Below, one piece after another: positions 1 to 63,324 of a stretch of DNA of 63,324 bases (within the stretch, counting starts at the first letter, position 1; the number at the start of each line of letters is the position of its first letter). The stretch spans positions 1-63,324 of the forward strand of contig JAFLCE010000012.1 of assembly GCA_017303655.1 (NCBI GenBank). The letters are read 5' to 3'. The notes beneath the pieces were generated by a model that worked only from the letters and a program-made list of their open reading frames with translations, had not been told where the DNA came from and made no database searches. This DNA is from Anaerolineae bacterium (GTDB taxonomy: Bacteria; Chloroflexota; Anaerolineae; Anaerolineales; Villigracilaceae). A program made the position numbers and the translations under genes.

Positions 1-1549
1 CTTCGCCTGTGGCTTCTTTCAATACGGCGTTGAAGCCAGTCTCTTCTACAATGAAGATCGCGGCATGGTAAAACCCGAACCGGTCTGTGATCAGGTTTAC
101 GGTTCGTGCAAAGATGGTGTTCAAGTCCAGCGTGGAGGTGACGAGCTTACCGATCTCCGCAGATACCGCCAGATATTCATTACGCCGACGGATGGCTTCT
201 TCCGAGATCTTGCGCTGGGTGATATCTCTTGCCACCCAGAAAACGCTGTTTTCGTCCAACTTGCTAAGGGTCGCCAGGAACCAGAATAACTGTCCAGCAA
301 TTGCCAGCTCGTACTCGAACTGAACTTTACCTTCACTGCTCAATGCCTCAATCACCTTGCCGAGGAACATATCAGCAATATCACGAGGCAAAAGTTCATG
401 GAAGGTCTTCCCGATCATATCGTCGGGCGTGCGGATCAACAGAGATGGGTTAGTCGGGGCGATCTGCATGTATCGCCCTTCTTTGTTGATAACGAGCACC
501 ACATCTTCCATGGCGCTAAAAAGAGTACGCAAATTCTTTTCTGAGACATCGATGCGTTCAAAGAGACTGCTTTTTTGAATTGCAGTTGAAGTCTGTAGAA
601 CGATGGTTTCAAGGGTATTGATTTCGTTCTGGGTAATAATACGATTTGAGTCGTAAAATGCGACACCAATGGTGCCGATCACTTCGTTGTTCGCGAGCAA
701 CGGTAGGATCAGTAGGTTTTTAGTGCCGCGCTGCTTTAAAATTTCTTTGATGGGTAGTGCCAGTGGGTTGGTCTCTACATCTTTGATGAAGACCGGCTTG
801 CGCGTGCGAATGACCTCTTCTGTGGCAAGATTGCCATTAATGGGAATGAGCAAACCAATATCATTTGATTTTTCAAACGATGGAACGGCTTCTGCTGTCA
901 GAACCAAGTGAGTTCTCTCATTGTTGATCAATGCTATGCCAACATTATGTGCAGAGAGCAGTTCTACCAGGTTGTCTGCGACACTTTGTAAGGTGCTTTG
1001 CAGATCCAATGAACTGGAAACAGAAGTAACCACCTTATTAACAATGGTCAGTTCTTGTGCGCGTTGCTGTGTTTCCTGGAACAAGCGGGCATTTTCCAAC
1101 GCAAGCGCGAGTTGGTCTGTGACCTGGCGAATCAGTAATTGATCGTCGGCTGTGAAGGCGCGGGTTTGGTTCTCGTCCACCAATCTTAAAGTTGCCCAAT
1201 CTTCTTCGCCGAGTTGGATCGTTGTACTATAGGCAGCTTTAGATTTGCTCTCCGGGTTTTGGCTGAATAGTTCTGGGGGCAGCGCAAGCGTACCTGTATT
1301 GCGCCGCATAGTTTTTACCGGCGTAGAAGCAGGTCTGGCTGAGGAAACAGGCTTCCAGTCCGCGACTGGAGGCGTGGGCGTCGCATTTTGTTCCACAGCG
1401 GAAGGCGTCGCATTTTGTTCCACAGCGGAAGGCGTCGCATCTTTCTCCGCCGTGGGCTGCTCTGCCTTGCCAGGGAGTTTGTTGTCCTCGGGTTGAACGT
1501 CTTTGAAGAGCGCGTCAAGACGTTTGTTGATTTTGGGTTTCTTTGGCAT
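1..1549 (-). CDS. PAS/GAF multi-domain signalling protein, 3' end outside window
   Basis: The frame is open from the ATG at 1549 to the window edge (about 516 residues seen; the C-terminus is missing). Seen in order: a Pro/Ala/Thr-rich linker with a duplicated 9-residue unit (about 39-60), the C-terminal half of a GAF-like domain ending in ALALENARLFQET (to about 155), a full GAF domain (about 160-320), a PAS domain (about 330-455, ending WVARDITQRKISEE), then the start of another GAF (FGFYHAAIFIVEE). Unlike the membrane sensors upstream it has no transmembrane segment in the visible part. The start overlaps the end of parA by 35 nt; AGGAG lies about 10 nt upstream of the ATG. By family habit such PAS-GAF chains often end in a histidine kinase, which would supply the output the array lacks, but that part is not in the window. 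Confidence 0.85.
   Translation of the reverse strand, partial: MPKKPKINKRLDALFKDVQPEDNKLPGKAEQPTAEKDATPSAVEQNATPSAVEQNATPTPPVADWKPVSSARPASTPVKTMRRNTGTLALPPELFSQNPESKSKAAYSTTIQLGEEDWATLRLVDENQTRAFTADDQLLIRQVTDQLALALENARLFQETQQRAQELTIVNKVVTSVSSSLDLQSTLQSVADNLVELLSAHNVGIALINNERTHLVLTAEAVPSFEKSNDIGLLIPINGNLATEEVIRTRKPVFIKDVETNPLALPIKEILKQRGTKNLLILPLLANNEVIGTIGVAFYDSNRIITQNEINTLETIVLQTSTAIQKSSLFERIDVSEKNLRTLFSAMEDVVLVINKEGRYMQIAPTNPSLLIRTPDDMIGKTFHELLPRDIADMFLGKVIEALSSEGKVQFEYELAIAGQLFWFLATLSKLDENSVFWVARDITQRKISEEAIRRRNEYLAVSAEIGKLVTSTLDLNTIFARTVNLITDRFGFYHAAIFIVEETGFNAVLKEATGE
1381..1434. repeat. 27-bp tandem duplication inside linker
   Basis: Two exact consecutive copies of a 27-bp unit (1381-1407 and 1408-1434) plus the first 6 bases of a third. 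The length is a multiple of three, so the reading frame is kept and the protein gains a second ATPSAVEQN unit in its disordered linker. Confidence 0.9.
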
Positions 1550-2300
1550 ATTCCACTAACTCCTGGGCAAGGACGCGATATTGCGTGGAGCCGCGTGCAG
1601 CGGCTTTGTAATGGGTGATGGGTTGTCCGGCAATCGGGCTTTCGCGCAGTTTTGTATCCAGCTCGATCACGGTATTAAACACGCCCGTGCCAAAAGTGGC
1701 GCGGAGTTGTTCGTGAATGTTGCGATGCGTGCGGTTGCGACGATCTAACATGGTGACGAGGATGCGATAAGAAAGATTGGGATTGTCCATTTCGCGCGAA
1801 CGGCGAATGAGCCCCATCATGTTTCGCAAAGCATAGGCAGAAAAATATTCCGCCTGCGTGGGGATTAACAACAAATTAGCAGCGGCAAGCGCATTGCGTG
1901 TAATGGCGCCCAAAGCGGGCGGACAATCTAAAATAATGTAATCGTATGGCAACCCAGCACCGCGAATGGCGCGCTGCAAAATGGTGGTGTAGTTGGTGCG
2001 AACAGGCAGAAATTGTTCGGAGGTTTCAATGCGGGAGCTGGATGGGATCAGATCCAGGTTTGCGACATCTGTTTTTCGGCTGACGTTCATGATGGCTTCA
2101 TTATCGAGCATCACATTGCTTGAGGTCATTTCAGATTCGCCCGGCTCCAAACCCAGGGCAAGGGTCAGGTTTGCCTGAGCATCCAGGTCGATCAATAGAA
2201 CGCGGTTCCCTAGCTCTGCCAAGGCTGCTCCTAAAGATAACGCCGTGGTGGTTTTGGCGACGCCGCCTTTTTCATTCGATACTGCTATAGTCTTCGTCAT
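1515..2300 (-). CDS. ParA/Soj-family ATPase
   Basis: 261-residue cytosolic P-loop ATPase of the ParA/MinD class. The deviant Walker A is KGGVAKTT (residues 11-18), with LLIDLDAQ (A') and YIILDCPPALG (Walker B) following, as in Soj-type proteins that dimerise on ATP and bind nucleoid DNA nonspecifically. No ParB or parS is visible nearby. It sits inside the sensor run, 27 nt after the stop of an upstream Cache-HAMP-GAF gene and overlapping the next PAS/GAF gene by 35 nt, so it is probably co-transcribed with receptors. Orphan ParA homologues encoded with chemoreceptor or receptor genes elsewhere position protein clusters in the cell; that role here is inference. GAGG lies 5-8 nt before the ATG. 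Confidence 0.9.
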   Translation of the reverse strand: MTKTIAVSNEKGGVAKTTTALSLGAALAELGNRVLLIDLDAQANLTLALGLEPGESEMTSSNVMLDNEAIMNVSRKTDVANLDLIPSSSRIETSEQFLPVRTNYTTILQRAIRGAGLPYDYIILDCPPALGAITRNALAAANLLLIPTQAEYFSAYALRNMMGLIRRSREMDNPNLSYRILVTMLDRRNRTHRNIHEQLRATFGTGVFNTVIELDTKLRESPIAGQPITHYKAAARGSTQYRVLAQELVEYAKETQNQQTS

Positions 2301-2327
2301 AAAATCCTCGTTTGCCTGCAGCTCTGC

Positions 2328-4820
2328 TTACCTGTCTGGTGAAATATTCTTTTGGGGTACGATCTCTACGCGCGAAACATTCAAGGCTTCACGCAATTCT
2401 TTGATGGCTGTTTCGATCATCACTTGCGGGTCGTTCGTCTCACGGATCTTGGTCGTGATATCGGTAACCATTCTTTCACGTTGGGCGCGGCGCGAGGTTT
2501 CGTCGAACAATCTTGCGTTTTCGGCGATAACCGCTACACGTTCCGCCACCGCCCGGATCAAATCCATTTGGTCTGCTTTGATGTTCTCTTCTTTAGGGAT
2601 TTGTACAGAGAGCTCGCCAACTTCCTGTCCACGAATGACGATCGGAATAAGGATCTGTTTGCGATCTTTGCCTTCGGCAAGTTCTGAGTTTGCTTCTTCT
2701 GCATCCGTGATGCGTGAAGCACTGCCAGCCGCATAGCGGTACCCAGAAATGCTGGTTATTTCTGCCAAACGTTTCCAGTTCTCGCGGAAGTATTGTTTTG
2801 AAGCAGCTTCTGCTTCGGTGAGTGAACGTTCCATCTGCTCATACAATTTTGCGTTTTGGATCGCGATACTTACCAGCTCTGCCAAAATGGTCAGCGTTTC
2901 AAGATCGTCATTGGAGAAGGCATCTGCTTCTGTGCTTTGTACATCGAGCACTCCGAGCAGAACACCAGCTTCAATGAGTGGAAGCGCCATTTCAGATTGT
3001 GTGGTGGGAAGATCGGGGTTGTTGAAGTAGACCGCATCTTCACCGACCCTTAATGCAATTCTTGGTTTGCCGGTGCCTGCCACAGTACCAACGATACCTT
3101 GCGTGCCAATTTTCAGTTGGTGCCCGCGTTTTAACATTCGGTTGCCGCCTTCACTATTGGCTGCCGCCAGAACAGCATACTTTTCCCTGGCATCGTTTAG
3201 GAAGATGCCGACATGGTAAAAGCCAAATTGTTGGCTGATTACTTCGGTCACCCGCGGCAGGAGTTCCTTGAGATTTTTTTGAGTGTTAATCTCTTGTGCC
3301 ACTCTTGCGATGGCTTCATATTGTTTTGAGCGCCCTTCGCGGTTTTTAATTTCCGTTTGCAACTCGCTGGTTCTTTCATGGACACGCTCCTCCAGCGAGG
3401 AGACTAATTCTTTAACGGTGTCCGTCATTGTATTGAGCGTGTCACCTAATGCTTCGATCTCGTCTCCTGATTTGATATTTGCTTTTGCGTTGAAATTTCC
3501 CTTAGTGATCTCAGAAGCAACGCGGCTTAACGATTGTAGTGGGGCGGTGAGGTTGTTGCTAAAGAAATAAGCGATGGCTGTTGCAATTGTAAAGATGCCT
3601 ATGATCAATGCCAGGCTGGTTAAGATGGTACTGTTGCGTTCTGAAACGATTTGATCTGAGATCTCATTCGTACTTGCAAGTAATTCAGAAGAAGGGACGA
3701 TAATGACCAGCTTGTATTCGATCTCAGGGATGACCTGGTAGGCAATATACTTCTCCGAATCGTTCAGAGAGATGTTGAAAAGTCCTCGGTCATCTTGTGC
3801 AATATTGTCTAACACTTCGATCAATCCGGGCGACACTTCTGATAATGCGGCTGTGTCAATGATGCCGCCCAGAAGAGCGTTTTCGTCGGTGATCTCAAAA
3901 TCAATAAAGCCGGAGGCGGGCAGGGCGATCACACGGTTGTCGCGATCTACGAGGAAGGCATAACCTGTATCACCAGCTTCAATGGCGTTTACCTGGTCTG
4001 TAATGCTGTTCAGCTGAACGTCCATGGCGGCAACGCCCTGAAATTGCCCTTGTTCATTATTTACTGGAATGCTTGCCGTGATAACCAGCCCATTGAGCGC
4101 AGCATCTTCATAAGGTGCTGACCATACGATATTGCCATTGGGGTTGTTTTGCGGATTTGCAGAGACATACCATTGTCGTCCTGTTACATCGAAATCAGCC
4201 GGGACGATATTGGCAAGATCGATATTTGGATAATAGATGGTTTCTTTTGAGGTGCCACCAAAGTAAATGGCAATAATATCGGGGTTGTCTTCAAGGATGG
4301 AGGGAAAGACTAGTTCGGAATGCTTAAGAAGATTCAGCTTCTGGGTGAATGAGTCTGTTAAGGGCACCCCAGCCGGAATAAAGATGGAGGCGGTTTCTGT
4401 ATTGACGTTATCCCAGCTTCCTGATTCGAGTTGTTGCAAGGAAGTCTGCGCATCCCAATAGCCGCTGTTAAGCAGAGTCGTTCTTTCATCCAGGATGTCG
4501 GTGATCGATGAGCCAATAATGGAGGTATTGCTGCTGATATTTTCAAAGATGCTGCTCAGTAATTGGGCTTGTTCGCGGCTTGTGATCGTAAGTGCTTCTT
4601 CCGATTGACTGCGTACATTTTCTTCAAGCCGTAAAACAAGTTGCTTGCTGGACTCTTCAATACGGAAGAAAATGAATATGCCCATCACCAGGATAACTGC
4701 AAAGGTTAACGCCATATTGCCAACGGTTATTTTGGCGCGCAGGCTGAACCGTCTTTGTGTTGGGGTTTGCGAAGGCTCGCGATTTTGATCCATCGCCTTT
4801 TCCTTATTGGTTGCTGTCAT
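2328..4820 (-). CDS. Cache-HAMP-GAF-GAF membrane sensor
   Basis: About 830 residues. Order: short cytosolic tail, TM1 (about 30-52), a large extracytoplasmic double-Cache region (about 58-390; GRQWYVSA and GVAAMDVQL are typical Cache strands), TM2 (about 398-418), HAMP with coiled coil (about 420-505), canonical array GAF (about 513-673; FGFYHVGIFLND, PRIALRVGEDAVYFNN, TQSEMALPL), second degenerate GAF (about 695-800) and the conserved tail KIRETNDPQVMIETAIKELR. No output domain. Start choice: ATG at 4820 has AGGAGG six nt upstream and overlaps the preceding gene by 17 nt. ATG 4826 lies right against the same AGGAGG; ATG 4793 with AAGGA upstream is a real alternative. Confidence 0.88.
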   Translation of the reverse strand: MTATNKEKAMDQNREPSQTPTQRRFSLRAKITVGNMALTFAVILVMGIFIFFRIEESSKQLVLRLEENVRSQSEEALTITSREQAQLLSSIFENISSNTSIIGSSITDILDERTTLLNSGYWDAQTSLQQLESGSWDNVNTETASIFIPAGVPLTDSFTQKLNLLKHSELVFPSILEDNPDIIAIYFGGTSKETIYYPNIDLANIVPADFDVTGRQWYVSANPQNNPNGNIVWSAPYEDAALNGLVITASIPVNNEQGQFQGVAAMDVQLNSITDQVNAIEAGDTGYAFLVDRDNRVIALPASGFIDFEITDENALLGGIIDTAALSEVSPGLIEVLDNIAQDDRGLFNISLNDSEKYIAYQVIPEIEYKLVIIVPSSELLASTNEISDQIVSERNSTILTSLALIIGIFTIATAIAYFFSNNLTAPLQSLSRVASEITKGNFNAKANIKSGDEIEALGDTLNTMTDTVKELVSSLEERVHERTSELQTEIKNREGRSKQYEAIARVAQEINTQKNLKELLPRVTEVISQQFGFYHVGIFLNDAREKYAVLAAANSEGGNRMLKRGHQLKIGTQGIVGTVAGTGKPRIALRVGEDAVYFNNPDLPTTQSEMALPLIEAGVLLGVLDVQSTEADAFSNDDLETLTILAELVSIAIQNAKLYEQMERSLTEAEAASKQYFRENWKRLAEITSISGYRYAAGSASRITDAEEANSELAEGKDRKQILIPIVIRGQEVGELSVQIPKEENIKADQMDLIRAVAERVAVIAENARLFDETSRRAQRERMVTDITTKIRETNDPQVMIETAIKELREALNVSRVEIVPQKNISPDR

Positions 4821-7125
4821 TTCCATCCTCCTTTTTGAGTTTGATGGAAATTTCTGAGCCAGGGATGGTACGCCCTAATTCTTCCACAGCCGTTAATAAT
4901 ACGTTCTCGAGATTAATGGATGAACCGATCTTGCCGGTGATCTCGCTGATGCTTTGTTCCTTGATAACCTGACGCTGCGATTCTTGAATGAGACGTGCAT
5001 TTTCAAGCGCAAGCGAGAGCCTTTCAGAGATCGCTTCTGTGAGATTGACCTCGCTCTCGGTCCATTGCCTGTCGTTGGTGGGGGCTTTGATATGCATGAC
5101 GCCAATAATCTGGTCGCGAAGTTTGATAGGCACGACTAATGTGGGTTCTTGTGTTTTGCCATCGGCATGGAAGATAAGGACCTCGCCGCGATACATGGAT
5201 TGATTGATCTCGTCCGATTGTATGGGCTGGGCAAGCTTTCGTCCGCCGCTCATGCTTTGAAGATAGCCTACCATGCCTTGTTCCTGCCCGAATTCTTTCC
5301 AACCTTCGCGTAGGTTTTGCTGATAAATGGCACGCGTCTCATTAAGGGCTTGTTTGGTTTGTTCAAGCAGGCGGGTGTTCTCAATTGCAATCGCAACCTG
5401 ATCTGCAAGGATCCCAAGCGTATTGGTATCTTCTTCGGTAAAGGCGCCTGGTTTTTCGCTTTGAACATCCAAAACGCCAATGATCTTCTCACGGATCTTT
5501 AAAGGCAAAGCGACTTCTGAGCGGGTATTCGGCAGGTTTGGGTTGTTGAAAAAGGTCGCATCCTGACCGACATCGAGCGCGATGCGAGATTTCCCGCTTT
5601 TGGCAACGAATCCGACAATGCCGCTCTCGCCAACTTTTAGCCTGTGACTTCTCTTTAGCATGGCTTGGCCGCCAGAGCTGTTTGCTGCCTGAAGGACGGC
5701 ATATTGTCCTGCATCGTCGAGCAGGAAAATGCCAATATGATAGAAACCGAACTGGTCACTAATAAGCTGAGTGATCAGCGGCAAAAGGATATGAAGTTCC
5801 TGTTCGTAGTTGATAAGCTTTGAGATCTCTCCAATAGTGAGAAGTTGACCAGCACGCGCTTCAGTTTGGCGGCGGGAGATTTCTAGGTCTACGGTTCTTT
5901 CGGCGATGCGTCTTTCAAGGTTGGCGAGCATATCTCGCAATTGGGCGGTCATGCGGTTGAAGGTTTCGCCCAAAATACCAACTTCATCCAGTGATTCGAC
6001 CGGGGCTGTTACCTGTAAATCTCCATCTGAAATGCGCTCAGCAATCTGAGTCAACTTGCGCAATGGATTGGTGATGGTTCTTGTGAAATAGAAGAAGATG
6101 ATGCCAAAGAGAAATGCCAACAAAAAGCTATAGCCGGTCAGTGCGGTCTGCAACTGACGAGATTGCTGCACAACTTCCTCGCGCGGGTATACGAGCGCCA
6201 GTGACCAACCAGTATCAAAACCGACTGGCGCATACGAAACATACATGCTGTTGCCATCGACGTCTCTAGCTTCCATGAAGCCGGTATCCCCATTGACCAT
6301 ATTTCGGATCAAGTCCAGCCAGTTAGAGGCGGCGTTTCTATTTGCGATAGCAAACATCGAATCGGTCATGGGGACGTATTGATTGCCTTCCTGCCCAATC
6401 CCAAGAATGGTTCCACTTGAGTCGATTAAAAAAGCATAACCAGTCTCACCGAATTTCAGGTCTGTAAAGGTTTCCTGAATTTCTGAAAACTCCAGGTCAG
6501 CAGCAGCCACGCCTCGGAACTCCCCTTGCTTGTCATAGAATGGAATGCTCCAGGTGATGACCCAAGTTTCGCCATTGCCGCGGCTATTGTTGCGATAGGG
6601 AGGAGAAAGAGTGGGGGCAAGGGTTCGCTTTGGCAGGAAATACCATTCCTGATTAAAGTAATCATACTCACCCAGTTGAGTAAATTGAATGGAGCCGTCT
6701 GGAGCGCGATAATAGTATGGCGACCAATAAAATAACCCAAACTCGAATTGATCGGGTTCGTAGCCTGCCGCTGCGCCGAAAATTTGCTGATTGCGAATCA
6801 CATTGTTTTCAATGACCGTTTTCAGATTATTCTGGTTATATGTACCTGACTCGATGGCAATGGCAAGATTATCTGCAACGGTTCGAACTTCTGCAAGTTT
6901 GATCTGAATGCGATCGATGCTATCGCCAGTATCCGCGCGCAGGTTTTCTTCAACACTTTCTGTAAGGGCACCCTGGCTGATGCGAATGCTGATGATCGTA
7001 TACAAAATAAACGCCACGAACAGCAAGCCCACTGAAACAAGGGTCAGTTTAAGACCAAGGCTGGCAATTGGCAGATTCTCTGCCGGGGTTGGTTCTTCGG
7101 GGTAAACCTGGGGTACTTGATCCAT
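4804..7125 (-). CDS. Cache-HAMP-GAF-GAF membrane sensor
   Basis: 773 residues. TM1 (about 24-47), extracytoplasmic double-Cache region with the variant seen again in the gene at 13564-15909 (YEPDQFEFGLFYWSPYY, EYDYFNQEWYFLPKR, GVAAADLEFSE; about 55-325), TM2 (about 330-353), HAMP (355-410), array GAF (about 440-600; PRIALDVG-type motif reads SRIALDVGQDATFFNN; TRSEVALPL), degenerate second GAF (about 620-730) and the conserved end EISGKIGSSINLENVLLTAV-type tail. The WYFLPKR Cache subtype resembles Cache domains of bacterial receptors that sense small amines or acids, but the ligand cannot be told from sequence. It starts 13 nt after the stop of the upstream sensor and overlaps the next gene. 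Confidence 0.9.
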   Translation of the reverse strand: MDQVPQVYPEEPTPAENLPIASLGLKLTLVSVGLLFVAFILYTIISIRISQGALTESVEENLRADTGDSIDRIQIKLAEVRTVADNLAIAIESGTYNQNNLKTVIENNVIRNQQIFGAAAGYEPDQFEFGLFYWSPYYYRAPDGSIQFTQLGEYDYFNQEWYFLPKRTLAPTLSPPYRNNSRGNGETWVITWSIPFYDKQGEFRGVAAADLEFSEIQETFTDLKFGETGYAFLIDSSGTILGIGQEGNQYVPMTDSMFAIANRNAASNWLDLIRNMVNGDTGFMEARDVDGNSMYVSYAPVGFDTGWSLALVYPREEVVQQSRQLQTALTGYSFLLAFLFGIIFFYFTRTITNPLRKLTQIAERISDGDLQVTAPVESLDEVGILGETFNRMTAQLRDMLANLERRIAERTVDLEISRRQTEARAGQLLTIGEISKLINYEQELHILLPLITQLISDQFGFYHIGIFLLDDAGQYAVLQAANSSGGQAMLKRSHRLKVGESGIVGFVAKSGKSRIALDVGQDATFFNNPNLPNTRSEVALPLKIREKIIGVLDVQSEKPGAFTEEDTNTLGILADQVAIAIENTRLLEQTKQALNETRAIYQQNLREGWKEFGQEQGMVGYLQSMSGGRKLAQPIQSDEINQSMYRGEVLIFHADGKTQEPTLVVPIKLRDQIIGVMHIKAPTNDRQWTESEVNLTEAISERLSLALENARLIQESQRQVIKEQSISEITGKIGSSINLENVLLTAVEELGRTIPGSEISIKLKKEDGNDSNQ

Positions 7126-7138
7126 GTCTAAATCTCTT

Positions 7139-8863
7139 TTACGATTGCATCTTTAATGCGGCAGGCTCAATTTGAACAAGCACGTCTGAGCCGCCCAAGG
7201 CACGGCTTAATTCCTGTGCAGCAGTTTGCAGGATGACCTCGAAACGTGTAGAAGAACTCACACTGCTGGAAATCTTTGCCGTGACGCGTTCTATTTCGGC
7301 ACGCTGTTGGGTGGATTGAAGTAGAGTGGCTGTTTCAATGGCAAGGGACAGACGTTCGGCTATTGCTTCGGCGATATCGGCTTCATCATCTGTAAGTTTG
7401 ACCTGGCTGTGAGTGTTTAATTTCATGAAGCCAACAATTTGTCCGCGCAGACGAATTGGAACCACCATGCTGGAATTTTGATCATCTTTGGTTGCGAGTA
7501 CCGTTTTTCCAGAATGGAGCGCTTCACTCACTTCTGCATCGTTGATGGGCGTCTCCAGGGGCGTAACCCCAGACTCAGTATAAGCAAACCCCAAGCCAAG
7601 TTTGGCTGGGCGCAATACCTGCCAGGCTTCCTGTGCGATTTCACCGATGGCGCTTTGTGCTTCAGAAAGTGATTTCTGTGCTTCTTCAATTGTCAACGCA
7701 TTGTTGATCGCCACAGCTACCTGATTGGCAAGCGTCGTTAGAACTTCGATGTCTTCCTGGCTGAATGCATTTGGTTCTACACTTTGTACGTCGAGAGCGC
7801 CGATGGTTTGCCCGGCATATCGCAGGGGCAGGGCGATCTCGGAGCGAGTGTTTGGGAGGTCTGGGTTGTCAAAGAAAACAGAGTCAGTTCCAACGTCGAG
7901 AGCGATGCGGGGTTGTCCGGTCGCGGTGACGAAACCTACAATGCCGGTTTGTCCAACAAGTAATTTGTGTTGACGCTCTAACATTCGTTGTCCGCCTTCG
8001 CTATTAGCGGCACGTAACACGGCGTATTCATTGGTTTTGTCCAAGAGGAAGATGCCGGAGTGATAGACGTTGAATTGTTCGCTGACTACTTGTGTAATGC
8101 GAGGCAGGAGCGCATCCAGGCTTTGGATGGATGAGATGATGTTCATGACCTGAGTCACTGCTCTAAATTGACGAGCACGGCGTTCATTGACCTGATTGGC
8201 AAGTTCTAGTTCTGTGGTTCTTTCTTTAACGCGGTCTTCCAATGTTTCGCGGAGTTCCATCAACTCAATATTCTCAAGTTTTTGAGCCTGCTCGCTTTTC
8301 TTGGCGCGATCAATGCTTTCATTTAAGCGGGTAATTAAGAGGTGTGTAATTCCGGCTGTCGTTAGAATCAGGATCGGGAAAATAATCGCATCATCAATCC
8401 CAATCGTTTGTACTTCTCTGCTGGTCATAATATCAATGGAGGAAGTGATTATTGAAGCGATGACCGCCAAAGGCATGATGATGAAAAGGGAGCGCCCGCC
8501 TAATAAAATAGCGCCAACCACCAGAATAGCTGGGATAGCGAAAAAGGCTGTGCTACGTATACCGTTCGAGCCATATGCAATGAAAGAAATTGCTACGATC
8601 AGCGCAATGGGCACTACGATCTTCGCCATTAGGATCTTGTTTTGCCGAACACGTACGAAGGCGAGCAGTTCAATTGCAAGTGAACTAAGGAGTGCAATAA
8701 AGGCAACTACATTTCGCGAATTGCCACCTAGAATCCCGGTCACAAGCATTAGAACGGAAGCTGTTGCGAAAATTACAAAGAGTAATATATTCCGAGTTAA
8801 ACGGATAAAGGTTGGATTTTCGTCGTCTTCACTTCTGAAAAACTCCAGCAGCTTGTTGATCAT
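7139..8863 (-). CDS. Six-TM GAF-GAF sensor
   Basis: 574 residues. The input module is an N-terminal block of six hydrophobic helices (about 22-185) with very short loops and no Cache or HAMP. A coiled coil (about 185-230) leads into the array GAF (about 240-400; FNVYHSGIFLLD, PRIALDVGTDSVFFDN, TRSEIALPL) and a second GAF (about 420-520). The tail keeps the family sequence KISSSVSSSTRFEVILQTAA. The start codon overlaps the stop of the preceding gene as ATGA, so translation is probably coupled. This architecture recurs in the genes at 11810, 15906, 19965 and 21577. The function of the six-helix module is unknown; membrane-sensing modules of the MASE/7TMR kind are the nearest concept, not a proven match. 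Confidence 0.88.
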   Translation of the reverse strand: MINKLLEFFRSEDDENPTFIRLTRNILLFVIFATASVLMLVTGILGGNSRNVVAFIALLSSLAIELLAFVRVRQNKILMAKIVVPIALIVAISFIAYGSNGIRSTAFFAIPAILVVGAILLGGRSLFIIMPLAVIASIITSSIDIMTSREVQTIGIDDAIIFPILILTTAGITHLLITRLNESIDRAKKSEQAQKLENIELMELRETLEDRVKERTTELELANQVNERRARQFRAVTQVMNIISSIQSLDALLPRITQVVSEQFNVYHSGIFLLDKTNEYAVLRAANSEGGQRMLERQHKLLVGQTGIVGFVTATGQPRIALDVGTDSVFFDNPDLPNTRSEIALPLRYAGQTIGALDVQSVEPNAFSQEDIEVLTTLANQVAVAINNALTIEEAQKSLSEAQSAIGEIAQEAWQVLRPAKLGLGFAYTESGVTPLETPINDAEVSEALHSGKTVLATKDDQNSSMVVPIRLRGQIVGFMKLNTHSQVKLTDDEADIAEAIAERLSLAIETATLLQSTQQRAEIERVTAKISSSVSSSTRFEVILQTAAQELSRALGGSDVLVQIEPAALKMQS

Positions 8864-11817
8864 GATCGGCTCCTGGGCGAGCGGGATTCATTCTGTTTTT
8901 CTGCAGTGCCAGATGTGAACTGGATGGCGACATCTGTGTTGGGCAGTGTGCCGCCTAATTCTTCGATGGTTGTTTTGACAATATTCTCGATGTTAATAAG
9001 ACTGCCGATCTTGGCGGAAATTTGCCCGATGGTACGCTCTTTGGATGCTCGTTTTTGTGCATCTTGCAGCAAACGGGCATTTTCAATGGCGATGGCGGTA
9101 CGTTCCGCTGTCGCTTGTGCCATGGCGATCTCATTATCATCCCATTTGCGGGTTGGGTCTGGCGTGCTGAGATTTAACACACCAATTTGAACGCCGCGCA
9201 AAACGATGGGGACCTTGAGGTTGTTGGGCATTGTCTTTGCTGATTGAGATTCGTTGGCAGTGACGCCGTCAAAGTGATATTTGGATGGCGGCTGGTTCTT
9301 AAGGAAGACACTCCATTGCTGTTCGCTTAATTGTGATGCGGCACGTCTTGCCTGGTCTAGCGCTTCGCGGCTTTGTTGGAAGGAGCGCGCATTTTGAATG
9401 GCGATACTTACCTGGTCCGCAAGCACGGAGAGGATATTGACATCATCATCTGTGAAGGCGTTTTGAAGTTTGCTTTGTACATCTAATGCACCAATGATCT
9501 CTACGCCGCTGCGCAAGGGCAGGGCGATCTCGGAACGAGTCTCGGGGAAGTCTGTGCTTAGAAGCGCGGTATCAGTTCCGAAGTCGAGTGCGATGCGGGG
9601 TTTTCCGGTTTCGATCACGTCACCAACGATCTGTTTTCGCTCTTTGCGAATGCGATGACTACGGGCGATCAATTCCCTTCCGCCTTCGCTATTGGCGGCA
9701 ACGAGTACCGCGAACTCTTGATGAACATCCATCAAAAAGATGCCTACATGATAGTAGCCCAATTGACTGGAGATGGTCTCCGTGATTTGCGGCAGTAGTT
9801 GACCCAAGTTTTGAGTATTGTTGATAATATGTGAAATGCGGGCGATGGCTTCGAACAATGTTGCGCGATAGGCACTACTTTGGCTGAGTGTTTCAAGGTC
9901 GCTGGTGCGGTCGGCTACATTTTTTTCTAAGCCTTGCAGGGTTTCTGTCAAACGGTCTGCCATGGTGTTGATAGACCTTGCCAGGATACCGCTTTCATCT
10001 TCTGATTCCACTTTTGCACGATAGTAAATATTGCCTTTTGCGATACGCTCTGCTGTATCGGTGAGGCGTTTGATCGGACGGGTGATGAATTGCCCAACGC
10101 CGCGGCTGGCTGCAACAGCGCCAAAGAATAATACGAGCAGAATTAAACTGCCAAGTTGGAAAGTGAGTGTGATCTGATTGTTGATCTGCTCTCGAGTGGC
10201 GATCACATCTGCCGTCAATTCACTTTCTGGTGCGATGAACACAAGTTTGTACCCGGGGGTGTTCAGTTTTGCGACGGATAGATAGACTACAACGTCGTTA
10301 ACCTTGAATTCCGAAATACCCGCATCGGAGAAAACGATCTGTTGGGCAAGCGGTTGCGTGTCTTGCGTGGTTGTATTGAGGATCGAAAGCGTTGGATTTT
10401 CGTTGGCTTGTACAACTTCGGGCTGCAAGCCAAAATAGGCATAGCCTGCTTCGGGCATACTAATGACCAATCCATCTTGATCGATAAGCAGCGGGATGCC
10501 TGTTTCACTTAGATTAATCTCTTTGATCGCATCTGTGGCGCGCTCTAATTGCATATCGGCAGAAACCACACCGACGAATCGATCTTCATCGTACACCGGA
10601 ATAGACACCGTCACGATCATGCCATTGCCTAGTGGGTCTTGATAGGGCTTTGTCCACTGCGGTAGACGATCAGGGTTGTTTGACGGCTCGGCAATGGTGT
10701 ACATGGGGCGCCCAGTCAGATTGAGGCTTGGTGGGAGGTTGTCTGCGAGCTGAATGTTTGGATAGTAGATGGCATATCCGAAGCTGCTGGTGTAATAGAG
10801 CGCGGTTACGTTGGGATGTGATTCTAAGAAGCCAGGTGCAATGAAATCCAAATAGATGGAAGTATTAATATCTGCGACAAGGCTATCTGAGAGGGGCGTA
10901 ATGCTCGGGAGAAAGACCGAACCGGGCTCCAAGGCAGAGTTGCCATACTGCCCATTCGAACGTTGAAAAAGTTTATCGGTCGCATTCCAATAAACCCCTT
11001 CGGTAAACAAGTCTTTTTTCTGTTCGAGCGTTACTCGATAATCTGCCATGCTCGCAAGGTCAGATTGAGTCTCAAGGAATAAATTATCGATACGCGTTGC
11101 TTCCTGATTGATGACTCCAGTTAACTCTTCCACCGTTTGGTTGTTTGCGATGATCTCATATTCACCCGTAATGAAATTGGAGATATAGTAGATTCGGTTT
11201 GCGCCAAAATATACCAAGACCGCTACAGCTATACCGCCGGTTAACATGATGCCCAATGTGATCTTTGCCTGCAAGCTAAACCGATTGAACTCGCGGATAA
11301 ATAAAGTGATGAGGGGAATCGTGATCGCAGCAACGATATAGGGTGAGTATATTTCCAGCTCAGGTACGCGCACACGGCTGATGCCAAGGAAAAAATCCAC
11401 TACAATCGCTACTGCACCGAGCAAAAGTGCCACGACCAAGCCAGTTGTAACGTAGTAGCTTGCCATTGCCAACCCGGTTACTGTCAGCATTACGACACAG
11501 ATGGAAAGGGCGATAATGGTGCCTAGTCCCTGTACGATGAAAGGTACGATAAGTACATTGATGCTGAATGCTGTGATTACCAGCATCATTGCCAGATTTT
11601 TTCGCCCACGTCCGATCAATGACAGGGGCAGGATGTCAAAAAATAAGGTTGCCAGTAGCGTCAGTGCCGGGATGTATAACTGTGGCAGACCATTGTTGTA
11701 AGCAAAGTAAGCGAACATTCCACCCGTTGGGATGGTAGATATCATTAATACCCACGTAATGATGTAAGCATTACGGGTGTGTTGTTCTTCCAATTGATTT
11801 TGAGATAAATTACTCAT
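8860..11817 (-). CDS. Six-TM plus Cache-HAMP-GAF-GAF fusion sensor
   Basis: 985 residues from the ATG at 11817. It fuses both input types of the array: six hydrophobic helices (about 15-175), then a seventh TM (about 182-203), an extracytoplasmic double-Cache region (about 210-540; PGFLESHPNVTALYYTSS, FVGVVSADMQL), an eighth TM (about 548-570), HAMP (575-630), array GAF (about 665-825; LGYYHVGIFLMD, PRIALDFGTDTALLST, TRSEIALPL) and a second GAF (about 850-945). The tail KIGSLINIENIVKTTI is the family ending. The start at 11817 overlaps the upstream stop by 8 nt (ATGAGTAA); longer starts up to 11880 would lie wholly inside the upstream gene. The PNLP block of the GAF is altered to STDFPETRSE. 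Confidence 0.88.
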   Translation of the reverse strand: MSNLSQNQLEEQHTRNAYIITWVLMISTIPTGGMFAYFAYNNGLPQLYIPALTLLATLFFDILPLSLIGRGRKNLAMMLVITAFSINVLIVPFIVQGLGTIIALSICVVMLTVTGLAMASYYVTTGLVVALLLGAVAIVVDFFLGISRVRVPELEIYSPYIVAAITIPLITLFIREFNRFSLQAKITLGIMLTGGIAVAVLVYFGANRIYYISNFITGEYEIIANNQTVEELTGVINQEATRIDNLFLETQSDLASMADYRVTLEQKKDLFTEGVYWNATDKLFQRSNGQYGNSALEPGSVFLPSITPLSDSLVADINTSIYLDFIAPGFLESHPNVTALYYTSSFGYAIYYPNIQLADNLPPSLNLTGRPMYTIAEPSNNPDRLPQWTKPYQDPLGNGMIVTVSIPVYDEDRFVGVVSADMQLERATDAIKEINLSETGIPLLIDQDGLVISMPEAGYAYFGLQPEVVQANENPTLSILNTTTQDTQPLAQQIVFSDAGISEFKVNDVVVYLSVAKLNTPGYKLVFIAPESELTADVIATREQINNQITLTFQLGSLILLVLFFGAVAASRGVGQFITRPIKRLTDTAERIAKGNIYYRAKVESEDESGILARSINTMADRLTETLQGLEKNVADRTSDLETLSQSSAYRATLFEAIARISHIINNTQNLGQLLPQITETISSQLGYYHVGIFLMDVHQEFAVLVAANSEGGRELIARSHRIRKERKQIVGDVIETGKPRIALDFGTDTALLSTDFPETRSEIALPLRSGVEIIGALDVQSKLQNAFTDDDVNILSVLADQVSIAIQNARSFQQSREALDQARRAASQLSEQQWSVFLKNQPPSKYHFDGVTANESQSAKTMPNNLKVPIVLRGVQIGVLNLSTPDPTRKWDDNEIAMAQATAERTAIAIENARLLQDAQKRASKERTIGQISAKIGSLINIENIVKTTIEELGGTLPNTDVAIQFTSGTAEKQNESRSPRSRS

Positions 11818-13549
11818 GCGTGCTTGACGGCGAAACGAGCTCGCCGCCTCCAATCTCAACTGTGACCTGTGTGCCGCCAATGTGAGTTCCTAGCTCGCGG
11901 ACAGCGGTTCTCAAAATATCTTCGATCTGGGTACCTGCGCCAATCTTCGTTGAAATCTCGCCGATCACATGTTCTCTTTCTGCCACCCGGCGGCTTTCTT
12001 CCAGCAAGCGGGCATTTTCAACCGAAAGGGCAGCACGTTCAACGATGGCGGTAAGAATATCAAGTTCATCATTGCTCCAGTTTCGGTCTTCATCTGCCCG
12101 AACATTTAGAACACCTACAACCTGCTCACGCAGTTTGATCGGTATCGTTATGAGCGAGGCACCATTTTCTTCTTTCTTTTTATAAATGTTTCCAGATCGT
12201 TCTGCTTCGAGAGCGCCAGGGATTTCAATCGGTGTGTTCAATAACATGCTTTTTAAATTACGCCTTTTAATACCGCTGATCTTTTGACCACGGGTATAGC
12301 GGATCCAGCCTTCTCTTAAATCTCGGTTGTAAATGGACTGGGTTTCGCGCAGAATGCGTTGTTGGTCTTCGAATAGTCGGGAGTTTTCAATAGCAATCGA
12401 TACCTGGTCTGCAAGTGTAGCTAATGTTCGGATATCTTCTTGATTGAACGCATTGGATTCGGTACTTTGCACATCCAAGACGCCCACGATCTCGCCTCCC
12501 TTGCGCAGGAGGGGGAGTGCCATTTCAGAGCGCGTTTCGGGTAGATCTGGGTTGTTGAAATAAATGGCATCAGCTCCGGTATCAAGCGCAATGCGCGGCA
12601 GCCCGGCGCTTGCCACATATCCCACAATGCCGGTCTGACCAATGCGAAGTTTATGCCCACGGTCGAGCATTATTTTGCCACCGGCACTATTGGCTGCGAT
12701 CAATACGGCATATTCCCTGTTATTGTCAAACAGAAAAACTCCCACATGATAAAACTGGAATTGCTCACTGATCAATTGTGTGATCTGAGGAAGAAGTGTA
12801 TCCAGGTTATGCGCCTGCGTGATCACCCGCGAAATTTCTGAAATGGCTTCGAATTGTTTTGCGCGACGCATATTTCTAGTATTGGCTGCATCCAGTTCGG
12901 CAGTGCGAGCGGCGATGGTGCTTTCAAGTGATGCAGAGAATTGCTGTAACTCTGCATTTTTTAGGGTTAATGCCTGCTGGGTACTGCGGAAGTTCTGAAG
13001 TAATCTATCGAAACCTCTTGCGGATGCGCCCAAGAGGGCTGCAATAAAGAAAACATATACGACCAAAGAAGAAAAGAAAGTGAGTGGACTCTGTGGAATC
13101 AGCGCAACGGGCAGTGCATCTTGAAACAGAAGCACACCCAGACCGATCAGAGTATTAATGGATGCAATTACGAATGTGCCGCGTGATCCTAAGAGGACGC
13201 CTGCTATAACTGTCGTCAGCACCAGACTGAAATAACTCGCCCCCAAGGTGCCATCTGAAACAACAATGGATAAGATCAAGATAAAGTTGAAAACAATTAG
13301 AAGAATGGTCGACGCCGCACGGACATACCCGCGGATCATCAATTGACGCGCGAAGATGCTGGCGATGACAATTGTTCCTGTCAGAATCGCGGAAAAACTT
13401 TGACCCAGTATGAATGGAGCAGAGATCGTATAAAGGAATCCAATACTGATGACTGCCCATAAAATGCTGTTCAATAATGAGGCAATACGTGTCTTTTCCT
13501 CATCATCGAACACGGGTGGCGCAAGAAAATTTTGAATGAATTTAAGCAT
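11810..13549 (-). CDS. Six-TM GAF-GAF sensor
   Basis: 579 residues. Six N-terminal hydrophobic helices (about 28-190), a coiled coil (about 190-232), array GAF (about 238-398; FQFYHVGVFLFD, PRIALDTGADAIYFNN, TRSEMALPL), second GAF (about 420-525; VPI-type strand reads ITIPIKLREQVVGVLNV, ending AALSVENARLLEE) and the conserved tail EISTKIGAGTQIEDILRTAV. No HAMP and no output domain. It starts 14 nt after the stop of the upstream Cache sensor and ends in an 8-nt overlap with the next sensor. Paralogue of the genes at 7139, 15906, 19965 and 21577. Confidence 0.88.
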   Translation of the reverse strand: MLKFIQNFLAPPVFDDEEKTRIASLLNSILWAVISIGFLYTISAPFILGQSFSAILTGTIVIASIFARQLMIRGYVRAASTILLIVFNFILILSIVVSDGTLGASYFSLVLTTVIAGVLLGSRGTFVIASINTLIGLGVLLFQDALPVALIPQSPLTFFSSLVVYVFFIAALLGASARGFDRLLQNFRSTQQALTLKNAELQQFSASLESTIAARTAELDAANTRNMRRAKQFEAISEISRVITQAHNLDTLLPQITQLISEQFQFYHVGVFLFDNNREYAVLIAANSAGGKIMLDRGHKLRIGQTGIVGYVASAGLPRIALDTGADAIYFNNPDLPETRSEMALPLLRKGGEIVGVLDVQSTESNAFNQEDIRTLATLADQVSIAIENSRLFEDQQRILRETQSIYNRDLREGWIRYTRGQKISGIKRRNLKSMLLNTPIEIPGALEAERSGNIYKKKEENGASLITIPIKLREQVVGVLNVRADEDRNWSNDELDILTAIVERAALSVENARLLEESRRVAEREHVIGEISTKIGAGTQIEDILRTAVRELGTHIGGTQVTVEIGGGELVSPSSTHE

Positions 13550-13563
13550 AACGTTTTCTCGCT

Positions 13564-15909
13564 CTACATTTTTCCTGATTGATCACCGCTAAATTGAATG
13601 GTGACTTCTGAATTACTCAACAGCTTTTCAAGCTCTTCAGCCGTCGTTTGTAGAATTGTCTCCATACTAACTGCAGAACCAATGCGTGAAGTCGCTTCGA
13701 AGATTGTGCGTTCCTTGTTGGCACGGCGATTGCTTTCTTCAAGCAGGCGGGCATTTTCAAGAGTCAATGCCGCACGGTTTGCAGCAGCTTGCGCAATGGC
13801 AATCTGGTCTTCATTCCAGACCTTTTCTGGGTCTTCCTGCTCCAAACCGATCACACCGATCACTTGTCCAAGCACCACAAGTGGCACCAACAAAATATTC
13901 TTAAAGCTGGTTGTCCCTTCGGCTTTCTGTTGGAGCACGATGGGTTTTCCGCTTTCCAGTTGACTAACCAGGTCAGTCGAAAGATTCTGGGGGATCGGGC
14001 GAATCTGAAGCCCATCATATTCATAGGCAGGCAAACTTAATTGCTCTACGGACGTCTGCCATACATTTTTTGTTTGTGCACGATTTGATCTTGATAGTTC
14101 ACTAAGTGTGCCTTCAAGCCGTTGAACGAGTTGGGCATTTTCAATGGCAGCTGCCAATTGATCTGCCAGAACCTGTAGAGTCTGAATATCCTTTTCATCA
14201 AAGGCATTTGGGAAACTTGCTTGAATGTCGAGCGCACCAATCGTCACGTTATAGCTTCGCAGCGGCAGAGCGATCTCAGAGCGGGTATCCGGTAAAAGCG
14301 GATTCTCGAAGTGAATGGCATCCACACCGACATCTAATGCGATGTATGCCTGCCCGGAGCGGGTCACATTACCAACAAGACCAGTTTCGCCGACCTTTAG
14401 TTTGTAATTGCTGGCTAGCATCTTTTCGGCAGCAATGCTGCTGGCTCCTCGCAAGATCGCATACTCACCACGCTGGTCTACAAGGAAAATACCAACATGA
14501 TAGTATCCCAATCGTTCGCGAATTAGGCTTGCAGAAACATTAAGAAGTACATTTAAATCGCGGATCACGGAAAGTTCGCGGTTGACTTCCGCAATGGTTC
14601 GAAGCTCATTTGCAAGACGTGCCTGCTCGCGGGTGCGCTGGGACACTTTTTCTTCAAGTACATCAAATGACTCTCGTAAGCGGCTGGACATGTCATTAAA
14701 TGCATTGCCCAAGTCTTCCAATTCATCGCGCGTGTGGATGTTGATCTGCGCACCCAGTTGACTTGAAATGCTTGTAATATCTTTTTCCGAAATGCGTTTT
14801 GCAAATTCCCTTAAATCTCTCAACGGATTTGTGATCGAAAGAGTAAAGAATAATTGTAGAGCGCCAAAAAATAAGACTGAAATAATGGTGAATGTGGTTA
14901 GTGAAGACTGGATCCTCGAAACAAGAAAAAACAAGTCTCTACGTGGATAGGAAAGGGCAAGTGACCAGCCTGTATCCAAACCAACTGGCGCATATGCAAC
15001 CAGCATCGCGTCCCCATTTGGGTCGGTTGCTTCAACAAATCCACTTTCGCCTGACTTCATCGAGTTGACCAATTCGATCCAGCCATTGCTCTTTTCAGAA
15101 TAGGAAGCAATTAGCATCGAGTCAGACATAATGTCATACTTGCCGCCATTTTCTCCAATTCCGAGAATAATTCCATTTTTGTCAATCAAGAAAGCATAGC
15201 CGCCTTCTCCAGACTCAGCTTCACCAACTGGAATTGCATTAACAATGGCTTGTGTTTCTGAAAACTCAATATCTGCGGTTGCAACGCCTTTGAAATTTCC
15301 ATCTTCATCGAAGAATGGCACGCTCCAGGTTACCATCCAGGTGTTACCGCCGCCAAAGTCGAAATATGGCGATGATAAGACTGGGGTAAGTTGGCGTTTA
15401 GGTAGCAAGTACCATTCTTTATTGAAATAATCGTATTCTGCTGTACCAAGATCAGTATATATTAAAGTGTTGTCTGCATTTTTGCTTAAGTAAGGAGCAA
15501 AATAGAAAAGATCCGATTCAAATTGATTTGGTTCGTATGCATACGACACCCCAAAAACGAAATCGTTGCGAGACAAGGTGTTCTTTAAAAAGCCAACCAT
15601 TTCATCTTTTTCAACTTCATCTTCTTCAGTTTCTGCAATGGCTGCCAATTGAATGGCTACAGCCTTGGCAGTGGTTAACCTTGATTCAATGACCTCAGCT
15701 TTACTCACCGCAAATTCTTGCAACTCGTCACTTAAGATATCAATGATAATTTGCTCAGCCAGTTGAGTACCTGTATAAACGAATAATAAAAAAGAAACAA
15801 TTAACGAACCAATAACAATGACAGGTAGTTTGAAACTTAAAGGAAGCCGAAAGCCAGGCTGTTGAATTCTTTGTGTATTTGATGGGGGAGAAGATACTGT
15901 TTGGTTCAT
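13564..15909 (-). CDS. Cache-HAMP-GAF-GAF membrane sensor
   Basis: 781 residues. TM1 (about 29-50), extracytoplasmic Cache region (about 55-335) clearly paralogous to that of the 4804-7125 gene (AYEPNQFESDLFYFAPY, EYDYFNKEWYLLPKRQ, GVATADIEFSE), TM2 (about 340-362), HAMP with a long coiled coil (about 365-440), array GAF (about 443-605; LGYYHVGIFLVD, YIALDVGVDAIHFENP, TRSEIALPL), a second GAF (about 625-735; ILLVPLVVLGQVIGVIGLE) and the family tail RIGSAVSMETILQTTAEELE. The start overlaps the upstream gene by 4 nt (ATGA). The two WY(F/L)LPKR Cache paralogues suggest duplication of a whole sensor inside the array. Confidence 0.9.
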   Translation of the reverse strand: MNQTVSSPPSNTQRIQQPGFRLPLSFKLPVIVIGSLIVSFLLFVYTGTQLAEQIIIDILSDELQEFAVSKAEVIESRLTTAKAVAIQLAAIAETEEDEVEKDEMVGFLKNTLSRNDFVFGVSYAYEPNQFESDLFYFAPYLSKNADNTLIYTDLGTAEYDYFNKEWYLLPKRQLTPVLSSPYFDFGGGNTWMVTWSVPFFDEDGNFKGVATADIEFSETQAIVNAIPVGEAESGEGGYAFLIDKNGIILGIGENGGKYDIMSDSMLIASYSEKSNGWIELVNSMKSGESGFVEATDPNGDAMLVAYAPVGLDTGWSLALSYPRRDLFFLVSRIQSSLTTFTIISVLFFGALQLFFTLSITNPLRDLREFAKRISEKDITSISSQLGAQINIHTRDELEDLGNAFNDMSSRLRESFDVLEEKVSQRTREQARLANELRTIAEVNRELSVIRDLNVLLNVSASLIRERLGYYHVGIFLVDQRGEYAILRGASSIAAEKMLASNYKLKVGETGLVGNVTRSGQAYIALDVGVDAIHFENPLLPDTRSEIALPLRSYNVTIGALDIQASFPNAFDEKDIQTLQVLADQLAAAIENAQLVQRLEGTLSELSRSNRAQTKNVWQTSVEQLSLPAYEYDGLQIRPIPQNLSTDLVSQLESGKPIVLQQKAEGTTSFKNILLVPLVVLGQVIGVIGLEQEDPEKVWNEDQIAIAQAAANRAALTLENARLLEESNRRANKERTIFEATSRIGSAVSMETILQTTAEELEKLLSNSEVTIQFSGDQSGKM

Positions 15910-17588
15910 TCTAAAGCCTTATCTTCCTGTGCATCTGGAGACCCAAGTTGAATGTAAGAACGAGTCGCTCCCAGCGCCAACCCAAGTTCCTGAATCGTCG
16001 TCTGCATGATCCGGTCAAAGTCTGTTGAGGCGCTGATCTGACTCGTGATGCGAGAGATGGATTCCTCTTGCTCTGCGCGGCGGGTGGCATCTTCAAAGAG
16101 GCGGGCATTTTCCAATGCCAATGCTGCCCGGTCAGAAATCGCCTGCACCAGAGATACTTCGGTTTCTGTCCATCGCCGATTCCCTTCCGCCTCAACTTGG
16201 ATGATTCCAATGACCTGCTCGCGATACTTTACCGGAACAGCTAATACAGAGGGCTTTCCCATGACGGATTGGGGCAACACCACAACTTCACCCGATATGA
16301 CAGCCTTTGTCAAAGCAGGGTCCAGCTTTGAACTGTTATTAGAAACAATGCTTCCATCGGGATTAAATGAATATCCAAGTCTTTTGCTTCTGTATGCATA
16401 TGCAGACTTGGCTCCACGTTTTGAGCTATCAAAGACAGAGCTTTCTTCATCTGCCTGTAAAATAACAGCAATTTGATTCGCAATAGTTGTCAGAATACTG
16501 ATATCTTCTTCTGTAAAAGCCGAAGGTTGCGTGCTCTGTACATCAAGAACACCAATAACTTTATTAGATATTTTAAGTGGCAGTGAGATTTCCGAACGGG
16601 TTTCGGGCAGGTAGGGATTATTGAAAAAAACAGCATCAACTCCAGCATCCAAAGCAATGCGTGGACGCCCGCTTTGGGCTACATACCCCACAAGCCCGGT
16701 ACTGCCGATCTTCAGCTTATGGCGCCTTGCCAGCATTTGCTGGCCACCTTTGCTATTCGTCCCTCGCAGAACAGCAAATTCATTTGCATCGTCCACTAGA
16801 AAAATACCAACATGATAGTAGCCCAGTTTTTCACTAATAATTCGGGTGGCAAGGTTAAGAAAATTTCCAAGTCCTTCATGCAGGCTGCCCATCAGATCTT
16901 GTGATATATCTGAAGTAGCCTGGATCTTGGCAACCTTTGAGAGCAGTTGTCCTTGTAGTACATTGATCTCGTCAAGATTATGATTTAAATTACTCTTCAA
17001 CCCATGATTCTGATCTACAAGCTCCTGCTGAGAAACTTGTTCTTCTGATTCTTCAGCAACAATTTGTAACATTGTGCGATATTGTCGGAAGATCAATGCT
17101 AAAGCTACCATCATAATGATGAATGTCGCTATGCTTTGTATAACATAACCAAAACTGACTTCTGTTGTCTGGTTCGGTAAAATTCCGTTGGCTTCTACAA
17201 ATCCAATAACAAGAAATAAAAGCAATAATATAAACCCCGCACGAAAGACCAGGCGTTCATCGCCTGCCTTCACATAGATATTGAGAAACAAGAATATTCC
17301 AAGAAAGTTAAGCCAAGTATTTGTGCTTGCACCTTCTCCTTCCAGGAAAGCGATCATAACAATTGTGGTCGTGGCAAGTGAGGGATATAAAATTGCAGCA
17401 TTATTTATGCTTTTGCGCGCTACTTGAATCAGTGTAAATAACCCAGCGAGGGCACTGCCAATTGAAAATACAATCACAAGCGGATTCTGATAATTAAATA
17501 CCCAAAACACCGAGACGATGAATCCCAGTGCAAGTGCATAAAACACCTCAGGACGTTTGTGTGCTTCTTCGTAATTTAAATAAATCAT
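15906..17588 (-). CDS. Six-TM GAF-GAF sensor
   Basis: 560 residues. Six hydrophobic helices (about 14-175), then a coiled coil (about 180-225), array GAF (about 228-388; LGYYHVGIFLVDD, PRIALDAGVDAVFFNN, TRSEISLPL), a second GAF (about 400-510; LAVPVKYREQVIGIIQVE, AALALENARLFED) and the tail QISASTDFDRIMQTTIQELG. It ends in an ATGA overlap with the next sensor. The upstream gap is 42 nt and contains only a weak purine-rich ribosome site (ACGAGA), the weakest junction in the array together with 19932-19964, so an internal promoter here is possible but none is recognisable. Confidence 0.87.
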   Translation of the reverse strand: MIYLNYEEAHKRPEVFYALALGFIVSVFWVFNYQNPLVIVFSIGSALAGLFTLIQVARKSINNAAILYPSLATTTIVMIAFLEGEGASTNTWLNFLGIFLFLNIYVKAGDERLVFRAGFILLLLFLVIGFVEANGILPNQTTEVSFGYVIQSIATFIIMMVALALIFRQYRTMLQIVAEESEEQVSQQELVDQNHGLKSNLNHNLDEINVLQGQLLSKVAKIQATSDISQDLMGSLHEGLGNFLNLATRIISEKLGYYHVGIFLVDDANEFAVLRGTNSKGGQQMLARRHKLKIGSTGLVGYVAQSGRPRIALDAGVDAVFFNNPYLPETRSEISLPLKISNKVIGVLDVQSTQPSAFTEEDISILTTIANQIAVILQADEESSVFDSSKRGAKSAYAYRSKRLGYSFNPDGSIVSNNSSKLDPALTKAVISGEVVVLPQSVMGKPSVLAVPVKYREQVIGIIQVEAEGNRRWTETEVSLVQAISDRAALALENARLFEDATRRAEQEESISRITSQISASTDFDRIMQTTIQELGLALGATRSYIQLGSPDAQEDKALE

Positions 17589-17630
17589 AAAATAGTCTCG
17601 TAATTAAGACGTTCTTCCAAAAGAAAAATC

Positions 17631-19931
17631 TTATTCATCGGATGCAGTTCTCGCGCTTCGGTCCGCGCTCTCGGCTTGATTCTGCCCATTAGGCTGATTC
17701 ACCAGCTGGAACGTAACCGACGCATTGCTGATCGCCTGACCAAGCTCTTGCACCGTTTCGCGGATGATCGAATCCATGGTCGTTGAAGCATTGATGCGCG
17801 CAGAAATATCAGATACCAGCGATTCACGTGCCGCACGCTGCTGAGATTCACGATAGAGGCGAGCACTTTCCAGCGCACCACTCAACTGATCCGAAAGAGA
17901 GATCGCAAGGTTGGTTTCATCTTGTGTCCATGCCTCGGCAATTTCAGCTTTCTTTAAACGGATGGCGCCGATCACTTGTCCACGTATTTTTACGGGCACA
18001 CTAATGGTCAGCCCATCATTACCAAGGATCAGATCACCCGTATCAATAGCTCTTGAAATGGATGTTTCTGGTTTTTCACTTTGTGTTTGCAGTGTAGTGC
18101 CAGGTGTGGCAATGAAGCCCACCCGCGACTGACTGCGTAGGATCGCGCCCCAAGCCTCGCGACTGATCTGACCATACGTTGATCGGGCGCTTTCCAATGC
18201 ACGCTCTTTTTCACTAAAAAGATTGGCATTCTGGATCGCAATGGCAAGCTGTTCTGCCAGAATTTGCAGAGTGGCAATATCATCTTCAACAAAAGCTCTC
18301 GACTCTGTACTTTGCACATCAAGCACCCCAAGGATTTGTCCGCTGACAACAAGCGGCAGAGCCAGTTCTGAGCGAGTTTCTGGTAGATCAGGATTATTAA
18401 AGAAATGCGCGTCTTCACCCACGTCAAGCGCAATCCGCGCCTGAAGCGTTTCAGCAGCATAGCCTACAATACCAGTTTCACCAATTTTAAGTTGATGACC
18501 GCGTTGAAGCATTTTGGTTCCGCCTACACTATTCGTAGCAGCAAGAATTGCATATTCTTTGCGCTCATCCAGAAGAAAAATACCTACATGATAGTAGCCA
18601 AAATTCTCATGCACAAGATTTGTGGCTGTTGTAAGTACGATCGATAAGTCACGAATGGACGTGATCTGACGTGCCACCTTTGCAATCGTCTCAAGTTTGC
18701 GGGTCTTATCGCCAAGATCGTCACTACGCCGTTCCAAGATATACTGATTTTCTTCCACTTCATTCGCAAGCTGATTGAACGCCTGGATCACCTTGCCTGC
18801 TTCATCTTCCGAGCGGTAGTCCACACGAGTGGATAGATCTCCGGATGAAAATTGCTCCGCTGCCTGGATCACCTTTGATAGTGGAAGACTGATCGATTTC
18901 ATTAACTGATTGCCAATTACAAAAGCCAGCAAAATGCTGATGATCGAAATAGCAATGTAAATGATCAAACGAGTCCCAACAGATTGGATACGATTTTGGA
19001 TGCCTCTGGCAAGACCTGCGGACGCCGAGATGTAAAAATCTGAACCTGCTGTAGATACTTGATCATACAGCCCATTGAGCGCCTGAGCCTCTTCGATGGA
19101 AATTTGATTATCAATAGAATTCAGTTGAACGGCTTGCGAATAAGTATTGAAGAGAGATAAATACTCCTCGTAATTATTTCTGATAGAGTCATCCATCGCT
19201 TCATTGATATTATTGTCCACTGCAACCGTCAGGCTTCTACGGATATCAGCCAGGTTTTGTTGGACCTGATTCAGTTGGTTTTGAATCTCGTTCTTTTCAA
19301 TATCATTGAGCTCGTTGTTTGTTGCAGTTCGATCAAGAGATATTTTCGTGTCGAACAAAAGCTTTTGAATTTCAGGAAGCTTTAACAACACTGAATCCAT
19401 TAAGTAATAGGTATCCAGATCGGGATCCAGAATGAGATAAGATTTATCACCAACTTCGCGGGTGGCTACAGCGATCTCATCCAAAAGGAAAGATACATCT
19501 TCATTGGATTGGATGCCATTCCATCGGTCTCGTAGGTTCACGACAGAAAAGCGTAATTTAAGATCTTGAGTCTCAGTCTCGATCGATGCAAGAACCTGAA
19601 GGTCTTTTTCAACCTGAAGTCTGGCATCTTCTACTTGTTCAGGGGTTGAAAGCCCATTTTCCAAGATCGAATTCGTTATGTAGTATTTCTGCAGACTGCT
19701 GTTTAGCTGCCACAGCCCGCGCAAATATGTCGTGCCATCTGCTTCTTTTAAACCATATCTATCAATGCGCACAACTTGCTCGTAAGCAAGCGGTGAAAAG
19801 GCAAGCAAAGGCAGAACGAAGATCAGCGTGATGATCGTGAACTTTTGAGAATAGCTTAATTTCGCCCATGCACCAATTTGTTGGCGTCTCGGTGTTGCCT
19901 GGGCGATTGTTCTGCGCTTTGTCGTTGTCAT
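17631..19931 (-). CDS. Helical-bundle sensor with HAMP-GAF-GAF
   Basis: 766 residues. TM1 (about 28-50) and TM2 (about 328-350) bracket an all-helical extracytoplasmic domain (about 52-325) rich in Glu, Gln and Asn, containing YLILDPDLDTYYLMD, a motif typical of four-helix-bundle/NIT-like receptor domains rather than Cache. HAMP and coiled coil follow (about 350-420), then array GAF (about 425-585; FGYYHVGIFLLDE, ARIALDVGEDAHFFNN, TRSELALPL), second GAF (about 605-705; VPVKIRGQVIGAIRLK) and the family tail ARINASTTMDSIIRETVQEL with a polar C-terminal extension. It is the only array member with this input type. Confidence 0.88.
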   Translation of the reverse strand: MTTTKRRTIAQATPRRQQIGAWAKLSYSQKFTIITLIFVLPLLAFSPLAYEQVVRIDRYGLKEADGTTYLRGLWQLNSSLQKYYITNSILENGLSTPEQVEDARLQVEKDLQVLASIETETQDLKLRFSVVNLRDRWNGIQSNEDVSFLLDEIAVATREVGDKSYLILDPDLDTYYLMDSVLLKLPEIQKLLFDTKISLDRTATNNELNDIEKNEIQNQLNQVQQNLADIRRSLTVAVDNNINEAMDDSIRNNYEEYLSLFNTYSQAVQLNSIDNQISIEEAQALNGLYDQVSTAGSDFYISASAGLARGIQNRIQSVGTRLIIYIAISIISILLAFVIGNQLMKSISLPLSKVIQAAEQFSSGDLSTRVDYRSEDEAGKVIQAFNQLANEVEENQYILERRSDDLGDKTRKLETIAKVARQITSIRDLSIVLTTATNLVHENFGYYHVGIFLLDERKEYAILAATNSVGGTKMLQRGHQLKIGETGIVGYAAETLQARIALDVGEDAHFFNNPDLPETRSELALPLVVSGQILGVLDVQSTESRAFVEDDIATLQILAEQLAIAIQNANLFSEKERALESARSTYGQISREAWGAILRSQSRVGFIATPGTTLQTQSEKPETSISRAIDTGDLILGNDGLTISVPVKIRGQVIGAIRLKKAEIAEAWTQDETNLAISLSDQLSGALESARLYRESQQRAARESLVSDISARINASTTMDSIIRETVQELGQAISNASVTFQLVNQPNGQNQAESADRSARTASDE

Positions 19932-19964
19932 AAGGTAGAAGCCTTCATTTCGTAGAAGGTTTGT

Positions 19965-21584
19965 TTATTGAGTAGTTTCCTGTTGTGATGTGCCGATCAA
20001 AATCTCGGCTTCTTTTAAGTCAAATACATTGCGTAATTCTGTGGCTGCACTACGCACCACAGCCTCGATATCAAGTGTTTCGCGCACAGAACTTGAAAAA
20101 CTGGCGATCATTTGGTTTCGAAGCGCATTTCTTTGCGCTTCATCCACTAGACGGCTATTTTCAAGGGCAAGCGCAACTTGAACGGAGATTTTTTCTACAA
20201 GATCGCGTTCACGATCTGACCATTGGCTTACGGAACCTTTTCTCTTTAGTTTTATCTTACCGATGCTTTGTCCTTGAAGAATGATAGGAACATGCAATCC
20301 GTCTGTTTCAGGCTCTGGCTTGCTTTGCGAGAAGACCGGGCGGACACCCGCCGGAGTAAAGAGATAGGCAGTCTTGCGGCGACTTGTAAGCTTTGACCAG
20401 GTTCTCTGGGTTTGAAGGGCAGTATTTGCCTCGAGTTGCGCAACCAAATTCCGCGACTCGGCGATCAGGCGCACATTGTCAAATGAAATGGCGACAAGGT
20501 CCGCCAGGGTTTGCAGGATCTCTGCGTCTTGAGTGCCAAACGCACGTGGTTGATCGGAATGAATATCCAAAAAGCCGATTACCTCGCCGCGCACATTTAG
20601 CGGCATGATCATACGCGACCTGGTGATGGGGAAGTTGGCATCCGAGATAAACTTGCCTTGGTCCTGGTCAGAGGTGATCACGGTTTTTTTGTTTTCAACC
20701 GCCATTGTGATGGGGTTGCGCCGATCTGATTCGATCCGCAGTACTTGCCCGATCAGTTTCTTGCCGACCTCTGAAGAAGCCGATTGAAGGTATGCAGTGG
20801 TACCGGCTTCATCCAGAATGTAAATACCTGTGTGGTAATACTGAAAATTTTCCGAGATCAGGTCTGAGGCTTTATTCAAAAGCTCGACAATATTCTGGGT
20901 TTCAGCGATAACTCGCGCCGTTGTGGTTGAAGCGCGCAACTGATTCATACGAGCTTCCAATTCTTCAGTTCGATCTCGAACAGCCTCTTCAAGATTTTGC
21001 CGTTCAATGTTTAGCGCATTAAATGCCGCTTGCATTTGATTTGTCACTTTGGCGAAGGCACCTTTGAGCATGGAGATCGCAAAAGTAATAATAGTGGCTG
21101 CAATAACAAAGTCAACGATGAATACAGCCCAATCTAGCAGTGCCGTGCTGGGGGCAGCAGGGGCAGAAAGCTGATAGTACCCCTGAGTCGTGAGATAAGT
21201 TAATGTCAGTAAAAAGATAATACTTGAAAGCAGTATTACGAGATAAGCACGGTTGTCTATCAACAGCGCCGCAAGGGTGATCCCTGCAAGGAGAAAAATA
21301 GTTCCATCTGCCCACGGACCCCACGAAAACACGGCATTCACACCCACCAGAATAGGCATGGAGAGCAAAAGCGAGGCGCGTAAGGAATAGGGCGAAGGTA
21401 AGACAGTGATTGCAACCAGCAACAAATAAAGGCTGATGAATAAGATGCGATCCATGACAGTGGCGGTCGAGTATGAACTAATGATCAAAAACACACCAAG
21501 CACAGAAGCAATCCGCAACACAGTGCGGATGAATTGCTCGCGCCACTCGCCTAGGTCGAATCTTGCTTCCACTTCGCTATTCAT
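19965..21584 (-). CDS. Six-TM GAF-GAF sensor, divergent GAF
   Basis: 539 residues from ATG 21584. Six hydrophobic helices (about 20-180), coiled coil (about 180-220), a divergent array GAF (about 225-385): FQYYHTGIYILDE is kept, but the PRIALDVG block is replaced by KTVITSDQDQGKFISD and TRSE by TRSRMIMPL. A second GAF (about 405-500; VPIILQGQSIGKIKL, ALALENSRLVDE) and a tail with SSVRETLDIEAVVRSAATEL follow. The start at 21584 overlaps the upstream stop by 8 nt (ATGAATAG); the longer start at 21617 lies wholly within the upstream gene. The lost GAF block suggests a different ligand or none. Confidence 0.86.
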   Translation of the reverse strand: MNSEVEARFDLGEWREQFIRTVLRIASVLGVFLIISSYSTATVMDRILFISLYLLLVAITVLPSPYSLRASLLLSMPILVGVNAVFSWGPWADGTIFLLAGITLAALLIDNRAYLVILLSSIIFLLTLTYLTTQGYYQLSAPAAPSTALLDWAVFIVDFVIAATIITFAISMLKGAFAKVTNQMQAAFNALNIERQNLEEAVRDRTEELEARMNQLRASTTTARVIAETQNIVELLNKASDLISENFQYYHTGIYILDEAGTTAYLQSASSEVGKKLIGQVLRIESDRRNPITMAVENKKTVITSDQDQGKFISDANFPITRSRMIMPLNVRGEVIGFLDIHSDQPRAFGTQDAEILQTLADLVAISFDNVRLIAESRNLVAQLEANTALQTQRTWSKLTSRRKTAYLFTPAGVRPVFSQSKPEPETDGLHVPIILQGQSIGKIKLKRKGSVSQWSDRERDLVEKISVQVALALENSRLVDEAQRNALRNQMIASFSSSVRETLDIEAVVRSAATELRNVFDLKEAEILIGTSQQETTQ

Positions 21585-23160
21585 CTTTCTTGCCTTCCAT
21601 TGAAATTTCGATCTCAACCTCTGAGGCTTCTAAGCCGCGCCCAAGCTCACGAACAGTGGTCTGCAGAATGCCATCCATATTGGTAGATGCCCATATTTTG
21701 GAAATGATCTCATTGGTGAGTCTTTCCTGCGAGGCGGTAAATTGACTGCCTTCCACCAGGCGGGCATTCTCTAGTGCCAATGTTGCTTGTGTTGCAATGG
21801 CTTCAATAAGATTTTTTTGCTCGCTACTCCATTCGGCAGAGCTTGCCAGCTGAATTTGACCGATCACCTGATTCCTCAACGCCAACGGAATTTCCAGCGG
21901 ACTTTCGTCTTCCATTTCCTTATCGCCAAGGGCGTAACTCAGTGATCGCTCAGTTGAGAGATTGCTCCAGGCATTTCCCAAATATTGACGTTGGGTTGCC
22001 TGCATTTCTGCAATACTTTGCTGCGCTTCTTGAAAGAGCTTAGAGTTTTCTACCGCAATGGAAATACCATTTGCCATGTTTTGATAGGCATCCAGATCCT
22101 GAGGCAGGAATTCATTATCTTTGGATGAGTGCATTTCCAATATGCCGAATACGTTATCACCCACAATAAGCGGCACAATGATCATAGAGCGCGTGTATGG
22201 GAATAAAGGATTCTCACGCAAGATTTGGTTCGTATCCGTCAATATCTGCCCGGTTTTCAAGCGGACAATTTGGGCTGTGATGCTTTTTCCTGAAATCTGA
22301 ATGCGGTGCTTTCTTTCCTTCAAGACTTTGCCGGTCTCCCCGGCTGCTTCTTTTAATTCCAACCATTGACCTGTCGAGTCGGTCAAGTAGATTGCTGTGT
22401 GATAAAAACCAAACTCACTCTGAATGAACTTAACAGCGAGCGGCAACAGTTCTTGCACATCCAGGATGGCGGACACGGCTTGCTCCACTTCATTGATGCG
22501 GCGAAGCTGAACTGTACGTTCTTGCACTCTGTTCTCAAGGTTATTACGTTCATCACGCACAATGTTCAAGCTTTCTGCAACCTGCTTTTGTGCATCAGCA
22601 AATTCTTTTTCAAGTTGTTGAAATCCAATGATAATGATAACGCCGAACATAACCAGCGCAGCGCTTGCACTGATCCAATCTGCCAATATCGCCGGAGATG
22701 CCAACGGATTTAACGTTTTTAACCCGCCTGCCAGCATCAACCAGCCCATGATCACAAATGCTGCAATTGAAACGATAATAGATACAATACCAGCCTTTGG
22801 GGAAGATAACATGGTCGCAAAAATGACAAACCCTAAAAAGAAAAATAAACCATCTCCCAATATCCCATGCACCAGAAGTTCGCCAATACCAAGCATGAAA
22901 ACACTAAACAAAAAACCTGCAATACGAACATTGTATGAGAGTCGAAAAATTGCCAACAAAGCTGCAATGGCATAGGCACCGAGAAAGATGCCATTAATGA
23001 ACACGCTATTTGAAGCTGAAATAGCTGGGAAGAGCGCGATTCCTCCAAATATTAAAACACCAAACAGCAGCGGCAAAATAAAACGTTCACGCCAGGCCCG
23101 GTAAACTTCCTGGGTGGAATGATCTGGAGTGGACAGGAGCGGAATTGTGGGGCGGTCCAT
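21577..23160 (-). CDS. Six-TM GAF-GAF sensor, divergent GAF
   Basis: 527 residues. Six hydrophobic helices (about 32-185), coiled coil (about 185-225), GAF (about 228-388; FGFYHTAIYLTDS, then QILTDTNQILRENPLF and TRSMIIVPL instead of the array consensus) and a second GAF (about 405-495; IPLALRNQVIGQIQL, TLALENARLVEG). The tail KIWASTNMDGILQTTVRELG is the family ending. It shares its divergent GAF features with the next gene (19965-21584), so these two form a sub-lineage. The start codon shares one base with the upstream stop (TAATG), a typical translational-coupling junction. Confidence 0.87.
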   Translation of the reverse strand: MDRPTIPLLSTPDHSTQEVYRAWRERFILPLLFGVLIFGGIALFPAISASNSVFINGIFLGAYAIAALLAIFRLSYNVRIAGFLFSVFMLGIGELLVHGILGDGLFFFLGFVIFATMLSSPKAGIVSIIVSIAAFVIMGWLMLAGGLKTLNPLASPAILADWISASAALVMFGVIIIIGFQQLEKEFADAQKQVAESLNIVRDERNNLENRVQERTVQLRRINEVEQAVSAILDVQELLPLAVKFIQSEFGFYHTAIYLTDSTGQWLELKEAAGETGKVLKERKHRIQISGKSITAQIVRLKTGQILTDTNQILRENPLFPYTRSMIIVPLIVGDNVFGILEMHSSKDNEFLPQDLDAYQNMANGISIAVENSKLFQEAQQSIAEMQATQRQYLGNAWSNLSTERSLSYALGDKEMEDESPLEIPLALRNQVIGQIQLASSAEWSSEQKNLIEAIATQATLALENARLVEGSQFTASQERLTNEIISKIWASTNMDGILQTTVRELGRGLEASEVEIEISMEGKKDE

Positions 23161-26100
23161 TAGGAGTTTTCCTCATTCCTAGGATCGATCTCAATTTTTG
23201 TATAACGCGCACCCGTGACTCTTGCAATCTCACTGGCGGTGGTTTGTAAAATGGATTGAATATCTGTGGACCTGCGGATTTTTCCCGTGATCTCGAAGAC
23301 TAAACGTTCACGCTCGGTCTGCGCTCGGATCTGTTCCAACAACCGGGCATTGGCGATCACTGCAGCGAGACTTCCGCCCAGCGTTCCCAACATTTCTTCA
23401 TCGTTTTCCGAATAAGCATCCACTTGCTCGCTTTCAACGTTGATCACCCCTAGGGTTTCATTTCGGTAAATGAGCGGAATAGCAAGTTCAGAACGAGTAT
23501 TCGGGCTGGTCTGGATGTACCGTGGGTCTTCAGTTACATTACGTAATCGCAGCGGGCGTTTATGTGCTGCCACCCAGCCAGTCACACCCTTGCCAATTTC
23601 TACTTTCAAGTCGCTGATATCTTCAGAATACCCAACCGACGCCTTGACTTCCAACGTGCGCTTATCACGATCCGTCAAAAGGATCATCACTCGGTCACCG
23701 CCGAGGGTCACCTGCAAACCATTGACTGCGCTTTCCAGCGCTTCTTCGAGAGTGGTACCCGAAGCGGCGGTGGAAGTAATATGATGAAGAAGCCTGTGCT
23801 GTGATAAGTGTTCTTGAGTTTCTGCAAAAAGTTCCGAGTTTTCTACAGCAATCGCAAGTTGGTCGGCGAGCACTTGTAAACTTTTCAAATTATCTTCATG
23901 AAATGCAAACGGAGCCGTACTCTGAACATCCAAAACACCCAGAATCCGGTCACCGACGCGAAGCGGAATCGCCGCTTCTGCTCGTGTATCCGGCAGTAGG
24001 GGATTAGCATAATAAGTCAGATCTTTCGCAGTGTCACTAACAACCAACAACTCTCCCTTACTGCTCACAAAGCCAACAATGGATTTTGAGCCAACACCGA
24101 TCTTGTGCCCTTGCCTTTTTAATTGAGCCCCGGCTTCACCGGTTGCCTCACGAATGATAGCGAACTCACCAGGCAGATCAAGCAGGAAGATCGCTGCATG
24201 GTAAAAGTTGAAGCGTTCACGAATGAGATTAACCGCCTTGTTAAGCAGTTCATCTAAATTAAGGGAACCGCTGATATCACGCGCGATCTCAGCCGCTGCT
24301 TCCACTTGAACTGCTTTCCGCTTGCTTTCTTCCAAAAGCTGGGCATTGTACACAGCGCCAGCCGTTTGCCCGGCTACTGTGGTGAAGAATCTCAGATCAT
24401 CTTCGGTAAATGCATTCTCATGCTCAAGATCCTGAATGATCAAAGCGCCAATTGGGTTGCCATGCACAAGCATCGGTGCGCCCATCCAAGATTTCGCAGG
24501 TTTTCCAACAACTTTTGCGCCGAGTTCTGCTGCTCTTTTTTCTGTATCTTTCACCATCATCAAAGGTTGACGTGTGCGGATCAAGATGGAGGTCAGCCCT
24601 TCACCCAGCGGGAAGGGTTGAATGGATTGTATCTTGCCGTTTTCGTAACTGAACGGGATGTTAACTGTATCTGTGTTTTCATCATAGATCGCAACGATCA
24701 AGTTGTAATCACCAATGATCTGTTGGATCTTCGTGAGCAGATCACGGAAGAAACCATTAATATCCGCGATCGAAGATGTCAATTCATTTATCGAAGCCAA
24801 TGACTCAACTTCTTGCAACCGTCTTTCGGTCTGAGCCAGAGTCGCAGATCGTTGAAAGGCTGCAGAAATTAAGTCCGCCAGATTTTCATAAGGAGGCACA
24901 GCCAAATTCGAAAAACTTTGTTGGCGTGAACCGATCATAATGATGGCAGCCAGACCTGCCTGACCACGGATCGGCAAAATCGCTGCGCCTGTGAAGCCAA
25001 GGTTTTTTGTGATTTCTTGAAGAGCTTTCGGCAGCCCAACAGGAGAACTGGCTGCAATAACCGACCCTCTTGCGAGGAATGTAGATAGTTCTTGCGTGTT
25101 TGTTTGGATTGGATTCTGGAACTCACCTGACGAAGTTTCGGCTCGTGACGCATCGGAAGCTGTCACCAGTTTCAGTGAGTCTTTCACCACCTGAAAGAGC
25201 AGAATGGGGTAGGGGGCACTGCGCAGGATTTGTCCGCTAATGCGCAAAGTCTCGGCTTCACTCTGTGCTTCAGCCAGCATGCGACTCGATCTATACAAAC
25301 GATCTAACTCTTGAAAATCGATCTGGCTGTTTTCTACCAACTTCGACGTTTGAATTGCGGCTGCGATCTGGCTGGCAAGTGTCTCCAACATCACTGTAGT
25401 ATCAGAATTAAATGCGTTGAGTTCCGTACTCTGTACATCTAAAACGCCCAGCACCTGCTCATTAAGTGAGATAGGCACGCAAACCTCAGATTTGGTCTCA
25501 GGCAGTAGTTCATTTTTTAGATACAAAGGGTCTTCCGAAACATCCGGCGTGACCCGGGCTTGGTTGTTTGCTGCAGCCCATCCCACGGTTGAGGCGGAGT
25601 TCACATCCAGGCTGTAGTTTTGTTCGATATAGCCCTGAGTTGCAGAACCAAATCCGGCTTTGAAGTCGAGACGTTTGTTGCTTCGATCCATCAGAAAAAT
25701 GCTTGCCTGATAAAACTTGAATTGTTGAAAAAGCAGTTCGACGGTTTTGTTCAACATCTCATCGATATTGGTGATGGTGGTGATACTTTGTGCCACTTCT
25801 GCGGCGGTTCGGATCTGAAGCGCACGCTCATCCACTTTTTTCTCAAGAGACTTGTACATATCTTCGATTTGATCGGCAAGATAGTTGAATGAGTACGAAA
25901 GCTGACCGACCTCATCATTGCTGAGCACTTCGGCGCGTTGATTCCATTCACCTTGTGCGAATTTTTTTGTAATGTTGGTAAGGGATTGCAGGGGTTTCAC
26001 CACGCGTCTTGAGCCATAGAAGAGTACCAACCCCATCGCGGCGGCAGCGGCGATGGCAAGTAGGATCGTAAATGGCGCGAGGCTATTGATCTGGCTGTAC

Positions 26101-27011
26101 ACGGTGTCGGCTTCAATTGCCAGGACAACACCACTTTGAATGGAGGAGATCCACACTAGTAAGGCGAGCGCAGCTTGTCCATTTTCCAACTTTACATCAA
26201 GGGATGTGGTGACAGGTGCTGTTTGCTCTCTTTGGGTATTTACTTCAGTAATAATTTTTTCTTGCGAGGCAGGGTCGATGGTTGCAGGTGAAAATACACC
26301 ATCGCTTTGATCTGTAATGAAAACCTGTTCATTCGGGAGAATAAAATAGGTTTTTGCGTATGGTGCCAGCCCATTCAGCGGTTGCAACATGGATTTTAGA
26401 TTCTCTGCCTTTGTAATGCCGATCAAGGTTCCTAGTCGCGAGCCGTCTTTGGTGGTGTATGCCGCCATGGTCAACAACGTGAACTCATCGTCATATAGGG
26501 GGGGCAATCCATACACTAGCATGGATTGCTTTTGATCGAAAGCAAAGAGATCGGGGGCAAGTGTGATGCCCCGCCACTCTTCGTTACTGGCGAATTTTAT
26601 GTTGCCGTCATCATCTATTAATAGGAAAGCATCGAACTGCTTTTCATCTAACAGATTCTTGCTGAACTGGGTTTGAATGGCTCGAAATTGGTCACTTTGC
26701 GGGTCTGCCTGCAGAGCAACCTCTACAAGTACCGCTGCATCTTCCCCCTCAAATTGTTCCAGTATGTTTTGTTCTTTTACTTCAACTTCTTGCGCAATGA
26801 TCTCGATCTGATTGGCAAGCAGGTTTTCGCTTTGGGTCACCGCTTGTTCAGTCAATAGACTGCGTGCGCGCACATAAGCAGCACCTGCCATTAAGGCAAG
26901 CGGAATAAATGTAAAGATCAAGAGCGTCCGAACGAGCGTACTTGTGAGACTGCCCTTGAACCTTCCTTTATCATCAGATTCATGGATAAGCGCCGGAGCA
27001 GGATTTGCCAT
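23160..27011 (-). CDS. Cache-HAMP sensor with five GAF-like domains
   Basis: 1283 residues, the largest and first sensor of the run. TM1 (about 28-48), extracytoplasmic Cache region (about 55-300), TM2 (about 308-330), HAMP (about 332-385), then GAF1 (about 405-570; TKSEVCVPISLNEQVLGV), a weak GAF-like region (about 580-740), GAF3 (about 745-900; SWMGAPMLVHGNPIGALIIQ), GAF4 (about 910-1070; the closest to the array consensus: FNFYHAAIFLLD, TRAEAAIPL) and GAF5 (about 1080-1230; GVTGWVAAHKRPL, TRSELAIPL). The family tail KIRRSTDIQSILQTTASEI closes it. No catalytic output domain. It starts 22 nt after the second receiver gene and has no strong ribosome site. Confidence 0.9.
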   Translation of the reverse strand: MANPAPALIHESDDKGRFKGSLTSTLVRTLLIFTFIPLALMAGAAYVRARSLLTEQAVTQSENLLANQIEIIAQEVEVKEQNILEQFEGEDAAVLVEVALQADPQSDQFRAIQTQFSKNLLDEKQFDAFLLIDDDGNIKFASNEEWRGITLAPDLFAFDQKQSMLVYGLPPLYDDEFTLLTMAAYTTKDGSRLGTLIGITKAENLKSMLQPLNGLAPYAKTYFILPNEQVFITDQSDGVFSPATIDPASQEKIITEVNTQREQTAPVTTSLDVKLENGQAALALLVWISSIQSGVVLAIEADTVYSQINSLAPFTILLAIAAAAAMGLVLFYGSRRVVKPLQSLTNITKKFAQGEWNQRAEVLSNDEVGQLSYSFNYLADQIEDMYKSLEKKVDERALQIRTAAEVAQSITTITNIDEMLNKTVELLFQQFKFYQASIFLMDRSNKRLDFKAGFGSATQGYIEQNYSLDVNSASTVGWAAANNQARVTPDVSEDPLYLKNELLPETKSEVCVPISLNEQVLGVLDVQSTELNAFNSDTTVMLETLASQIAAAIQTSKLVENSQIDFQELDRLYRSSRMLAEAQSEAETLRISGQILRSAPYPILLFQVVKDSLKLVTASDASRAETSSGEFQNPIQTNTQELSTFLARGSVIAASSPVGLPKALQEITKNLGFTGAAILPIRGQAGLAAIIMIGSRQQSFSNLAVPPYENLADLISAAFQRSATLAQTERRLQEVESLASINELTSSIADINGFFRDLLTKIQQIIGDYNLIVAIYDENTDTVNIPFSYENGKIQSIQPFPLGEGLTSILIRTRQPLMMVKDTEKRAAELGAKVVGKPAKSWMGAPMLVHGNPIGALIIQDLEHENAFTEDDLRFFTTVAGQTAGAVYNAQLLEESKRKAVQVEAAAEIARDISGSLNLDELLNKAVNLIRERFNFYHAAIFLLDLPGEFAIIREATGEAGAQLKRQGHKIGVGSKSIVGFVSSKGELLVVSDTAKDLTYYANPLLPDTRAEAAIPLRVGDRILGVLDVQSTAPFAFHEDNLKSLQVLADQLAIAVENSELFAETQEHLSQHRLLHHITSTAASGTTLEEALESAVNGLQVTLGGDRVMILLTDRDKRTLEVKASVGYSEDISDLKVEIGKGVTGWVAAHKRPLRLRNVTEDPRYIQTSPNTRSELAIPLIYRNETLGVINVESEQVDAYSENDEEMLGTLGGSLAAVIANARLLEQIRAQTERERLVFEITGKIRRSTDIQSILQTTASEIARVTGARYTKIEIDPRNEENS

Positions 27012-27033
27012 TGAATTGATTTTACATCACTAA

Positions 27034-27492
27034 CTAACTGAATTCCCAAACAGGCTCACCATTCAAAATACGGCGAATCTGGTCGGGGAAGCGGTCTGGG
27101 TCCAGGGGTTTGCCTAAAAAGCCGTCGAACCCCGAATCTTTGGCTTTCTTCATTTGCTCCTGGCTGGCTTCAGCGGTTACAGCAATGATGGGCACCGCTT
27201 TGAAGCGTTCTGAAGCGCGAATTTTCTTCAGCGCGCCGTAGCCATCTTCATACGGCAAGCGAATGTCCATGAGGATCAGGTCAAGCCGGGGCAGGGTATC
27301 TGCATACTCAACGACTTCATATCCTGAAGTTTTCCATTCACAATGAATTCCCAAATAACCCAACATACGTGCGATCAGCACGAAGTTAGAAACATTATCT
27401 TCAACAACCAACACAGCAGCATCCTTGGGGATGGTCGGCTTACGAATGGGTTGGGTATCTGAAACAGCGGGCGTGGAATCTTGATCAACCAT
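27034..27492 (-). CDS. Stand-alone response-regulator receiver (CheY/DivK-like)
   Basis: 152 residues. A disordered Pro/Thr-rich N-terminus (about 1-22) precedes one REC domain: acidic pocket in VLVVEDN, phospho-acceptor Asp in LILMDIRLPYEDG, the Thr switch in AVTAEAS and the Lys in GKPLDPDRF. No DNA-binding or enzymatic output follows. Start: ATG 27492 has AGGAG 6-10 nt upstream and overlaps the upstream REC gene by 8 nt (ATGGTTGA); the longer in-frame start at 27600 runs inside that gene and is unlikely. Adjacent single-domain receivers at the head of a sensor operon suggest a phosphorelay; the kinase is not visible. Confidence 0.92.
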   Translation of the reverse strand: MVDQDSTPAVSDTQPIRKPTIPKDAAVLVVEDNVSNFVLIARMLGYLGIHCEWKTSGYEVVEYADTLPRLDLILMDIRLPYEDGYGALKKIRASERFKAVPIIAVTAEASQEQMKKAKDSGFDGFLGKPLDPDRFPDQIRRILNGEPVWEFS

Positions 27493-27877
27493 GGAGTCTC
27501 CTTGTAATGAAGCGTTCGATTTGCTGAGCGAGTGTGTCGATGTCAATCGGCTTCTGGATGTAACCGTCGCAACCTGCTTCAAGTGACTTTTCACGGTCAC
27601 CGCGCATCACATTGGCGGTCACAGCAATAATTGGAATTTTTGTAAATTTCTCCATCTTCTTGATCTTTGCAGTTAATGTATAGCCATCCATATCCGGCAT
27701 GTTGATATCCATCAGGATCAAGTCAATCGCTTCTGTTTCCAATTTCAACATCGCCTGCTCGGCATGCGATGCTTCGATCACGGCGTACCCCTCTGCATTA
27801 AGAACCCTTCGAATCAAATTTCGATTGTCTGGGTTGTCTTCTACATACAAGATGGTTCCCTTGGCAGCGTCAAACAT
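27485..27877 (-). CDS. Stand-alone response-regulator receiver (CheY/DivK-like)
   Basis: 130 residues, essentially a bare REC domain: ILYVEDNPDN (acidic pocket), LILMDINMPDMDG (phospho-acceptor Asp), IAVTANVM (Thr) and YIQKPID (Lys). The NPDNRNLIRR and QKPIDIDTL sequences are typical of DivK-like and hybrid-kinase receivers. It is the first gene of the 27-kb sensor run, with GGAG about 9 nt before its ATG. It overlaps the second receiver gene by 8 nt. Two receivers in tandem without a partner kinase is a notable gap in the visible operon. Confidence 0.93.
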   Translation of the reverse strand: MFDAAKGTILYVEDNPDNRNLIRRVLNAEGYAVIEASHAEQAMLKLETEAIDLILMDINMPDMDGYTLTAKIKKMEKFTKIPIIAVTANVMRGDREKSLEAGCDGYIQKPIDIDTLAQQIERFITRRLHG

Positions 27878-27963
27878 ATTCGGTAATCTCCGAACGAATT
27901 TTACTGTAGAGTGTACCCGTCACCATAACAGCAACCTTACAACTTACATATAATTTTTTAAGA

Positions 27964-27969
27964 AGTATA
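27964..27969 (-). promoter_or_regulatory. Possible -10 element of the sensor operon
   Basis: The minus strand reads TATACT about 90 nt before the ATG at 27877, after the tRNA terminator. No convincing -35 is placed correctly (the expected spot lies in the terminator stem). This 100-nt gap is nevertheless the only intergenic space able to hold the operon promoter. Confidence 0.3.
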
Positions 27970-27978
27970 GCATAACAA

Positions 27979-28014
27979 AAAGGCGAAAGCCGAGGCAGAA
28001 CCTTCCTCGGCTTT
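27979..28014 (-). terminator. Intrinsic terminator of tRNA-Gly
   Basis: Perfect 10-bp stem AAAGCCGAGG/CCTCGGCTTT (28014-28005 and 27995-27986) with a 9-nt loop, followed on the minus strand by CGCCTTTTTG. It separates the tRNA from the downstream sensor operon. Confidence 0.88.
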
Positions 28015-28017
28015 AGA

Positions 28018-28087
28018 GCGGGTGGCGGGAATCGAACCCGCGTATTGTGCTTGGGAAGCACATGTTCTACCACTGAACTACACCCGC
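28018..28087 (-). tRNA. tRNA-Gly(CCC)
   Basis: 70-nt cloverleaf: acceptor GCGGGTG/CACCCGC, D arm GTTC-AGTGGTA-GAAC, anticodon stem TGTGC/GCACA with loop TTCCCAA (anticodon CCC at 28055-28053), 4-nt variable region, T arm GCGGG-TTCGATT-CCCGC. The 3' CCA is not encoded. It has its own TTGACA/TATAAT promoter upstream and its own terminator, so it is a single-gene transcript. Confidence 0.95.
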
Positions 28088-28102
28088 TTGAATAACGGCA
28101 GG

Positions 28103-28132
28103 ATTATACGTCACGCTGAAAAGTCATGTCAA
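28103..28132 (-). promoter_or_regulatory. Promoter of tRNA-Gly
   Basis: On the minus strand TTGACA (28132-28127), an 18-nt spacer and TATAAT (28108-28103). The last base of the -10 is 16 nt from the tRNA 5' end, giving a short 5' leader. Both hexamers match the sigma-70 consensus perfectly. Confidence 0.85.
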
Positions 28133-28163
28133 GCCTTGACGAAATCGCCTCACTTCAAACTCG

Positions 28164-29201
28164 TTACTGCTTGCGTTTCAGGAGCATGTTTGCCAGCCCA
28201 AGAATGGACTCTCCAGCTTCGCCCTGTGGGTCGGCTTGCTTAAGATACTCAAGCGCTTTTTGAGTCAACTCTTCAGACATCTTCTCGGCATAGGCTTTAC
28301 CACCTTCTTTTTCCAAAAGAGCCGCAACAGCACGAACTTCATCTGCTGAGATTGGACCTTGTTTCCAGCGTTTGGCAAAATCTGCATTCTTTTCTAGGGC
28401 GAACAAGACAGGCAGGGAATTCTTGCCTTCCACTAAATCACTGGCAGCCGATTTGCCCGTTAATGCCTCATCACCCCAAATGCCTAGAATATCATCCTGA
28501 ACCTGAAAAGCAAGCCCAAGGTTGTAGCCAAAAAGACGATATAACTCGATTTTTTCTTTTTGCGCGTAGCCAAGAAGAGCGCCGATCTGGGTGCAGACGG
28601 AGAGTAGGGCAGAGGTTTTCCCACCAATCATGGGCCAGTAGTCTTCCATAGTAAGATCGGTTCGTTCTTCATATGACATATCCAGGAACTGACCCTTGGT
28701 GAGATCAAGGCAGCAGTCGTTGAGAATGGCAGCTGCGCGGACCACCATCTCAGCGGGGTAATGTTCGCGCAAATCCAGGGCAGCTTGGTTGGCGATCACG
28801 AACAAGGCATCGCCTGCGTTGATCGCCATGGGTGCACCCCATTTGATCCAGGCGGTTTTTCGTCCACGCCGTAGTTCTGAATTATCTTGAATATCGTCGT
28901 GCACCAACGAAAAGTTATGGACAAGTTCAATTGCAGCCGCAATTGAACTTGCGTGTAGCCAATAATTATCACTACTATTTTTTTCTTTTTTCTCTTGAAT
29001 AGAAGCAACTGAAAGAAGAGTAATAAGCGGACGGATCCGCTTCCCCGTTGCTTGCGCGCCTGCGCCCTCGCCTGTCCAGCCCATGTGATAGGTCAACATC
29101 TCGTGGAAAAGCTTGGTGCGTGGTTCGTCGAGCCTGCTCACCTGCCGCTTTAGTTCAATCTCAATTGCTTCAAGCATGGATTGCTGTAAGTTCTGTGTCA
29201 T
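28164..29201 (-). CDS. Polyprenyl diphosphate synthase
   Basis: 345-residue trans-isoprenyl diphosphate synthase that condenses IPP with an allylic diphosphate in the cytosol. Seen: GKRIRP (substrate binding), first Asp-rich motif LVHDDIQDNSELRRGRKT, second Asp-rich motif QVQDDILGIWGD with GKSAASDLVEGK after it. The residue five before the first Asp-rich motif is Phe and there is no insertion in the motif, as in archaeal-type geranylgeranyl synthases, so a C20 product is a reasonable inference. It is translated 5 nt after the HAD phosphatase gene, whose last codons carry its ribosome site (AGGAAT). The pairing suggests a prenyl diphosphate-processing operon, but the HAD sequence is nearer sugar-phosphate phosphatases. 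Confidence 0.93.
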   Translation of the reverse strand: MTQNLQQSMLEAIEIELKRQVSRLDEPRTKLFHEMLTYHMGWTGEGAGAQATGKRIRPLITLLSVASIQEKKEKNSSDNYWLHASSIAAAIELVHNFSLVHDDIQDNSELRRGRKTAWIKWGAPMAINAGDALFVIANQAALDLREHYPAEMVVRAAAILNDCCLDLTKGQFLDMSYEERTDLTMEDYWPMIGGKTSALLSVCTQIGALLGYAQKEKIELYRLFGYNLGLAFQVQDDILGIWGDEALTGKSAASDLVEGKNSLPVLFALEKNADFAKRWKQGPISADEVRAVAALLEKEGGKAYAEKMSEELTQKALEYLKQADPQGEAGESILGLANMLLKRKQ

Positions 29202-29206
29202 TATTC

Positions 29207-29824
29207 CTAGATTCCTTTTATGGCTAAATTGGCAAGTTCTGCCTTCAATTGAGTGGGGGAGGAGAAATGAATGGCATGAAAACCCATCGCACGCGCCGTT
29301 TCAATATTTGGCAGTGAATCATCGATGAAGACGCATTCCTCTGCCACCCGTCCAATTCGGTTTAGTGCGAGTTTGAAAATGGCAGGTTCTGGTTTAACAG
29401 TTTTATGCTCACCTGAAATGATCATATCGTCGAACTGGTTAAAAAAATCGAACTGATTTTTTACGAGCTCAAACTTCTCTGCCGAGAAGTTGCTAAGCAA
29501 ATATAAAGAATACCCAGCTTGCTTAAGATCTCGAACGATCTGAACAGATTCTTCATAGGGCGGCGTCAGGCTTTCTTTCCATTGCGTATCATATGCCTGG
29601 ATCAGTTCGGCATAGTGTGGGAACTGACTGGAGAGATCTGCTACCCCTTCACGGAAGGGACGACCGGCATCCTGTTTTGCATTCCATTCCATGAAGCGAG
29701 TCTGCTCGAGGAAGCGGTCAACAGCTGCCCGGTCCGGGAGGAGACGATCGTACAAGCGGTAGACATCCCAACCGATCAGCACGTTCCCAAGGTCAAAGAT
29801 AATGGCGGTGATTTTGTGAGTCAT
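29207..29824 (-). CDS. HAD-IA family phosphatase (YihX-like)
   Basis: 205 residues. HAD motifs in order: I IIFDLGNVL (nucleophile Asp; the +2 position is Gly and +3 Asn as in YihX-type glucose-1-phosphatases), II LYLLSNFS, III HKTVKPEPAIF (Lys), IV CVFIDDSLPNI. The helical cap lies at about 20-85. Substrate uncertain: small sugar phosphates by similarity to YihX, or a prenyl phosphate by operon context with the synthase 5 nt downstream. A TAAAAT box lies 10 nt before the ATG, so the 5' leader would be only a few nt. Confidence 0.88.
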   Translation of the reverse strand: MTHKITAIIFDLGNVLIGWDVYRLYDRLLPDRAAVDRFLEQTRFMEWNAKQDAGRPFREGVADLSSQFPHYAELIQAYDTQWKESLTPPYEESVQIVRDLKQAGYSLYLLSNFSAEKFELVKNQFDFFNQFDDMIISGEHKTVKPEPAIFKLALNRIGRVAEECVFIDDSLPNIETARAMGFHAIHFSSPTQLKAELANLAIKGI

Positions 29825-29863
29825 AATCCGCGCTATTTTATCCGAAGAAAGAGAAACTGGCGG

Positions 29864-29869
29864 TATAAT
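29864..29869 (+). promoter_or_regulatory. -10 element for the 29902 gene
   Basis: TATAAT on the plus strand, 32 nt before the TTG start codon, leaving a leader of about 25 nt that contains AGGAG. No clear -35 hexamer. Confidence 0.55.
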
Positions 29870-29901
29870 CGCGCGATTGTAAATTCCCCAGGAGAACCAC
29901 T

Positions 29902-30324
29902 TTGAGCCGATTGATCAATCCCGATTCTGTTGGAAAAGAAAGAACCCGCTTGTCGAAGTCGATTGTTTTGTGCATTCGAGAGTTGGCGAAACAAAGCCAG
30001 GTCACGCCCGAGACGAAAGACCAGGCTGCTTTTATTGCACTTGCTTTGCAAGCCATCTCTGAGGGGATCGATGCCTCGGTAGCGGCTTGGGAGAAGCGTG
30101 ATTATTGGGTGAAAGCCGATAAGTTCCGCATGGAATGGATGTGGGCATCACAATATGCTGCCAAACTGAAGGATGCTGTGCTTTCTGATGACTGGGCAAC
30201 GATCGCGACCATGTTGCCATCCATCGCACAGAAATTCAACAAGATCGAAGTTTCTGATAATCACCGGTTGGGAAAGCCTTGGTCGAGCGCTTATAAGCTA
30301 CTAGCGTTGCACCAGAAACTGTAA
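29902..30324 (+). CDS. Conserved hypothetical protein, 140 residues
   Basis: Not recognised as a named family. Soluble, mostly helical, Lys/Arg- and Ala-rich, with no signal or membrane segment. It has a TTG start with AGGAG (29890-29894) 7 nt upstream; no ATG fits the ribosome site. The middle WEKRDYWVKADKFRMEWMWA is rich in aromatic and charged residues. It is monocistronic: its promoter is upstream and a perfect 20-bp terminator follows its stop. Probably a real, expressed small protein of unknown job. Confidence 0.8.
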   Translation: MSRLINPDSVGKERTRLSKSIVLCIRELAKQSQVTPETKDQAAFIALALQAISEGIDASVAAWEKRDYWVKADKFRMEWMWASQYAAKLKDAVLSDDWATIATMLPSIAQKFNKIEVSDNHRLGKPWSSAYKLLALHQKL

Positions 30325-30369
30325 ACAAAAAAATCCGATGTCTTGGTGGCATCGGATTTTTTTGTTTAC
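30321..30369. terminator. Bidirectional terminator, perfect 20-bp stem
   Basis: Arms 30321-30340 and 30350-30369 are perfect inverted repeats with a 9-nt loop; the outer part of the stem is A7/T7, so it terminates from either side. It overlaps the stop codons of both convergent flanking genes (29902-30324 plus and 30369-30863 minus). Confidence 0.92.
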
Positions 30370-30863
30370 TACGACTTTATCTTTTTGAGATTATTTTTCG
30401 TGTTCTTGAGTAATTCGATCATCAGATCGCGGATGTGCGGATTAAGGTAGTGTCGCTCCAGTGTAGAAAGCGGCAGGAAGCGTGCACCCGCTACGACGTT
30501 GATGCAATTTGCAGAACCGCACAAGCAAATGAAAGGTGCATCCATTTGCCATTCGGTGGCGGGATAGAAGAAATACAGCTCTTCGCCTTTTTCGATATCG
30601 CGTGCTGCTACCATTTCCATATTCTCAGTGTCGAGGATGACGTTTGGGTCGCAGGAATGATTCAGTGCTGCGAGTTTACCGACATGCGTATGCTTGTCTC
30701 GCCCGATCTGCACAGTGAAGCGATTGGGCTTATCAGTAATGTTCTCGCTTGGCATGATGCAGATGATCTCACCTTTTTCGTATGCACGCTTTGTGACTAG
30801 AGTTCTAAATTTATTTTCAGTTTTGATGGATAACGTTTCCATCATGGTTGTTACGGTTGTCAT
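30369..30863 (-). CDS. SET-domain protein (lysine methyltransferase-like)
   Basis: 164 residues. SET signatures: NHSCDPN (about 69-75, the AdoMet/knot motif), a catalytic-Tyr region EELYFFYPAT, and a post-SET-like cysteine cluster CLCGSANCINV with GARFL. This is the full SET core without pre-SET, the usual form of bacterial stand-alone SET proteins. By family it transfers methyl groups from AdoMet to protein lysines; the substrate is unknown. The ATG has AAAGGAG 8 nt upstream and its own promoter. It shares the terminator at 30321-30369 with the convergent gene and has no functional neighbours that point to a target. Confidence 0.9.
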   Translation of the reverse strand: MTTVTTMMETLSIKTENKFRTLVTKRAYEKGEIICIMPSENITDKPNRFTVQIGRDKHTHVGKLAALNHSCDPNVILDTENMEMVAARDIEKGEELYFFYPATEWQMDAPFICLCGSANCINVVAGARFLPLSTLERHYLNPHIRDLMIELLKNTKNNLKKIKS

Positions 30864-30898
30864 TAAAAATCTCCTTTATGATTGTTAATCATTAAATT

Positions 30899-30926
30899 AG
30901 TATAACAACAATAAAATTAATTACAA
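30899..30926 (-). promoter_or_regulatory. Promoter of the SET gene
   Basis: Minus strand TTGTAA (30926-30921), 16-nt spacer, TATACT (30904-30899), about 36 nt before the ATG, in an AT-rich stretch. The space between this and the transglutaminase gene (30927-30968) holds nothing recognisable. Confidence 0.6.
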
Positions 30927-30968
30927 GCTTTATTCGCATCCAATAATATATTTTAAGGTTCAGGTGTT

Positions 30969-33320
30969 TTATATATGAGGGTGTTTATTATTTGTTGAAA
31001 ATAATTTCGTAACAAATAATTGATATCGTAAAGAGATCCACAAACGCCAGGCAGAAATTGTGTCCTCTTTTTGTGTGTGATACTCCATGAACAATGAGCG
31101 ATGATAGATATTTGTTAATGCCTGCGCATTTATTCTCGCTTGTGCGATTGGTTTTTTGAATCTTGTTCTGATCTCTGTTTCATTCATCTTTTGAATCACG
31201 CGTTCAAGATATTCACTTGAAGTTTCAGCGCGAGAAATTTCGCAGGTTAGTTTTTTGCCAGAGCGATAAAAATTTTGATAGATACGATGAATGGCAACGG
31301 CGGGCTCAAGGCGTAGATACAACCAACGCTCAATAAACACGAAATAGATAAGTGCGATGATTAACACAACCAAAAGTGGTGATGTCCAGATCAATATCTT
31401 TTCCAGCCGAAAGATAGTGAGAGACCTTGCAGCGGACTCCTGCCGTGTGGCATCTTCTGGAAGCGCTATGTTTGATTCGGTACGTTCGATCTCAGGGATA
31501 GAGGCTGTCGGTTCAAATTCGACCCAGCCGATGCCAGGGAAGTAGATCTCTACCCAGGAATGGGCATTTAACTCACGGATCACATATTGAGCGTTGGGAG
31601 CATCGTACGAACCAGATGAATAGCCAGAGACAAAGCGGGCGGGCAATCCGTTTGCGCGGGCAAGTACGACCATGGCTGTGGCGTAATAGTCGCAGTAGCC
31701 TTTTTTGAGGTCGAAGAGGAAGTAATCAGTGACGTCTTGCCCGGATGGTGGTGCTGGCACTTCGAGGTCGTAGGGATAATTGACTCGCAGGTAGAGTTCG
31801 ATGGCTTTGGCTTTTTCGTAGGGATTGCTCTTTCCATCTGTGATATCGAGGGCAAGCTTACGGACTCGTTCTGGCAACTCACGCGGAAGGACGAGATAGC
31901 GATCAAGGATCGCTTCGGGGTATTCTGTAGAGGCAGAACGTAATTCTGAAATGGTGGGGTTTGGAATGTAGGCTTTAGCTCGATAGGTTGTGACGTTGCT
32001 AGTGGCAGAGAAGATATCGGTCTGAATCAAAGTCGTCTGGTCTGCGAACAGGTCTGAGGTAGGGCGGAGGCGCCACTGGGCAGTGAAAGGGACATCCGCA
32101 CTGAAGAGGATTCCGCTCCAGAATAATTTCCCTTCGGGCTCCACCATTTGCACATCCATATTGACGAGGCGATACTCATTTAATAGCGCGGGTAGTAAAG
32201 GTGTATCTGCCGCAATCTTTTGTTCGCCGACGGTGCTGGTGCCCCAACCCGTGCCAAGATATTGATCGTAGACCAAGCTGCGCCAGTAATAGCGTGGAGC
32301 AGGCATGGGCAGCATTTCGGTGGGCAGTGGTGGAAGCTCACCCGTGCGAATGGTCATGACGACCTTTTCAGAGTTGGCGAAGCCCCCTGTAAGGAGATGA
32401 TCACGCGGCATGGATGGTGTTTGTGTAGCAACAAGACGGGCGACGACAGTCGGTGGTTGGATGCCCATCATCTCGGCAGCTGTGTCGGTATTGCGTTTGC
32501 GCATAAACTCGACAAGATCATCCCATGAAAGCGAAGGCGTGACTGCGGCAAGCAGTGCGAACGCGAACGTGATCAAGATCACAGCTTGCCCCATATCTAT
32601 TGGGATGCTCTCTGAAAAATCAAAACGGCTTTTCGTCCAAAAGGCGGTGTGAGCTTTGTAATGCCAAATGCCCATCAACAAAAGCAATATGACCAACAGG
32701 GCTAAAAGATATTCCACTTGCTTTTCGCTATACGCGGTGACGCCTGCCAACAGAATCACTGCCGGTAAAAATGCGAATAAGGCATTGCGTCTTTCGGCAT
32801 GCCAGCCCATCCAAGCGGAGACGAGCCAATGCAAGAGGATCCAGGCAAGATTGCGGATGAGAGCATCGTTCACGGAGCCTGATGCAAAACCAGTCAGCCA
32901 AGTTTGTAGTCGCAGCCCCAAGGCGGCAGAAGCAGAGTCTATGACTGCCCAAGCAGATTGAATTGAAGATGTATCCAGCAGGGTATTGGCTTGAATGGCT
33001 GGGATGATCTGCGTCAGTGTGGTGAAGGATGCAGAAACAAGATTCAGCAATGGCTGAGTCAGACGCGCGCCCAGAATCCAAACAAAGAGGATGCCCAGCG
33101 CCGCAATCCCCGCTGAGGCTTGAATCCCGTTTCGTTGAGTTTTACTCCAGCTGAAGCCGATGCCTGCGGCGGCGAGACAGATCAGAAAAAAATATTGGGT
33201 GTTGACCGTGCCCGGCACGGAAGCTGCAATGCCGATGGGTATTATCTGCAGCGCGGCAATGACGAAGACGACCCCCAATGCATCGGCTGTAAAGAGCTGG
33301 CGTATAAAGCGTTGGGTCAT
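30969..33320 (-). CDS. Transglutaminase-like membrane protein (TgpA/DUF3488 type)
   Basis: 783 residues from ATG 33320. N-terminal membrane block of five to six helices (about 10-240), a further TM near 258-280, an extracytoplasmic region with the transglutaminase-like core (about 500-610), one TM (about 640-660) and a cytosolic C-terminal domain (about 665-783). Catalytic Cys543 (GYCDYYATAM) and His587 (AHSWVEIYF) are present; the third position, usually Asp in GWVxVDPT, is Glu603 here (GWVEFEPT). The start overlaps the DUF58 stop by 4 nt (ATGA); the longer start at 33395 would run inside DUF58. DUF58-transglutaminase pairs usually include a MoxR ATPase; none is visible here. Confidence 0.92.
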   Translation of the reverse strand: MTQRFIRQLFTADALGVVFVIAALQIIPIGIAASVPGTVNTQYFFLICLAAAGIGFSWSKTQRNGIQASAGIAALGILFVWILGARLTQPLLNLVSASFTTLTQIIPAIQANTLLDTSSIQSAWAVIDSASAALGLRLQTWLTGFASGSVNDALIRNLAWILLHWLVSAWMGWHAERRNALFAFLPAVILLAGVTAYSEKQVEYLLALLVILLLLMGIWHYKAHTAFWTKSRFDFSESIPIDMGQAVILITFAFALLAAVTPSLSWDDLVEFMRKRNTDTAAEMMGIQPPTVVARLVATQTPSMPRDHLLTGGFANSEKVVMTIRTGELPPLPTEMLPMPAPRYYWRSLVYDQYLGTGWGTSTVGEQKIAADTPLLPALLNEYRLVNMDVQMVEPEGKLFWSGILFSADVPFTAQWRLRPTSDLFADQTTLIQTDIFSATSNVTTYRAKAYIPNPTISELRSASTEYPEAILDRYLVLPRELPERVRKLALDITDGKSNPYEKAKAIELYLRVNYPYDLEVPAPPSGQDVTDYFLFDLKKGYCDYYATAMVVLARANGLPARFVSGYSSGSYDAPNAQYVIRELNAHSWVEIYFPGIGWVEFEPTASIPEIERTESNIALPEDATRQESAARSLTIFRLEKILIWTSPLLVVLIIALIYFVFIERWLYLRLEPAVAIHRIYQNFYRSGKKLTCEISRAETSSEYLERVIQKMNETEIRTRFKKPIAQARINAQALTNIYHRSLFMEYHTQKEDTISAWRLWISLRYQLFVTKLFSTNNKHPHI

Positions 33321-34603
33321 TCCAACCCTTTCCATTCGGCAACGGGTTGGTGAACGGCGACGGCTTTGCCCGTGCCCGTGACTCGCCATTCCCATTCGCC
33401 TTCATGACCAGGGTGCGCTTGTCTTGTGTCGATCAATTCTTTGGGAATGATATGACAGGGCACACCCAACCCAGCCAATGTAGATGAGAGGGGTTGAAGC
33501 TCGGCTTGCGCGCCAAAGGTATTTACATCCAAAAGGAAGATGGTGGGTAAAATGCCGCGACGCATGAGTGGAACGAGAGACTCGACCCATGTGGGATCAT
33601 ACGAGGCGGTGATGATAAGCAGGCTGCTGCGCCGACCCAGGGGTTTGTTATTGCGTTGAATAAAATCTTTGAGGGTGTGTTCTGAGGATGCAGCAACAGC
33701 CAGCGTTTTGAGTAAGGAACGTGATTGATATTCATTGCGGCGCGGAATATGCCAGGCGGGTTCACGCCCGTTGATGGCTAAACCGACAGAATGATCTTCG
33801 TTCAAGCCTTGAGCAATGAGTGAGGAAGCCAATATGACGGCGTGTTCTTCGGTAGAGTCCCAGCCGGTGCCGGCTTGCGAATCTTTGTGCAGGTCGAGCA
33901 GGATCCACCAATCCCCGGCGTGGGTACCATCAAACTCGCGGACGTGGAGTTTGTTCTTGCGGGCGGTCGTGCCCCAGTGGACGAGTCGGAGCGAGTCGCC
34001 GGAGACCATTTCGCGAGTGTGAGAGGCGTTAGTGGTTTCCTCCAACGAGCGCGGACTGGGTCTACCTTCACCAGCCCAACCGCTGGTAAGCACCTTGAAG
34101 CGCGGCAGAGAAATCACCGGCGGCATGACCACAATAGTGGAAGAGGAAGGGTCTTCGAAGGTGAGCGTGTATATGCCGAACGGATCGCCGGTTTCGAGAG
34201 TCGTACCGCCCAAGGTGAAGACTCCGCGATGCGTGCATTGGGAGATGATCTTCCATTGCGAGGAGGAGTTGCCGTCCACGCCGGTTGCGAGGGAGGCATA
34301 GTGATCGGGTAGAGTGGAGAGGTCTTGCACAGCCACCCAGACGGCAGGCAGGTTGAATTGATTTTCAAGTGTGAAGCGTTCTTCGAGCTTATCGCCAACT
34401 TGCGCCCAGCCGAAGCGCATTTCGCGTTTGAAGTGAAGCGAACGGGCGAGTCCGTTTACCCAACGTCGGCAGAAGAACCAGGTGCCGCCAAAGACGATGA
34501 GCAGAATGACCCACACACGCGAAGGGTCGATGAATTGCATCAGGAGTGCGATTGCACCAATGATGGGAAATACTTTTGCATTCAGTCGGACCGTGGACTT
34601 CAT
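33317..34603 (-). CDS. DUF58 domain protein
   Basis: 428 residues. Two close hydrophobic segments at the N-terminus (about 8-45), a beta-rich region, then the DUF58 core with GEGRPSPRSLEETTNA, MVSGDSLRLVHWGTTARKN and REFDGTHAGDWWILLDLH, where a VWA-like domain begins. These proteins form MoxR/DUF58/transglutaminase membrane complexes of poorly known function. ATG 34603 was chosen because a TATAAT lies exactly 6 nt upstream and no ribosome site exists; the longer frame to 34639 has no support. It is co-transcribed with the transglutaminase gene through an ATGA overlap. Confidence 0.9.
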   Translation of the reverse strand: MKSTVRLNAKVFPIIGAIALLMQFIDPSRVWVILLIVFGGTWFFCRRWVNGLARSLHFKREMRFGWAQVGDKLEERFTLENQFNLPAVWVAVQDLSTLPDHYASLATGVDGNSSSQWKIISQCTHRGVFTLGGTTLETGDPFGIYTLTFEDPSSSTIVVMPPVISLPRFKVLTSGWAGEGRPSPRSLEETTNASHTREMVSGDSLRLVHWGTTARKNKLHVREFDGTHAGDWWILLDLHKDSQAGTGWDSTEEHAVILASSLIAQGLNEDHSVGLAINGREPAWHIPRRNEYQSRSLLKTLAVAASSEHTLKDFIQRNNKPLGRRSSLLIITASYDPTWVESLVPLMRRGILPTIFLLDVNTFGAQAELQPLSSTLAGLGVPCHIIPKELIDTRQAHPGHEGEWEWRVTGTGKAVAVHQPVAEWKGLE

Positions 34604-34609
34604 GCGTGG

Positions 34610-34639
34610 ATTATACGACGAGGAATGAGCAGAAAGCAA
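34610..34639 (-). promoter_or_regulatory. Leaderless-type promoter of the DUF58 operon
   Basis: Minus strand TTGCTT (34639-34634), 18-nt spacer, TATAAT (34615-34610), then 6 nt (CCACGC) to the ATG at 34603. The expected start of transcription falls on or next to the A of ATG; no Shine-Dalgarno sequence is present. Confidence 0.75.
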
Positions 34640-34654
34640 AAAACCAGAAGTCAG

Positions 34655-35827
34655 TTAGAAGAGAGCCAGTTGACTTGCCATGCGTTTGCCGTCTAGCAAA
34701 ACATAAGGGGCGGCGCGTTCGGCGATGACGCCGAGTTTTTTCAAAGCAGAGAGGTCACGCAGCTTTTGAGTCCGCCTTGCGGTGAGGATTGCATCCGCGC
34801 CTTTGGTGCCGACGCCGGGGATCTTGATCAGTTGCTGTTTGTCGGCTAGGTTGACTTCGATCGGTGCGTGGACCAGATTCATTTGCGCCCAGGCAAGTTT
34901 CGGGTCGGTGTGAAGCGGAAGATTTTCATCCGAAGTAAAAGGCAGGTCTTCGAGTTCAAAACCGTAATCGCGTAACAAGAATGAAGCTTGATAGAGGCGA
35001 TGCTCGCGCATGGGGTTGACGGCGGCTTTGTTTTCGAGAGGTGTATCGAGAATGGGATGGAAGGCAGAAAAATAGGCGCGTTTGAGGCGGACGTTCTTCA
35101 TCAGCCATTGGGTGGTGTTGAGCAGTTCGAGGTCGCTTTCGTCGGCGCCGCCTGCCACAAATTGAGTGACCGTGCTCGGATACTTGCCGTTCCAAAATTT
35201 ATAGGCGGGGACAGTGCGACGGATCTCTTCGACCCACCGAAGCGGACGCATTAGTTCTTCGATGAAAACTTTATGCGGCGCGAGTTTGGCGAGGCGTTCG
35301 GTGCTGGGCGCTTCGAGGTTGACCGAGACGCGGTCGGCGAGCTGCATGGCGCGATAAACCTGGTCCTTCTCGGAGCCGGGCATGATCTTGAGATGCAGAT
35401 AGCCTTTGAAGCCGTGCGTTTTGCGGAGGATGTGGGCGGTGTCGAGGAGCTTGTCCATGGTGCGGACGCCTCCGGCTGCAATGCCGGAGCTGAGGAAGAC
35501 GCCCTGAGCGAAGCCACTCTGATTCATTTTGCTGAACAAGCCTGCGAATTCATCCGGCTTGAAAGTAGCACGACGGAAATCTCGCCCCGCTCTGAACGGA
35601 CAGTAGAAGCAGTCGCGCTCACAGGCGGAAGAGAGCAGGGTCTTGAGCAGTTGGATGCTCTTGCCATTCGGCAATTGTGCTGGGTGGACGAAAGCGGCAC
35701 GTTGTTCTTTCAGCGAATAACAGCCAGGTTTTGATGGTTCGGTGGTGCCTATTGCACCACGCGATTCCTCGGCGTGTTCCAAGGTCATTTGGCTGGAGAG
35801 TTCGACGAGGGTATCGAGGGCGTTCAT
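34655..35827 (-). CDS. Radical SAM protein with C-terminal helix-hairpin-helix (DNA modification/repair-like)
   Basis: 390 residues. The 4Fe-4S cluster motif is CERDCFYC (CX3CX2C, about 73-80) as in the radical SAM family annotated as putative DNA modification/repair protein linked to uracil-DNA glycosylase. A radical SAM barrel follows (GVFLSSGIAAGGVRTMDK, YLHLKIMPGSEKDQV), and the C-terminus has a DNA-binding HhH: LIKIPGVGTKGADAILTAR (about 332-350). In many genomes a UDG-superfamily gene is adjacent; none is found here. ATG 35827 has TATAAT 6 nt upstream and no ribosome site. Enzymatic reaction unknown. Confidence 0.92.
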   Translation of the reverse strand: MNALDTLVELSSQMTLEHAEESRGAIGTTEPSKPGCYSLKEQRAAFVHPAQLPNGKSIQLLKTLLSSACERDCFYCPFRAGRDFRRATFKPDEFAGLFSKMNQSGFAQGVFLSSGIAAGGVRTMDKLLDTAHILRKTHGFKGYLHLKIMPGSEKDQVYRAMQLADRVSVNLEAPSTERLAKLAPHKVFIEELMRPLRWVEEIRRTVPAYKFWNGKYPSTVTQFVAGGADESDLELLNTTQWLMKNVRLKRAYFSAFHPILDTPLENKAAVNPMREHRLYQASFLLRDYGFELEDLPFTSDENLPLHTDPKLAWAQMNLVHAPIEVNLADKQQLIKIPGVGTKGADAILTARRTQKLRDLSALKKLGVIAERAAPYVLLDGKRMASQLALF

Positions 35828-35833
35828 GAATTG

Positions 35834-35839
35834 ATTATA
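35834..35839 (-). promoter_or_regulatory. Leaderless-type -10 of the radical SAM gene
   Basis: TATAAT (35839-35834 on the minus strand), 6 nt (CAATTC), ATG at 35827. Same geometry as five other genes in this window. Confidence 0.72.
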
Positions 35840-35871
35840 GAATAAATGTTCTAATTATACAAGGAGGAAAT

Positions 35872-35955
35872 ATGTCACTTGGAGGTGTGATATGCCATAG
35901 CTATACTGATAAAAATGGTCTCGATACGTATGAAAAGAAAAATCGCACTACTTGA
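35872..35955 (+). CDS. Possible small ORF, 27 residues
   Basis: ATG directly follows a strong ribosome site (AAGGAGGAAAT, 35861-35871). The 27-codon frame ends at TGA 35953-35955, 17 nt before the ferredoxin start. Its second half is encoded by a dispersed repeat element (35915-35959), which makes a conserved peptide function doubtful. It may be a leader ORF or the remnant of an earlier gene start. Confidence 0.4.
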   Translation: MSLGGVICHSYTDKNGLDTYEKKNRTT

Positions 35956-35959
35956 CCAT
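35915..35959. repeat. Dispersed palindromic element, copy A
   Basis: Begins ATGGTCTCGATACG and ends ACTACTTGACCAT. The ends ATGGTC/GACCAT are inverted repeats. The same ends flank a different centre at 43780-43826. It lies just before the ribosome site of the ferredoxin gene. Confidence 0.7.
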
Positions 35960-35972
35960 CAGGAGGCTTTCT

Positions 35973-36782
35973 ATGTGTGAATTCTGTACGCAGCATGGGG
36001 AAGGGGAGAAGTGGTATCTGACGATGGAGAATTACTCCAAAGACCTGCTGGACCAGAACCAGCGGCGCGAGTACGCCGCCGAGTTCCTGAACGGATTCCA
36101 TGCGCGTGTGCCGAAGAGCATCAAGCAGCTGGATGTGATCCGGAAAACACCGTTGATGAAACTTGCCAAGCCGGTCTTGACCCACATGCAGAAGGAAGAC
36201 CATTACGGGCAGGTGGTGCCGATGGAAGATGTGGAGAAGATATTCGAGACCATGGTGCAGGGCGCAGTGAGACTTCCCTGCGTGTGCCGCAGAGTGACCA
36301 CGGGCAACATGAACGCGCGGTACTGCTACGGCTTGACCATGGACAAACAACTGATGGACTCGCTCGATGATTCGTTCAGCCTCGAAACGCTGACAAAGGA
36401 AGAGGCACTTGAGTCCATTCGCAAGTTGGATAAGGAAGGACTCGTCCATTCCGTTTGGACGTTCAAGACGCCTTTCATTGGCGGACTTTGCAACTGTGAC
36501 CAGGACTGCATGGCATATCGCATCACGCATGCCCGCAAAGATTACGCGGTTATGTTCCGCGCCGAATGGGTGGCGGAAGTTTTACCCGATGCGTGCAACG
36601 GCTGCCGGCTGTGTATGAGGCAGTGTCAGTATGGGGCGATCCGCTATTCATCCAATAACAAGAAGGTGGTCATCGACCCGACGGCATGTTATGGATGCGG
36701 AGTCTGCCGGGCAAGCTGCCACAAAGATGCAATCACATTATCCCCGAGAGAAACCGTCCCTGCGGCTGCGAAATTCTATTAA
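35973..36782 (+). CDS. 4Fe-4S ferredoxin-type protein with extra Cys clusters
   Basis: 269 residues from ATG 35973 (AGGAGG at 35961-35966, 6 nt upstream). The C-terminus has two ferredoxin motifs, CNGCRLCMRQC and CYGCGVCRASC (about 210-250). The N-terminal part has more cysteines: CEFC at the start, LPCVCRRVTTGNMNARYCYG (about 104-123), and GLCNCDQDC (about 175). So it may carry one or two further metal sites. Role: electron transfer to an unidentified partner. Its stop overlaps the stop of the convergent glycosyltransferase by 4 nt. Confidence 0.88.
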   Translation: MCEFCTQHGEGEKWYLTMENYSKDLLDQNQRREYAAEFLNGFHARVPKSIKQLDVIRKTPLMKLAKPVLTHMQKEDHYGQVVPMEDVEKIFETMVQGAVRLPCVCRRVTTGNMNARYCYGLTMDKQLMDSLDDSFSLETLTKEEALESIRKLDKEGLVHSVWTFKTPFIGGLCNCDQDCMAYRITHARKDYAVMFRAEWVAEVLPDACNGCRLCMRQCQYGAIRYSSNNKKVVIDPTACYGCGVCRASCHKDAITLSPRETVPAAAKFY

Positions 36783-37975
36783 ACCTGAGTTTGTGGGAGG
36801 ACCTTGACAAAGCGATTCTTCTTTTTGGCGTAGATGGCTTGTTCGTAAACATCCAGTAGTGATTTAGTCAATTTCTCAATGTTGAAAGACTGCGCCCTTT
36901 TATAGGCTGCATGTGCGAACTTTTTCATTCGCTCTGGATTTGACAAAAGTTTTTTGACCGCAGCTGCCAACGCCTCGGCGTTATTCTCGACAAGATACCC
37001 CTGTTGCCCATTGGTAAGGATGTCACGTGTGCCGCTTGCATTCACCGCGACAACCGGCAGGCTGGCTGCCATCGCCTCAAGAGTTGCCAGACCCTGGGTC
37101 TCTGTGACAGACGCAAAGCCGAATAAATTGGCCGCTTTCATGTAGGAGGGGATTTCTGAAAATGGGAGCGAACCTGTAAAAGTGACACGTTTTTGGATGC
37201 CGAGTTCCTTTGCCAGAGCCTCAAGAGCTTTTCTATCCGGGCCATCACCGATCAGAACCAGACGGAAGAGGGGGATCTCCTGTATGACCAGGGCGGCAGC
37301 GCGTAAGAGGGTTTCCCAGTTTTTTTCAGAGGCGAGCCTGCCAACAGAGATCATGACGATATCATTCTCCCAACGCCGCTTTTTGCGGATCTTTTCGCCA
37401 TCGGTTGTTTGATAGGAAGCCAAATCAATGCCTGTGGGAATCACTGTAAAGTTGTTCGTCAGACCATATTGAGCGACTAGAATTTCACGCATACTCTCAG
37501 AGGGGATAATGATATGCTGGCAGCGCCGCATAAAATCTTGCAACCAACGATCGACCGCATTCTTTAAAAAATTTTGAACCACCTCTGCAGGAAAGGGAAC
37601 GTAGTGTGTATATTCACGGTATTGTGTATGGAAGGTGAATACCAATGGCAGGTTCAGCTCCTGCGCCTTAGTTGCGGCTGTCTGCCCTAGCAGGAAGGGG
37701 TGATGCGTGTGGATGACATCCAGTTTGATCGAGGGAAGCAAACGGTCTACAAAAGAAGAGATTGGAATCGCGGCTGGAATATCCACGCTGGTCGGCAAAT
37801 TCATGCTTGGATACCGATAGATGAAGGGGTCTTTATCCACAAACTCTGGGTGTTCCTGGGCAAAGATGAAGACATTATTCCCCTGGCGGGTAAGCTCGTC
37901 TCGAAACGCACGCACCGAGCGGACAACTCCGCTAATGACTGGAAGATAGGTGTTCGTGAAATTGGCAATATGCAT
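36779..37975 (-). CDS. Family 4 glycosyltransferase
   Basis: 398 residues, two Rossmann halves (GT-B fold). N-terminal NFTNTYLPVISGVVRSV is the acceptor-side start typical of GT4 enzymes of the diacylglycerol glucosyltransferase/mannosyltransferase group; VIHTHHPFLLGQ, VISVGRLASEKNWETLL and the donor-site EX7E motif in TETQGLATLEAMA follow. By family it uses a nucleotide-sugar to glycosylate a lipid or sugar acceptor on the inner membrane face. ATG 37975 has AAAGGAGT about 7 nt upstream, inside the final codons of the upstream glycosidase-like gene 5 nt away. Confidence 0.92.
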   Translation of the reverse strand: MHIANFTNTYLPVISGVVRSVRAFRDELTRQGNNVFIFAQEHPEFVDKDPFIYRYPSMNLPTSVDIPAAIPISSFVDRLLPSIKLDVIHTHHPFLLGQTAATKAQELNLPLVFTFHTQYREYTHYVPFPAEVVQNFLKNAVDRWLQDFMRRCQHIIIPSESMREILVAQYGLTNNFTVIPTGIDLASYQTTDGEKIRKKRRWENDIVMISVGRLASEKNWETLLRAAALVIQEIPLFRLVLIGDGPDRKALEALAKELGIQKRVTFTGSLPFSEIPSYMKAANLFGFASVTETQGLATLEAMAASLPVVAVNASGTRDILTNGQQGYLVENNAEALAAAVKKLLSNPERMKKFAHAAYKRAQSFNIEKLTKSLLDVYEQAIYAKKKNRFVKVLPQTQV

Positions 37976-37980
37976 GACGT

Positions 37981-39363
37981 TTACTCCTTTTCATCCTTGG
38001 TGACTAAAGAGACGATCTCGGTTTTTTTCATAAAAAATTCAAGAACATAATAGGCATACACCACCATGCCGGCATTCCATGTAAGCGGCGCTTCAGACTT
38101 GTACCAAAAGCTGGACAACGGTTTTCCGTTTGGTCCGTAGACTTCGTGTACCTGCTGATCACGCACAATGACTTCTGCGATGCGTGACAGGATGCCGTGC
38201 GATTCTTCGACACGCCCGCTGCGGGCGAGCGCGACAACGTGCCATGCGCCTATCCAAAGCCAGGCAGCGTCGGTGTGATAATTTGCGACTCCAGCCAGCC
38301 GATTCTCAAGCGCAATTAGGTGACGCGGGTAGGATGGGTAAGCGACCTGGGTCGGTACCGGGCTAGCCATACCCGTGACAATGAGCGCGTCCATAATGGA
38401 GTTGGACTGGTCGGCGGATGCCAGTCCCCAGGCAATCGCCAGGAGATTGCCGCTGCTGGTCAGATGATCGAGAGAGTCACTGGCGGCGAAATACCCCAGG
38501 TTCGGGCGCCACAGATGAGCCTGAATCGCCTGCGCCACAAGTTGGGCTTTTTGGGAATACAAGGATGTTTGATCGTTCAACCCAAAATGCTTTGCGGCTT
38601 CTGCCATTTCCTGCAGCGCTTTCCAATAAATGACATTCGTATACAGTCCGCGCCCACTGCGGGCAATGCTGTCTGCCCAATCTGCGAAGGCTCCCTGGGT
38701 GAGCAAGCCATCGGCATCATCCAGGACCGCTCTCTCTGCCCAAGAAATGGCTTTGCAAAGCGCCTGCCAATGTGCTTCTAAAAATTTGTGATCTTCTGTT
38801 TGAAAGCTGTAGTGGATGGCTGCGATCACCATCAAGCACTGACCATCCAAAGAGGGCGCTCCATGCCCGCTCAGGTATTTGGGGCGCATGGGGAAATCAA
38901 CAGGCTGTTCCCGCCCAAGCAGCGAATGCATAAAACGGGTGACCATGCCCATGGAATGTAATTTGACGGGGAGCTGTCCTTCAGGAGTCTGGTGATCAAG
39001 GAAGGCTTCCAAGGTGTCTTTTACGACCTTGACCTCCTTCAATGCCAGCAACCCAAAGGATGCAAAACTAAAGTCACGCGCCCAACTCTCTCGGAAGTTG
39101 CGATAGCCGGCTTGGAGGATTTCCCTTGTTTTACGATCTTCAAAGCGACGCACTTCAATGGCAGAGCGAAGGTTATCCGCTGCGATGAACAAGGCGCGCG
39201 CCTCGACCGTATCGAAATCCTCGGCTTTGGATAGCACCGCACGCGAGATCAGCCTGGGCTGTTTGATGATGGCGTGTACATATTGAGCCGCGATCAAAGC
39301 TGCGACCCCGGTGAGCAGCCCTTTGATGAAACTGGGCAGGTCCATGTTATTTTTGGAAGGCAT
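37981..39363 (-). CDS. Glycoside-hydrolase-like (alpha/alpha)6-barrel protein, membrane anchored
   Basis: 460 residues from ATG 39363. A hydrophobic N-terminal segment (about 12-30; SFIKGLLTGVAALIAAQYVH) probably anchors it. Then a helical toroid with NFRESWARDFSFASFGLLAL, TPEGQLPVKLHS, DGLLTQGAFADWADS and DAAWLWIGAW, typical of amylo-alpha-1,6-glucosidase/GH15-like proteins. Substrate is probably an alpha-glucan or glycolipid glycan. It forms an operon with the GT4 gene 5 nt downstream, a hydrolase-transferase pair. The frame stays open to 39954, but TATAAT lies 6 nt before ATG 39363, which fixes the start; the extension lacks any ribosome site and covers a divergent promoter. Confidence 0.85.
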   Translation of the reverse strand: MPSKNNMDLPSFIKGLLTGVAALIAAQYVHAIIKQPRLISRAVLSKAEDFDTVEARALFIAADNLRSAIEVRRFEDRKTREILQAGYRNFRESWARDFSFASFGLLALKEVKVVKDTLEAFLDHQTPEGQLPVKLHSMGMVTRFMHSLLGREQPVDFPMRPKYLSGHGAPSLDGQCLMVIAAIHYSFQTEDHKFLEAHWQALCKAISWAERAVLDDADGLLTQGAFADWADSIARSGRGLYTNVIYWKALQEMAEAAKHFGLNDQTSLYSQKAQLVAQAIQAHLWRPNLGYFAASDSLDHLTSSGNLLAIAWGLASADQSNSIMDALIVTGMASPVPTQVAYPSYPRHLIALENRLAGVANYHTDAAWLWIGAWHVVALARSGRVEESHGILSRIAEVIVRDQQVHEVYGPNGKPLSSFWYKSEAPLTWNAGMVVYAYYVLEFFMKKTEIVSLVTKDEKE

Positions 39364-39369
39364 GCCTTT

Positions 39370-39375
39370 ATTATA
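39370..39375 (-). promoter_or_regulatory. Leaderless-type -10 of the glycosidase-glycosyltransferase operon
   Basis: TATAAT on the minus strand, then AAAGGC (6 nt), then ATG 39363. AAAGG is too close to the start to act as a normal Shine-Dalgarno sequence. Confidence 0.7.
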
Positions 39376-39417
39376 GACCCTGACATTAATTTTGCAGTTA
39401 ACGATGAATGCGGGTGA

Positions 39418-39423
39418 TATAAT
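39418..39423 (+). promoter_or_regulatory. -10 element for the lysine-rich peptide gene
   Basis: TATAAT on the plus strand, divergent from the promoter at 39370-39375; it gives a leader of about 65 nt to the ATG at 39495. No good -35 is seen. Confidence 0.5.
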
Positions 39424-39494
39424 TTTATAGGCAAATGGGTAGCTTCTCTTTGCCGATCTAGAATCAACCCCTGTTTTTTCGAAAGGAGATAACC

Positions 39495-39575
39495 ATGGCG
39501 AACAAGGAACAAGGCAAGAATAAGGAAAAGAAAAAGAAGAAAAAAGAGAAGCCAAAGACTTCTGGCAAGAAGTAA
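39495..39575 (+). CDS. 26-residue lysine-rich peptide
   Basis: A short frame with a strong ribosome site (AAAGGAGAT, 39482-39490) before the ATG. The product is almost half lysine (12 of 26), with a run of six Lys and the end KPKTSGKK. No hydrophobic segment. Such composition fits a nucleic-acid-binding or ribosome-associated miniprotein, but function is unknown. It stands alone, after a divergent promoter and before an imperfect hairpin (39610-39637). Confidence 0.65.
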   Translation: MANKEQGKNKEKKKKKKEKPKTSGKK

Positions 39576-39609
39576 TTGGCTGATGTCGTTCCAAGAGTAA
39601 ATAAGTTTT

Positions 39610-39637
39610 CCATCCCTCATTGAAAAATGGGGGATGG
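39610..39637 (+). terminator. Weak hairpin after the lysine-rich peptide gene
   Basis: Arms CCATCCCTCATT and AATGGGGGATGG (one T:G wobble), loop GAAA. No clear T run follows, so termination is uncertain. The rest of the gap to 39700 is AT-rich and holds no clear -35/-10 pair. Confidence 0.4.
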
Positions 39638-39700
39638 TTCATATATAAAGTAAAATAGAAACAGTCGTTTAGAAAAAATTCATTGTAAAGGGGCTTTTGC

Positions 39701-42700
39701 ATGGCAATTACACTGAAGTTGCGCGAGGAAGAAGGACAACTGGTTGTCAGTTTTGATAACCAGATTGTGAAGACTACGCTGGGACAAATCCCAGCGATTG
39801 ACCGATTACAAGCCGACCCGTTCACGAATGGACAGGTTCTGATTGCCGCGCTGGGGGGCGATGAGATGTTGAAGCGGCTCGCTGATGACCCAGATAATTT
39901 AATTTTGTTGGATTGCGACGATAAGGCCGATGCCTTTGCCTGGGAATTTGCCACGCTGCCTGACCGTCAGTTTTTGTGCGTGAAAGCGGGGATGTTGCGG
40001 GTGGTGCAAAAGACATCCGAAGTCTTTAAGACTTCGGATGTCTTGACACTTAATTTCATTGCACTTGCAGCTGACCCGTTGGTAAATCAAGACGGAAGTG
40101 TTCGAGATGGATATCGCCTCGATCTTGATAACGAGATGAAAGCCATCCGTGAAACTTTGAGAAGTTGCGGGAAAAATCTCGAAGCAAAACGCATTCCGCC
40201 AACACGCGAAGAATTGTATAAAGCCCTACGGAAGGGACCTGCGATACTGCATCTTTCATGTCATGGAAATGTTGTGCCGACAGAATACGGCCCCATGGCA
40301 ATGCTGGTACTCGAAAAAAATGACGGCAGCATAGATGCGTTTCTAGGATCTGACCTGATGAATACTAAACGTGGAATTCTACGCATGGTGATCTTGAGCG
40401 CATGTAAAACTGCCACAGGCACAGAAGCAAATCTAGCGCACGCACTTGCTTTAAACGGCGTGCCAATGACTATCGGGATGCAGGGGAGTATTGACGACAG
40501 ATTAAGTGACGATTTCGCAACTGCGTTATACGACAGTTTGTTTCAAGGGTTTACCTTTGGCGAAGCCCTGCAACAGGCGCGCCAAAATATAGCGAGAAGC
40601 ACTAGAGATGTAGGACTGCCCGTCGGGTATGTATCAGCGAACGGGTGGAGCGAAGCGTTTCCCATCCAGCAGGGGACACCCTCGGTGGGCGGACTCGGCA
40701 AGCCTGGCGAATCCGCTTTGGGGGGAGAAATCCAGCCGCCGCGCCCGTTGTTGGGACGCAATCGGGAACTGCATCAAATCGCAAAACATTTTGCGAGCGG
40801 AGGCAAGGTGATCACGGTGGCGGGGACGGGCGGCATGGGCAAGACTGCGCTGGCGGCTGCGTTTGCTGAGCGGTTCGCGTGGATGTGGACACGGGGCGTG
40901 AGCGGTTATTCGTTTGCCAACGAGGTCAACGCGGTGAATTTCAGATACGCGCTGATGCGGGCGCTGTTTGGTGGCGATGGGGCGCAGAAGGGCGCGAGCC
41001 TGAGCGAGAGCCAGCAGCGCGAAGAAATTTTAAGAGCGGCGCGCGAGTGGAACGGCTTGTGGCTGTTCGATAATTACGAGAGCATTATTCAGGGCATACA
41101 GGAAAATCAGCCCGAAGCCGAAAGCATCCACAGGCTGATCGCCGACCTTGCCAACGGCGACGCGGACATGCTGTTGACCAGCCGCGAACAACCCGCAGGC
41201 TTGAAAAATGAACGCCTCTTTCCTGATGGCAATCACGCCCTGCACGGCTTGGGTGATGAGGCTGGCATGGAATTATTTTTTCAACACAGCGTCAAGGCAA
41301 AGGAAGATGCGCGCGCTCACGTGGATTTTGCGCTCGCCGTGCAACATGCGGCAGATGGACACCCGTTGGCGATCGCGCTGTTGGCGGGGGAGTACGACGT
41401 GAGCGCGGTGCCGATGCAGGCTTTCCTGGGTAACTGGCAGGATGAACTTGCCAGCGCGCGCCGCGGCGGATTGGCGGGACATCACGCCACCTTCACCATC
41501 GCCTTCGAGCGCAGTTATGCACATCTCTCCAAAGACTTGCAGGAAAAATTAGCATTGTTGAGCATTTTCCCATTTCCATTTTTTGCGCATGGCGCAATAA
41601 TGATCTGGGATGGTTCTCTTCTTCTCCCTGATGGAGAAGAAGAGATAGATGCCAAGGTGAACGCAGCACATCAGACTTTAAGCGAATTTACCCGTCGCAG
41701 TTTGCTGGAAGTGGATGCAAATTACATGGATAAGACCCCCGCGACGTATCGCTTCCAACCCGCCCTGAGGCAAGAAGCCGCGCGCAGGCTTGATTCTGCA
41801 CTGATGGAGAGTCAGAAAGTCGGCTACGCCGCATACGGCGCATGGCTGGCAAATCTTGGATATGGCGATATTCACAGCGACATTGCACTCAACCACGTGG
41901 TGCGCCTTTCAATGGACGCGATGGAGAAAGCCACCGACACTTTGCAAGGCGCAGAACGACTGTGGCACATCCGCAGACTCGCATGGTTAAAGAACGTTTG
42001 GGGTGAAACGCGCGTTGCTTTTGATTTGCTAAACTCGGCTATTTCTGAAACCCCACCAGATGCACAAACCGACCCTGAAAGCGCCAAAGTGGAAAGTTCC
42101 CTGCGTTTTGAACTTGCGCACATTTATATGACGCATGGCAACCTTAATCGAGCCTTAGCACTTCTTCGAGAAAGCCTGCTGTTGGCTGATCAACTCGGCA
42201 ACATTCGTAGTAAAGCTTCTTCGCTTCATGCAATGTCGCAGATTTTCCTTATAAACGGAGATCTCGACCGTGCCTTGGAATTCTCACAAGAAAGTCTGCA
42301 ACTTAGTGAACAATTAAGCGATAAAAGAGAAATCGGCGCAAGACTTCATCAAATGGCAAGGATATTCGTTGAGCGCGGTGACCTCGATCATGCCTTGGAG
42401 CTTTATCAGAAGAATGTGAAGGTACTTGAGGAACTTGGTGATAAAGATGCAGAGGCGGTATCACTTTATTCTATGGCAGATGTATACGTAAGACGTGGCG
42501 AATTTAATCAAGCATTGAAATTCTACGAGCAAAGCCTGCTTCTTCTAAACAAACTTGGCGATAAAAAGAATAAAGCTAAAGCTTTGGGAAATATGGCAAA
42601 TGCCCTCTTCTTTAGTGGCGACCTTGAGAAAGCTATCAGCTATTACCAAGAGAGTCTACAACTACTTGAAGAGCTTGATTCTAAAGAAGACAAAGAAGCC

Positions 42701-43774
42701 GTATTGGGAGGAATAGCAAACATTTACTTGCATAAAAACGATTGGGAGCAAGCCGAAAAATTATTGCTTGAAGCGTTTGAAATAACTAAAGCGATTGGTA
42801 AGCCGCCCGCTTTTGAACTTGTAAAACTTGGACAAGTTTCTCAAGCACGGGGGGATAAAGAAACCGCCTTATCACGTTATCGTGAAGGTCTAGCTATTTT
42901 TGAAAAAATGGGAATGCCCGAAGCCCAGCAAGTGCGTGAAATGATTGCTGAACTCGAAGGCGGCGCGGTCGCCAACGATGACCCATTGGCACAAGTCCTC
43001 GCGCAGGCGCGGGAGGCAAGTCAGCGCGGTGATGTGCAGTCGGCGATCCAATATCAAGAGCAGGCGGTGTCCCTGGCAAGAGAAAGAGAAAGTAGTAAAT
43101 CGGGAATAGAGAATAGTCAAACGCTTTTTGTGCAGATGGTCAATCTTGCCCAATTTTATGCAATGGCAGAACGGTTTGATGACGCAATCGCACTGATGAA
43201 CGATTCTCTTAAGTTAGGCGAAAGTTTGAATCATCCCGAATTAGATACCGTACGCCAAATGGACGAGGCTATAAAGCGCCTCGCATCTATGACGCCCGAA
43301 GAACGAGAACAAGCCCGCGCTCCTGAAAGTAGGGGAGGGGAGCAGGAAGATGGTTTTGAAACCCAATTACAGGCGCAATTGGCTCAACTTCCGCCAGAAA
43401 AACGCGCCGAAGCCGAAGCGCAAATCCGCAAGGCGTATGCGGAATTCCAGCGCATGAGTCCCGAAGAACAAGCCAGAGCGCTTCAAATTGCCAATGACCA
43501 AAGCAATCGGGCACAGATTGATAATGCTGCCTATAAAGCGCGCGATGCTGGGCTGGCATTTGTCCGCAAGCAGGCGCCCAAACGTGATGTACTTCAAATG
43601 CTGGAGGGCACTTCAAAGCAAATAAAAGCTGGCGAGTCCGCTGGTTCAGCGTGGCTTGAAGTCGCCGCGTTGTGTGATGCGTTGGTTGCGTTGATTCGAG
43701 AGGAATCCATTCCGCCTGTGCCTGCCGCGTATGCGGGTCATTTCTCGGCGGTACAGAGTGAAATTAAGAAGTGA
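39701..43774 (+). CDS. CHAT protease - STAND NTPase - TPR protein
   Basis: 1357 residues. CHAT caspase-like protease domain (about 140-310) with catalytic His188 (LHLSCHG) and Cys235 (ILSACKT). Then a STAND/NB-ARC ATPase: LGRNREL (about 350), Walker A GTGGMGKT (about 375-382), Walker B LWLFDNYE (about 447-454), LLTSREQP sensor (about 488) and HPLAIALLAGEY (GLPLA-like). A winged-helix-like linker, about seven TPRs (about 800-1070) and a Glu/Gln/Arg-rich helical C-terminus follow. Family logic: TPRs sense, STAND oligomerises, CHAT cleaves a target. ATG has AAGGGG about 9 nt upstream. It heads an operon with a zinc ribbon and a three-TM protein. An inserted palindrome encodes residues about 104-115. 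Confidence 0.93.
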   Translation: MAITLKLREEEGQLVVSFDNQIVKTTLGQIPAIDRLQADPFTNGQVLIAALGGDEMLKRLADDPDNLILLDCDDKADAFAWEFATLPDRQFLCVKAGMLRVVQKTSEVFKTSDVLTLNFIALAADPLVNQDGSVRDGYRLDLDNEMKAIRETLRSCGKNLEAKRIPPTREELYKALRKGPAILHLSCHGNVVPTEYGPMAMLVLEKNDGSIDAFLGSDLMNTKRGILRMVILSACKTATGTEANLAHALALNGVPMTIGMQGSIDDRLSDDFATALYDSLFQGFTFGEALQQARQNIARSTRDVGLPVGYVSANGWSEAFPIQQGTPSVGGLGKPGESALGGEIQPPRPLLGRNRELHQIAKHFASGGKVITVAGTGGMGKTALAAAFAERFAWMWTRGVSGYSFANEVNAVNFRYALMRALFGGDGAQKGASLSESQQREEILRAAREWNGLWLFDNYESIIQGIQENQPEAESIHRLIADLANGDADMLLTSREQPAGLKNERLFPDGNHALHGLGDEAGMELFFQHSVKAKEDARAHVDFALAVQHAADGHPLAIALLAGEYDVSAVPMQAFLGNWQDELASARRGGLAGHHATFTIAFERSYAHLSKDLQEKLALLSIFPFPFFAHGAIMIWDGSLLLPDGEEEIDAKVNAAHQTLSEFTRRSLLEVDANYMDKTPATYRFQPALRQEAARRLDSALMESQKVGYAAYGAWLANLGYGDIHSDIALNHVVRLSMDAMEKATDTLQGAERLWHIRRLAWLKNVWGETRVAFDLLNSAISETPPDAQTDPESAKVESSLRFELAHIYMTHGNLNRALALLRESLLLADQLGNIRSKASSLHAMSQIFLINGDLDRALEFSQESLQLSEQLSDKREIGARLHQMARIFVERGDLDHALELYQKNVKVLEELGDKDAEAVSLYSMADVYVRRGEFNQALKFYEQSLLLLNKLGDKKNKAKALGNMANALFFSGDLEKAISYYQESLQLLEELDSKEDKEAVLGGIANIYLHKNDWEQAEKLLLEAFEITKAIGKPPAFELVKLGQVSQARGDKETALSRYREGLAIFEKMGMPEAQQVREMIAELEGGAVANDDPLAQVLAQAREASQRGDVQSAIQYQEQAVSLARERESSKSGIENSQTLFVQMVNLAQFYAMAERFDDAIALMNDSLKLGESLNHPELDTVRQMDEAIKRLASMTPEEREQARAPESRGGEQEDGFETQLQAQLAQLPPEKRAEAEAQIRKAYAEFQRMSPEEQARALQIANDQSNRAQIDNAAYKARDAGLAFVRKQAPKRDVLQMLEGTSKQIKAGESAGSAWLEVAALCDALVALIREESIPPVPAAYAGHFSAVQSEIKK
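40010..40044. repeat. Perfect 35-bp palindrome inside the CHAT gene
   Basis: Arms AAGACATCCGAAGTCTT (40010-40026) and AAGACTTCGGATGTCTT (40028-40044) around a single T. It is read in frame as KTSEVFKTSDVL, lying in the segment before the CHAT core. It looks like a mobile palindromic element inserted without breaking the gene. Confidence 0.85.
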
Positions 43775-43779
43775 GTAAC

Positions 43780-43826
43780 GTGGTCTCGATACGCCCCGCA
43801 AAAAACACGCGGGACTACTCGACCAC
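43780..43826. repeat. Dispersed palindromic element, copy B
   Basis: Begins GTGGTCTCGATACG and ends ACTACTCGACCAC (inverted ends GTGGTC/GACCAC) with an inner CCCGC/GCGGG hairpin. It shares its ends with copy A at 35915-35959. It fills most of the gap between the CHAT gene and the zinc-ribbon gene. Confidence 0.75.
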
Positions 43827-43853
43827 CATTAGGAAACGAAGAGAGGATAAAAC

Positions 43854-44042
43854 ATGAGTGAGAAAATCAAGATCACCTGTCCGCGCTGCGGGCATGAATG
43901 GGAGAAATCCCTGTCGGAGTTGGAAATCGATCAAACTATTTATCGCGAAATAAATAAAAAACCTAATGTAAAGGTTGTAAAGTATCGTGCGATTTGTCCA
44001 AATGATGGCACGTATGTCATTATCGAAGTTCAGGAGGATTAG
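43854..44042 (+). CDS. Zinc-ribbon miniprotein, 62 residues
   Basis: N-terminal CPRCGHEW and a later single Cys in AICPNDGTYVIIEV. With only three cysteines, a complete four-Cys ribbon would need His14 (in CGHEW) or a partner chain. GAGAGG lies 7-12 nt before the ATG. It follows the CHAT-STAND gene across the repeat and is 3 nt ahead of the membrane protein gene, whose AGGAGG lies in its last codons. Function unknown; probably an adaptor or nucleic-acid/protein-binding partner in the same operon. Confidence 0.8.
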   Translation: MSEKIKITCPRCGHEWEKSLSELEIDQTIYREINKKPNVKVVKYRAICPNDGTYVIIEVQED

Positions 44043-44045
44043 TCC

Positions 44046-44489
44046 ATGCCTAAAGTGCTGTCCATCCGTGAAGAAACCAGCGAAGAAAAGAAATTGCGCG
44101 AGTGGTTTGAAACGCAGGCGCTTGAGTCCCCGAAGAATTTGGAAGAAGCCGCGCGGCTGTTGATTGGTCTGGTCACTGGCTTGCTGGGAGCGCTGTTCGG
44201 CGTGTTGACCGTCTCTGCTGAGACATTGCCTGCGTACCTGTCATTGTCCGCTGTAAAATGGTGCGGCATTCTGGCAGTTGTGTTGTGGCTACTGTCATTA
44301 TTATGTGCGCTGGTCGTTGTCACTCCGCGCAGATGGCAGTCCGATGCGGGCAAGCCTGAAACACAGAGTCAAGTATTCAAAGATCTGCTGAGTTACAAGT
44401 CCCGCTGGCTAAGGGATGCAGTCTTACTGTTTGGCGGGGGTGTCATTGCACTAGGAATTGTTCTGGTTGTGGCACTTACAAGCATGTAG
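44046..44489 (+). CDS. Small membrane protein with three TM helices
   Basis: 147 residues. An acidic, charged cytosolic N-terminus (about 1-38), two hydrophobic helices (about 39-62 and 72-97), a cytosolic loop with basic residues (RRWQSDAG) and a third helix (about 124-145). No signal peptide or known domain. AGGAGG lies 8 nt before the ATG. As the last gene behind a CHAT-STAND protein it is a candidate protease target or membrane effector, which is inference from context only. 42 nt follow before the next gene, which has its own promoter. Confidence 0.8.
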   Translation: MPKVLSIREETSEEKKLREWFETQALESPKNLEEAARLLIGLVTGLLGALFGVLTVSAETLPAYLSLSAVKWCGILAVVLWLLSLLCALVVVTPRRWQSDAGKPETQSQVFKDLLSYKSRWLRDAVLLFGGGVIALGIVLVVALTSM

Positions 44490-44519
44490 TCCTCTAATGA
44501 TGCCGAAGATAGGCAGGGT

Positions 44520-44525
44520 TATAAT
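44520..44525 (+). promoter_or_regulatory. Leaderless-type -10 of the NMN adenylyltransferase gene
   Basis: TATAAT, then CGGCAA (6 nt), then ATG 44532. No Shine-Dalgarno sequence. Confidence 0.72.
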
Positions 44526-44531
44526 CGGCAA

Positions 44532-45077
44532 ATGCAATTCAATCGCATGGCCATGGTTGCCCGCTGGAAGCCCGTGCATTTGGGCCAGGCTGCGGTCTTG
44601 CGTGCCTTGTGTAGTGGGGCAGGGCAGGTGCTCATCGGCGTCGGCTCGTCCAACCGTTACAACCTCCGCAATCCCTTCACCTTTGAAGAAACCGAGTCCA
44701 TGCTGCGGTTGACCCTCGCCGAGCATAGCAATTACGAGATCATGCCCGTGCCCGATCTGGATGATGGTCCGCGTTGGCGTGTGATGGTGAAGGAACTCTT
44801 TGGCGAGTTGGATGCCTTCGTGACGGATAACCCTTACGTGGTGAATCTGATGAAGGACGACTACCGCCTCATGCGACCCGTAGACTGGCTCGACCCATTG
44901 GAGCATCTCCGCATCGACGGAACCACCGTCCGCGTGCTGATGGCAAAAGGGCAGGGCTGGCAAGACTGGGTCCCAGAACGAGTCGCGCAGTACATCCAAG
45001 AGAATCATTTAGACGAGCGTTTCCGCCGCGAATTCGGGTTGGAGACGTTGGCGATGCAATCCGTTATCAAAAAATAA
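44532..45077 (+). CDS. Nicotinamide-nucleotide adenylyltransferase-like (NadM type)
   Basis: 181-residue nucleotidyltransferase of the HxGH superfamily, size and layout of archaeal-type NadM, which makes NAD+ from NMN and ATP. The N-terminal strand MAMVARWKPVHLGQ has His16, but the second His of the HxGH motif is Gln19. The C-terminal substrate motif reads IDGTTVRVLMAKG in place of ISGTxIR. The pathway fit is good: NAD synthetase lies 2.5 kb downstream on the same strand. If the Gln substitution matters, activity may differ (another nucleotide or weak activity). It is 10 nt upstream of the VWA gene, so co-transcribed with it. Confidence 0.82.
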   Translation: MQFNRMAMVARWKPVHLGQAAVLRALCSGAGQVLIGVGSSNRYNLRNPFTFEETESMLRLTLAEHSNYEIMPVPDLDDGPRWRVMVKELFGELDAFVTDNPYVVNLMKDDYRLMRPVDWLDPLEHLRIDGTTVRVLMAKGQGWQDWVPERVAQYIQENHLDERFRREFGLETLAMQSVIKK

Positions 45078-45087
45078 AGGAGACATT

Positions 45088-46047
45088 ATGTATTCATGGG
45101 ATGAAGACACCAGCGCGTGGTACGGTTCGGCAAAGTATGCCTATTCGCCTGCGGCAGCACCCGCCCGCGCCGACTCTGCCGAGCGCGCCAAGGCGGCGGG
45201 TCCGCGCACGTATAAGGGACGCAGCGGACCGAACGAAAAGATCATCGACGCGAAAAAGAGCATCAGCACGCAGTCGAAGAATCCGCTGATCGTGGCTATC
45301 GATGTCACCGGCTCAATGGCGAACTGGCCCTTTGAAATATTTGACCGTCTGCCTTTGCTATACAACACCCTCGCACAATACCGCCCAGATGTAGAAATTT
45401 GCTTTGCCGCCATCGGCGATGCAGGTGTGGACCAGTGGCCCATGCAGGTCACATCCTTTGCGAGCGGCTTCGACCTTGAACAATTACTCGGCTCACTCTA
45501 CGGCGAAGGCGGCGGCGGGGACGCACCCGAGTCGTATGGCTTGTTCGCACATTGGGTCAACACCCACGTAGAAATTCCAAACGCTGAAGAACCTCCGTTC
45601 CTGATCGTCTTCGGCGATATCACCATGCACCCAAAGATCTCGGGCAAACAGATCGAGCACTATCTCGGTGACAAATCGGGCGACCTTGACGCCATCAAAG
45701 AATGGCAGAAGTTGACCCAAACCTGGAATACCTGGTTCCTGCGCCGCCCGACTGGCAAAAAAGGTGACCAGGTCGATGACCAGTGGGGCAAGGCGATTGG
45801 TCCGCAAAAGATATTCCATATTGAAGACGAACAACGCGCCGTCGATTACGCCATGGGACTCGTCGCTCGTTCCTGGGGTTACTTCGGTGACTTCCAAAAT
45901 AATATGCGCGCCCGGCAAGACGAGAACAAGGTCAAGCAGATCAGCAAGCCGATCGAGATGATCTGTCCACGCTGCGGTGCGCCCATTCCGGTCAATGCCG
46001 ATGGGATGTTCAAATGCGGCTTCTGCGGCACGACGTTGAAATTGTAA
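45088..46047 (+). CDS. VWA-domain protein with C-terminal zinc ribbon
   Basis: 319 residues. A Tyr/Ala-rich N-terminus (about 1-50), a VWA-like domain with the MIDAS motif DVTGSMANW (about 72-80) and GEGGGGDAPESYG, and a C-terminal zinc ribbon CPRCGAPIPV...CGFCG (about 290-315). No membrane segment. It probably binds protein partners through a metal site; no partner ATPase (MoxR type) is adjacent. AAAGGAGA lies 7 nt before the ATG. It is followed by a hairpin repeat, then the pyruvate-kinase-like gene. Confidence 0.88.
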   Translation: MYSWDEDTSAWYGSAKYAYSPAAAPARADSAERAKAAGPRTYKGRSGPNEKIIDAKKSISTQSKNPLIVAIDVTGSMANWPFEIFDRLPLLYNTLAQYRPDVEICFAAIGDAGVDQWPMQVTSFASGFDLEQLLGSLYGEGGGGDAPESYGLFAHWVNTHVEIPNAEEPPFLIVFGDITMHPKISGKQIEHYLGDKSGDLDAIKEWQKLTQTWNTWFLRRPTGKKGDQVDDQWGKAIGPQKIFHIEDEQRAVDYAMGLVARSWGYFGDFQNNMRARQDENKVKQISKPIEMICPRCGAPIPVNADGMFKCGFCGTTLKL

Positions 46048-46053
46048 ATGTAT

Positions 46054-46082
46054 GTAGGGGCGCAGCAATGCTGCGCCCCTAC
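46054..46082. repeat. GTAGGGGCGC palindromic repeat, copy 1
   Basis: Arms GTAGGGGCGCAGC and GCTGCGCCCCTAC (13 bp, perfect) around AAT. It ends 8 nt before the next start codon. Its sequence is the exact reverse complement of copy 3 (58223-58251). Confidence 0.92.
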
Positions 46083-46090
46083 GATTAACC

Positions 46091-46975
46091 ATGAAAATCT
46101 CCGCAATCGTCACCATTCCACCATACGCTTCGTTCATAGACGAAGTTGTTGCGCATCCCATCGTCAGCGGGTTGCGCTTGAATACGGTCATGCCACTACG
46201 CGAGAGTCCGCGTGAGCTGTTGGAGCGCCTTGCAGAATACAGGCAACCAGTCTGGGTGGATTTGAAGGGACGTCAACTGCGGGTGACAGAGCCGGCATTG
46301 CCACCCTTCACTGAAGTAAAGTTGAGCCACGCCATTCGAGTGCAGACTCCAGTAGATGCGTATTTCTCCGACGGTAACGAACGTGTCCGTGTGGCAGCTG
46401 TAGATGGCAAACGCCTGATCCTTGAAGACGGTCCACGCCGCATGGTCGGACCTGGTGAGTCAGTTAACATCATTCATCCGTCCCTGCAAATTGAAGGCAC
46501 ACTTACCGAGACAGATCGCGCCTATCTCGCCGCCATGAAGGAACTGGGACTCACCAAGGTGATGCTCTCGTATGTTGAGTCAACTTCAGATGCGGAAGAA
46601 GTGAATAGCCTGCTGCCCAATGCCGAAGTAGTCTTGAAGATCGAAACCCAAAAAGGCTTGGAGTTTGCCCGCCGCGAGAAATACAAACACGGTCAACTCA
46701 TGGCGGCACGCGGCGATTTGTATGTGGAAGTGCTGCATCCGCACAAGATCATCCCTGCTTTGAAAGACATCATCCAAGCCGATCCGCAAGCCATCGTCGC
46801 CAGCCGCATTTTGGATTCACTGGCATGGACGTCCGTGCCCGTCAGCGCCGACATCAGCGACGTGGCTTTTTTGATGGAGATTGGTTATCGCACCTTCATG
46901 CTCGGCGATCAGGTTTGTATGAAGCACGATAGTGTGATGGAAGCGTTGAATTTGTTGTGGGAAATGGGAAAGTAG
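46091..46975 (+). CDS. Pyruvate-kinase-like protein
   Basis: 294 residues, much shorter than pyruvate kinase (about 470). Recognisable barrel motifs: PVWVDLKGRQLRV (cf. DLKGPEIR), VVLKIETQKGLEFA (cf. KIEN-EG), MAARGDLYVEV (cf. ARGDLGVE) and IVASRILDSL. A small beta-domain-like insertion lies at about 75-125. The C-terminal regulatory domain is absent. It may be a family member with another substrate; the reaction is unproven. No ribosome site is seen; the start is 8 nt after a hairpin repeat. Its TAG stop lies inside the next repeat copy. Confidence 0.8.
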   Translation: MKISAIVTIPPYASFIDEVVAHPIVSGLRLNTVMPLRESPRELLERLAEYRQPVWVDLKGRQLRVTEPALPPFTEVKLSHAIRVQTPVDAYFSDGNERVRVAAVDGKRLILEDGPRRMVGPGESVNIIHPSLQIEGTLTETDRAYLAAMKELGLTKVMLSYVESTSDAEEVNSLLPNAEVVLKIETQKGLEFARREKYKHGQLMAARGDLYVEVLHPHKIIPALKDIIQADPQAIVASRILDSLAWTSVPVSADISDVAFLMEIGYRTFMLGDQVCMKHDSVMEALNLLWEMGK

Positions 46976-46998
46976 GGGCGCGGTAACCGCGCCCCTAC
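46972..46998. repeat. GTAGGGGCGC palindromic repeat, copy 2
   Basis: Arms GTAGGGGCGCGGT and ACCGCGCCCCTAC (13 bp, perfect) around one A. Provides the stop codon TAG of the upstream gene and ends 7 nt before the nadE start. Confidence 0.92.
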
Positions 46999-47005
46999 AA
47001 TTAAT

Positions 47006-48520
47006 ATGAAACTAGCAATCGCACAGATCAATACAACCATTGGTGATTTAACCGGGAATATTCGCCGCATATTAGATGCTGCCGAGAAAGTACGCAACGC
47101 AAATCTAATCGTCTTTCCCGAAATGACCGTGCCGGGATATCCTCCGCGCGACATGTTGTATGACGCCTCGTTCGTCGAAGCGGTTCAAGCCGCGACATTA
47201 GACCTGGCTCTCCAAGCCAAAGCTTTACCGCCGCTGTTGGTGGGATCGTTCGCACCCTCGGGGGAAAGGCATTATCAGCATCCGTCTTTGCATAATATTG
47301 TCTATCTAATGAAAGACGGCGAGATGCAAATTGCGCAGGTCAAGCAATTATTACCCGTCTATGACGTGTTCTATGAGCCGCGCTGGTTCGTGCCTGGTAA
47401 GAAGACTCTGCCTCCGATAGAGATCGCTGGAGAAAAGATCGGTGTGCTCGTCTGCGAAGACATGTGGGACGAGGAATATCAAGTCCATCCGGGCGTAGAC
47501 TTGAAAGCGATGGGTGCGGAGATGCTGGTATGTATGTCCGCTTCGCCGTACCGCAAGGGAGGAGGGGAGGGGAGACAGTATCATGCCAAACGGCAAGGCT
47601 TGCCACTTGTATTTGTCAACCTCGTCGGCGCGACAGATGAGTTGATCTTTGATGGTGGGAGTTTTGTGCTGGATGGGGAGAAGTTGAGGATGTTTGAGGA
47701 GGAAGTTAGGGCGGTGGAGTTGGAGGGGAAGGAAAGAGGAAAGAAGAAAGAAGATGATGGCGAGGAAGAACTTTTCCGAGCCCTCACGTTAGGCGTGCGT
47801 GACTTCGCGCGCAAGAACGGAATGAAGCAGGCGTTCATTGGTTTATCTGGCGGCATTGATTCGTCGGTGGCGGCGGTGATCGCGGTGGAAGCGTTGGGTC
47901 AGGAAAACGTGACCGGTGTTGCCATCCCTTCGCGCTTTACTGATGAACGGTCCACGGAGTCTGCAAAGGAGTTGGCACGGAATTTGGGGATTAAGTTTGA
48001 GCAGGTCTCATTGGAGAAAATGCACGCAGCGACAGAGCAAGCCTTGGGCGCGGAAAGAAGCGGGGGAATCTCGGGAGAGAACATTCAAGCGCGGCTGAGG
48101 ATGATCCTCTTGATGAGTTACGTCAACAGCGGCGGTGGTTTCCTTATCAATACGAGTAATAAGACTGAGTTGACGTTGGGGTATTCAACCTTGTATGGCG
48201 ATATGGCAGGGGCGATTAGCCCGTTGGGGGATGTGACGAAGGTGGAGGTATACGCGTTGGCGAAATGGATTAACGTTGAGCGAGATATTATCTCACCTTA
48301 CGTGATGACTCGCATGCCGACTGCGGAGTTACGCGCAGGACAGGTGGACCCGTTCGATTATGATGCCGTGTCGCCGCAAGCAGAGGCGATGGTGTTAGCG
48401 GATGAGTCGAATGCGATGATGCGGGCGAGCGAGCACAAACGCTGGCAGATGGGCGTAGTGCTGAAGGTCAGCGAACGCGCATTTGGGCGTGGACGGATGA
48501 TGCCAATCACGCGGAAGTAG
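47006..48520 (+). CDS. nadE: Glutamine-dependent NAD(+) synthetase
   Basis: 504 residues. N-terminal nitrilase-type glutaminase with the Glu-Lys-Cys triad (VFPEMTVPGYPPRDM, VKQLLPVYDVFYEPR, VLVCEDMWDEE) and a C-terminal ATP pyrophosphatase domain with the P-loop LSGGIDSSVAAV (about 277-288) and NTSNKTELTLGYSTLYGDM. It converts deamido-NAD+ to NAD+ using ATP and glutamine-derived ammonia through an inner tunnel. A charged, low-complexity linker (about 225-252; Glu/Lys-rich) joins the domains. No ribosome site; a hairpin repeat lies 7 nt upstream. With the NadM-like gene it covers the last two steps of NAD+ synthesis. Confidence 0.96.
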   Translation: MKLAIAQINTTIGDLTGNIRRILDAAEKVRNANLIVFPEMTVPGYPPRDMLYDASFVEAVQAATLDLALQAKALPPLLVGSFAPSGERHYQHPSLHNIVYLMKDGEMQIAQVKQLLPVYDVFYEPRWFVPGKKTLPPIEIAGEKIGVLVCEDMWDEEYQVHPGVDLKAMGAEMLVCMSASPYRKGGGEGRQYHAKRQGLPLVFVNLVGATDELIFDGGSFVLDGEKLRMFEEEVRAVELEGKERGKKKEDDGEEELFRALTLGVRDFARKNGMKQAFIGLSGGIDSSVAAVIAVEALGQENVTGVAIPSRFTDERSTESAKELARNLGIKFEQVSLEKMHAATEQALGAERSGGISGENIQARLRMILLMSYVNSGGGFLINTSNKTELTLGYSTLYGDMAGAISPLGDVTKVEVYALAKWINVERDIISPYVMTRMPTAELRAGQVDPFDYDAVSPQAEAMVLADESNAMMRASEHKRWQMGVVLKVSERAFGRGRMMPITRK

Positions 48521-48536
48521 GGACGGGGAGTTAAGA

Positions 48537-48764
48537 CTATTTGAGGGCTTCACGCACAGCGATGATAAAGCGCGGAGGTTTATCGTATTCGCGGACACCT
48601 TCAATATAAGCGGCGCACTCATTTAATAAGATCAAAAGATATTCAATGGATTCGGCACCTTCGCGCATATCCTGCTGAATGGATGGGTCAAATTGCTTGA
48701 CCTTCTCAGAGCCTTCAAGAAGTTTTTTGGCAGCCAGGCGGGGTGTGGGCGTTTTGTTAGACAT
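48537..48764 (-). CDS. Small hypothetical protein, 75 residues
   Basis: Soluble, helical, no known domain; it has an acidic middle (QQDMREGAESIEYLLILLNE). ATG 48764 has AGAGGT about 7 nt upstream; the frame extends to 48851 without a ribosome site. Convergent to nadE with a 16-nt gap and no clear terminator between them. Unknown function. Confidence 0.65.
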   Translation of the reverse strand: MSNKTPTPRLAAKKLLEGSEKVKQFDPSIQQDMREGAESIEYLLILLNECAAYIEGVREYDKPPRFIIAVREALK

Positions 48765-49040
48765 TCGAATACCTCTTTTGTGATCAATGTATGACGTGCC
48801 TCTGAACAGATTTTTACCAGTATATAAGTAAATATGGGCATTTGCAAGCACGTCACGCGTGAGGTGGGGGAGAGAAGGTGTAAATGCAAAATGATGAATG
48901 TGGGTTGATGAATTCGGCGTTAGATTGCGAGCGGGTTCCCTATGTCTGTGTAAAATGCATTTGCCAAATTTGCCATGTAGATTTCTGTGTGGGGGAGCCG
49001 GGGAAGTCCATTTATGAGGCTAGTTTATATTTTACTCTTT
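48765..49040. other. Intergenic stretch without a gene
   Basis: 276 nt between divergent genes. It holds one imperfect palindrome (48849-48866, around CACGCGTG) and AT-rich segments that probably carry the promoter of the 75-residue gene. A 63-codon frame at 48884-49075 is not credible because it runs through the dif-like palindrome and the recombinase promoter. Confidence 0.6.
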
Positions 49041-49072
49041 ATGGTTTCGATAAGTATTATTATCGAAACCAT
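49041..49072. other. dif: dif-like recombination site (candidate)
   Basis: A perfect 32-bp inverted repeat: arms ATGGTTTCGATAA and TTATCGAAACCAT around the 6-bp spacer GTATTA. The inner 28 bp (49043-49070) has exactly the 11-6-11 layout of bacterial dif; the inner arm ends ATAA and TTAT match the XerC and XerD half-sites of E. coli dif, as does GGT at the left end. It stands 34 nt before a XerC/D-like recombinase gene and touches its -35 box. Alternative reading: an operator for a dimeric repressor. Confidence 0.65.
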
Positions 49073-49099
49073 TGACAGGAAGAAAGAAATTCGTATAAT
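49072..49099 (+). promoter_or_regulatory. Leaderless-type promoter of the recombinase gene
   Basis: TTGACA (49072-49077), 16-nt spacer, TATAAT (49094-49099), 6 nt (GAAGGC) to ATG 49106. The -35 shares its first base with the palindrome 49041-49072, so protein bound there should block transcription. Confidence 0.85.
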
Positions 49100-49105
49100 G
49101 AAGGC

Positions 49106-50146
49106 ATGCAGAACACTTCTGAGAAGAATTCACTGACAATTTCTGAGGTTATGGATGCTTATTTACGTTTGGTGGAACGCTCACGCAGTAAACACACGAA
49201 ACTTTCCTACAAGAATGCCTTGCACGTATTTAGCGAAGTTCTGCAAAAACAAAAGCTTGACCCCACCACTACCCCGATAGAAACTCTTTCAGAAAACCTC
49301 CTTGCACCACTGACTGATCATCTCAATGTGTTTTCGCCCGCCACCGAGCAGCTATATTTACAGGCGGTCAAAGGTTTCTATTTGTACGTCGATTCGGAGC
49401 GGTTAGCCAACATTAACCAATCCCGTGTGACTGTGCTTATCCGCCAACGATCAAGACGCCCTGGTGTGCGCTACCCACAGTTCCCAACAAACGATATTGA
49501 GCAGCTTTTAATAAAAGTTGAGACAGTTGATAATCTGATTATCAATACTGCCACTGAAGAAGATTTGACAGATGCTAAGCTACGCGCATACCGAGACCGC
49601 GCCTTTTTACTCACCTTGGCAGATACTGGTTTTCGTGTCCATGAAGCCTGCAATCTACGTCGTGGTGATATTGACTGGAACGAACAGCGCGCATTGATCA
49701 TTGGGAAAGGTGATAAACAAGCCGTTGTGCGTTTTACAAATCGTTCTTTGCAAGCCATCAAAGATTATTTATCTCAGCGCAGCCTTTTAGATGGTAATTC
49801 TGGCAGACAGCTCAGCTCCCTGCCTCTTTTTGCACGTCACGATAAAGGTGCAGGGAAAAAAGTCAAACCAATAACCCCAACCACAGGACGCAATATCGTC
49901 AAAGAACGTGTAGAGCAATTCTTGGGAAAGGAATTGGTCGGAAAGATCACTCCGCACTCGTTTCGTCATTATTTTGTCACCACAGTCTTACGCGGCACTG
50001 GTAACTTAAAGATCGCCCAAGAACTGGCGCGGCACAAGAATATTCAGGTCACCCAACGCTATACTCATTTATCAGATGATGAACTAGATAAAGCTTATTA
50101 CGATGTGTTTGAACGTGAAGCAAAGCAAAAGAAAAAAAACGCATAG
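49106..50146 (+). CDS. XerC/XerD-like tyrosine recombinase
   Basis: 346 residues. N-terminal SAM-like core-binding domain (about 8-115) and C-terminal catalytic domain (about 140-340) with the full catalytic set: Arg177 (DTGFRVHEAC), Lys204 or Lys201 in the beta-hairpin (IGKGDK), His284 and Arg287 (PHSFRH), His310 (ELARHKN), Tyr319 (QRYTHL). The end LDKAYYDVFE resembles the C-terminal helix that links Xer protomers. No phage, IS or cassette genes surround it. With the adjacent dif-like site it is a good candidate for the chromosome-dimer recombinase; a resident integrative-element integrase is the alternative. A terminator follows. Confidence 0.93.
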   Translation: MQNTSEKNSLTISEVMDAYLRLVERSRSKHTKLSYKNALHVFSEVLQKQKLDPTTTPIETLSENLLAPLTDHLNVFSPATEQLYLQAVKGFYLYVDSERLANINQSRVTVLIRQRSRRPGVRYPQFPTNDIEQLLIKVETVDNLIINTATEEDLTDAKLRAYRDRAFLLTLADTGFRVHEACNLRRGDIDWNEQRALIIGKGDKQAVVRFTNRSLQAIKDYLSQRSLLDGNSGRQLSSLPLFARHDKGAGKKVKPITPTTGRNIVKERVEQFLGKELVGKITPHSFRHYFVTTVLRGTGNLKIAQELARHKNIQVTQRYTHLSDDELDKAYYDVFEREAKQKKKNA

Positions 50147-50176
50147 CTCTCAGCTTCCCTACCCCACCGAATCAAA

Positions 50177-50211
50177 AAAGAGACTGTCACTTCCAAAGCG
50201 ACAGTCTCTTT
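50177..50211. terminator. Bidirectional terminator
   Basis: 12-bp perfect stem AAAGAGACTGTC/GACAGTCTCTTT with an 11-nt loop, flanked by A and T stretches. It lies between the convergent recombinase and lipoprotein genes. Confidence 0.9.
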
Positions 50212-50222
50212 CGTTAATAAAA

Positions 50223-50972
50223 CTACTCAATCGCTTGCGGCTCACCAAAAATAAAGTTATCCATTACAGCCACATCAACGTCCCCTGCCCCATCGTCAGG
50301 TCCCAGTGCGCCAGTACCATAGCGGACTTCCACACTAGCGATGATCGCTTCGTCGAAAACAACGCCAAGGAAGGACAAGCCATTGTCAGCAATGGGTGTT
50401 TCAAAACTACCCAATGAGTTGCCGTCTTTATCAAAATATTCAAAAGCAGTGTGCGTTGTGTCTACATCGGTATACACTGCGCCAAATCCGCGCACAGTTG
50501 CGGGTGTATTCGAGCCCGGCACAAAAAATGTAATCGTGACCAGATTGCTGCCAATTGGCGAGAATAATTTTTCTTCACTAAAGGTTTTGAATATTTCAGC
50601 GTATTGCGGATTGATATTGCCGAAGCGAGGCAAGGTTCCGTTTGGATTGCCCGCATTCGCACTGACCATCAATCCCTCGCCAGGGGTATTTAATACAATA
50701 CCACGCGCGCGTGGGGCTTCAGGTTGATTGAAAAAATCAGAGGTGTAAAAATTCGGCGCAGAGAATTCGTCTGGGATGGTATCCCAATTGATCTCGCGAT
50801 AGCCCGTCGGTCCCTTCGTGCCAGGGTCACCACCGTTATTCTCACCCAGCAAGGCGCGATATTGATCCACAACGCCAGCAATATCACCAGCGCCTGTAAC
50901 AACCGTTGGTTGAGAAGAACTGCCACAAGCCGATACGATCAGTGCGAAAACGATCCACAATTTCTTCTGCAT
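50223..50972 (-). CDS. Secreted lipoprotein of unknown function
   Basis: 249 residues. Type II signal peptide: basic start MQKKLW, hydrophobic core, lipobox VSAC with Cys16. The mature part is beta-rich and Gly/Asp/Asn-rich (INWDTIPDEFSAPNFY, RGFGAVYTDVDTTHTAFEYF, LSFLGVVFDEAIIASVEVR), with the look of an extracellular beta-sandwich seen in several secreted hypothetical proteins; no catalytic motif is evident. ATG 50972 has AGGAG about 7 nt upstream and a good promoter. Probably anchored on the outside of the membrane. Confidence 0.85.
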   Translation of the reverse strand: MQKKLWIVFALIVSACGSSSQPTVVTGAGDIAGVVDQYRALLGENNGGDPGTKGPTGYREINWDTIPDEFSAPNFYTSDFFNQPEAPRARGIVLNTPGEGLMVSANAGNPNGTLPRFGNINPQYAEIFKTFSEEKLFSPIGSNLVTITFFVPGSNTPATVRGFGAVYTDVDTTHTAFEYFDKDGNSLGSFETPIADNGLSFLGVVFDEAIIASVEVRYGTGALGPDDGAGDVDVAVMDNFIFGEPQAIE

Positions 50973-51007
50973 ATTTTTTCTCCTATTTATAAAATCAACC
51001 TATTTGT

Positions 51008-51036
51008 ATTATATGCAGGCAGAACCATGGAAACAA
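51008..51036 (-). promoter_or_regulatory. Promoter of the lipoprotein gene
   Basis: Minus strand TTGTTT (51036-51031), 17-nt spacer, TATAAT (51013-51008), about 35 nt before the ATG; the leader holds AGGAG. Confidence 0.75.
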
Positions 51037-51079
51037 TTAACTTTAGTGAGTAATTGACTATAACTTTGGTAATAGCGAC

Positions 51080-51901
51080 TTAAATGATTGCTTCGCTTCT
51101 TTCTTGAACATATGCCTGATATGCTAAAGAAAGGGTGTTGGTCCACACTCCAGGACTCCCCTGCCCCACCGGCTTGCCGTCGATCTTTACAATTGGAACC
51201 ACGCCGCGTGAACTGGATGTAAGAAATGCTTCATTGAATTTCTCGTCCACATGCGGCGAGCGATATTCAATCGACATCCCCTGCCCTCTTGCAAGGTGCA
51301 GCACGGCACGGCGTGTCACACCCAGAAGGATTCCTTTTTGGGCGGTAATAAGGGTCTTGCCGTTGATGGCATAAAAATTCGAGGTCATGCCTTCTAAAAT
51401 TTTTCCATGGCGAACCAATAAAATTTCATAAATATCATCCTTCACTAACTTGCGCTGTTCGGCGCTTTGAGCAATGAAGTCTGTGCCTTTGATGCGTGGA
51501 TCATGCCTTGCCATTTCCCTTGTAATGACATGCACACCATCGCGATACACTGTCTCAGGGGTTGGAACAAATGGCTGGACGCCAATATACACATCGCCCG
51601 TATCTTTGGTCAGGATCAGCCGCAGGCGGGATTCGTTCGGTAGGCTTTGCCGGGTCAGTTCGGCAATGTACTCGCGTAATTTTTTAGAATCAACCGAAGG
51701 ATGCAAACCTAAATTTTGGGCAGGCTCATAGAGTCTTTTCAAGTGCGCGGTCAAGCCCAATACGCGCGTCCCGCCTGAGAGAGTGCTAAAGGTGGTGTAA
51801 AAACCCTCTGAAAGGCTGGCAGTCAACCCGTCGAGAGTGGAGGCGGTTACATCCATAGCGGTCATGCGGCTGAGAGTTAGGTGGAATCCTTGTACGGTCA
51901 T
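51080..51901 (-). CDS. Class IV PLP-dependent aminotransferase
   Basis: 273 residues, fold-type IV (branched-chain/D-amino-acid aminotransferase and aminodeoxychorismate lyase family). Seen: N-terminal SEGFYTTFSTLSGGTRVLGL with HLKRL, candidate PLP Lys in DPRIKGTDFIAQ or RKLVKDD, the EGMTSNFYAI phosphate-side motif, GVTRRAVLHLA and EAFLTSSSRGVVPI. The substrate cannot be fixed; no pathway neighbours. TATAAT is 6 nt before ATG 51901 and there is no ribosome site. M13 would be a possible alternative start but lacks signals. Confidence 0.92.
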   Translation of the reverse strand: MTVQGFHLTLSRMTAMDVTASTLDGLTASLSEGFYTTFSTLSGGTRVLGLTAHLKRLYEPAQNLGLHPSVDSKKLREYIAELTRQSLPNESRLRLILTKDTGDVYIGVQPFVPTPETVYRDGVHVITREMARHDPRIKGTDFIAQSAEQRKLVKDDIYEILLVRHGKILEGMTSNFYAINGKTLITAQKGILLGVTRRAVLHLARGQGMSIEYRSPHVDEKFNEAFLTSSSRGVVPIVKIDGKPVGQGSPGVWTNTLSLAYQAYVQERSEAII

Positions 51902-51907
51902 GCCAAT

Positions 51908-51913
51908 ATTATA
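51908..51913 (-). promoter_or_regulatory. Leaderless-type -10 of the aminotransferase gene
   Basis: TATAAT on the minus strand, ATTGGC (6 nt), ATG 51901. Confidence 0.72.
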
Positions 51914-51959
51914 TTCCCGCGCTTAACAAATTTGCAAATGCCTTTGTTGGAACGTGAAA

Positions 51960-51965
51960 TATAAT
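51960..51965 (+). promoter_or_regulatory. -10 element of the 815-residue protein/kinase operon
   Basis: TATAAT with 8 nt to ATG 51974; no ribosome site. Divergent from the aminotransferase promoter; the two -10 boxes are only 46 nt apart. Confidence 0.6.
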
Positions 51966-51973
51966 CTTATACG

Positions 51974-54421
51974 ATGAGCCCAGACCGATCAAAAATCACC
52001 AAAGCTTCCGAAATGACGGCAGCCAGTTTGCGTACAGTGGCAAAAACCATCTCTGCCCAGCAGTTATCACGCTTGACGCTGCCAGAGATCGAAGCCGTGG
52101 TGCAAATGGTTTCGAAGATCATGCCAGCTGGGAATGTACCCGGCATGATCCTAAGCGGACTAGCACGCCTGCCGGGTCGGCGTATTCCTGTCCAAAAGCT
52201 GCAACAAGATGTGAATGCGCTTTTTAGCGGCGTGGAGCAAATTCTTGATAAAGCGGTCTATGGTGCGTTCTTTGCCGGACCGGCTGCGATCCTTTGGGGC
52301 TATCAAAATTTACTCAAGTTGGCAGGCAAAGACCTGGAGTCTGCCTTTCCTGAGGGAGCTTGGCAATTCTATGTAGACTATGCCTTGCGAGAAGACACAG
52401 CCCGCCACACCAATGAAACCCATGGCTTTGATACGCTTCTGGCGGAAAATGCTATCCAGATCAACAAAGTTGACCGCCTGACCGCCTGGGTGATGTCTTC
52501 TGTTCATTGTCTTTATCAATATCACGCATTGCTTGAAAATGAGTGGTATGAACGAACGGCTATATCGTTGCTGGAGAAAACCCTGCGAGAAGCCGGCGTG
52601 GACACAGAACCTGCCAAACGCATTCAGCGTGCATGGGAAGTGAAACGTCCCTTTCGCCGTGAAGAAGATGGTGCACAATATGATTACCCAAAATATCGGC
52701 GTTTGAAGTTTGGTGAATTCATCCTTAGCAAAATAACAAGCTTTCCCAAGTCGATTCAAGAAAGTTGGGAGCTTGCGCTCAAGGATACGGTCCAACAAGG
52801 GCAGCAAGGTTTGGGTGCGTATCAAAAGCAAATGTCCATCCTTGCTTATTTAGAGCCGGGTCCTTATGGTGAAGTGCGTGTGCCCTTCACATTGACAGAT
52901 GCGAAGATCGGCATTATCCATCATGATAGCTATTATCTCCTGCCCGTTTGTGATGAGTCTGGTAATCTACTCGATGTAATGACCGCTCGGGCGCAGATCG
53001 CCACGTTACTTGCTTCACCCTTTGTTGCGCCTTCGCAGATCTCTTCGCTGGCAAAGATCAAACGCTCTGCACTGGCTGGGTTACGCTCCAAGCTCGACCC
53101 GGTGCTAGTCAACAACCTTGATAATCTCAAGTTTGCACCGATCCTTATTTCCACCGATATTCGTTCGAGGGCGTTGCCACTTTCAGAGTTACGTCAATGT
53201 GAGCGCGGCGTCGGCTCGCATGCATTGACCATTTTTGATACTGGCGAAACTTTTGTTTTTGACCAATCGCACATCTTTTTCGATGGCGCGTGGGGCACGG
53301 CACTCTCTGAAATTATGACAAATGAAGCACTATCGTGGGCGCAGTATTTGAGTATGTTGCCCGCCCCCACCCCCACCGATATGCGCTTATACACGACACT
53401 GTCACTTCAACTTTCTGCTGCGGACTTGGAACTGGTTCAACAAGCTCCGCATGTCACACCTGAATCATCTGCCGAGTCTGATGAAGTGGACCTCAAAGCC
53501 TGCCTTGCCCTGCGTAAGGATTTCAAACAGCGCAACGAACGGATTGAACTAACCATCAACGACCTGTTGGTTTTGTATCGTGCCATCCATGCTGCTACTT
53601 ACACTCCGTCTGCTCAGCTTTTGGAAGAGATCCAAAAACTAAGCGTCACTCTACCCGATGTTTCGGCGGCGTTACGCCAGTTGGTAGAGGAAGGCAGCCG
53701 TACCAGCCCAGCCATTTTGATTCCCATGGATGCTAGTCTGAAGACTCCACGAGACCGGGTCTACCCTATGAATGTAGAAGTGCCAATCACCGAGTTGAAT
53801 CTGCTGGCGCTGCATGCGCAAACGCTCAACCTGTTGGATGCCTATAATAAGGCGACAAGTTCAGAGCGCGCGGTGATCTTCTCCAGCTTTAATACCATGC
53901 AGAAGGCGTATCTCTCTACCCTGGCAGGCTTTGGGACGTATTTGGCGCGTGCCAAAGAAATGGCAGCACAAGGCGAAAGCACCGCCGCAGGCGCCATCAA
54001 ATTAATGGCGCATCTGCCCCAACCCATTCAACGGCTTTTAGATAAGATCCCTGAACGTTTTGAGGTGCTGAATAACATCATCAAAGGACGTGAAGTCTTA
54101 TCCAATGTGGGCGCTGTGCCAGCGACCAGTACCCTCACCCGTTTTATGACCGCAAAGGACGACAACACACAAAAGCAACTTGCCTGGGGTATCATTACAG
54201 ATGGAAAATCTGTAATGCGTATTCACCTGCGAGACTTTCGTCCACACGTTCAAACGCTTTTGGCAATCGGTCGAAAAGACCTTGCCACTCTTATTACAGA
54301 AGATTACCTGAACGCCTATGCACAGGGCTTTAATAAATATATCCGCGACCTGACAAATATCACCACCGCCAGCCGCGAAACGATGACTAAATCTAAATCG
54401 AAAAGGCATGCCGCATCATGA
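51974..54421 (+). CDS. Large unrecognised protein coupled to a Ser/Thr kinase
   Basis: 815 residues, no confident family. No signal peptide; a hydrophobic stretch near 96-118 (AVYGAFFAGPAAILWGYQNL) is short for a TM. The segment TGETFVFDQSHIFFDGAWG contains His433 in an HxxxDG motif, and its surroundings (a Ser/Thr-rich strand before, LSEIMTNEAL after) resemble the catalytic strand of choline/carnitine-type CoA acyltransferases. This is a weak, local likeness. The C-terminal 300 residues are helical. Its stop overlaps the kinase start as ATGA, so the two are made together; it may be the kinase's substrate or partner. Confidence 0.8.
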   Translation: MSPDRSKITKASEMTAASLRTVAKTISAQQLSRLTLPEIEAVVQMVSKIMPAGNVPGMILSGLARLPGRRIPVQKLQQDVNALFSGVEQILDKAVYGAFFAGPAAILWGYQNLLKLAGKDLESAFPEGAWQFYVDYALREDTARHTNETHGFDTLLAENAIQINKVDRLTAWVMSSVHCLYQYHALLENEWYERTAISLLEKTLREAGVDTEPAKRIQRAWEVKRPFRREEDGAQYDYPKYRRLKFGEFILSKITSFPKSIQESWELALKDTVQQGQQGLGAYQKQMSILAYLEPGPYGEVRVPFTLTDAKIGIIHHDSYYLLPVCDESGNLLDVMTARAQIATLLASPFVAPSQISSLAKIKRSALAGLRSKLDPVLVNNLDNLKFAPILISTDIRSRALPLSELRQCERGVGSHALTIFDTGETFVFDQSHIFFDGAWGTALSEIMTNEALSWAQYLSMLPAPTPTDMRLYTTLSLQLSAADLELVQQAPHVTPESSAESDEVDLKACLALRKDFKQRNERIELTINDLLVLYRAIHAATYTPSAQLLEEIQKLSVTLPDVSAALRQLVEEGSRTSPAILIPMDASLKTPRDRVYPMNVEVPITELNLLALHAQTLNLLDAYNKATSSERAVIFSSFNTMQKAYLSTLAGFGTYLARAKEMAAQGESTAAGAIKLMAHLPQPIQRLLDKIPERFEVLNNIIKGREVLSNVGAVPATSTLTRFMTAKDDNTQKQLAWGIITDGKSVMRIHLRDFRPHVQTLLAIGRKDLATLITEDYLNAYAQGFNKYIRDLTNITTASRETMTKSKSKRHAAS

Positions 54422-56127
54422 AAGATCCCATGCTTGGGCTACAACTCGCGAATTTCCGCATTGACAGGCTGCTTGGGCAAGGCGGCATGGCAATGGTTTA
54501 CTATGGCGAGGACATTAAACTGCATCGCCCGGTTGCCATCAAGGTGCTGGATAAACGCTACAAGAATCATCCATCCTACGCAGCTCGCTTCGTCAATGAA
54601 GCGCGGATGATGGCGAAGTGGCATCACGAGAATATCATCCAAATCTATTATGCCGATGATGCCCAAGGCTTTCCATATTACGTGATGGAATATGTGGATG
54701 GTCAGGATCTCGACGCCGTCCTCAATCTGTATAAAGAAGAAGGCAAACTCATGCCGATCGCAGATGTTTTGCGGATCGGGCGTGCAGTAGCTGATGCGTT
54801 GGACTATGCCCATCGGCACGGTATCATTCACCGCGATGTGAAACCTTCGAACATTCTGCTTTCTAAAGATGGGCGCGTGTTATTGGGAGATTTTGGCATG
54901 GCACTCGATGTCCGCGACGGATCGCAGGGGATTGCTTTCGGGACGCCCCACTATATATCGCCAGAACAAGCCAAACATTCGGCAGATGCGGTTCCTCAGT
55001 CGGACACGTATTCGTTGGGAGTGATTTTGTTTGAGATCCTTACCGGGTCAGCGCCGTTCAATGACGACCTGCCCGAAGAGATTGCCCTCAAACATATTTC
55101 GCAGCCACCGCCCGCGCCTCGCAGTATCAACCCTGAGCTTTCTGCTAATGTAGAAGCGGTGCTGCTCAAAGCACTGCAAAAAAGCCCTAAGGAACGTTAT
55201 CAATCTGCCATAAAACTTATGACAGCACTTGAAGATGCACTCAAGCCGGGCGGCGCTGAGAAAAAGATTCCGCTCCCACCTTTGCCTGTTGGGGCTCCAA
55301 CCATTCAGCGTAGTGAATTTTCAATTGAACAGATCTCGAAACGACCGGCACCCAAACCGGTCGCGCCGCAGCCCAAGCCGATTGCCAAAATGCCTGCGAC
55401 GGTGCGCTCTTCAAATACATTTCGAAAGCGCGGTTGGTGGGTTCTTGCAGCACTGTTGATCCTCCTTCTTGGATTTGCAGGATTTTTCTACCTAAAAAAC
55501 TTGAATGGCATTCCTGCGCTTGATCTTGTGGAAACATCGACGTTACCGCCTCTTCCGGCTGCCACACTGGTTCCGCCCACCGAAACGCAACTCCCCTCCC
55601 CCGAGCCTGTTTCTGCCACACTTGCGCCGATAGAGACTATCGCTCCCACGGCTACTTTCACTCTTGAGCCGTCGCCAACCATTGATGTGAACGTTACGCC
55701 GACGGTGAAGTATCCCGAAGGGAATCAATACACACTCTTCTACAATGAGACCAGTTTCTTTATGCTCAACCGGTCATATGGCTATCGCAGTATTTCTGGC
55801 TTCACATTTCAGCGGCTGGACCTAGATGGATTACCCGCCGAAGATATCTTCCCGGGCTACCAATGGCAAACGCAGGACTTTGATTACCTGCCCCGTAATT
55901 TTTGTGTGAACATTACCATTTATGGTGACCAAGAACCACCTTACCTCAACCCCGCTGATTGTCGTATCGGGCTCCTGACCACAATCCAGCCGCGCTTCGA
56001 CAGACCCGGCGAAGTATTATTTTGGACACCGAAAGAAGACTCGCTTCAATTCCGCGTGATCTGGCTGGAAGAAGAAGTTGCCCGTTGTGACATTGCCGCG
56101 GGAATTTGCGAAGTCTACATTCCTTAA
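54418..56127 (+). CDS. Membrane Ser/Thr protein kinase (PknB-like)
   Basis: 569 residues. Hanks-type kinase domain (about 12-285): Gly-rich loop LLGQGGMAMVYYG, ATP Lys42, catalytic HRDVKPSN with Asp140, DFG at Asp158, activation-segment GTPHYISPEQ. A Pro-rich juxtamembrane linker (about 290-335), one TM (about 340-360), a Thr/Pro-rich external stalk and an external beta-rich domain with four cysteines (about 430-569; NFCVNI, PADCRIG, ARCDIAAGIC) that could form disulphides. No PASTA repeats. The external domain may sense ligands. Starts by ATGA overlap with the 815-residue protein gene. Confidence 0.93.
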   Translation: MKDPMLGLQLANFRIDRLLGQGGMAMVYYGEDIKLHRPVAIKVLDKRYKNHPSYAARFVNEARMMAKWHHENIIQIYYADDAQGFPYYVMEYVDGQDLDAVLNLYKEEGKLMPIADVLRIGRAVADALDYAHRHGIIHRDVKPSNILLSKDGRVLLGDFGMALDVRDGSQGIAFGTPHYISPEQAKHSADAVPQSDTYSLGVILFEILTGSAPFNDDLPEEIALKHISQPPPAPRSINPELSANVEAVLLKALQKSPKERYQSAIKLMTALEDALKPGGAEKKIPLPPLPVGAPTIQRSEFSIEQISKRPAPKPVAPQPKPIAKMPATVRSSNTFRKRGWWVLAALLILLLGFAGFFYLKNLNGIPALDLVETSTLPPLPAATLVPPTETQLPSPEPVSATLAPIETIAPTATFTLEPSPTIDVNVTPTVKYPEGNQYTLFYNETSFFMLNRSYGYRSISGFTFQRLDLDGLPAEDIFPGYQWQTQDFDYLPRNFCVNITIYGDQEPPYLNPADCRIGLLTTIQPRFDRPGEVLFWTPKEDSLQFRVIWLEEEVARCDIAAGICEVYIP

Positions 56128-56144
56128 TGCCAAATAAAAATACC

Positions 56145-56174
56145 TTGACACAAATACTTTTGCGGGTGTAAACT
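56145..56174 (+). promoter_or_regulatory. Promoter of the exporter leader transcript
   Basis: TTGACA (56145-56150), 18-nt spacer, TAAACT (56169-56174), predicted start near 56181. It lies just after the kinase gene and about 34 nt before the leader ORF. Confidence 0.75.
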
Positions 56175-56214
56175 CTCGCAGTACGAAAAATCCAAAGAAA
56201 GGAGCGCACTCTTG

Positions 56215-56292
56215 ATGTCCATCACACTTTTCATCAATCCGTTTGCAGATGGCAAATTGCCTTCTCAGAGTGCGCCTATAGACCGTCTCTAG
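56215..56292 (+). CDS. 25-residue leader peptide of the ABC exporter operon
   Basis: ATG 56215 to TAG 56290-56292, with AAAGGAG (about 56198-56204) 10 nt upstream. The peptide begins MSITLFINPF and ends APIDRL. The ribosome-site region (56204-56212, GCGCACTCT) is perfectly complementary to 56267-56275 within the ORF, and 56270-56276 can instead pair with the 5' arm of the following terminator. The arrangement is what is expected of a translated attenuator leader; the peptide itself need not have a function. Confidence 0.65.
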   Translation: MSITLFINPFADGKLPSQSAPIDRL

Positions 56293-56319
56293 GTCTCTTC
56301 AGTTCCTTCGTTGTTTCTG

Positions 56320-56348
56320 GGCTGTGGCGCACGCGCCGCAGCCTTTTT
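56320..56348 (+). terminator. Intrinsic terminator/attenuator before the exporter genes
   Basis: Stem GGCTGTGGC (56320-56328) with GCCGCAGCC (56335-56343), one G:U wobble, 6-nt loop, then TTTTT (56344-56348). It sits between the leader ORF and the first exporter gene, 30 nt before the ATG at 56379, so it must be read through to express the exporter. Confidence 0.8.
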
Positions 56349-56378
56349 GTTTAAATGTTTTTGTCTGGAGAAATACTC

Positions 56379-58217
56379 ATGAATACCCAACCGACCCCCT
56401 CCCAATACTTTGACTTCCGAGAAGCGCTCCACGAGAATCGCCTGCTCGGCTTATGGCGCATGATGACAGATTTCCGTCTGTCCTATATCGCTGCAACCAT
56501 TGCACTTGCCTTTTCTGCACTGGCAAAGACCTCGGTCTATTTGCTCTTACGCTTCTTCGCCGACGATGTGCTTGAGCAAGGGAAAATGCTCGGCTCCACA
56601 ATGACGCAAACCTTCCTATGGATCGGGCTGGGATTCATTTTGCTTGCCCTAGTCGAAGGCGGCGGATCTTTCCTTTCGGGACGGTTGGCTGCTTATACCG
56701 CAGAAGGCATTACCCGCCGACTGCGTGACTTCCTATTTGACCATATTCAACGATTAAGTTTTTCGTATCACAGCGCCACCCCTACCGGTGACTTGATCGA
56801 ACGCGTCACTTCCGATGTGGATGCCCTGCGCCGCTTCTACTCAGAACAGGCAATCGGCGTCGGCAGGATTGTTCTGCTTTTCTTCATCAACTGGGCAGCG
56901 ATCCTGTACATCAATGTGAAACTGGGACTCATCTCAGTGATCACTATCCCGCTAATCTTATGGGTGTCGCTTTGGTTCTTCAAGAAAGTGACCAAAGCCT
57001 ACGAAGACTACCAAGCGCAAGAAGCCATCCTTTCCACCACCCTACAGGAGAACCTGACCGGTGTGCGTGTGGTGAAAGCCTTTGCGCGGCAGGATTATGA
57101 AAAAGAAAAGTTCGAGAAAGATAACTGGGTGAAATATATGAAGGGCAAACTGCTGCTCCTGATGCATTCGCTCTTCTGGCCCCTCTCGGACATTGTACTC
57201 GGTGGACAAATGCTGTTCGGGTTCATCTTCGCTGCTTTTATGGCGATCAACAACGAAATTACAACCGGTGATTTTGTGGCATATACCGGTCTGCTGATCT
57301 GGTTGATCTTCCCCATCCGCAACCTGGGACGCACTATCGTGCAGACGTCTACCGGTATGGTTTCATATCAGCGTTTGATGGAGATTACGAAGCAGGCGCG
57401 CGAAGATCTCGATGGCGGCAGTGTCCAGCCGACAGGTCCGGTGCGAGGCGAGATCGAGTTCAAAGATGTCTCGTTCATCTACTCAGATGGGACTCATCAC
57501 GTCATCAAGGATATTTCGTTCCACATCAAACCGGGACAATCGATTGCTTTGCTTGGCTCGACTGGCTCCGGCAAGACTTCACTAGTGAATCTGTTGCCGC
57601 GCTTCCACGATTACACGAGCGGACAGATTCTGCTCGACGGCGTGGACTTGAAAGAGTATCCGCGCAAGTATCTGCGCGAGCAGATCGGCATTGTGCAGCA
57701 AGAGCCGTTCCTATTCAGCCGCTCGATCCGCGAGAATATTTTATACGGCGTGGGTCGCAAAGTGACACAGGAAGAGATTGAAGCTGCCGCGAAAGCCGCC
57801 GCCGTGCATGACGTGGTCATAACCTTCCCGGATGGCTACAATACCATCGTCGGCGAAAAAGGTGTGACGCTCTCCGGCGGGCAGAAGCAGCGTGTGACCG
57901 TGGCGCGCACCATTTTGAAGAATCCGCGCATCCTGATCCTCGATGACTCCACCTCGGCAGTAGATACCGAGACCGAAGCCGCTATTCGTGAAGCGTTGGA
58001 TAACCTGATGGAGAATCGCACGACCTTCATCATCGCGCATCGCATTCAATCCGTGATGAAGGCGGATTTGATCCTGGTGTTAGATAAGGGTCAGGTCGTG
58101 CAGCATGGAACGCATGAGCAGTTACTGTCTCAATTTGGAGGCATGTACCGTAAGGTGTATGACATCCAGACGCGGATCGATGAAGAATTAGAAAACGAGA
58201 TCGCAAGAGCAAATTGA
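56379..58217 (+). CDS. ABC exporter half-transporter A (degenerate catalytic site)
   Basis: 612 residues from ATG 56379 (GGAG 9 nt upstream; ATG 56355 is in frame but without a ribosome site). Six-helix exporter domain (about 35-330), then the ATPase: Walker A GSTGSGKTS (about 393-401), Q-loop QQEP, canonical signature LSGGQKQR, and Walker B LILDDSTSAVD, where the catalytic Glu is Asp523. His switch IIAHR present. This is the pattern of the subunit with the impaired site in heterodimeric multidrug or lipid exporters (BmrC, LmrC, TM287 type). It works with the next gene; exports drugs, lipids or peptides across the inner membrane. Confidence 0.93.
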   Translation: MNTQPTPSQYFDFREALHENRLLGLWRMMTDFRLSYIAATIALAFSALAKTSVYLLLRFFADDVLEQGKMLGSTMTQTFLWIGLGFILLALVEGGGSFLSGRLAAYTAEGITRRLRDFLFDHIQRLSFSYHSATPTGDLIERVTSDVDALRRFYSEQAIGVGRIVLLFFINWAAILYINVKLGLISVITIPLILWVSLWFFKKVTKAYEDYQAQEAILSTTLQENLTGVRVVKAFARQDYEKEKFEKDNWVKYMKGKLLLLMHSLFWPLSDIVLGGQMLFGFIFAAFMAINNEITTGDFVAYTGLLIWLIFPIRNLGRTIVQTSTGMVSYQRLMEITKQAREDLDGGSVQPTGPVRGEIEFKDVSFIYSDGTHHVIKDISFHIKPGQSIALLGSTGSGKTSLVNLLPRFHDYTSGQILLDGVDLKEYPRKYLREQIGIVQQEPFLFSRSIRENILYGVGRKVTQEEIEAAAKAAAVHDVVITFPDGYNTIVGEKGVTLSGGQKQRVTVARTILKNPRILILDDSTSAVDTETEAAIREALDNLMENRTTFIIAHRIQSVMKADLILVLDKGQVVQHGTHEQLLSQFGGMYRKVYDIQTRIDEELENEIARAN

Positions 58218-58222
58218 TTATT

Positions 58223-58251
58223 GTAGGGGCGCAGCATTGCTGCGCCCCTAC
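58223..58251. repeat. GTAGGGGCGC palindromic repeat, copy 3
   Basis: Arms GTAGGGGCGCAGC and GCTGCGCCCCTAC (13 bp, perfect) around ATT; exact reverse complement of copy 1. It lies between the two exporter genes and ends 12 nt before the second start; the GGAG ribosome site of that gene begins at its last bases. Confidence 0.92.
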
Positions 58252-58263
58252 GGAGAAACTAAA

Positions 58264-60144
58264 ATGTCTGAAGAACTTTACGAACTCGAAGAAGAAGAAC
58301 ATACATCTCGGTTCACCGCGCCGGTTTTCTGGCGCATTATGGGAATCCTCAAGCCACATTGGAGATGGGTGCTGGGATTCCTCATCACCATCGGTTTGGT
58401 CTCAAGTTTGGACGCGTACTTCACGTACCTGAACAAACAGATCGTGGACCAAGGCATTCGATTTAGCGACACTGCTTATATCATCCGCATTGCATGGATT
58501 TACGGCGGATTCCTGCTGGCGCAGTCGGCGTTCGTGTTCACGTTCATTTACCTGGCGGGTGTGCTGGGCGAGCGCGTGCAATATGACCTGCGAAAACTGT
58601 TGTTCAATCACTTGCAAGACCTGTCGCTTTCATACTACGCTCAGAACGCAGTAGGGCGATTAATTGCCCGCGTCACATCAGATACGGGGCGGGTTTCTGA
58701 ACTCGTCACTTGGGGCATCGTGGACAGTGTTTGGGCGGTGATGAACATCATCACTTCGCTCACCTTCATGGCGATCATCAACTGGCGGCTGGCGTTGATC
58801 GTCTCTGCCATCCTGCCGATCATGATCTTCGTGGCGATGAAGTTCCAAGGCTACATCCTGGTGGAGTTCCGTCAGAGCCGACGTGCGAACAGCAAGATTA
58901 CCGGCGCGTACAACGAAAACATTCAAGGCGTACGCGTGGTCAAAGCATTAGGACGTGAAGACGCGAATCTGGTCGAGTTCCAGGACCTGACCACCAACAT
59001 GTACAAAGCCTCGTACCGGGCGGCATGGCTCTCGGCACTCTTCCTCCCCACCGTGCAGATCATCGCCGCGGTGGCATTGGGTGCCATCGTTTGGTATGGC
59101 GGCGTGCAGATTCAATTGGGCTTCATCACCATTGGTGGCATCCAGGCTTTCGTCTCGTACCTGACCTTCATGATGTGGCCCGTGCAGGACTTGGCACGCG
59201 TGTATGCCGAGACTCAGCACAGCATCGCCTCAGCGGAGAGAATATTCAAACTCGTAGACACCCAGCCCGAGGTCCATAATCGAGCCGAAGCCGTCGAGGC
59301 GCAGACTCTGCTCGGTGAGATCGAATTCGACCACGTGGACTTCTTCTACGAAGACCGCAAGCCGGTGTTGACCGATTTCACGCTGAAAGTGAATCCAGGT
59401 GAGACCATCGCTCTGGTCGGACCGACCGGCGGCGGCAAAAGCACGATCGTGAATCTACTCTGCCGCTTTTACGAGCCCGGCAGCGGCGTGATCCGCATCA
59501 ATGGGCGCGACTATACCGAGTACACCATGGAGTCGATCCATAAACGCATCGGCATCGTGCTGCAAACGCCGCACCTGTTCTCAGGGACGGTGCGCGAGAA
59601 CATCCGTTATGGCAAGCTGGACGCGAACGATGCGGACGTGGAAGAAGCCGCGAAGATCGCGGGCGCGCATGATTTTATTGTGACGCTGGAGAAGGGCTAT
59701 GAGCAGAACGTGGGCGAAGGCGGCAATTTGCTTTCGGTTGGGCAGAAGCAGTTGATCTCGCTGGCGCGTGCCGTGCTGGCGCGACCCGAGCTGTTCATCA
59801 TGGACGAGGCCACTTCTTCAGTGGATACACTGACCGAGGCGCTGATCCAAAAAGGGATGGAAGCCCTGATGCAGGGACGTACGTCCTTCGTCATCGCGCA
59901 CCGCCTCTCAACCATTCGCCGCGCAAACCGCATTCTGGTCATTGAAGATGGACGCATCGCCGAACAAGGCACGCACGCCGAACTCCTGCGCGCACGTGGA
60001 CATTACTACCGCCTGTACACCCAGCAGTTCCGGCATGAGTTGGAAGTGCAGTATGGGGTGGTGGAGGGAGAAACGAGTAATGAGCGAAAAGATGTGAGCG
60101 CGGATTCGATTGTGGTGAAGCGCGATGCTGTGGCGGCAGACTAG
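58264..60144 (+). CDS. ABC exporter half-transporter B (catalytic Glu, altered signature)
   Basis: 626 residues from ATG 58264 (GGAG 8 nt upstream; longer start 58237 lies in the repeat). An acidic N-terminus (YELEEEEH), six-helix exporter domain (about 40-335), ATPase with Walker A GPTGGGKST, Walker B FIMDEATSSVD with the catalytic Glu515, and an unusual signature LSVGQ (490-494) in place of LSGGQ. Together with subunit A this gives one complete ATP site (A signature with B Walker motifs) and one degenerate site, as in BmrCD/TM287-288. A Ser/Glu-rich C-terminal tail is present. A strong terminator follows. Confidence 0.93.
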   Translation: MSEELYELEEEEHTSRFTAPVFWRIMGILKPHWRWVLGFLITIGLVSSLDAYFTYLNKQIVDQGIRFSDTAYIIRIAWIYGGFLLAQSAFVFTFIYLAGVLGERVQYDLRKLLFNHLQDLSLSYYAQNAVGRLIARVTSDTGRVSELVTWGIVDSVWAVMNIITSLTFMAIINWRLALIVSAILPIMIFVAMKFQGYILVEFRQSRRANSKITGAYNENIQGVRVVKALGREDANLVEFQDLTTNMYKASYRAAWLSALFLPTVQIIAAVALGAIVWYGGVQIQLGFITIGGIQAFVSYLTFMMWPVQDLARVYAETQHSIASAERIFKLVDTQPEVHNRAEAVEAQTLLGEIEFDHVDFFYEDRKPVLTDFTLKVNPGETIALVGPTGGGKSTIVNLLCRFYEPGSGVIRINGRDYTEYTMESIHKRIGIVLQTPHLFSGTVRENIRYGKLDANDADVEEAAKIAGAHDFIVTLEKGYEQNVGEGGNLLSVGQKQLISLARAVLARPELFIMDEATSSVDTLTEALIQKGMEALMQGRTSFVIAHRLSTIRRANRILVIEDGRIAEQGTHAELLRARGHYYRLYTQQFRHELEVQYGVVEGETSNERKDVSADSIVVKRDAVAAD

Positions 60145-60171
60145 AAGTGAATAGTGAAACGTGAATAAAAA

Positions 60172-60204
60172 AGAGCTCGGAGTTCTGGCAGAACTCCGAG
60201 CTCT
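60172..60204. terminator. Terminator after the exporter operon
   Basis: 15-bp perfect stem AGAGCTCGGAGTTCT/AGAACTCCGAGCTCT with a 3-nt loop, A-rich before and TCGTTTT after; works for the plus-strand operon and possibly for the convergent gene. Confidence 0.9.
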
Positions 60205-60220
60205 ACTCGTTTTGCAGGCA

Positions 60221-60255
60221 CCTCCCCCCTTGGGGGGGAGGACGGGAGGGGGTAA
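60221..60255. repeat. G/C-tract palindromic element
   Basis: CCTCCCCCC and GGGGGGAGG arms with a 3-nt centre, followed by ACGGGAGGGGGT. The strongly skewed C6/G7 tracts are unlike the surrounding sequence; the type is common as an intergenic repeat in related genomes by my recollection. Confidence 0.6.
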
Positions 60256-62454
60256 CTACGCGCCCCATTTCGTCAATACGTTTCTTGCATCTTTAGCACT
60301 AGGCGACTGAATCGCTTCATAAATCACCAAAGCCTGTTTCATCAAGTCAACCGCTCTCTCTTTTTCATCCAAACCATGCAAGGCTACACCCAGATTGAAC
60401 AAGGCATTTCCTTCGCCGCGCCGGTCGCCGATCTCACGTACAATCACCAATTGTTGTTCATAGAACTCGATGGCTTTTTTTATCTCCCCTAAGTCGGCAT
60501 AGGTATTCCCCAGATTGCCGAGGACAATCCCTTCGCCGCTCCGATCGCCGATCTCGCGTGCAATTGACAAGTATTGTTCATAAAACTCGATGGCTTTTTT
60601 GACCTCCCCCAAGTCTGAGTAAGCAACCCCTAGATTGCCGAGGGCTACCCCTTCGCCGCGCCGGTCGCCGATCTCTCGCACGATCACCAGCTGGCTTTCA
60701 TAGAACTCGATGGCTTTTTTGACCTCCCCCAAGGCGGCATAGGCACTCCCTAGATTGCCAAGGGCAGCCCCTTCACCGCGGCGGTCGCCAATCTCACGAT
60801 CAATGACCAATGCCTGCTCATAGAATTCGATGGCTTTTTTGGCGTCGCCCAAGTTTTTATAAGCAACCCCCAGATTGCCGAGGTCACTTCCTTCGCCGCG
60901 GCGGTCGCCAATCTCACGATCAATGACCAATGCCTGCTCATAGAATTCGATGGCTTTTTTGGCGTCGCCCAAGTTGGCGAAGGCGTTGCCCAGATTGCCG
61001 AGGGCATTTCCTTCGCCGCGCCGGTCGCCGATCTCACGCGCCGAAGTAATAGCCATCTCCAGCCATTTAATATTTTCGATTGGATGTTGTCGCAAGTTTA
61101 AGACATACACACCTGCATCGGGATAATTCAAACATAGCTTTGCTATATTTTCATTGACATCACGAGAGGCGCCTGCCCATGAGTGACCGCTGCGAATGTT
61201 ATCCCATTCCATATCAAATAATCGCAGACCCAATTGAATGTTTTCGCCCCCTTCCAGATACAGGTTATCTGCCGCGCTTAGCACATCTTTATAATGAGAT
61301 GCGTGGGTAAAGCGTGCGTCCTGCTCTTCTTCGCTTTCCATTTGGGTAAGCGCAAAATCTGCCAAAAGGTCATGCAAAACGTAACGCGAGTTGATTTCAT
61401 CGTAATCCAGCAGGCTGTAACGCCTCAAAATTCCAAGGAGTTTAGAGGTTTCATTCTCGTCCAAAGCCCACATGGCTTGAGCAGCATTTCCAGCAAACGA
61501 AGCCGGGAAGACTCCTAAGGTGCGCCATCGTTTTCGGTCATCTTCTGCGAGCGCGTTGTAACTCAATTCAAAGGTCGCCAGCAAGTCTGGTTCCGTGGTC
61601 AGTTCGGCATCCGCGCGGCTTTGCTTGAGGGTTTCAAGGCGCTTCTTGCGGTCACTGAGTTGGGATAGATATTTTTCAAGCGACCAATCGCTATTGACCA
61701 GCAGGAAGCTCCCGGCAATGCGCAAGGCTAAAGGCAAATAGGCACAAGCCTTGGCGAGTTCGGTGGCGTTATCCGCAATGCGCGGGCAGAGGTCGAGCAA
61801 AAAATTAACTGCATCTGCTTCACTTAACACATCCACGCGGCGCGCTTGTAGTCCCGTCACCGGGAAGGTCCAGCGTGAAGTGACCAACATGGCACAGTCC
61901 GCGGGCGGGCGCAGGGGCGCGATCTGCTCGGCAGAACGGGCATTGTCAAAGAACAGCAGGGCTTTCTTTCCGTGCAAAACGGATTGATACGCTGCCTGCA
62001 TGTTCGATTCATCCAATCCGCGCAAGTCGGCTTTGGGTTCGAAAGATAAAATGACGTGCCGGATAATGTCCAATGCGCTGAGCGGTGCCGTCGTGCCTTT
62101 CAAGTCCAGGAAGATTTGCGCGTCTGGGTATTGGTTTTTGATCTTGTTTGCCACTTCCAATCCCAGCGCCGTCTTGCCGATGCCGCCCATGCCAGTCAAC
62201 CCGCTGATGGTTGCGCCTTTGTGGGCATTGAAATCGGAGAGCAATTGCGAGATGAGTTCGGCGCGCCCGGTAAAGTCCGCGGGCGCGGGCGGGAGTTGAT
62301 GCAAAGCATTCAGTTTGATCTGTTCGGGGGATAAATAATTATTGACAACATTATTGTTATTCCCAACTACGTTGTTATTGCCAGTTAAATTTCCGCCAAT
62401 ACTAATTTGGCTTTTATCTTTCGCTTTGGGTTTTGCTGAAGACTTCTTCGCCAT
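60256..62454 (-). CDS. NB-ARC STAND protein with TPR array and Asn-rich N-terminus
   Basis: 732 residues. A Lys-rich start, then an Asn/Gly/Val motif (residues about 17-40; GGNLTGNNNVVGNNNNVV) of the kind linked to amyloid or beta-solenoid signalling. Next NB-ARC: FTGRAELI, Walker A GMGGIGKT (88-95), Walker B ALLFFDNA (about 167-174), LVTSRW, CAYLPLALRIAGSF (GLPLA-like), and a winged-helix region. Residues about 472-715 are six 40-residue TPRs of near-identical sequence. No own effector domain is present, so a partner would be recruited through the N-terminal motif. AGAGGTGAT precedes the ATG. Confidence 0.92.
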   Translation of the reverse strand: MAKKSSAKPKAKDKSQISIGGNLTGNNNVVGNNNNVVNNYLSPEQIKLNALHQLPPAPADFTGRAELISQLLSDFNAHKGATISGLTGMGGIGKTALGLEVANKIKNQYPDAQIFLDLKGTTAPLSALDIIRHVILSFEPKADLRGLDESNMQAAYQSVLHGKKALLFFDNARSAEQIAPLRPPADCAMLVTSRWTFPVTGLQARRVDVLSEADAVNFLLDLCPRIADNATELAKACAYLPLALRIAGSFLLVNSDWSLEKYLSQLSDRKKRLETLKQSRADAELTTEPDLLATFELSYNALAEDDRKRWRTLGVFPASFAGNAAQAMWALDENETSKLLGILRRYSLLDYDEINSRYVLHDLLADFALTQMESEEEQDARFTHASHYKDVLSAADNLYLEGGENIQLGLRLFDMEWDNIRSGHSWAGASRDVNENIAKLCLNYPDAGVYVLNLRQHPIENIKWLEMAITSAREIGDRRGEGNALGNLGNAFANLGDAKKAIEFYEQALVIDREIGDRRGEGSDLGNLGVAYKNLGDAKKAIEFYEQALVIDREIGDRRGEGAALGNLGSAYAALGEVKKAIEFYESQLVIVREIGDRRGEGVALGNLGVAYSDLGEVKKAIEFYEQYLSIAREIGDRSGEGIVLGNLGNTYADLGEIKKAIEFYEQQLVIVREIGDRRGEGNALFNLGVALHGLDEKERAVDLMKQALVIYEAIQSPSAKDARNVLTKWGA
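60421..61040. repeat. 120-bp tandem repeat coding for TPR units
   Basis: Six copies with an exact 120-bp period (markers at 60421, 60541, 60661, 60781, 60901 and 61021). Copies at 60781 and 60901 share at least 70 consecutive identical bases, so duplication is recent or kept homogeneous by recombination. Confidence 0.92.
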
Positions 62455-62489
62455 AAATCACCTCTCCCCTGCTCGAATGGGATTTCTTG

Positions 62490-62518
62490 ATTATAGTCCG
62501 TTCTATATGTCAAGACAA
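62490..62518 (-). promoter_or_regulatory. Promoter of the NB-ARC gene
   Basis: Minus strand TTGTCT (62518-62513), 17-nt spacer, TATAAT (62495-62490), giving a leader of about 30 nt containing GGGAGAGGTGAT. Confidence 0.7.
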
Positions 62519-62530
62519 ACCATAAATAAA

Positions 62531-62560
62531 AATGACGGTCATCTTGTGATGACCGTCATT
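62531..62560 (-). terminator. Terminator of the permease gene
   Basis: 13-bp perfect stem AATGACGGTCATC/GATGACCGTCATT with a 4-nt loop, followed on the minus strand by TTTTATTTATG. Confidence 0.9.
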
Positions 62561-62573
62561 CAGGCATAAAATT

Positions 62574-63324
62574 TTAATGCTCTCGTTTATCACGAACATG
62601 ATACGGGACATTGATGATCACAATCCCCTCCTGGCGCTTAAGTTGACTGCGCAACAGGTCGGCAGTGTTGGTATGTAAAGCAGCAGCCAAAGAATTGTTT
62701 GAAACAAATTCAGGCACAACGATGGTGATCGTCTCACCGGTCTGGCGATGCTCAGAAATTTCTGTCACGTACTCCAGCAAAGGCTCAAGGAAGAGTCGGT
62801 AAGGTGAATTCAACATCACCAAGCGTACGCCATCCCCCCACATCTCCCATTTTTTACGCACCTTATCTGACTCTGCCGGTTCAATAGCAACATGCACCGC
62901 GGTTACGTCATCAGAAAGCATGCGGGCATACCGAAGCGCAGCCAGGGTCCCTTGATGGACTCCACTGACCGGCATGATGACGCGATGCCGAATGGTATGC
63001 GGCGGGATCGCACCAAAATTATCAAGCGAAAGGTTATTGGCAAGGTTCTTATAGTGATGATGGATCGAGAAGAAGATGGTCACCAGGATCGGTGTCAGGA
63101 TCAGCACGACCCAGGCACCTTCCCTAAACTTGGTCACTGCAAAGACGACCATCACAACAGCTGTACAAACCGCGCCAAAGCCGTTGATGACCATTCTGTT
63201 TTGCCAGCCTTTTTCAAATTTCAGCGTGGAGCCCGGCTCGATGATCTCTTCGCCCGGTTTGAGATGACCGATCTTCCACCAGCGGCGCGCCATGCCTGCC
63301 TGTGAGCGCGTAAAGGACAGGAAC
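62574..63324 (-). CDS. APC-type amino-acid permease, C-terminal part
   Basis: 5' part outside the window; the frame is open through 63324 (an internal ATG at 63293 is not the start). Seen: FTRSQAGMARRWWKIGH (cytosolic end after an early helix), two TM helices (NGFGAVCTAVVMVVFAVTKF and GAWVVLILTPILVTIFFSI), then a cytosolic domain of about 150 residues (HRVIMPVSGVHQGTLAALRY, VTAVHVAIEP, GETITIVVPEFVS) with a universal-stress-protein-like nucleotide-binding fold. APC-family transporters with this tail are common in Anaerolineae and Actinobacteria; substrate unknown. Confidence 0.85.
   Translation of the reverse strand, partial: FLSFTRSQAGMARRWWKIGHLKPGEEIIEPGSTLKFEKGWQNRMVINGFGAVCTAVVMVVFAVTKFREGAWVVLILTPILVTIFFSIHHHYKNLANNLSLDNFGAIPPHTIRHRVIMPVSGVHQGTLAALRYARMLSDDVTAVHVAIEPAESDKVRKKWEMWGDGVRLVMLNSPYRLFLEPLLEYVTEISEHRQTGETITIVVPEFVSNNSLAAALHTNTADLLRSQLKRQEGIVIINVPYHVRDKREH

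Follow-up and report, generated by a model that had tools for sequence, protein, structure and literature searches.

How could a long row of membrane receptors pass on a signal when none of them appears to carry an output domain? The question is raised by one end of the window, by which we mean the whole stretch of 63,324 nucleotides analysed here, where receptor genes are packed together with two receivers, a ParA and a last gene that the contig end truncates.

Eleven receptors and their cytoplasmic module

The cluster at the left end of the window consists of 15 minus-strand genes, RECa, RECb, R1 to R11 (27011 down to 2328), ParA and the cut PAS/GAF gene (Table 1). The sequence-only reading had counted 14, and its description of two bare receivers, eleven output-less membrane sensors, a ParA and an edge-cut gene is confirmed by the ORF calls and Pfam. 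Its near-gapless same-strand packing is also borne out, with a largest gap of 42 bp between neighbouring called ORFs. The largest overlap (116 bp, RECa/RECb) probably reflects a start called too early, and the called ORFs of R7 and R8 overlap by 71 bp. RECb was called from a GTG, and an ATG near 27492 is the likelier start; R3 was called from a TTG, with an ATG a few codons inward being likelier, and the TTG of R8 is probably too early. The gene spacing and the weak sigma-70-like sites (best match at most 10/12 in 10000-27877) are only compatible with a single operon transcript; between 10000 and 28200, promoter-like sites number 27 against 26.5 in shuffles and terminator-like sites 25 against 18.9 (sd 3.8). 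The sole Rfam match over 1-30000 is a tRNA. We recognised no description of this layout in the open-licence literature, as judged by titles and abstract openings.

Table 1. Features of the cluster, with positions in the window
Feature	Positions	Strand	Basis
RECa, lone receiver domain	27485..27877	-	Pfam Response_reg E 5.9e-31
RECb, lone receiver	27034..27600	-	Pfam E 1.2e-20
R1, membrane receptor, HAMP and four GAF	23160..27011	-	Pfam, hydropathy
R2, MASE11-GAF-small GAF-tail receptor	21577..23160	-	Pfam, hydropathy
R3, MASE11-GAF receptor	19965..21617	-	Pfam, hydropathy
R4, two-segment HAMP-GAF receptor	17631..19931	-	Pfam, hydropathy
R5, multi-segment GAF receptor	15906..17588	-	Pfam, hydropathy
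R6, dCache-HAMP-GAF receptor	13564..15909	-	Pfam, hydropathy
R7, multi-segment GAF receptor	11810..13549	-	Pfam, hydropathy
R8, multi-segment and dCache-HAMP-GAF receptor	8860..11880	-	Pfam, hydropathy
R9, multi-segment GAF receptor	7139..8863	-	Pfam, hydropathy
R10, dCache-HAMP-GAF receptor	4804..7125	-	Pfam, hydropathy
R11, dCache-HAMP-GAF receptor	2328..4826	-	Pfam, hydropathy
ParA-family ATPase, Walker A KGGVAKTT	1515..2300	-	Pfam AAA_31 E 1.3e-48
Hybrid histidine kinase, N-terminal 516 residues, cut by contig end	2..1549	-	Pfam, 127-bp overlap
Putative ParA-binding peptide, first 21 kinase residues	1487..1549	-	Sequence comparison

A simple hydropathy scan finds two to eight hydrophobic segments in every one of the eleven receptors, and above curated cut-offs the only Pfam families in R1 to R11 (E<=0.01) are GAF, HAMP, dCache/PDC and MASE11. 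We assembled 83 receptor cytoplasmic cores, 10 from the window's 11 receptors and 73 from relatives, each beginning about 45 residues ahead of the first GAF; proteins with more than two GAF matches, with tails of unusual length or with truncated ends were excluded, and 10 further candidates were left unused. GAF families match all 83 cores, and the other five families listed, each matching one to six cores, include no kinase, GGDEF, cyclase or MCP domain. The earlier view of sensors without an output domain thus holds, Pfam finding no hidden one in R1 to R11 or in the 83 cores. An output domain concealed at the receptor C-terminus was considered and rejected, the tail there looking like a GAF's first helix and strand.

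The receptors have in common a cytoplasmic module made of a GAF, a small second GAF, a helix and a C-terminal stub like a partial third GAF, and the junction between second GAF and tail aligns with GAF-to-GAF junctions inside kinases. We regard the module as shared because, in ten pairs of a receptor and its ortholog in the relative G031, the last 65 residues (64-82% identity) are far better kept than the sensor regions (18-59%). The GAF subfamily of the receptors is present in other proteins of the genome as well; near-full-length matches to the GAF-GAF-tail module are confined to this array, and outside it GAF and tail end occur together in two proteins only, both in a second kinase cluster on contig C89.

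The hybrid kinase and the conservation of the cluster

The sequence-only reading had suggested that the truncated gene might encode a kinase, and extending the contig reveals HisKA and HATPase beyond the window. Contig C54 of the same genome overlaps the window end by exactly 127 bp and supplies the rest of the gene, on which the kinase continues (L009:1-1950) as GAF-HisKA-HATPase-REC-REC. The full order is GAF-PAS-GAF-HisKA-HATPase-REC-REC, with no membrane segments, and Pfam gives the same order for the G031 ortholog; both unite HisKA, HATPase_c and a receiver within a single protein and are thus hybrid histidine kinases. The GAF that precedes HisKA matches the receptor profile at 177 bits. 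The kinase is followed by a fusion of a threonine-synthase-like protein with a receiver (PALP-REC) and then by an EamA transporter, and the cluster on C89 holds a paralogous kinase and PALP-REC.

Receptor genes lie upstream of ParA in all 20 relatives fetched for comparison. Kinase, PALP-REC and EamA follow ParA in 17 of the 17 that are testable, the stretches of the other three (G042, G047, G056) ending too early. RECa and RECb stand ahead of the receptors in all 14 relatives whose stretch reaches that far, the other six starting too late to include the pair. RECa, whose likely phospho-acceptor Asp sits in LILMDINMPDMDGY, is 54-86% identical in the 14 relatives where it is seen, and the receiver core of RECb shows strong similarity across families (alignment of 12). 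One cluster can encode as many as twelve distinct membrane receptors without an output domain, and genes for binding proteins (NMT1/THI5, PnrA-like) are present in some arrays. The kinases of G016, G039 and G043 show one receiver instead of two; that of G039 also has predicted membrane segments and is separated from ParA by two receptor genes. Among 39 named loci, kinase then PALP-REC is found in 20, while 10 end first, 3 carry CheW and 6 (L099, L108, L109, L111, L119, L123) are without this order. Conservation of the order, as earlier proposed, therefore stands in the 20 relatives wherever the stretch is long enough and fails in 6 of the 39 named loci. In L108, ParA and kinase are followed by ORFs unlike those of the array, and L099 has a ParA without any array.

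With the kinase found, the receptors devoid of output domains and the order kept in relatives, the proposal that the receptors signal in trans to the kinase of the truncated gene is well supported, if not proven.

ParA and the basic peptide of the kinase

K11 and the motif KGGVAKTT are invariant across 10 aligned ParAs, and the best solved relatives of the window ParA are 8ray, 1wcv/2bek and 6iub (Soj). No ParB with a ParB_N domain adjoins it; the draft genome gives a single ParB_N match, on contig C153, where a separate ParA-ParB pair sits. In the tree, array and CheW-linked ParAs group together (94/78, a support under the tree's starred level), apart from 36 rows that include the genome's chromosomal ParA. 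The CheW-linked ParAs are 36-42% identical to the window ParA.

What adjoins ParA is the kinase, whose ATG overlaps the end of parA and whose first 21 residues are MPKKPKINKRLDALFKDVQPE. This peptide is short and basic and resembles the N-terminus of the genome's own ParB, which begins MAQRKGLGKGLDALIPGG; the first 15 residues of 12 kinases have net charges of +2 to +7. The strict pattern [RQ][LI]xxLF near a Met occurs in 24 of the 302 complete ORFs of 38 named Chloroflexota loci, every one of these 24 coming after ParA. A loose pattern, [LI]xxLF, comes after ParA at 77 of the 83 testable places, drawn from three overlapping sets in which some genomes stand twice (for example G048 and L191, L104 and L188), as against 23 of 236 receptor stops, and among the 20 receptor-stop matches displayed three are basic N-termini such as MIKRLF. 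The pattern is absent after six ParAs (G059, L099, L114, L122, L125, L126), of which L122, L125 and L126 are nevertheless followed by basic starting peptides. We dropped a strict tie of the peptide to an adjacent ParA because the C89 kinase carries GRINNLF with no ParA-like ORF closer than about 27 kb, at the end of the contig. G039 has the peptide on a MASE11-GAF receptor, its later kinase being without it, and similar peptides occur on CheW proteins in L127, L128 and L130 and on sensor proteins in other sister Chloroflexota. Three features go beyond the sequence-only reading: the putative partner peptide, PALP-REC and the peptide-bearing CheW proteins of sister lineages.

Passages of PMC7993993 and PMC10241942 describe partner proteins whose short basic N-termini bind and stimulate ParA/MinD ATPases, with TlpT and McdB as suggested cases. 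From its likeness to such N-termini, we infer that the kinase peptide binds ParA.

A possible ParA-positioned array and its alternatives

We consider it fairly probable that the cluster encodes one receptor-kinase sensory apparatus in which the kinase is bound through its peptide to ParA and feeds a phosphorelay to receivers. Eleven membrane receptors with differing sensor domains and a common cytoplasmic module would feed one kinase free of membrane segments, on which they would physically dock. On a speculative split-GAF view, receptor tail and kinase N-terminus might jointly form one GAF; receptor tails alone have no significant GAF score, and the half-domain of this genome's kinase spans just positions 115-145 of the 145 in the GAF profile. 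Phosphoryl groups would pass from the kinase to its own two receivers, RECa, RECb and the receiver of PALP-REC. By analogy with ParC/ParP and PpfA/TlpT, a ParA moving on the nucleoid most likely positions the complex, spacing or segregating it as in chemosensory arrays, here without MCP, CheA and CheW.

The cluster resembles the chemosensory arrays of Vibrio (ParC/ParP) and Rhodobacter (PpfA/TlpT) in its receptors of varied sensors and common cytoplasmic module, in one separate kinase with lone receivers, and in a ParA-type ATPase encoded beside a partner with an N-terminal stretch (here putatively ParA-binding) and a linker, as passages on ParP (PMC5706961) and TlpT (PMC7993993) describe. In contrast to them, it lacks MCP signalling domain, CheA-type kinase and CheW, its receptors end in GAF domains, its HisKA hybrid kinase is itself the peptide carrier, and PALP-REC is part of it. 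MCPsignal has no match in R1 to R11, the 83 cores or the 94% complete draft genome (E<=0.001), CheW has none in that genome, and in the kinase Pfam reports HisKA, HATPase and a pair of REC domains but nothing CheW-like. Ordinary PAS/GAF hybrid kinases are alike in domain order but differ from this one, which has a ParB-like N-terminal peptide and up to 12 co-encoded output-less receptors. McdAB, PomXYZ and ParABS likewise pair ParA with a partner of short basic N-terminus, according to parts of PMC7993993 and PMC10241942, whereas here a sensory kinase or a sensor protein would be what ParA positions. The cluster proteins also differ from the stressosome in that Pfam reports no STAS domain in them. 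In the stressosome, as in the cluster, several sensors with different inputs have one common scaffold part.

Among the alternatives, the least improbable, though still unlikely, is that output is metabolic, with the kinase mainly controlling the PALP-REC fusion and the cluster working as an amino-acid-sensing switch, since the fusion follows the kinase in all 17 testable relatives, in 20 of the 39 named loci and on C89, and some arrays include binding-protein genes. The fusion itself, however, misses the curated ThrC cut-offs (154.1 against 167.1 bits for TIGR00260, 261.8 against 303 for PRK08197), and a separate stand-alone threonine synthase passes the NCBIfam cut-off (296 against 167 bits). 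This alternative is compatible with a receptor-kinase apparatus and differs in output only. Somewhat less likely still, ParA and kinase could be a polarity or cell-cycle system in which ParA places the kinase so as to time division or development in filaments, with the receptors as co-expressed, undocked modulators. Divisome and chromosome are among the cargo that ParA-type systems position (parts of PMC7993993 and PMC10241942), and non-array ORFs after ParA and kinase in L108 (downstream side only) and the array-less ParA of L099 would fit, but receptor genes upstream of ParA in every fetched relative argue against it, and the move of the peptide to a receptor in G039 fits one shared complex.

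At a slightly lower probability again, the receptors could be independent of the kinase, as decoys or heterodimers with other GAF kinases, and the gene order mere co-regulation. The wider presence of their GAF subfamily in the genome would allow this; the order kept over families speaks against it, as does the confinement of the near-full-length module to the array, with GAF and tail end elsewhere only in the two C89 proteins. That this ParA is no more than a plasmid- or chromosome-partitioning ATPase lying in the cluster by chance, as its family membership might suggest, is very improbable given the ParA-peptide pairing and the pair on C153, which has the only ParB_N match and whose ParA lies elsewhere in the tree.

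Returning to the receptor-kinase apparatus, its make-up suggests a chemotaxis-like sensory array from unrelated parts. We give about an even chance to the broader proposal of a second, non-homologous ParA-positioned array, with GAF receptors and a HisKA hybrid for MCPs and CheA, and of ParA-peptide as a general Chloroflexota plug for CheW, sensor proteins and hybrid kinase. If so, spatially organised arrays of many receptors arose, or were reassembled, from components that have no relation to the MCP-CheA-CheW core, and a hybrid histidine kinase joins the cargo positioned by ParA-type motors. A large operon-like cluster kept across Anaerolineales families gains a function-level hypothesis, and a short basic N-terminal peptide on a signalling gene right after parA becomes a predictor for more cargo. 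Of 41 genomes searched within the genus, 9 have a CheW match; in the 32 that show none, the GAF array may stand in place of a chemosensory system.

Array layout and the receptor module

The source genome is a 4.6 Mb draft in 172 contigs (93.6% complete, 5.8% estimated contamination), and the window begins at the first base of its contig C24. Gene calls are mechanical ORF predictions in which several start codons are guessed.

Features of the array and its upstream region, with receptor N-termini
Feature	Position	Strand	Description
Array	27877 to 2	minus	RECa and RECb (lone receivers), R1-R11 (eleven GAF membrane proteins), ParA (ParA-family ATPase), gene cut by the contig end
RECb	27034-27492		lone receiver
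tRNA-Gly	28016-28087		upstream of array
Sigma-70-like site	28132-28103		12/12, TTGACA-18-TATAAT, immediately ahead of tRNA-Gly
Polyprenyl synthetase gene			upstream of array
R6, R8, R10, R11			N-terminus dCache-HAMP
R2, R3			N-terminus MASE11
R1, R4			N-terminus HAMP without a named sensor domain
R5, R7, R9			N-terminus of several hydrophobic segments

A scan of 10000-27877 found sigma-70-like sites of at most 10/12 within the array, and the tRNA-Gly promoter may drive its transcription. In an alignment of 12 sequences the receiver core of RECb is nearly invariant across families of the order, and RECb probably has a fixed partner.

Behind their varied N-termini, R2-R11 align over a common cytoplasmic part. 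It opens with a typical GAF; a linker, which contains a Trp in most of them, leads to a second, small GAF, after which come a helix and a C-terminal stub equivalent to the beginning of a third GAF. R1 shares this stub and carries four GAFs. For the ten pairs formed by R2-R11 and their counterparts in the relative G031, identity is 18-59% in the sensor parts versus 62-80% in the first GAF with its leader and 64-82% in the last 65 residues. By this comparison, the sensor of R4 has been swapped (18% identity) and its cytoplasmic part retained. No output domain was found in any of the 83 cores scanned (from 10 of the 11 window receptors and 73 of the 83 candidates in relatives). Searched against the source genome, the core profile matches nine array receptors over almost its whole length, and R1 and R2 piecewise; beyond the array, GAF and tail end occur together only in two proteins of a second cluster, on contig C89, and many long GAF proteins match in parts only.

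The kinase and the genes that follow it

The gene cut by the contig end continues on contig C54: the last 127 bases of that gene's strand at the left end of the window are repeated exactly at the start of C54, an overlap such as an assembly-graph break would be expected to give. The first ORF of C54 supplies the remainder of a hybrid histidine kinase (GAF, HisKA, HATPase_c and two REC domains), and the complete ortholog in G031 reads GAF-PAS-GAF-HisKA-HATPase-REC-REC. A scan for hydrophobic segments found none in the window part, the C54 part or the G031 ortholog. Among five further kinases scanned, that of G060 has none, those of G048, G043 and G049 show one or two weak, internal ones, and that of G039 shows five close to its N-terminus and is therefore probably membrane-bound.

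After the kinase, C54 encodes a threonine synthase-like protein fused to a receiver (PALP-REC) and an EamA transporter. Since a separate ThrC scores above its cut-off (four of eleven PALP matches examined), the fusion is not the sole candidate for the threonine synthase reaction in this genome. In our judgement, it would be unusual for a receiver to control a PLP enzyme directly. The genome carries two such fusions (L009:1973-3628 on C54 and L012:6220-7875 on C89), each directly after a histidine kinase. The second belongs to the C89 cluster (C89:23892-43134, loci L012 and L013), which comprises two array-type receptors, a 1682-aa kinase beginning with a GRINNLF peptide, the fusion and a RECa-like receiver. 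No ParA-like ORF lies closer than one at the contig end (C89:3-530), about 27 kb away.

Conservation among relatives

At E<=1e-60, 35 of 37 genomes of the genus (own included) and 13 of 24 from other families of the order have a ParA match; at E<=1e-55, so do 32 of 249 genomes drawn from the class. We took the surroundings of ParA from 20 relatives, ten of the genus and ten of other families, mostly picked for long contigs. The histidine kinase core, PALP-REC and EamA lie downstream of ParA in 17 of the 20, the remaining three contigs ending first, and G039 has two receptor genes between ParA and kinase. RECa and RECb stand upstream of the receptors in 14, and the other six stretches begin too late to show them. 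Arrays visible all the way from the receivers to ParA hold 9 to 12 receptors in the window and six genus genomes (the frame-broken G017 being left out) and 1 to 5 in seven genomes of other families. Some arrays include binding-protein genes (NMT1/THI5 in G016, G042 and G049; PnrA-like in G043), and that of G056 includes a FIST gene. An opposite-strand group of REC, REC-kinase and GAF-GAF-kinase genes follows EamA in six of the ten genus genomes (G021, G026, G018, G023, G016, G027).

In 39 named Chloroflexota loci (L092-L128, L130 and L167; L093 is a Candidatus Villigracilaceae MAG and L110 the cultured Anaerolinea thermolimosa IMO-1), a kinase followed by PALP-REC is present in 20, 10 end first, three have CheW instead, and six do not show this order (L099, L108, L109, L111, L119, L123). 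In L099, a lone ParA comes immediately after homologues of the genes that lie upstream of the window array, a layout that looks as if the array had been lost. This ParA is 80% identical and follows an apparent polyprenyl synthetase gene (L099:8661-10795); receptors and kinase are absent there.

A putative ParA-binding peptide and its carriers

The window kinase starts with MPKKPKINKRLDALFKDVQPE, its ATG lying within the end of parA (35-bp overlap), and the genome's own ParB starts with MAQRKGLGKGLDALIPGG. A strict pattern for this short basic peptide, the putative handle for ParA ([RQ][LI]xxLF at most 28 residues from a Met located in the first 60), occurs in 24 of 302 complete ORFs from 38 named loci, and all 24 stand directly after ParA. 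A loose pattern requires [LI]xxLF within the first 32 residues of a reading frame that begins close to the stop. It follows 77 of 83 testable ParA stops, three more being untestable and some genomes present in two sets, versus 23 of 236 receptor stops. By set, the counts are 19/20 for the window and relatives, 33/38 for named loci and 25/25 for class loci. Among 20 receptor-stop matches shown, most are hydrophobic stretches and three are basic starts such as MIKRLF. The ParA stops that miss it are those of G059, L099, L114, L122, L125 and L126; G043, classed as untestable because its Walker A differs, has LSKRLNDLF.

Other proteins carry the handle elsewhere. In G039 the carrier is a MASE11-GAF receptor, and in L127, L128 and L130, where ParA is more distant (36-42% identity), the product of the gene after ParA has a basic N-terminus containing ALxxLF, joined by a long linker to a CheW domain. 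In seven of nine class loci scanned, the gene after ParA encodes a sensor domain that passes the cut-off (dCache in L194; HAMP in L196, L199 and L204; PAS in L205; GAF in L201 and L206); L200 has a dCache match under the cut-off and L197 no sensor domain match. Most of these ORFs extend past the end of the fetched sequence, where a kinase domain may follow; the 332-aa GAF protein of L201 and the 293-aa PAS protein of L119 end without one.

Passages of PMC7993993 and PMC10241942 describe a common short charged N-terminus in partners of ParA/MinD ATPases, which binds the ATPase and stimulates it. According to PMC5706961, ParP, the partner of ParC, joins such an N-terminal region to a proline-rich linker and a CheW-like domain and thereby places chemosensory arrays; the array's kinase has the same build. 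The handle sits on the kinase in some lineages and on a receptor or CheW in others, a shift that fits the view that its carrier, whichever protein that is, would bring a larger complex along. Because of this shift, and because receptors and kinase have a common GAF module, we favour a receptor-kinase array, with docking, positioning and phosphotransfer all putative.

In a ParA tree of 115 rows with an arbitrary root, the array ParAs and their class relatives form a group of 69 rows (support 99/93), which joins a CheW-linked group of four (100/94; its fourth member, L124, is truncated downstream of ParA) at 94/78. The ParA of own contig C153 falls in a separate 36-row group (100/99), which includes a second, long-branched ParA of L119. 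In L128 (393-2632) the diverged ParA lies between two CheW genes, one of which has the N-terminal peptide, and ORFs further downstream are presumably motility genes, by their look.
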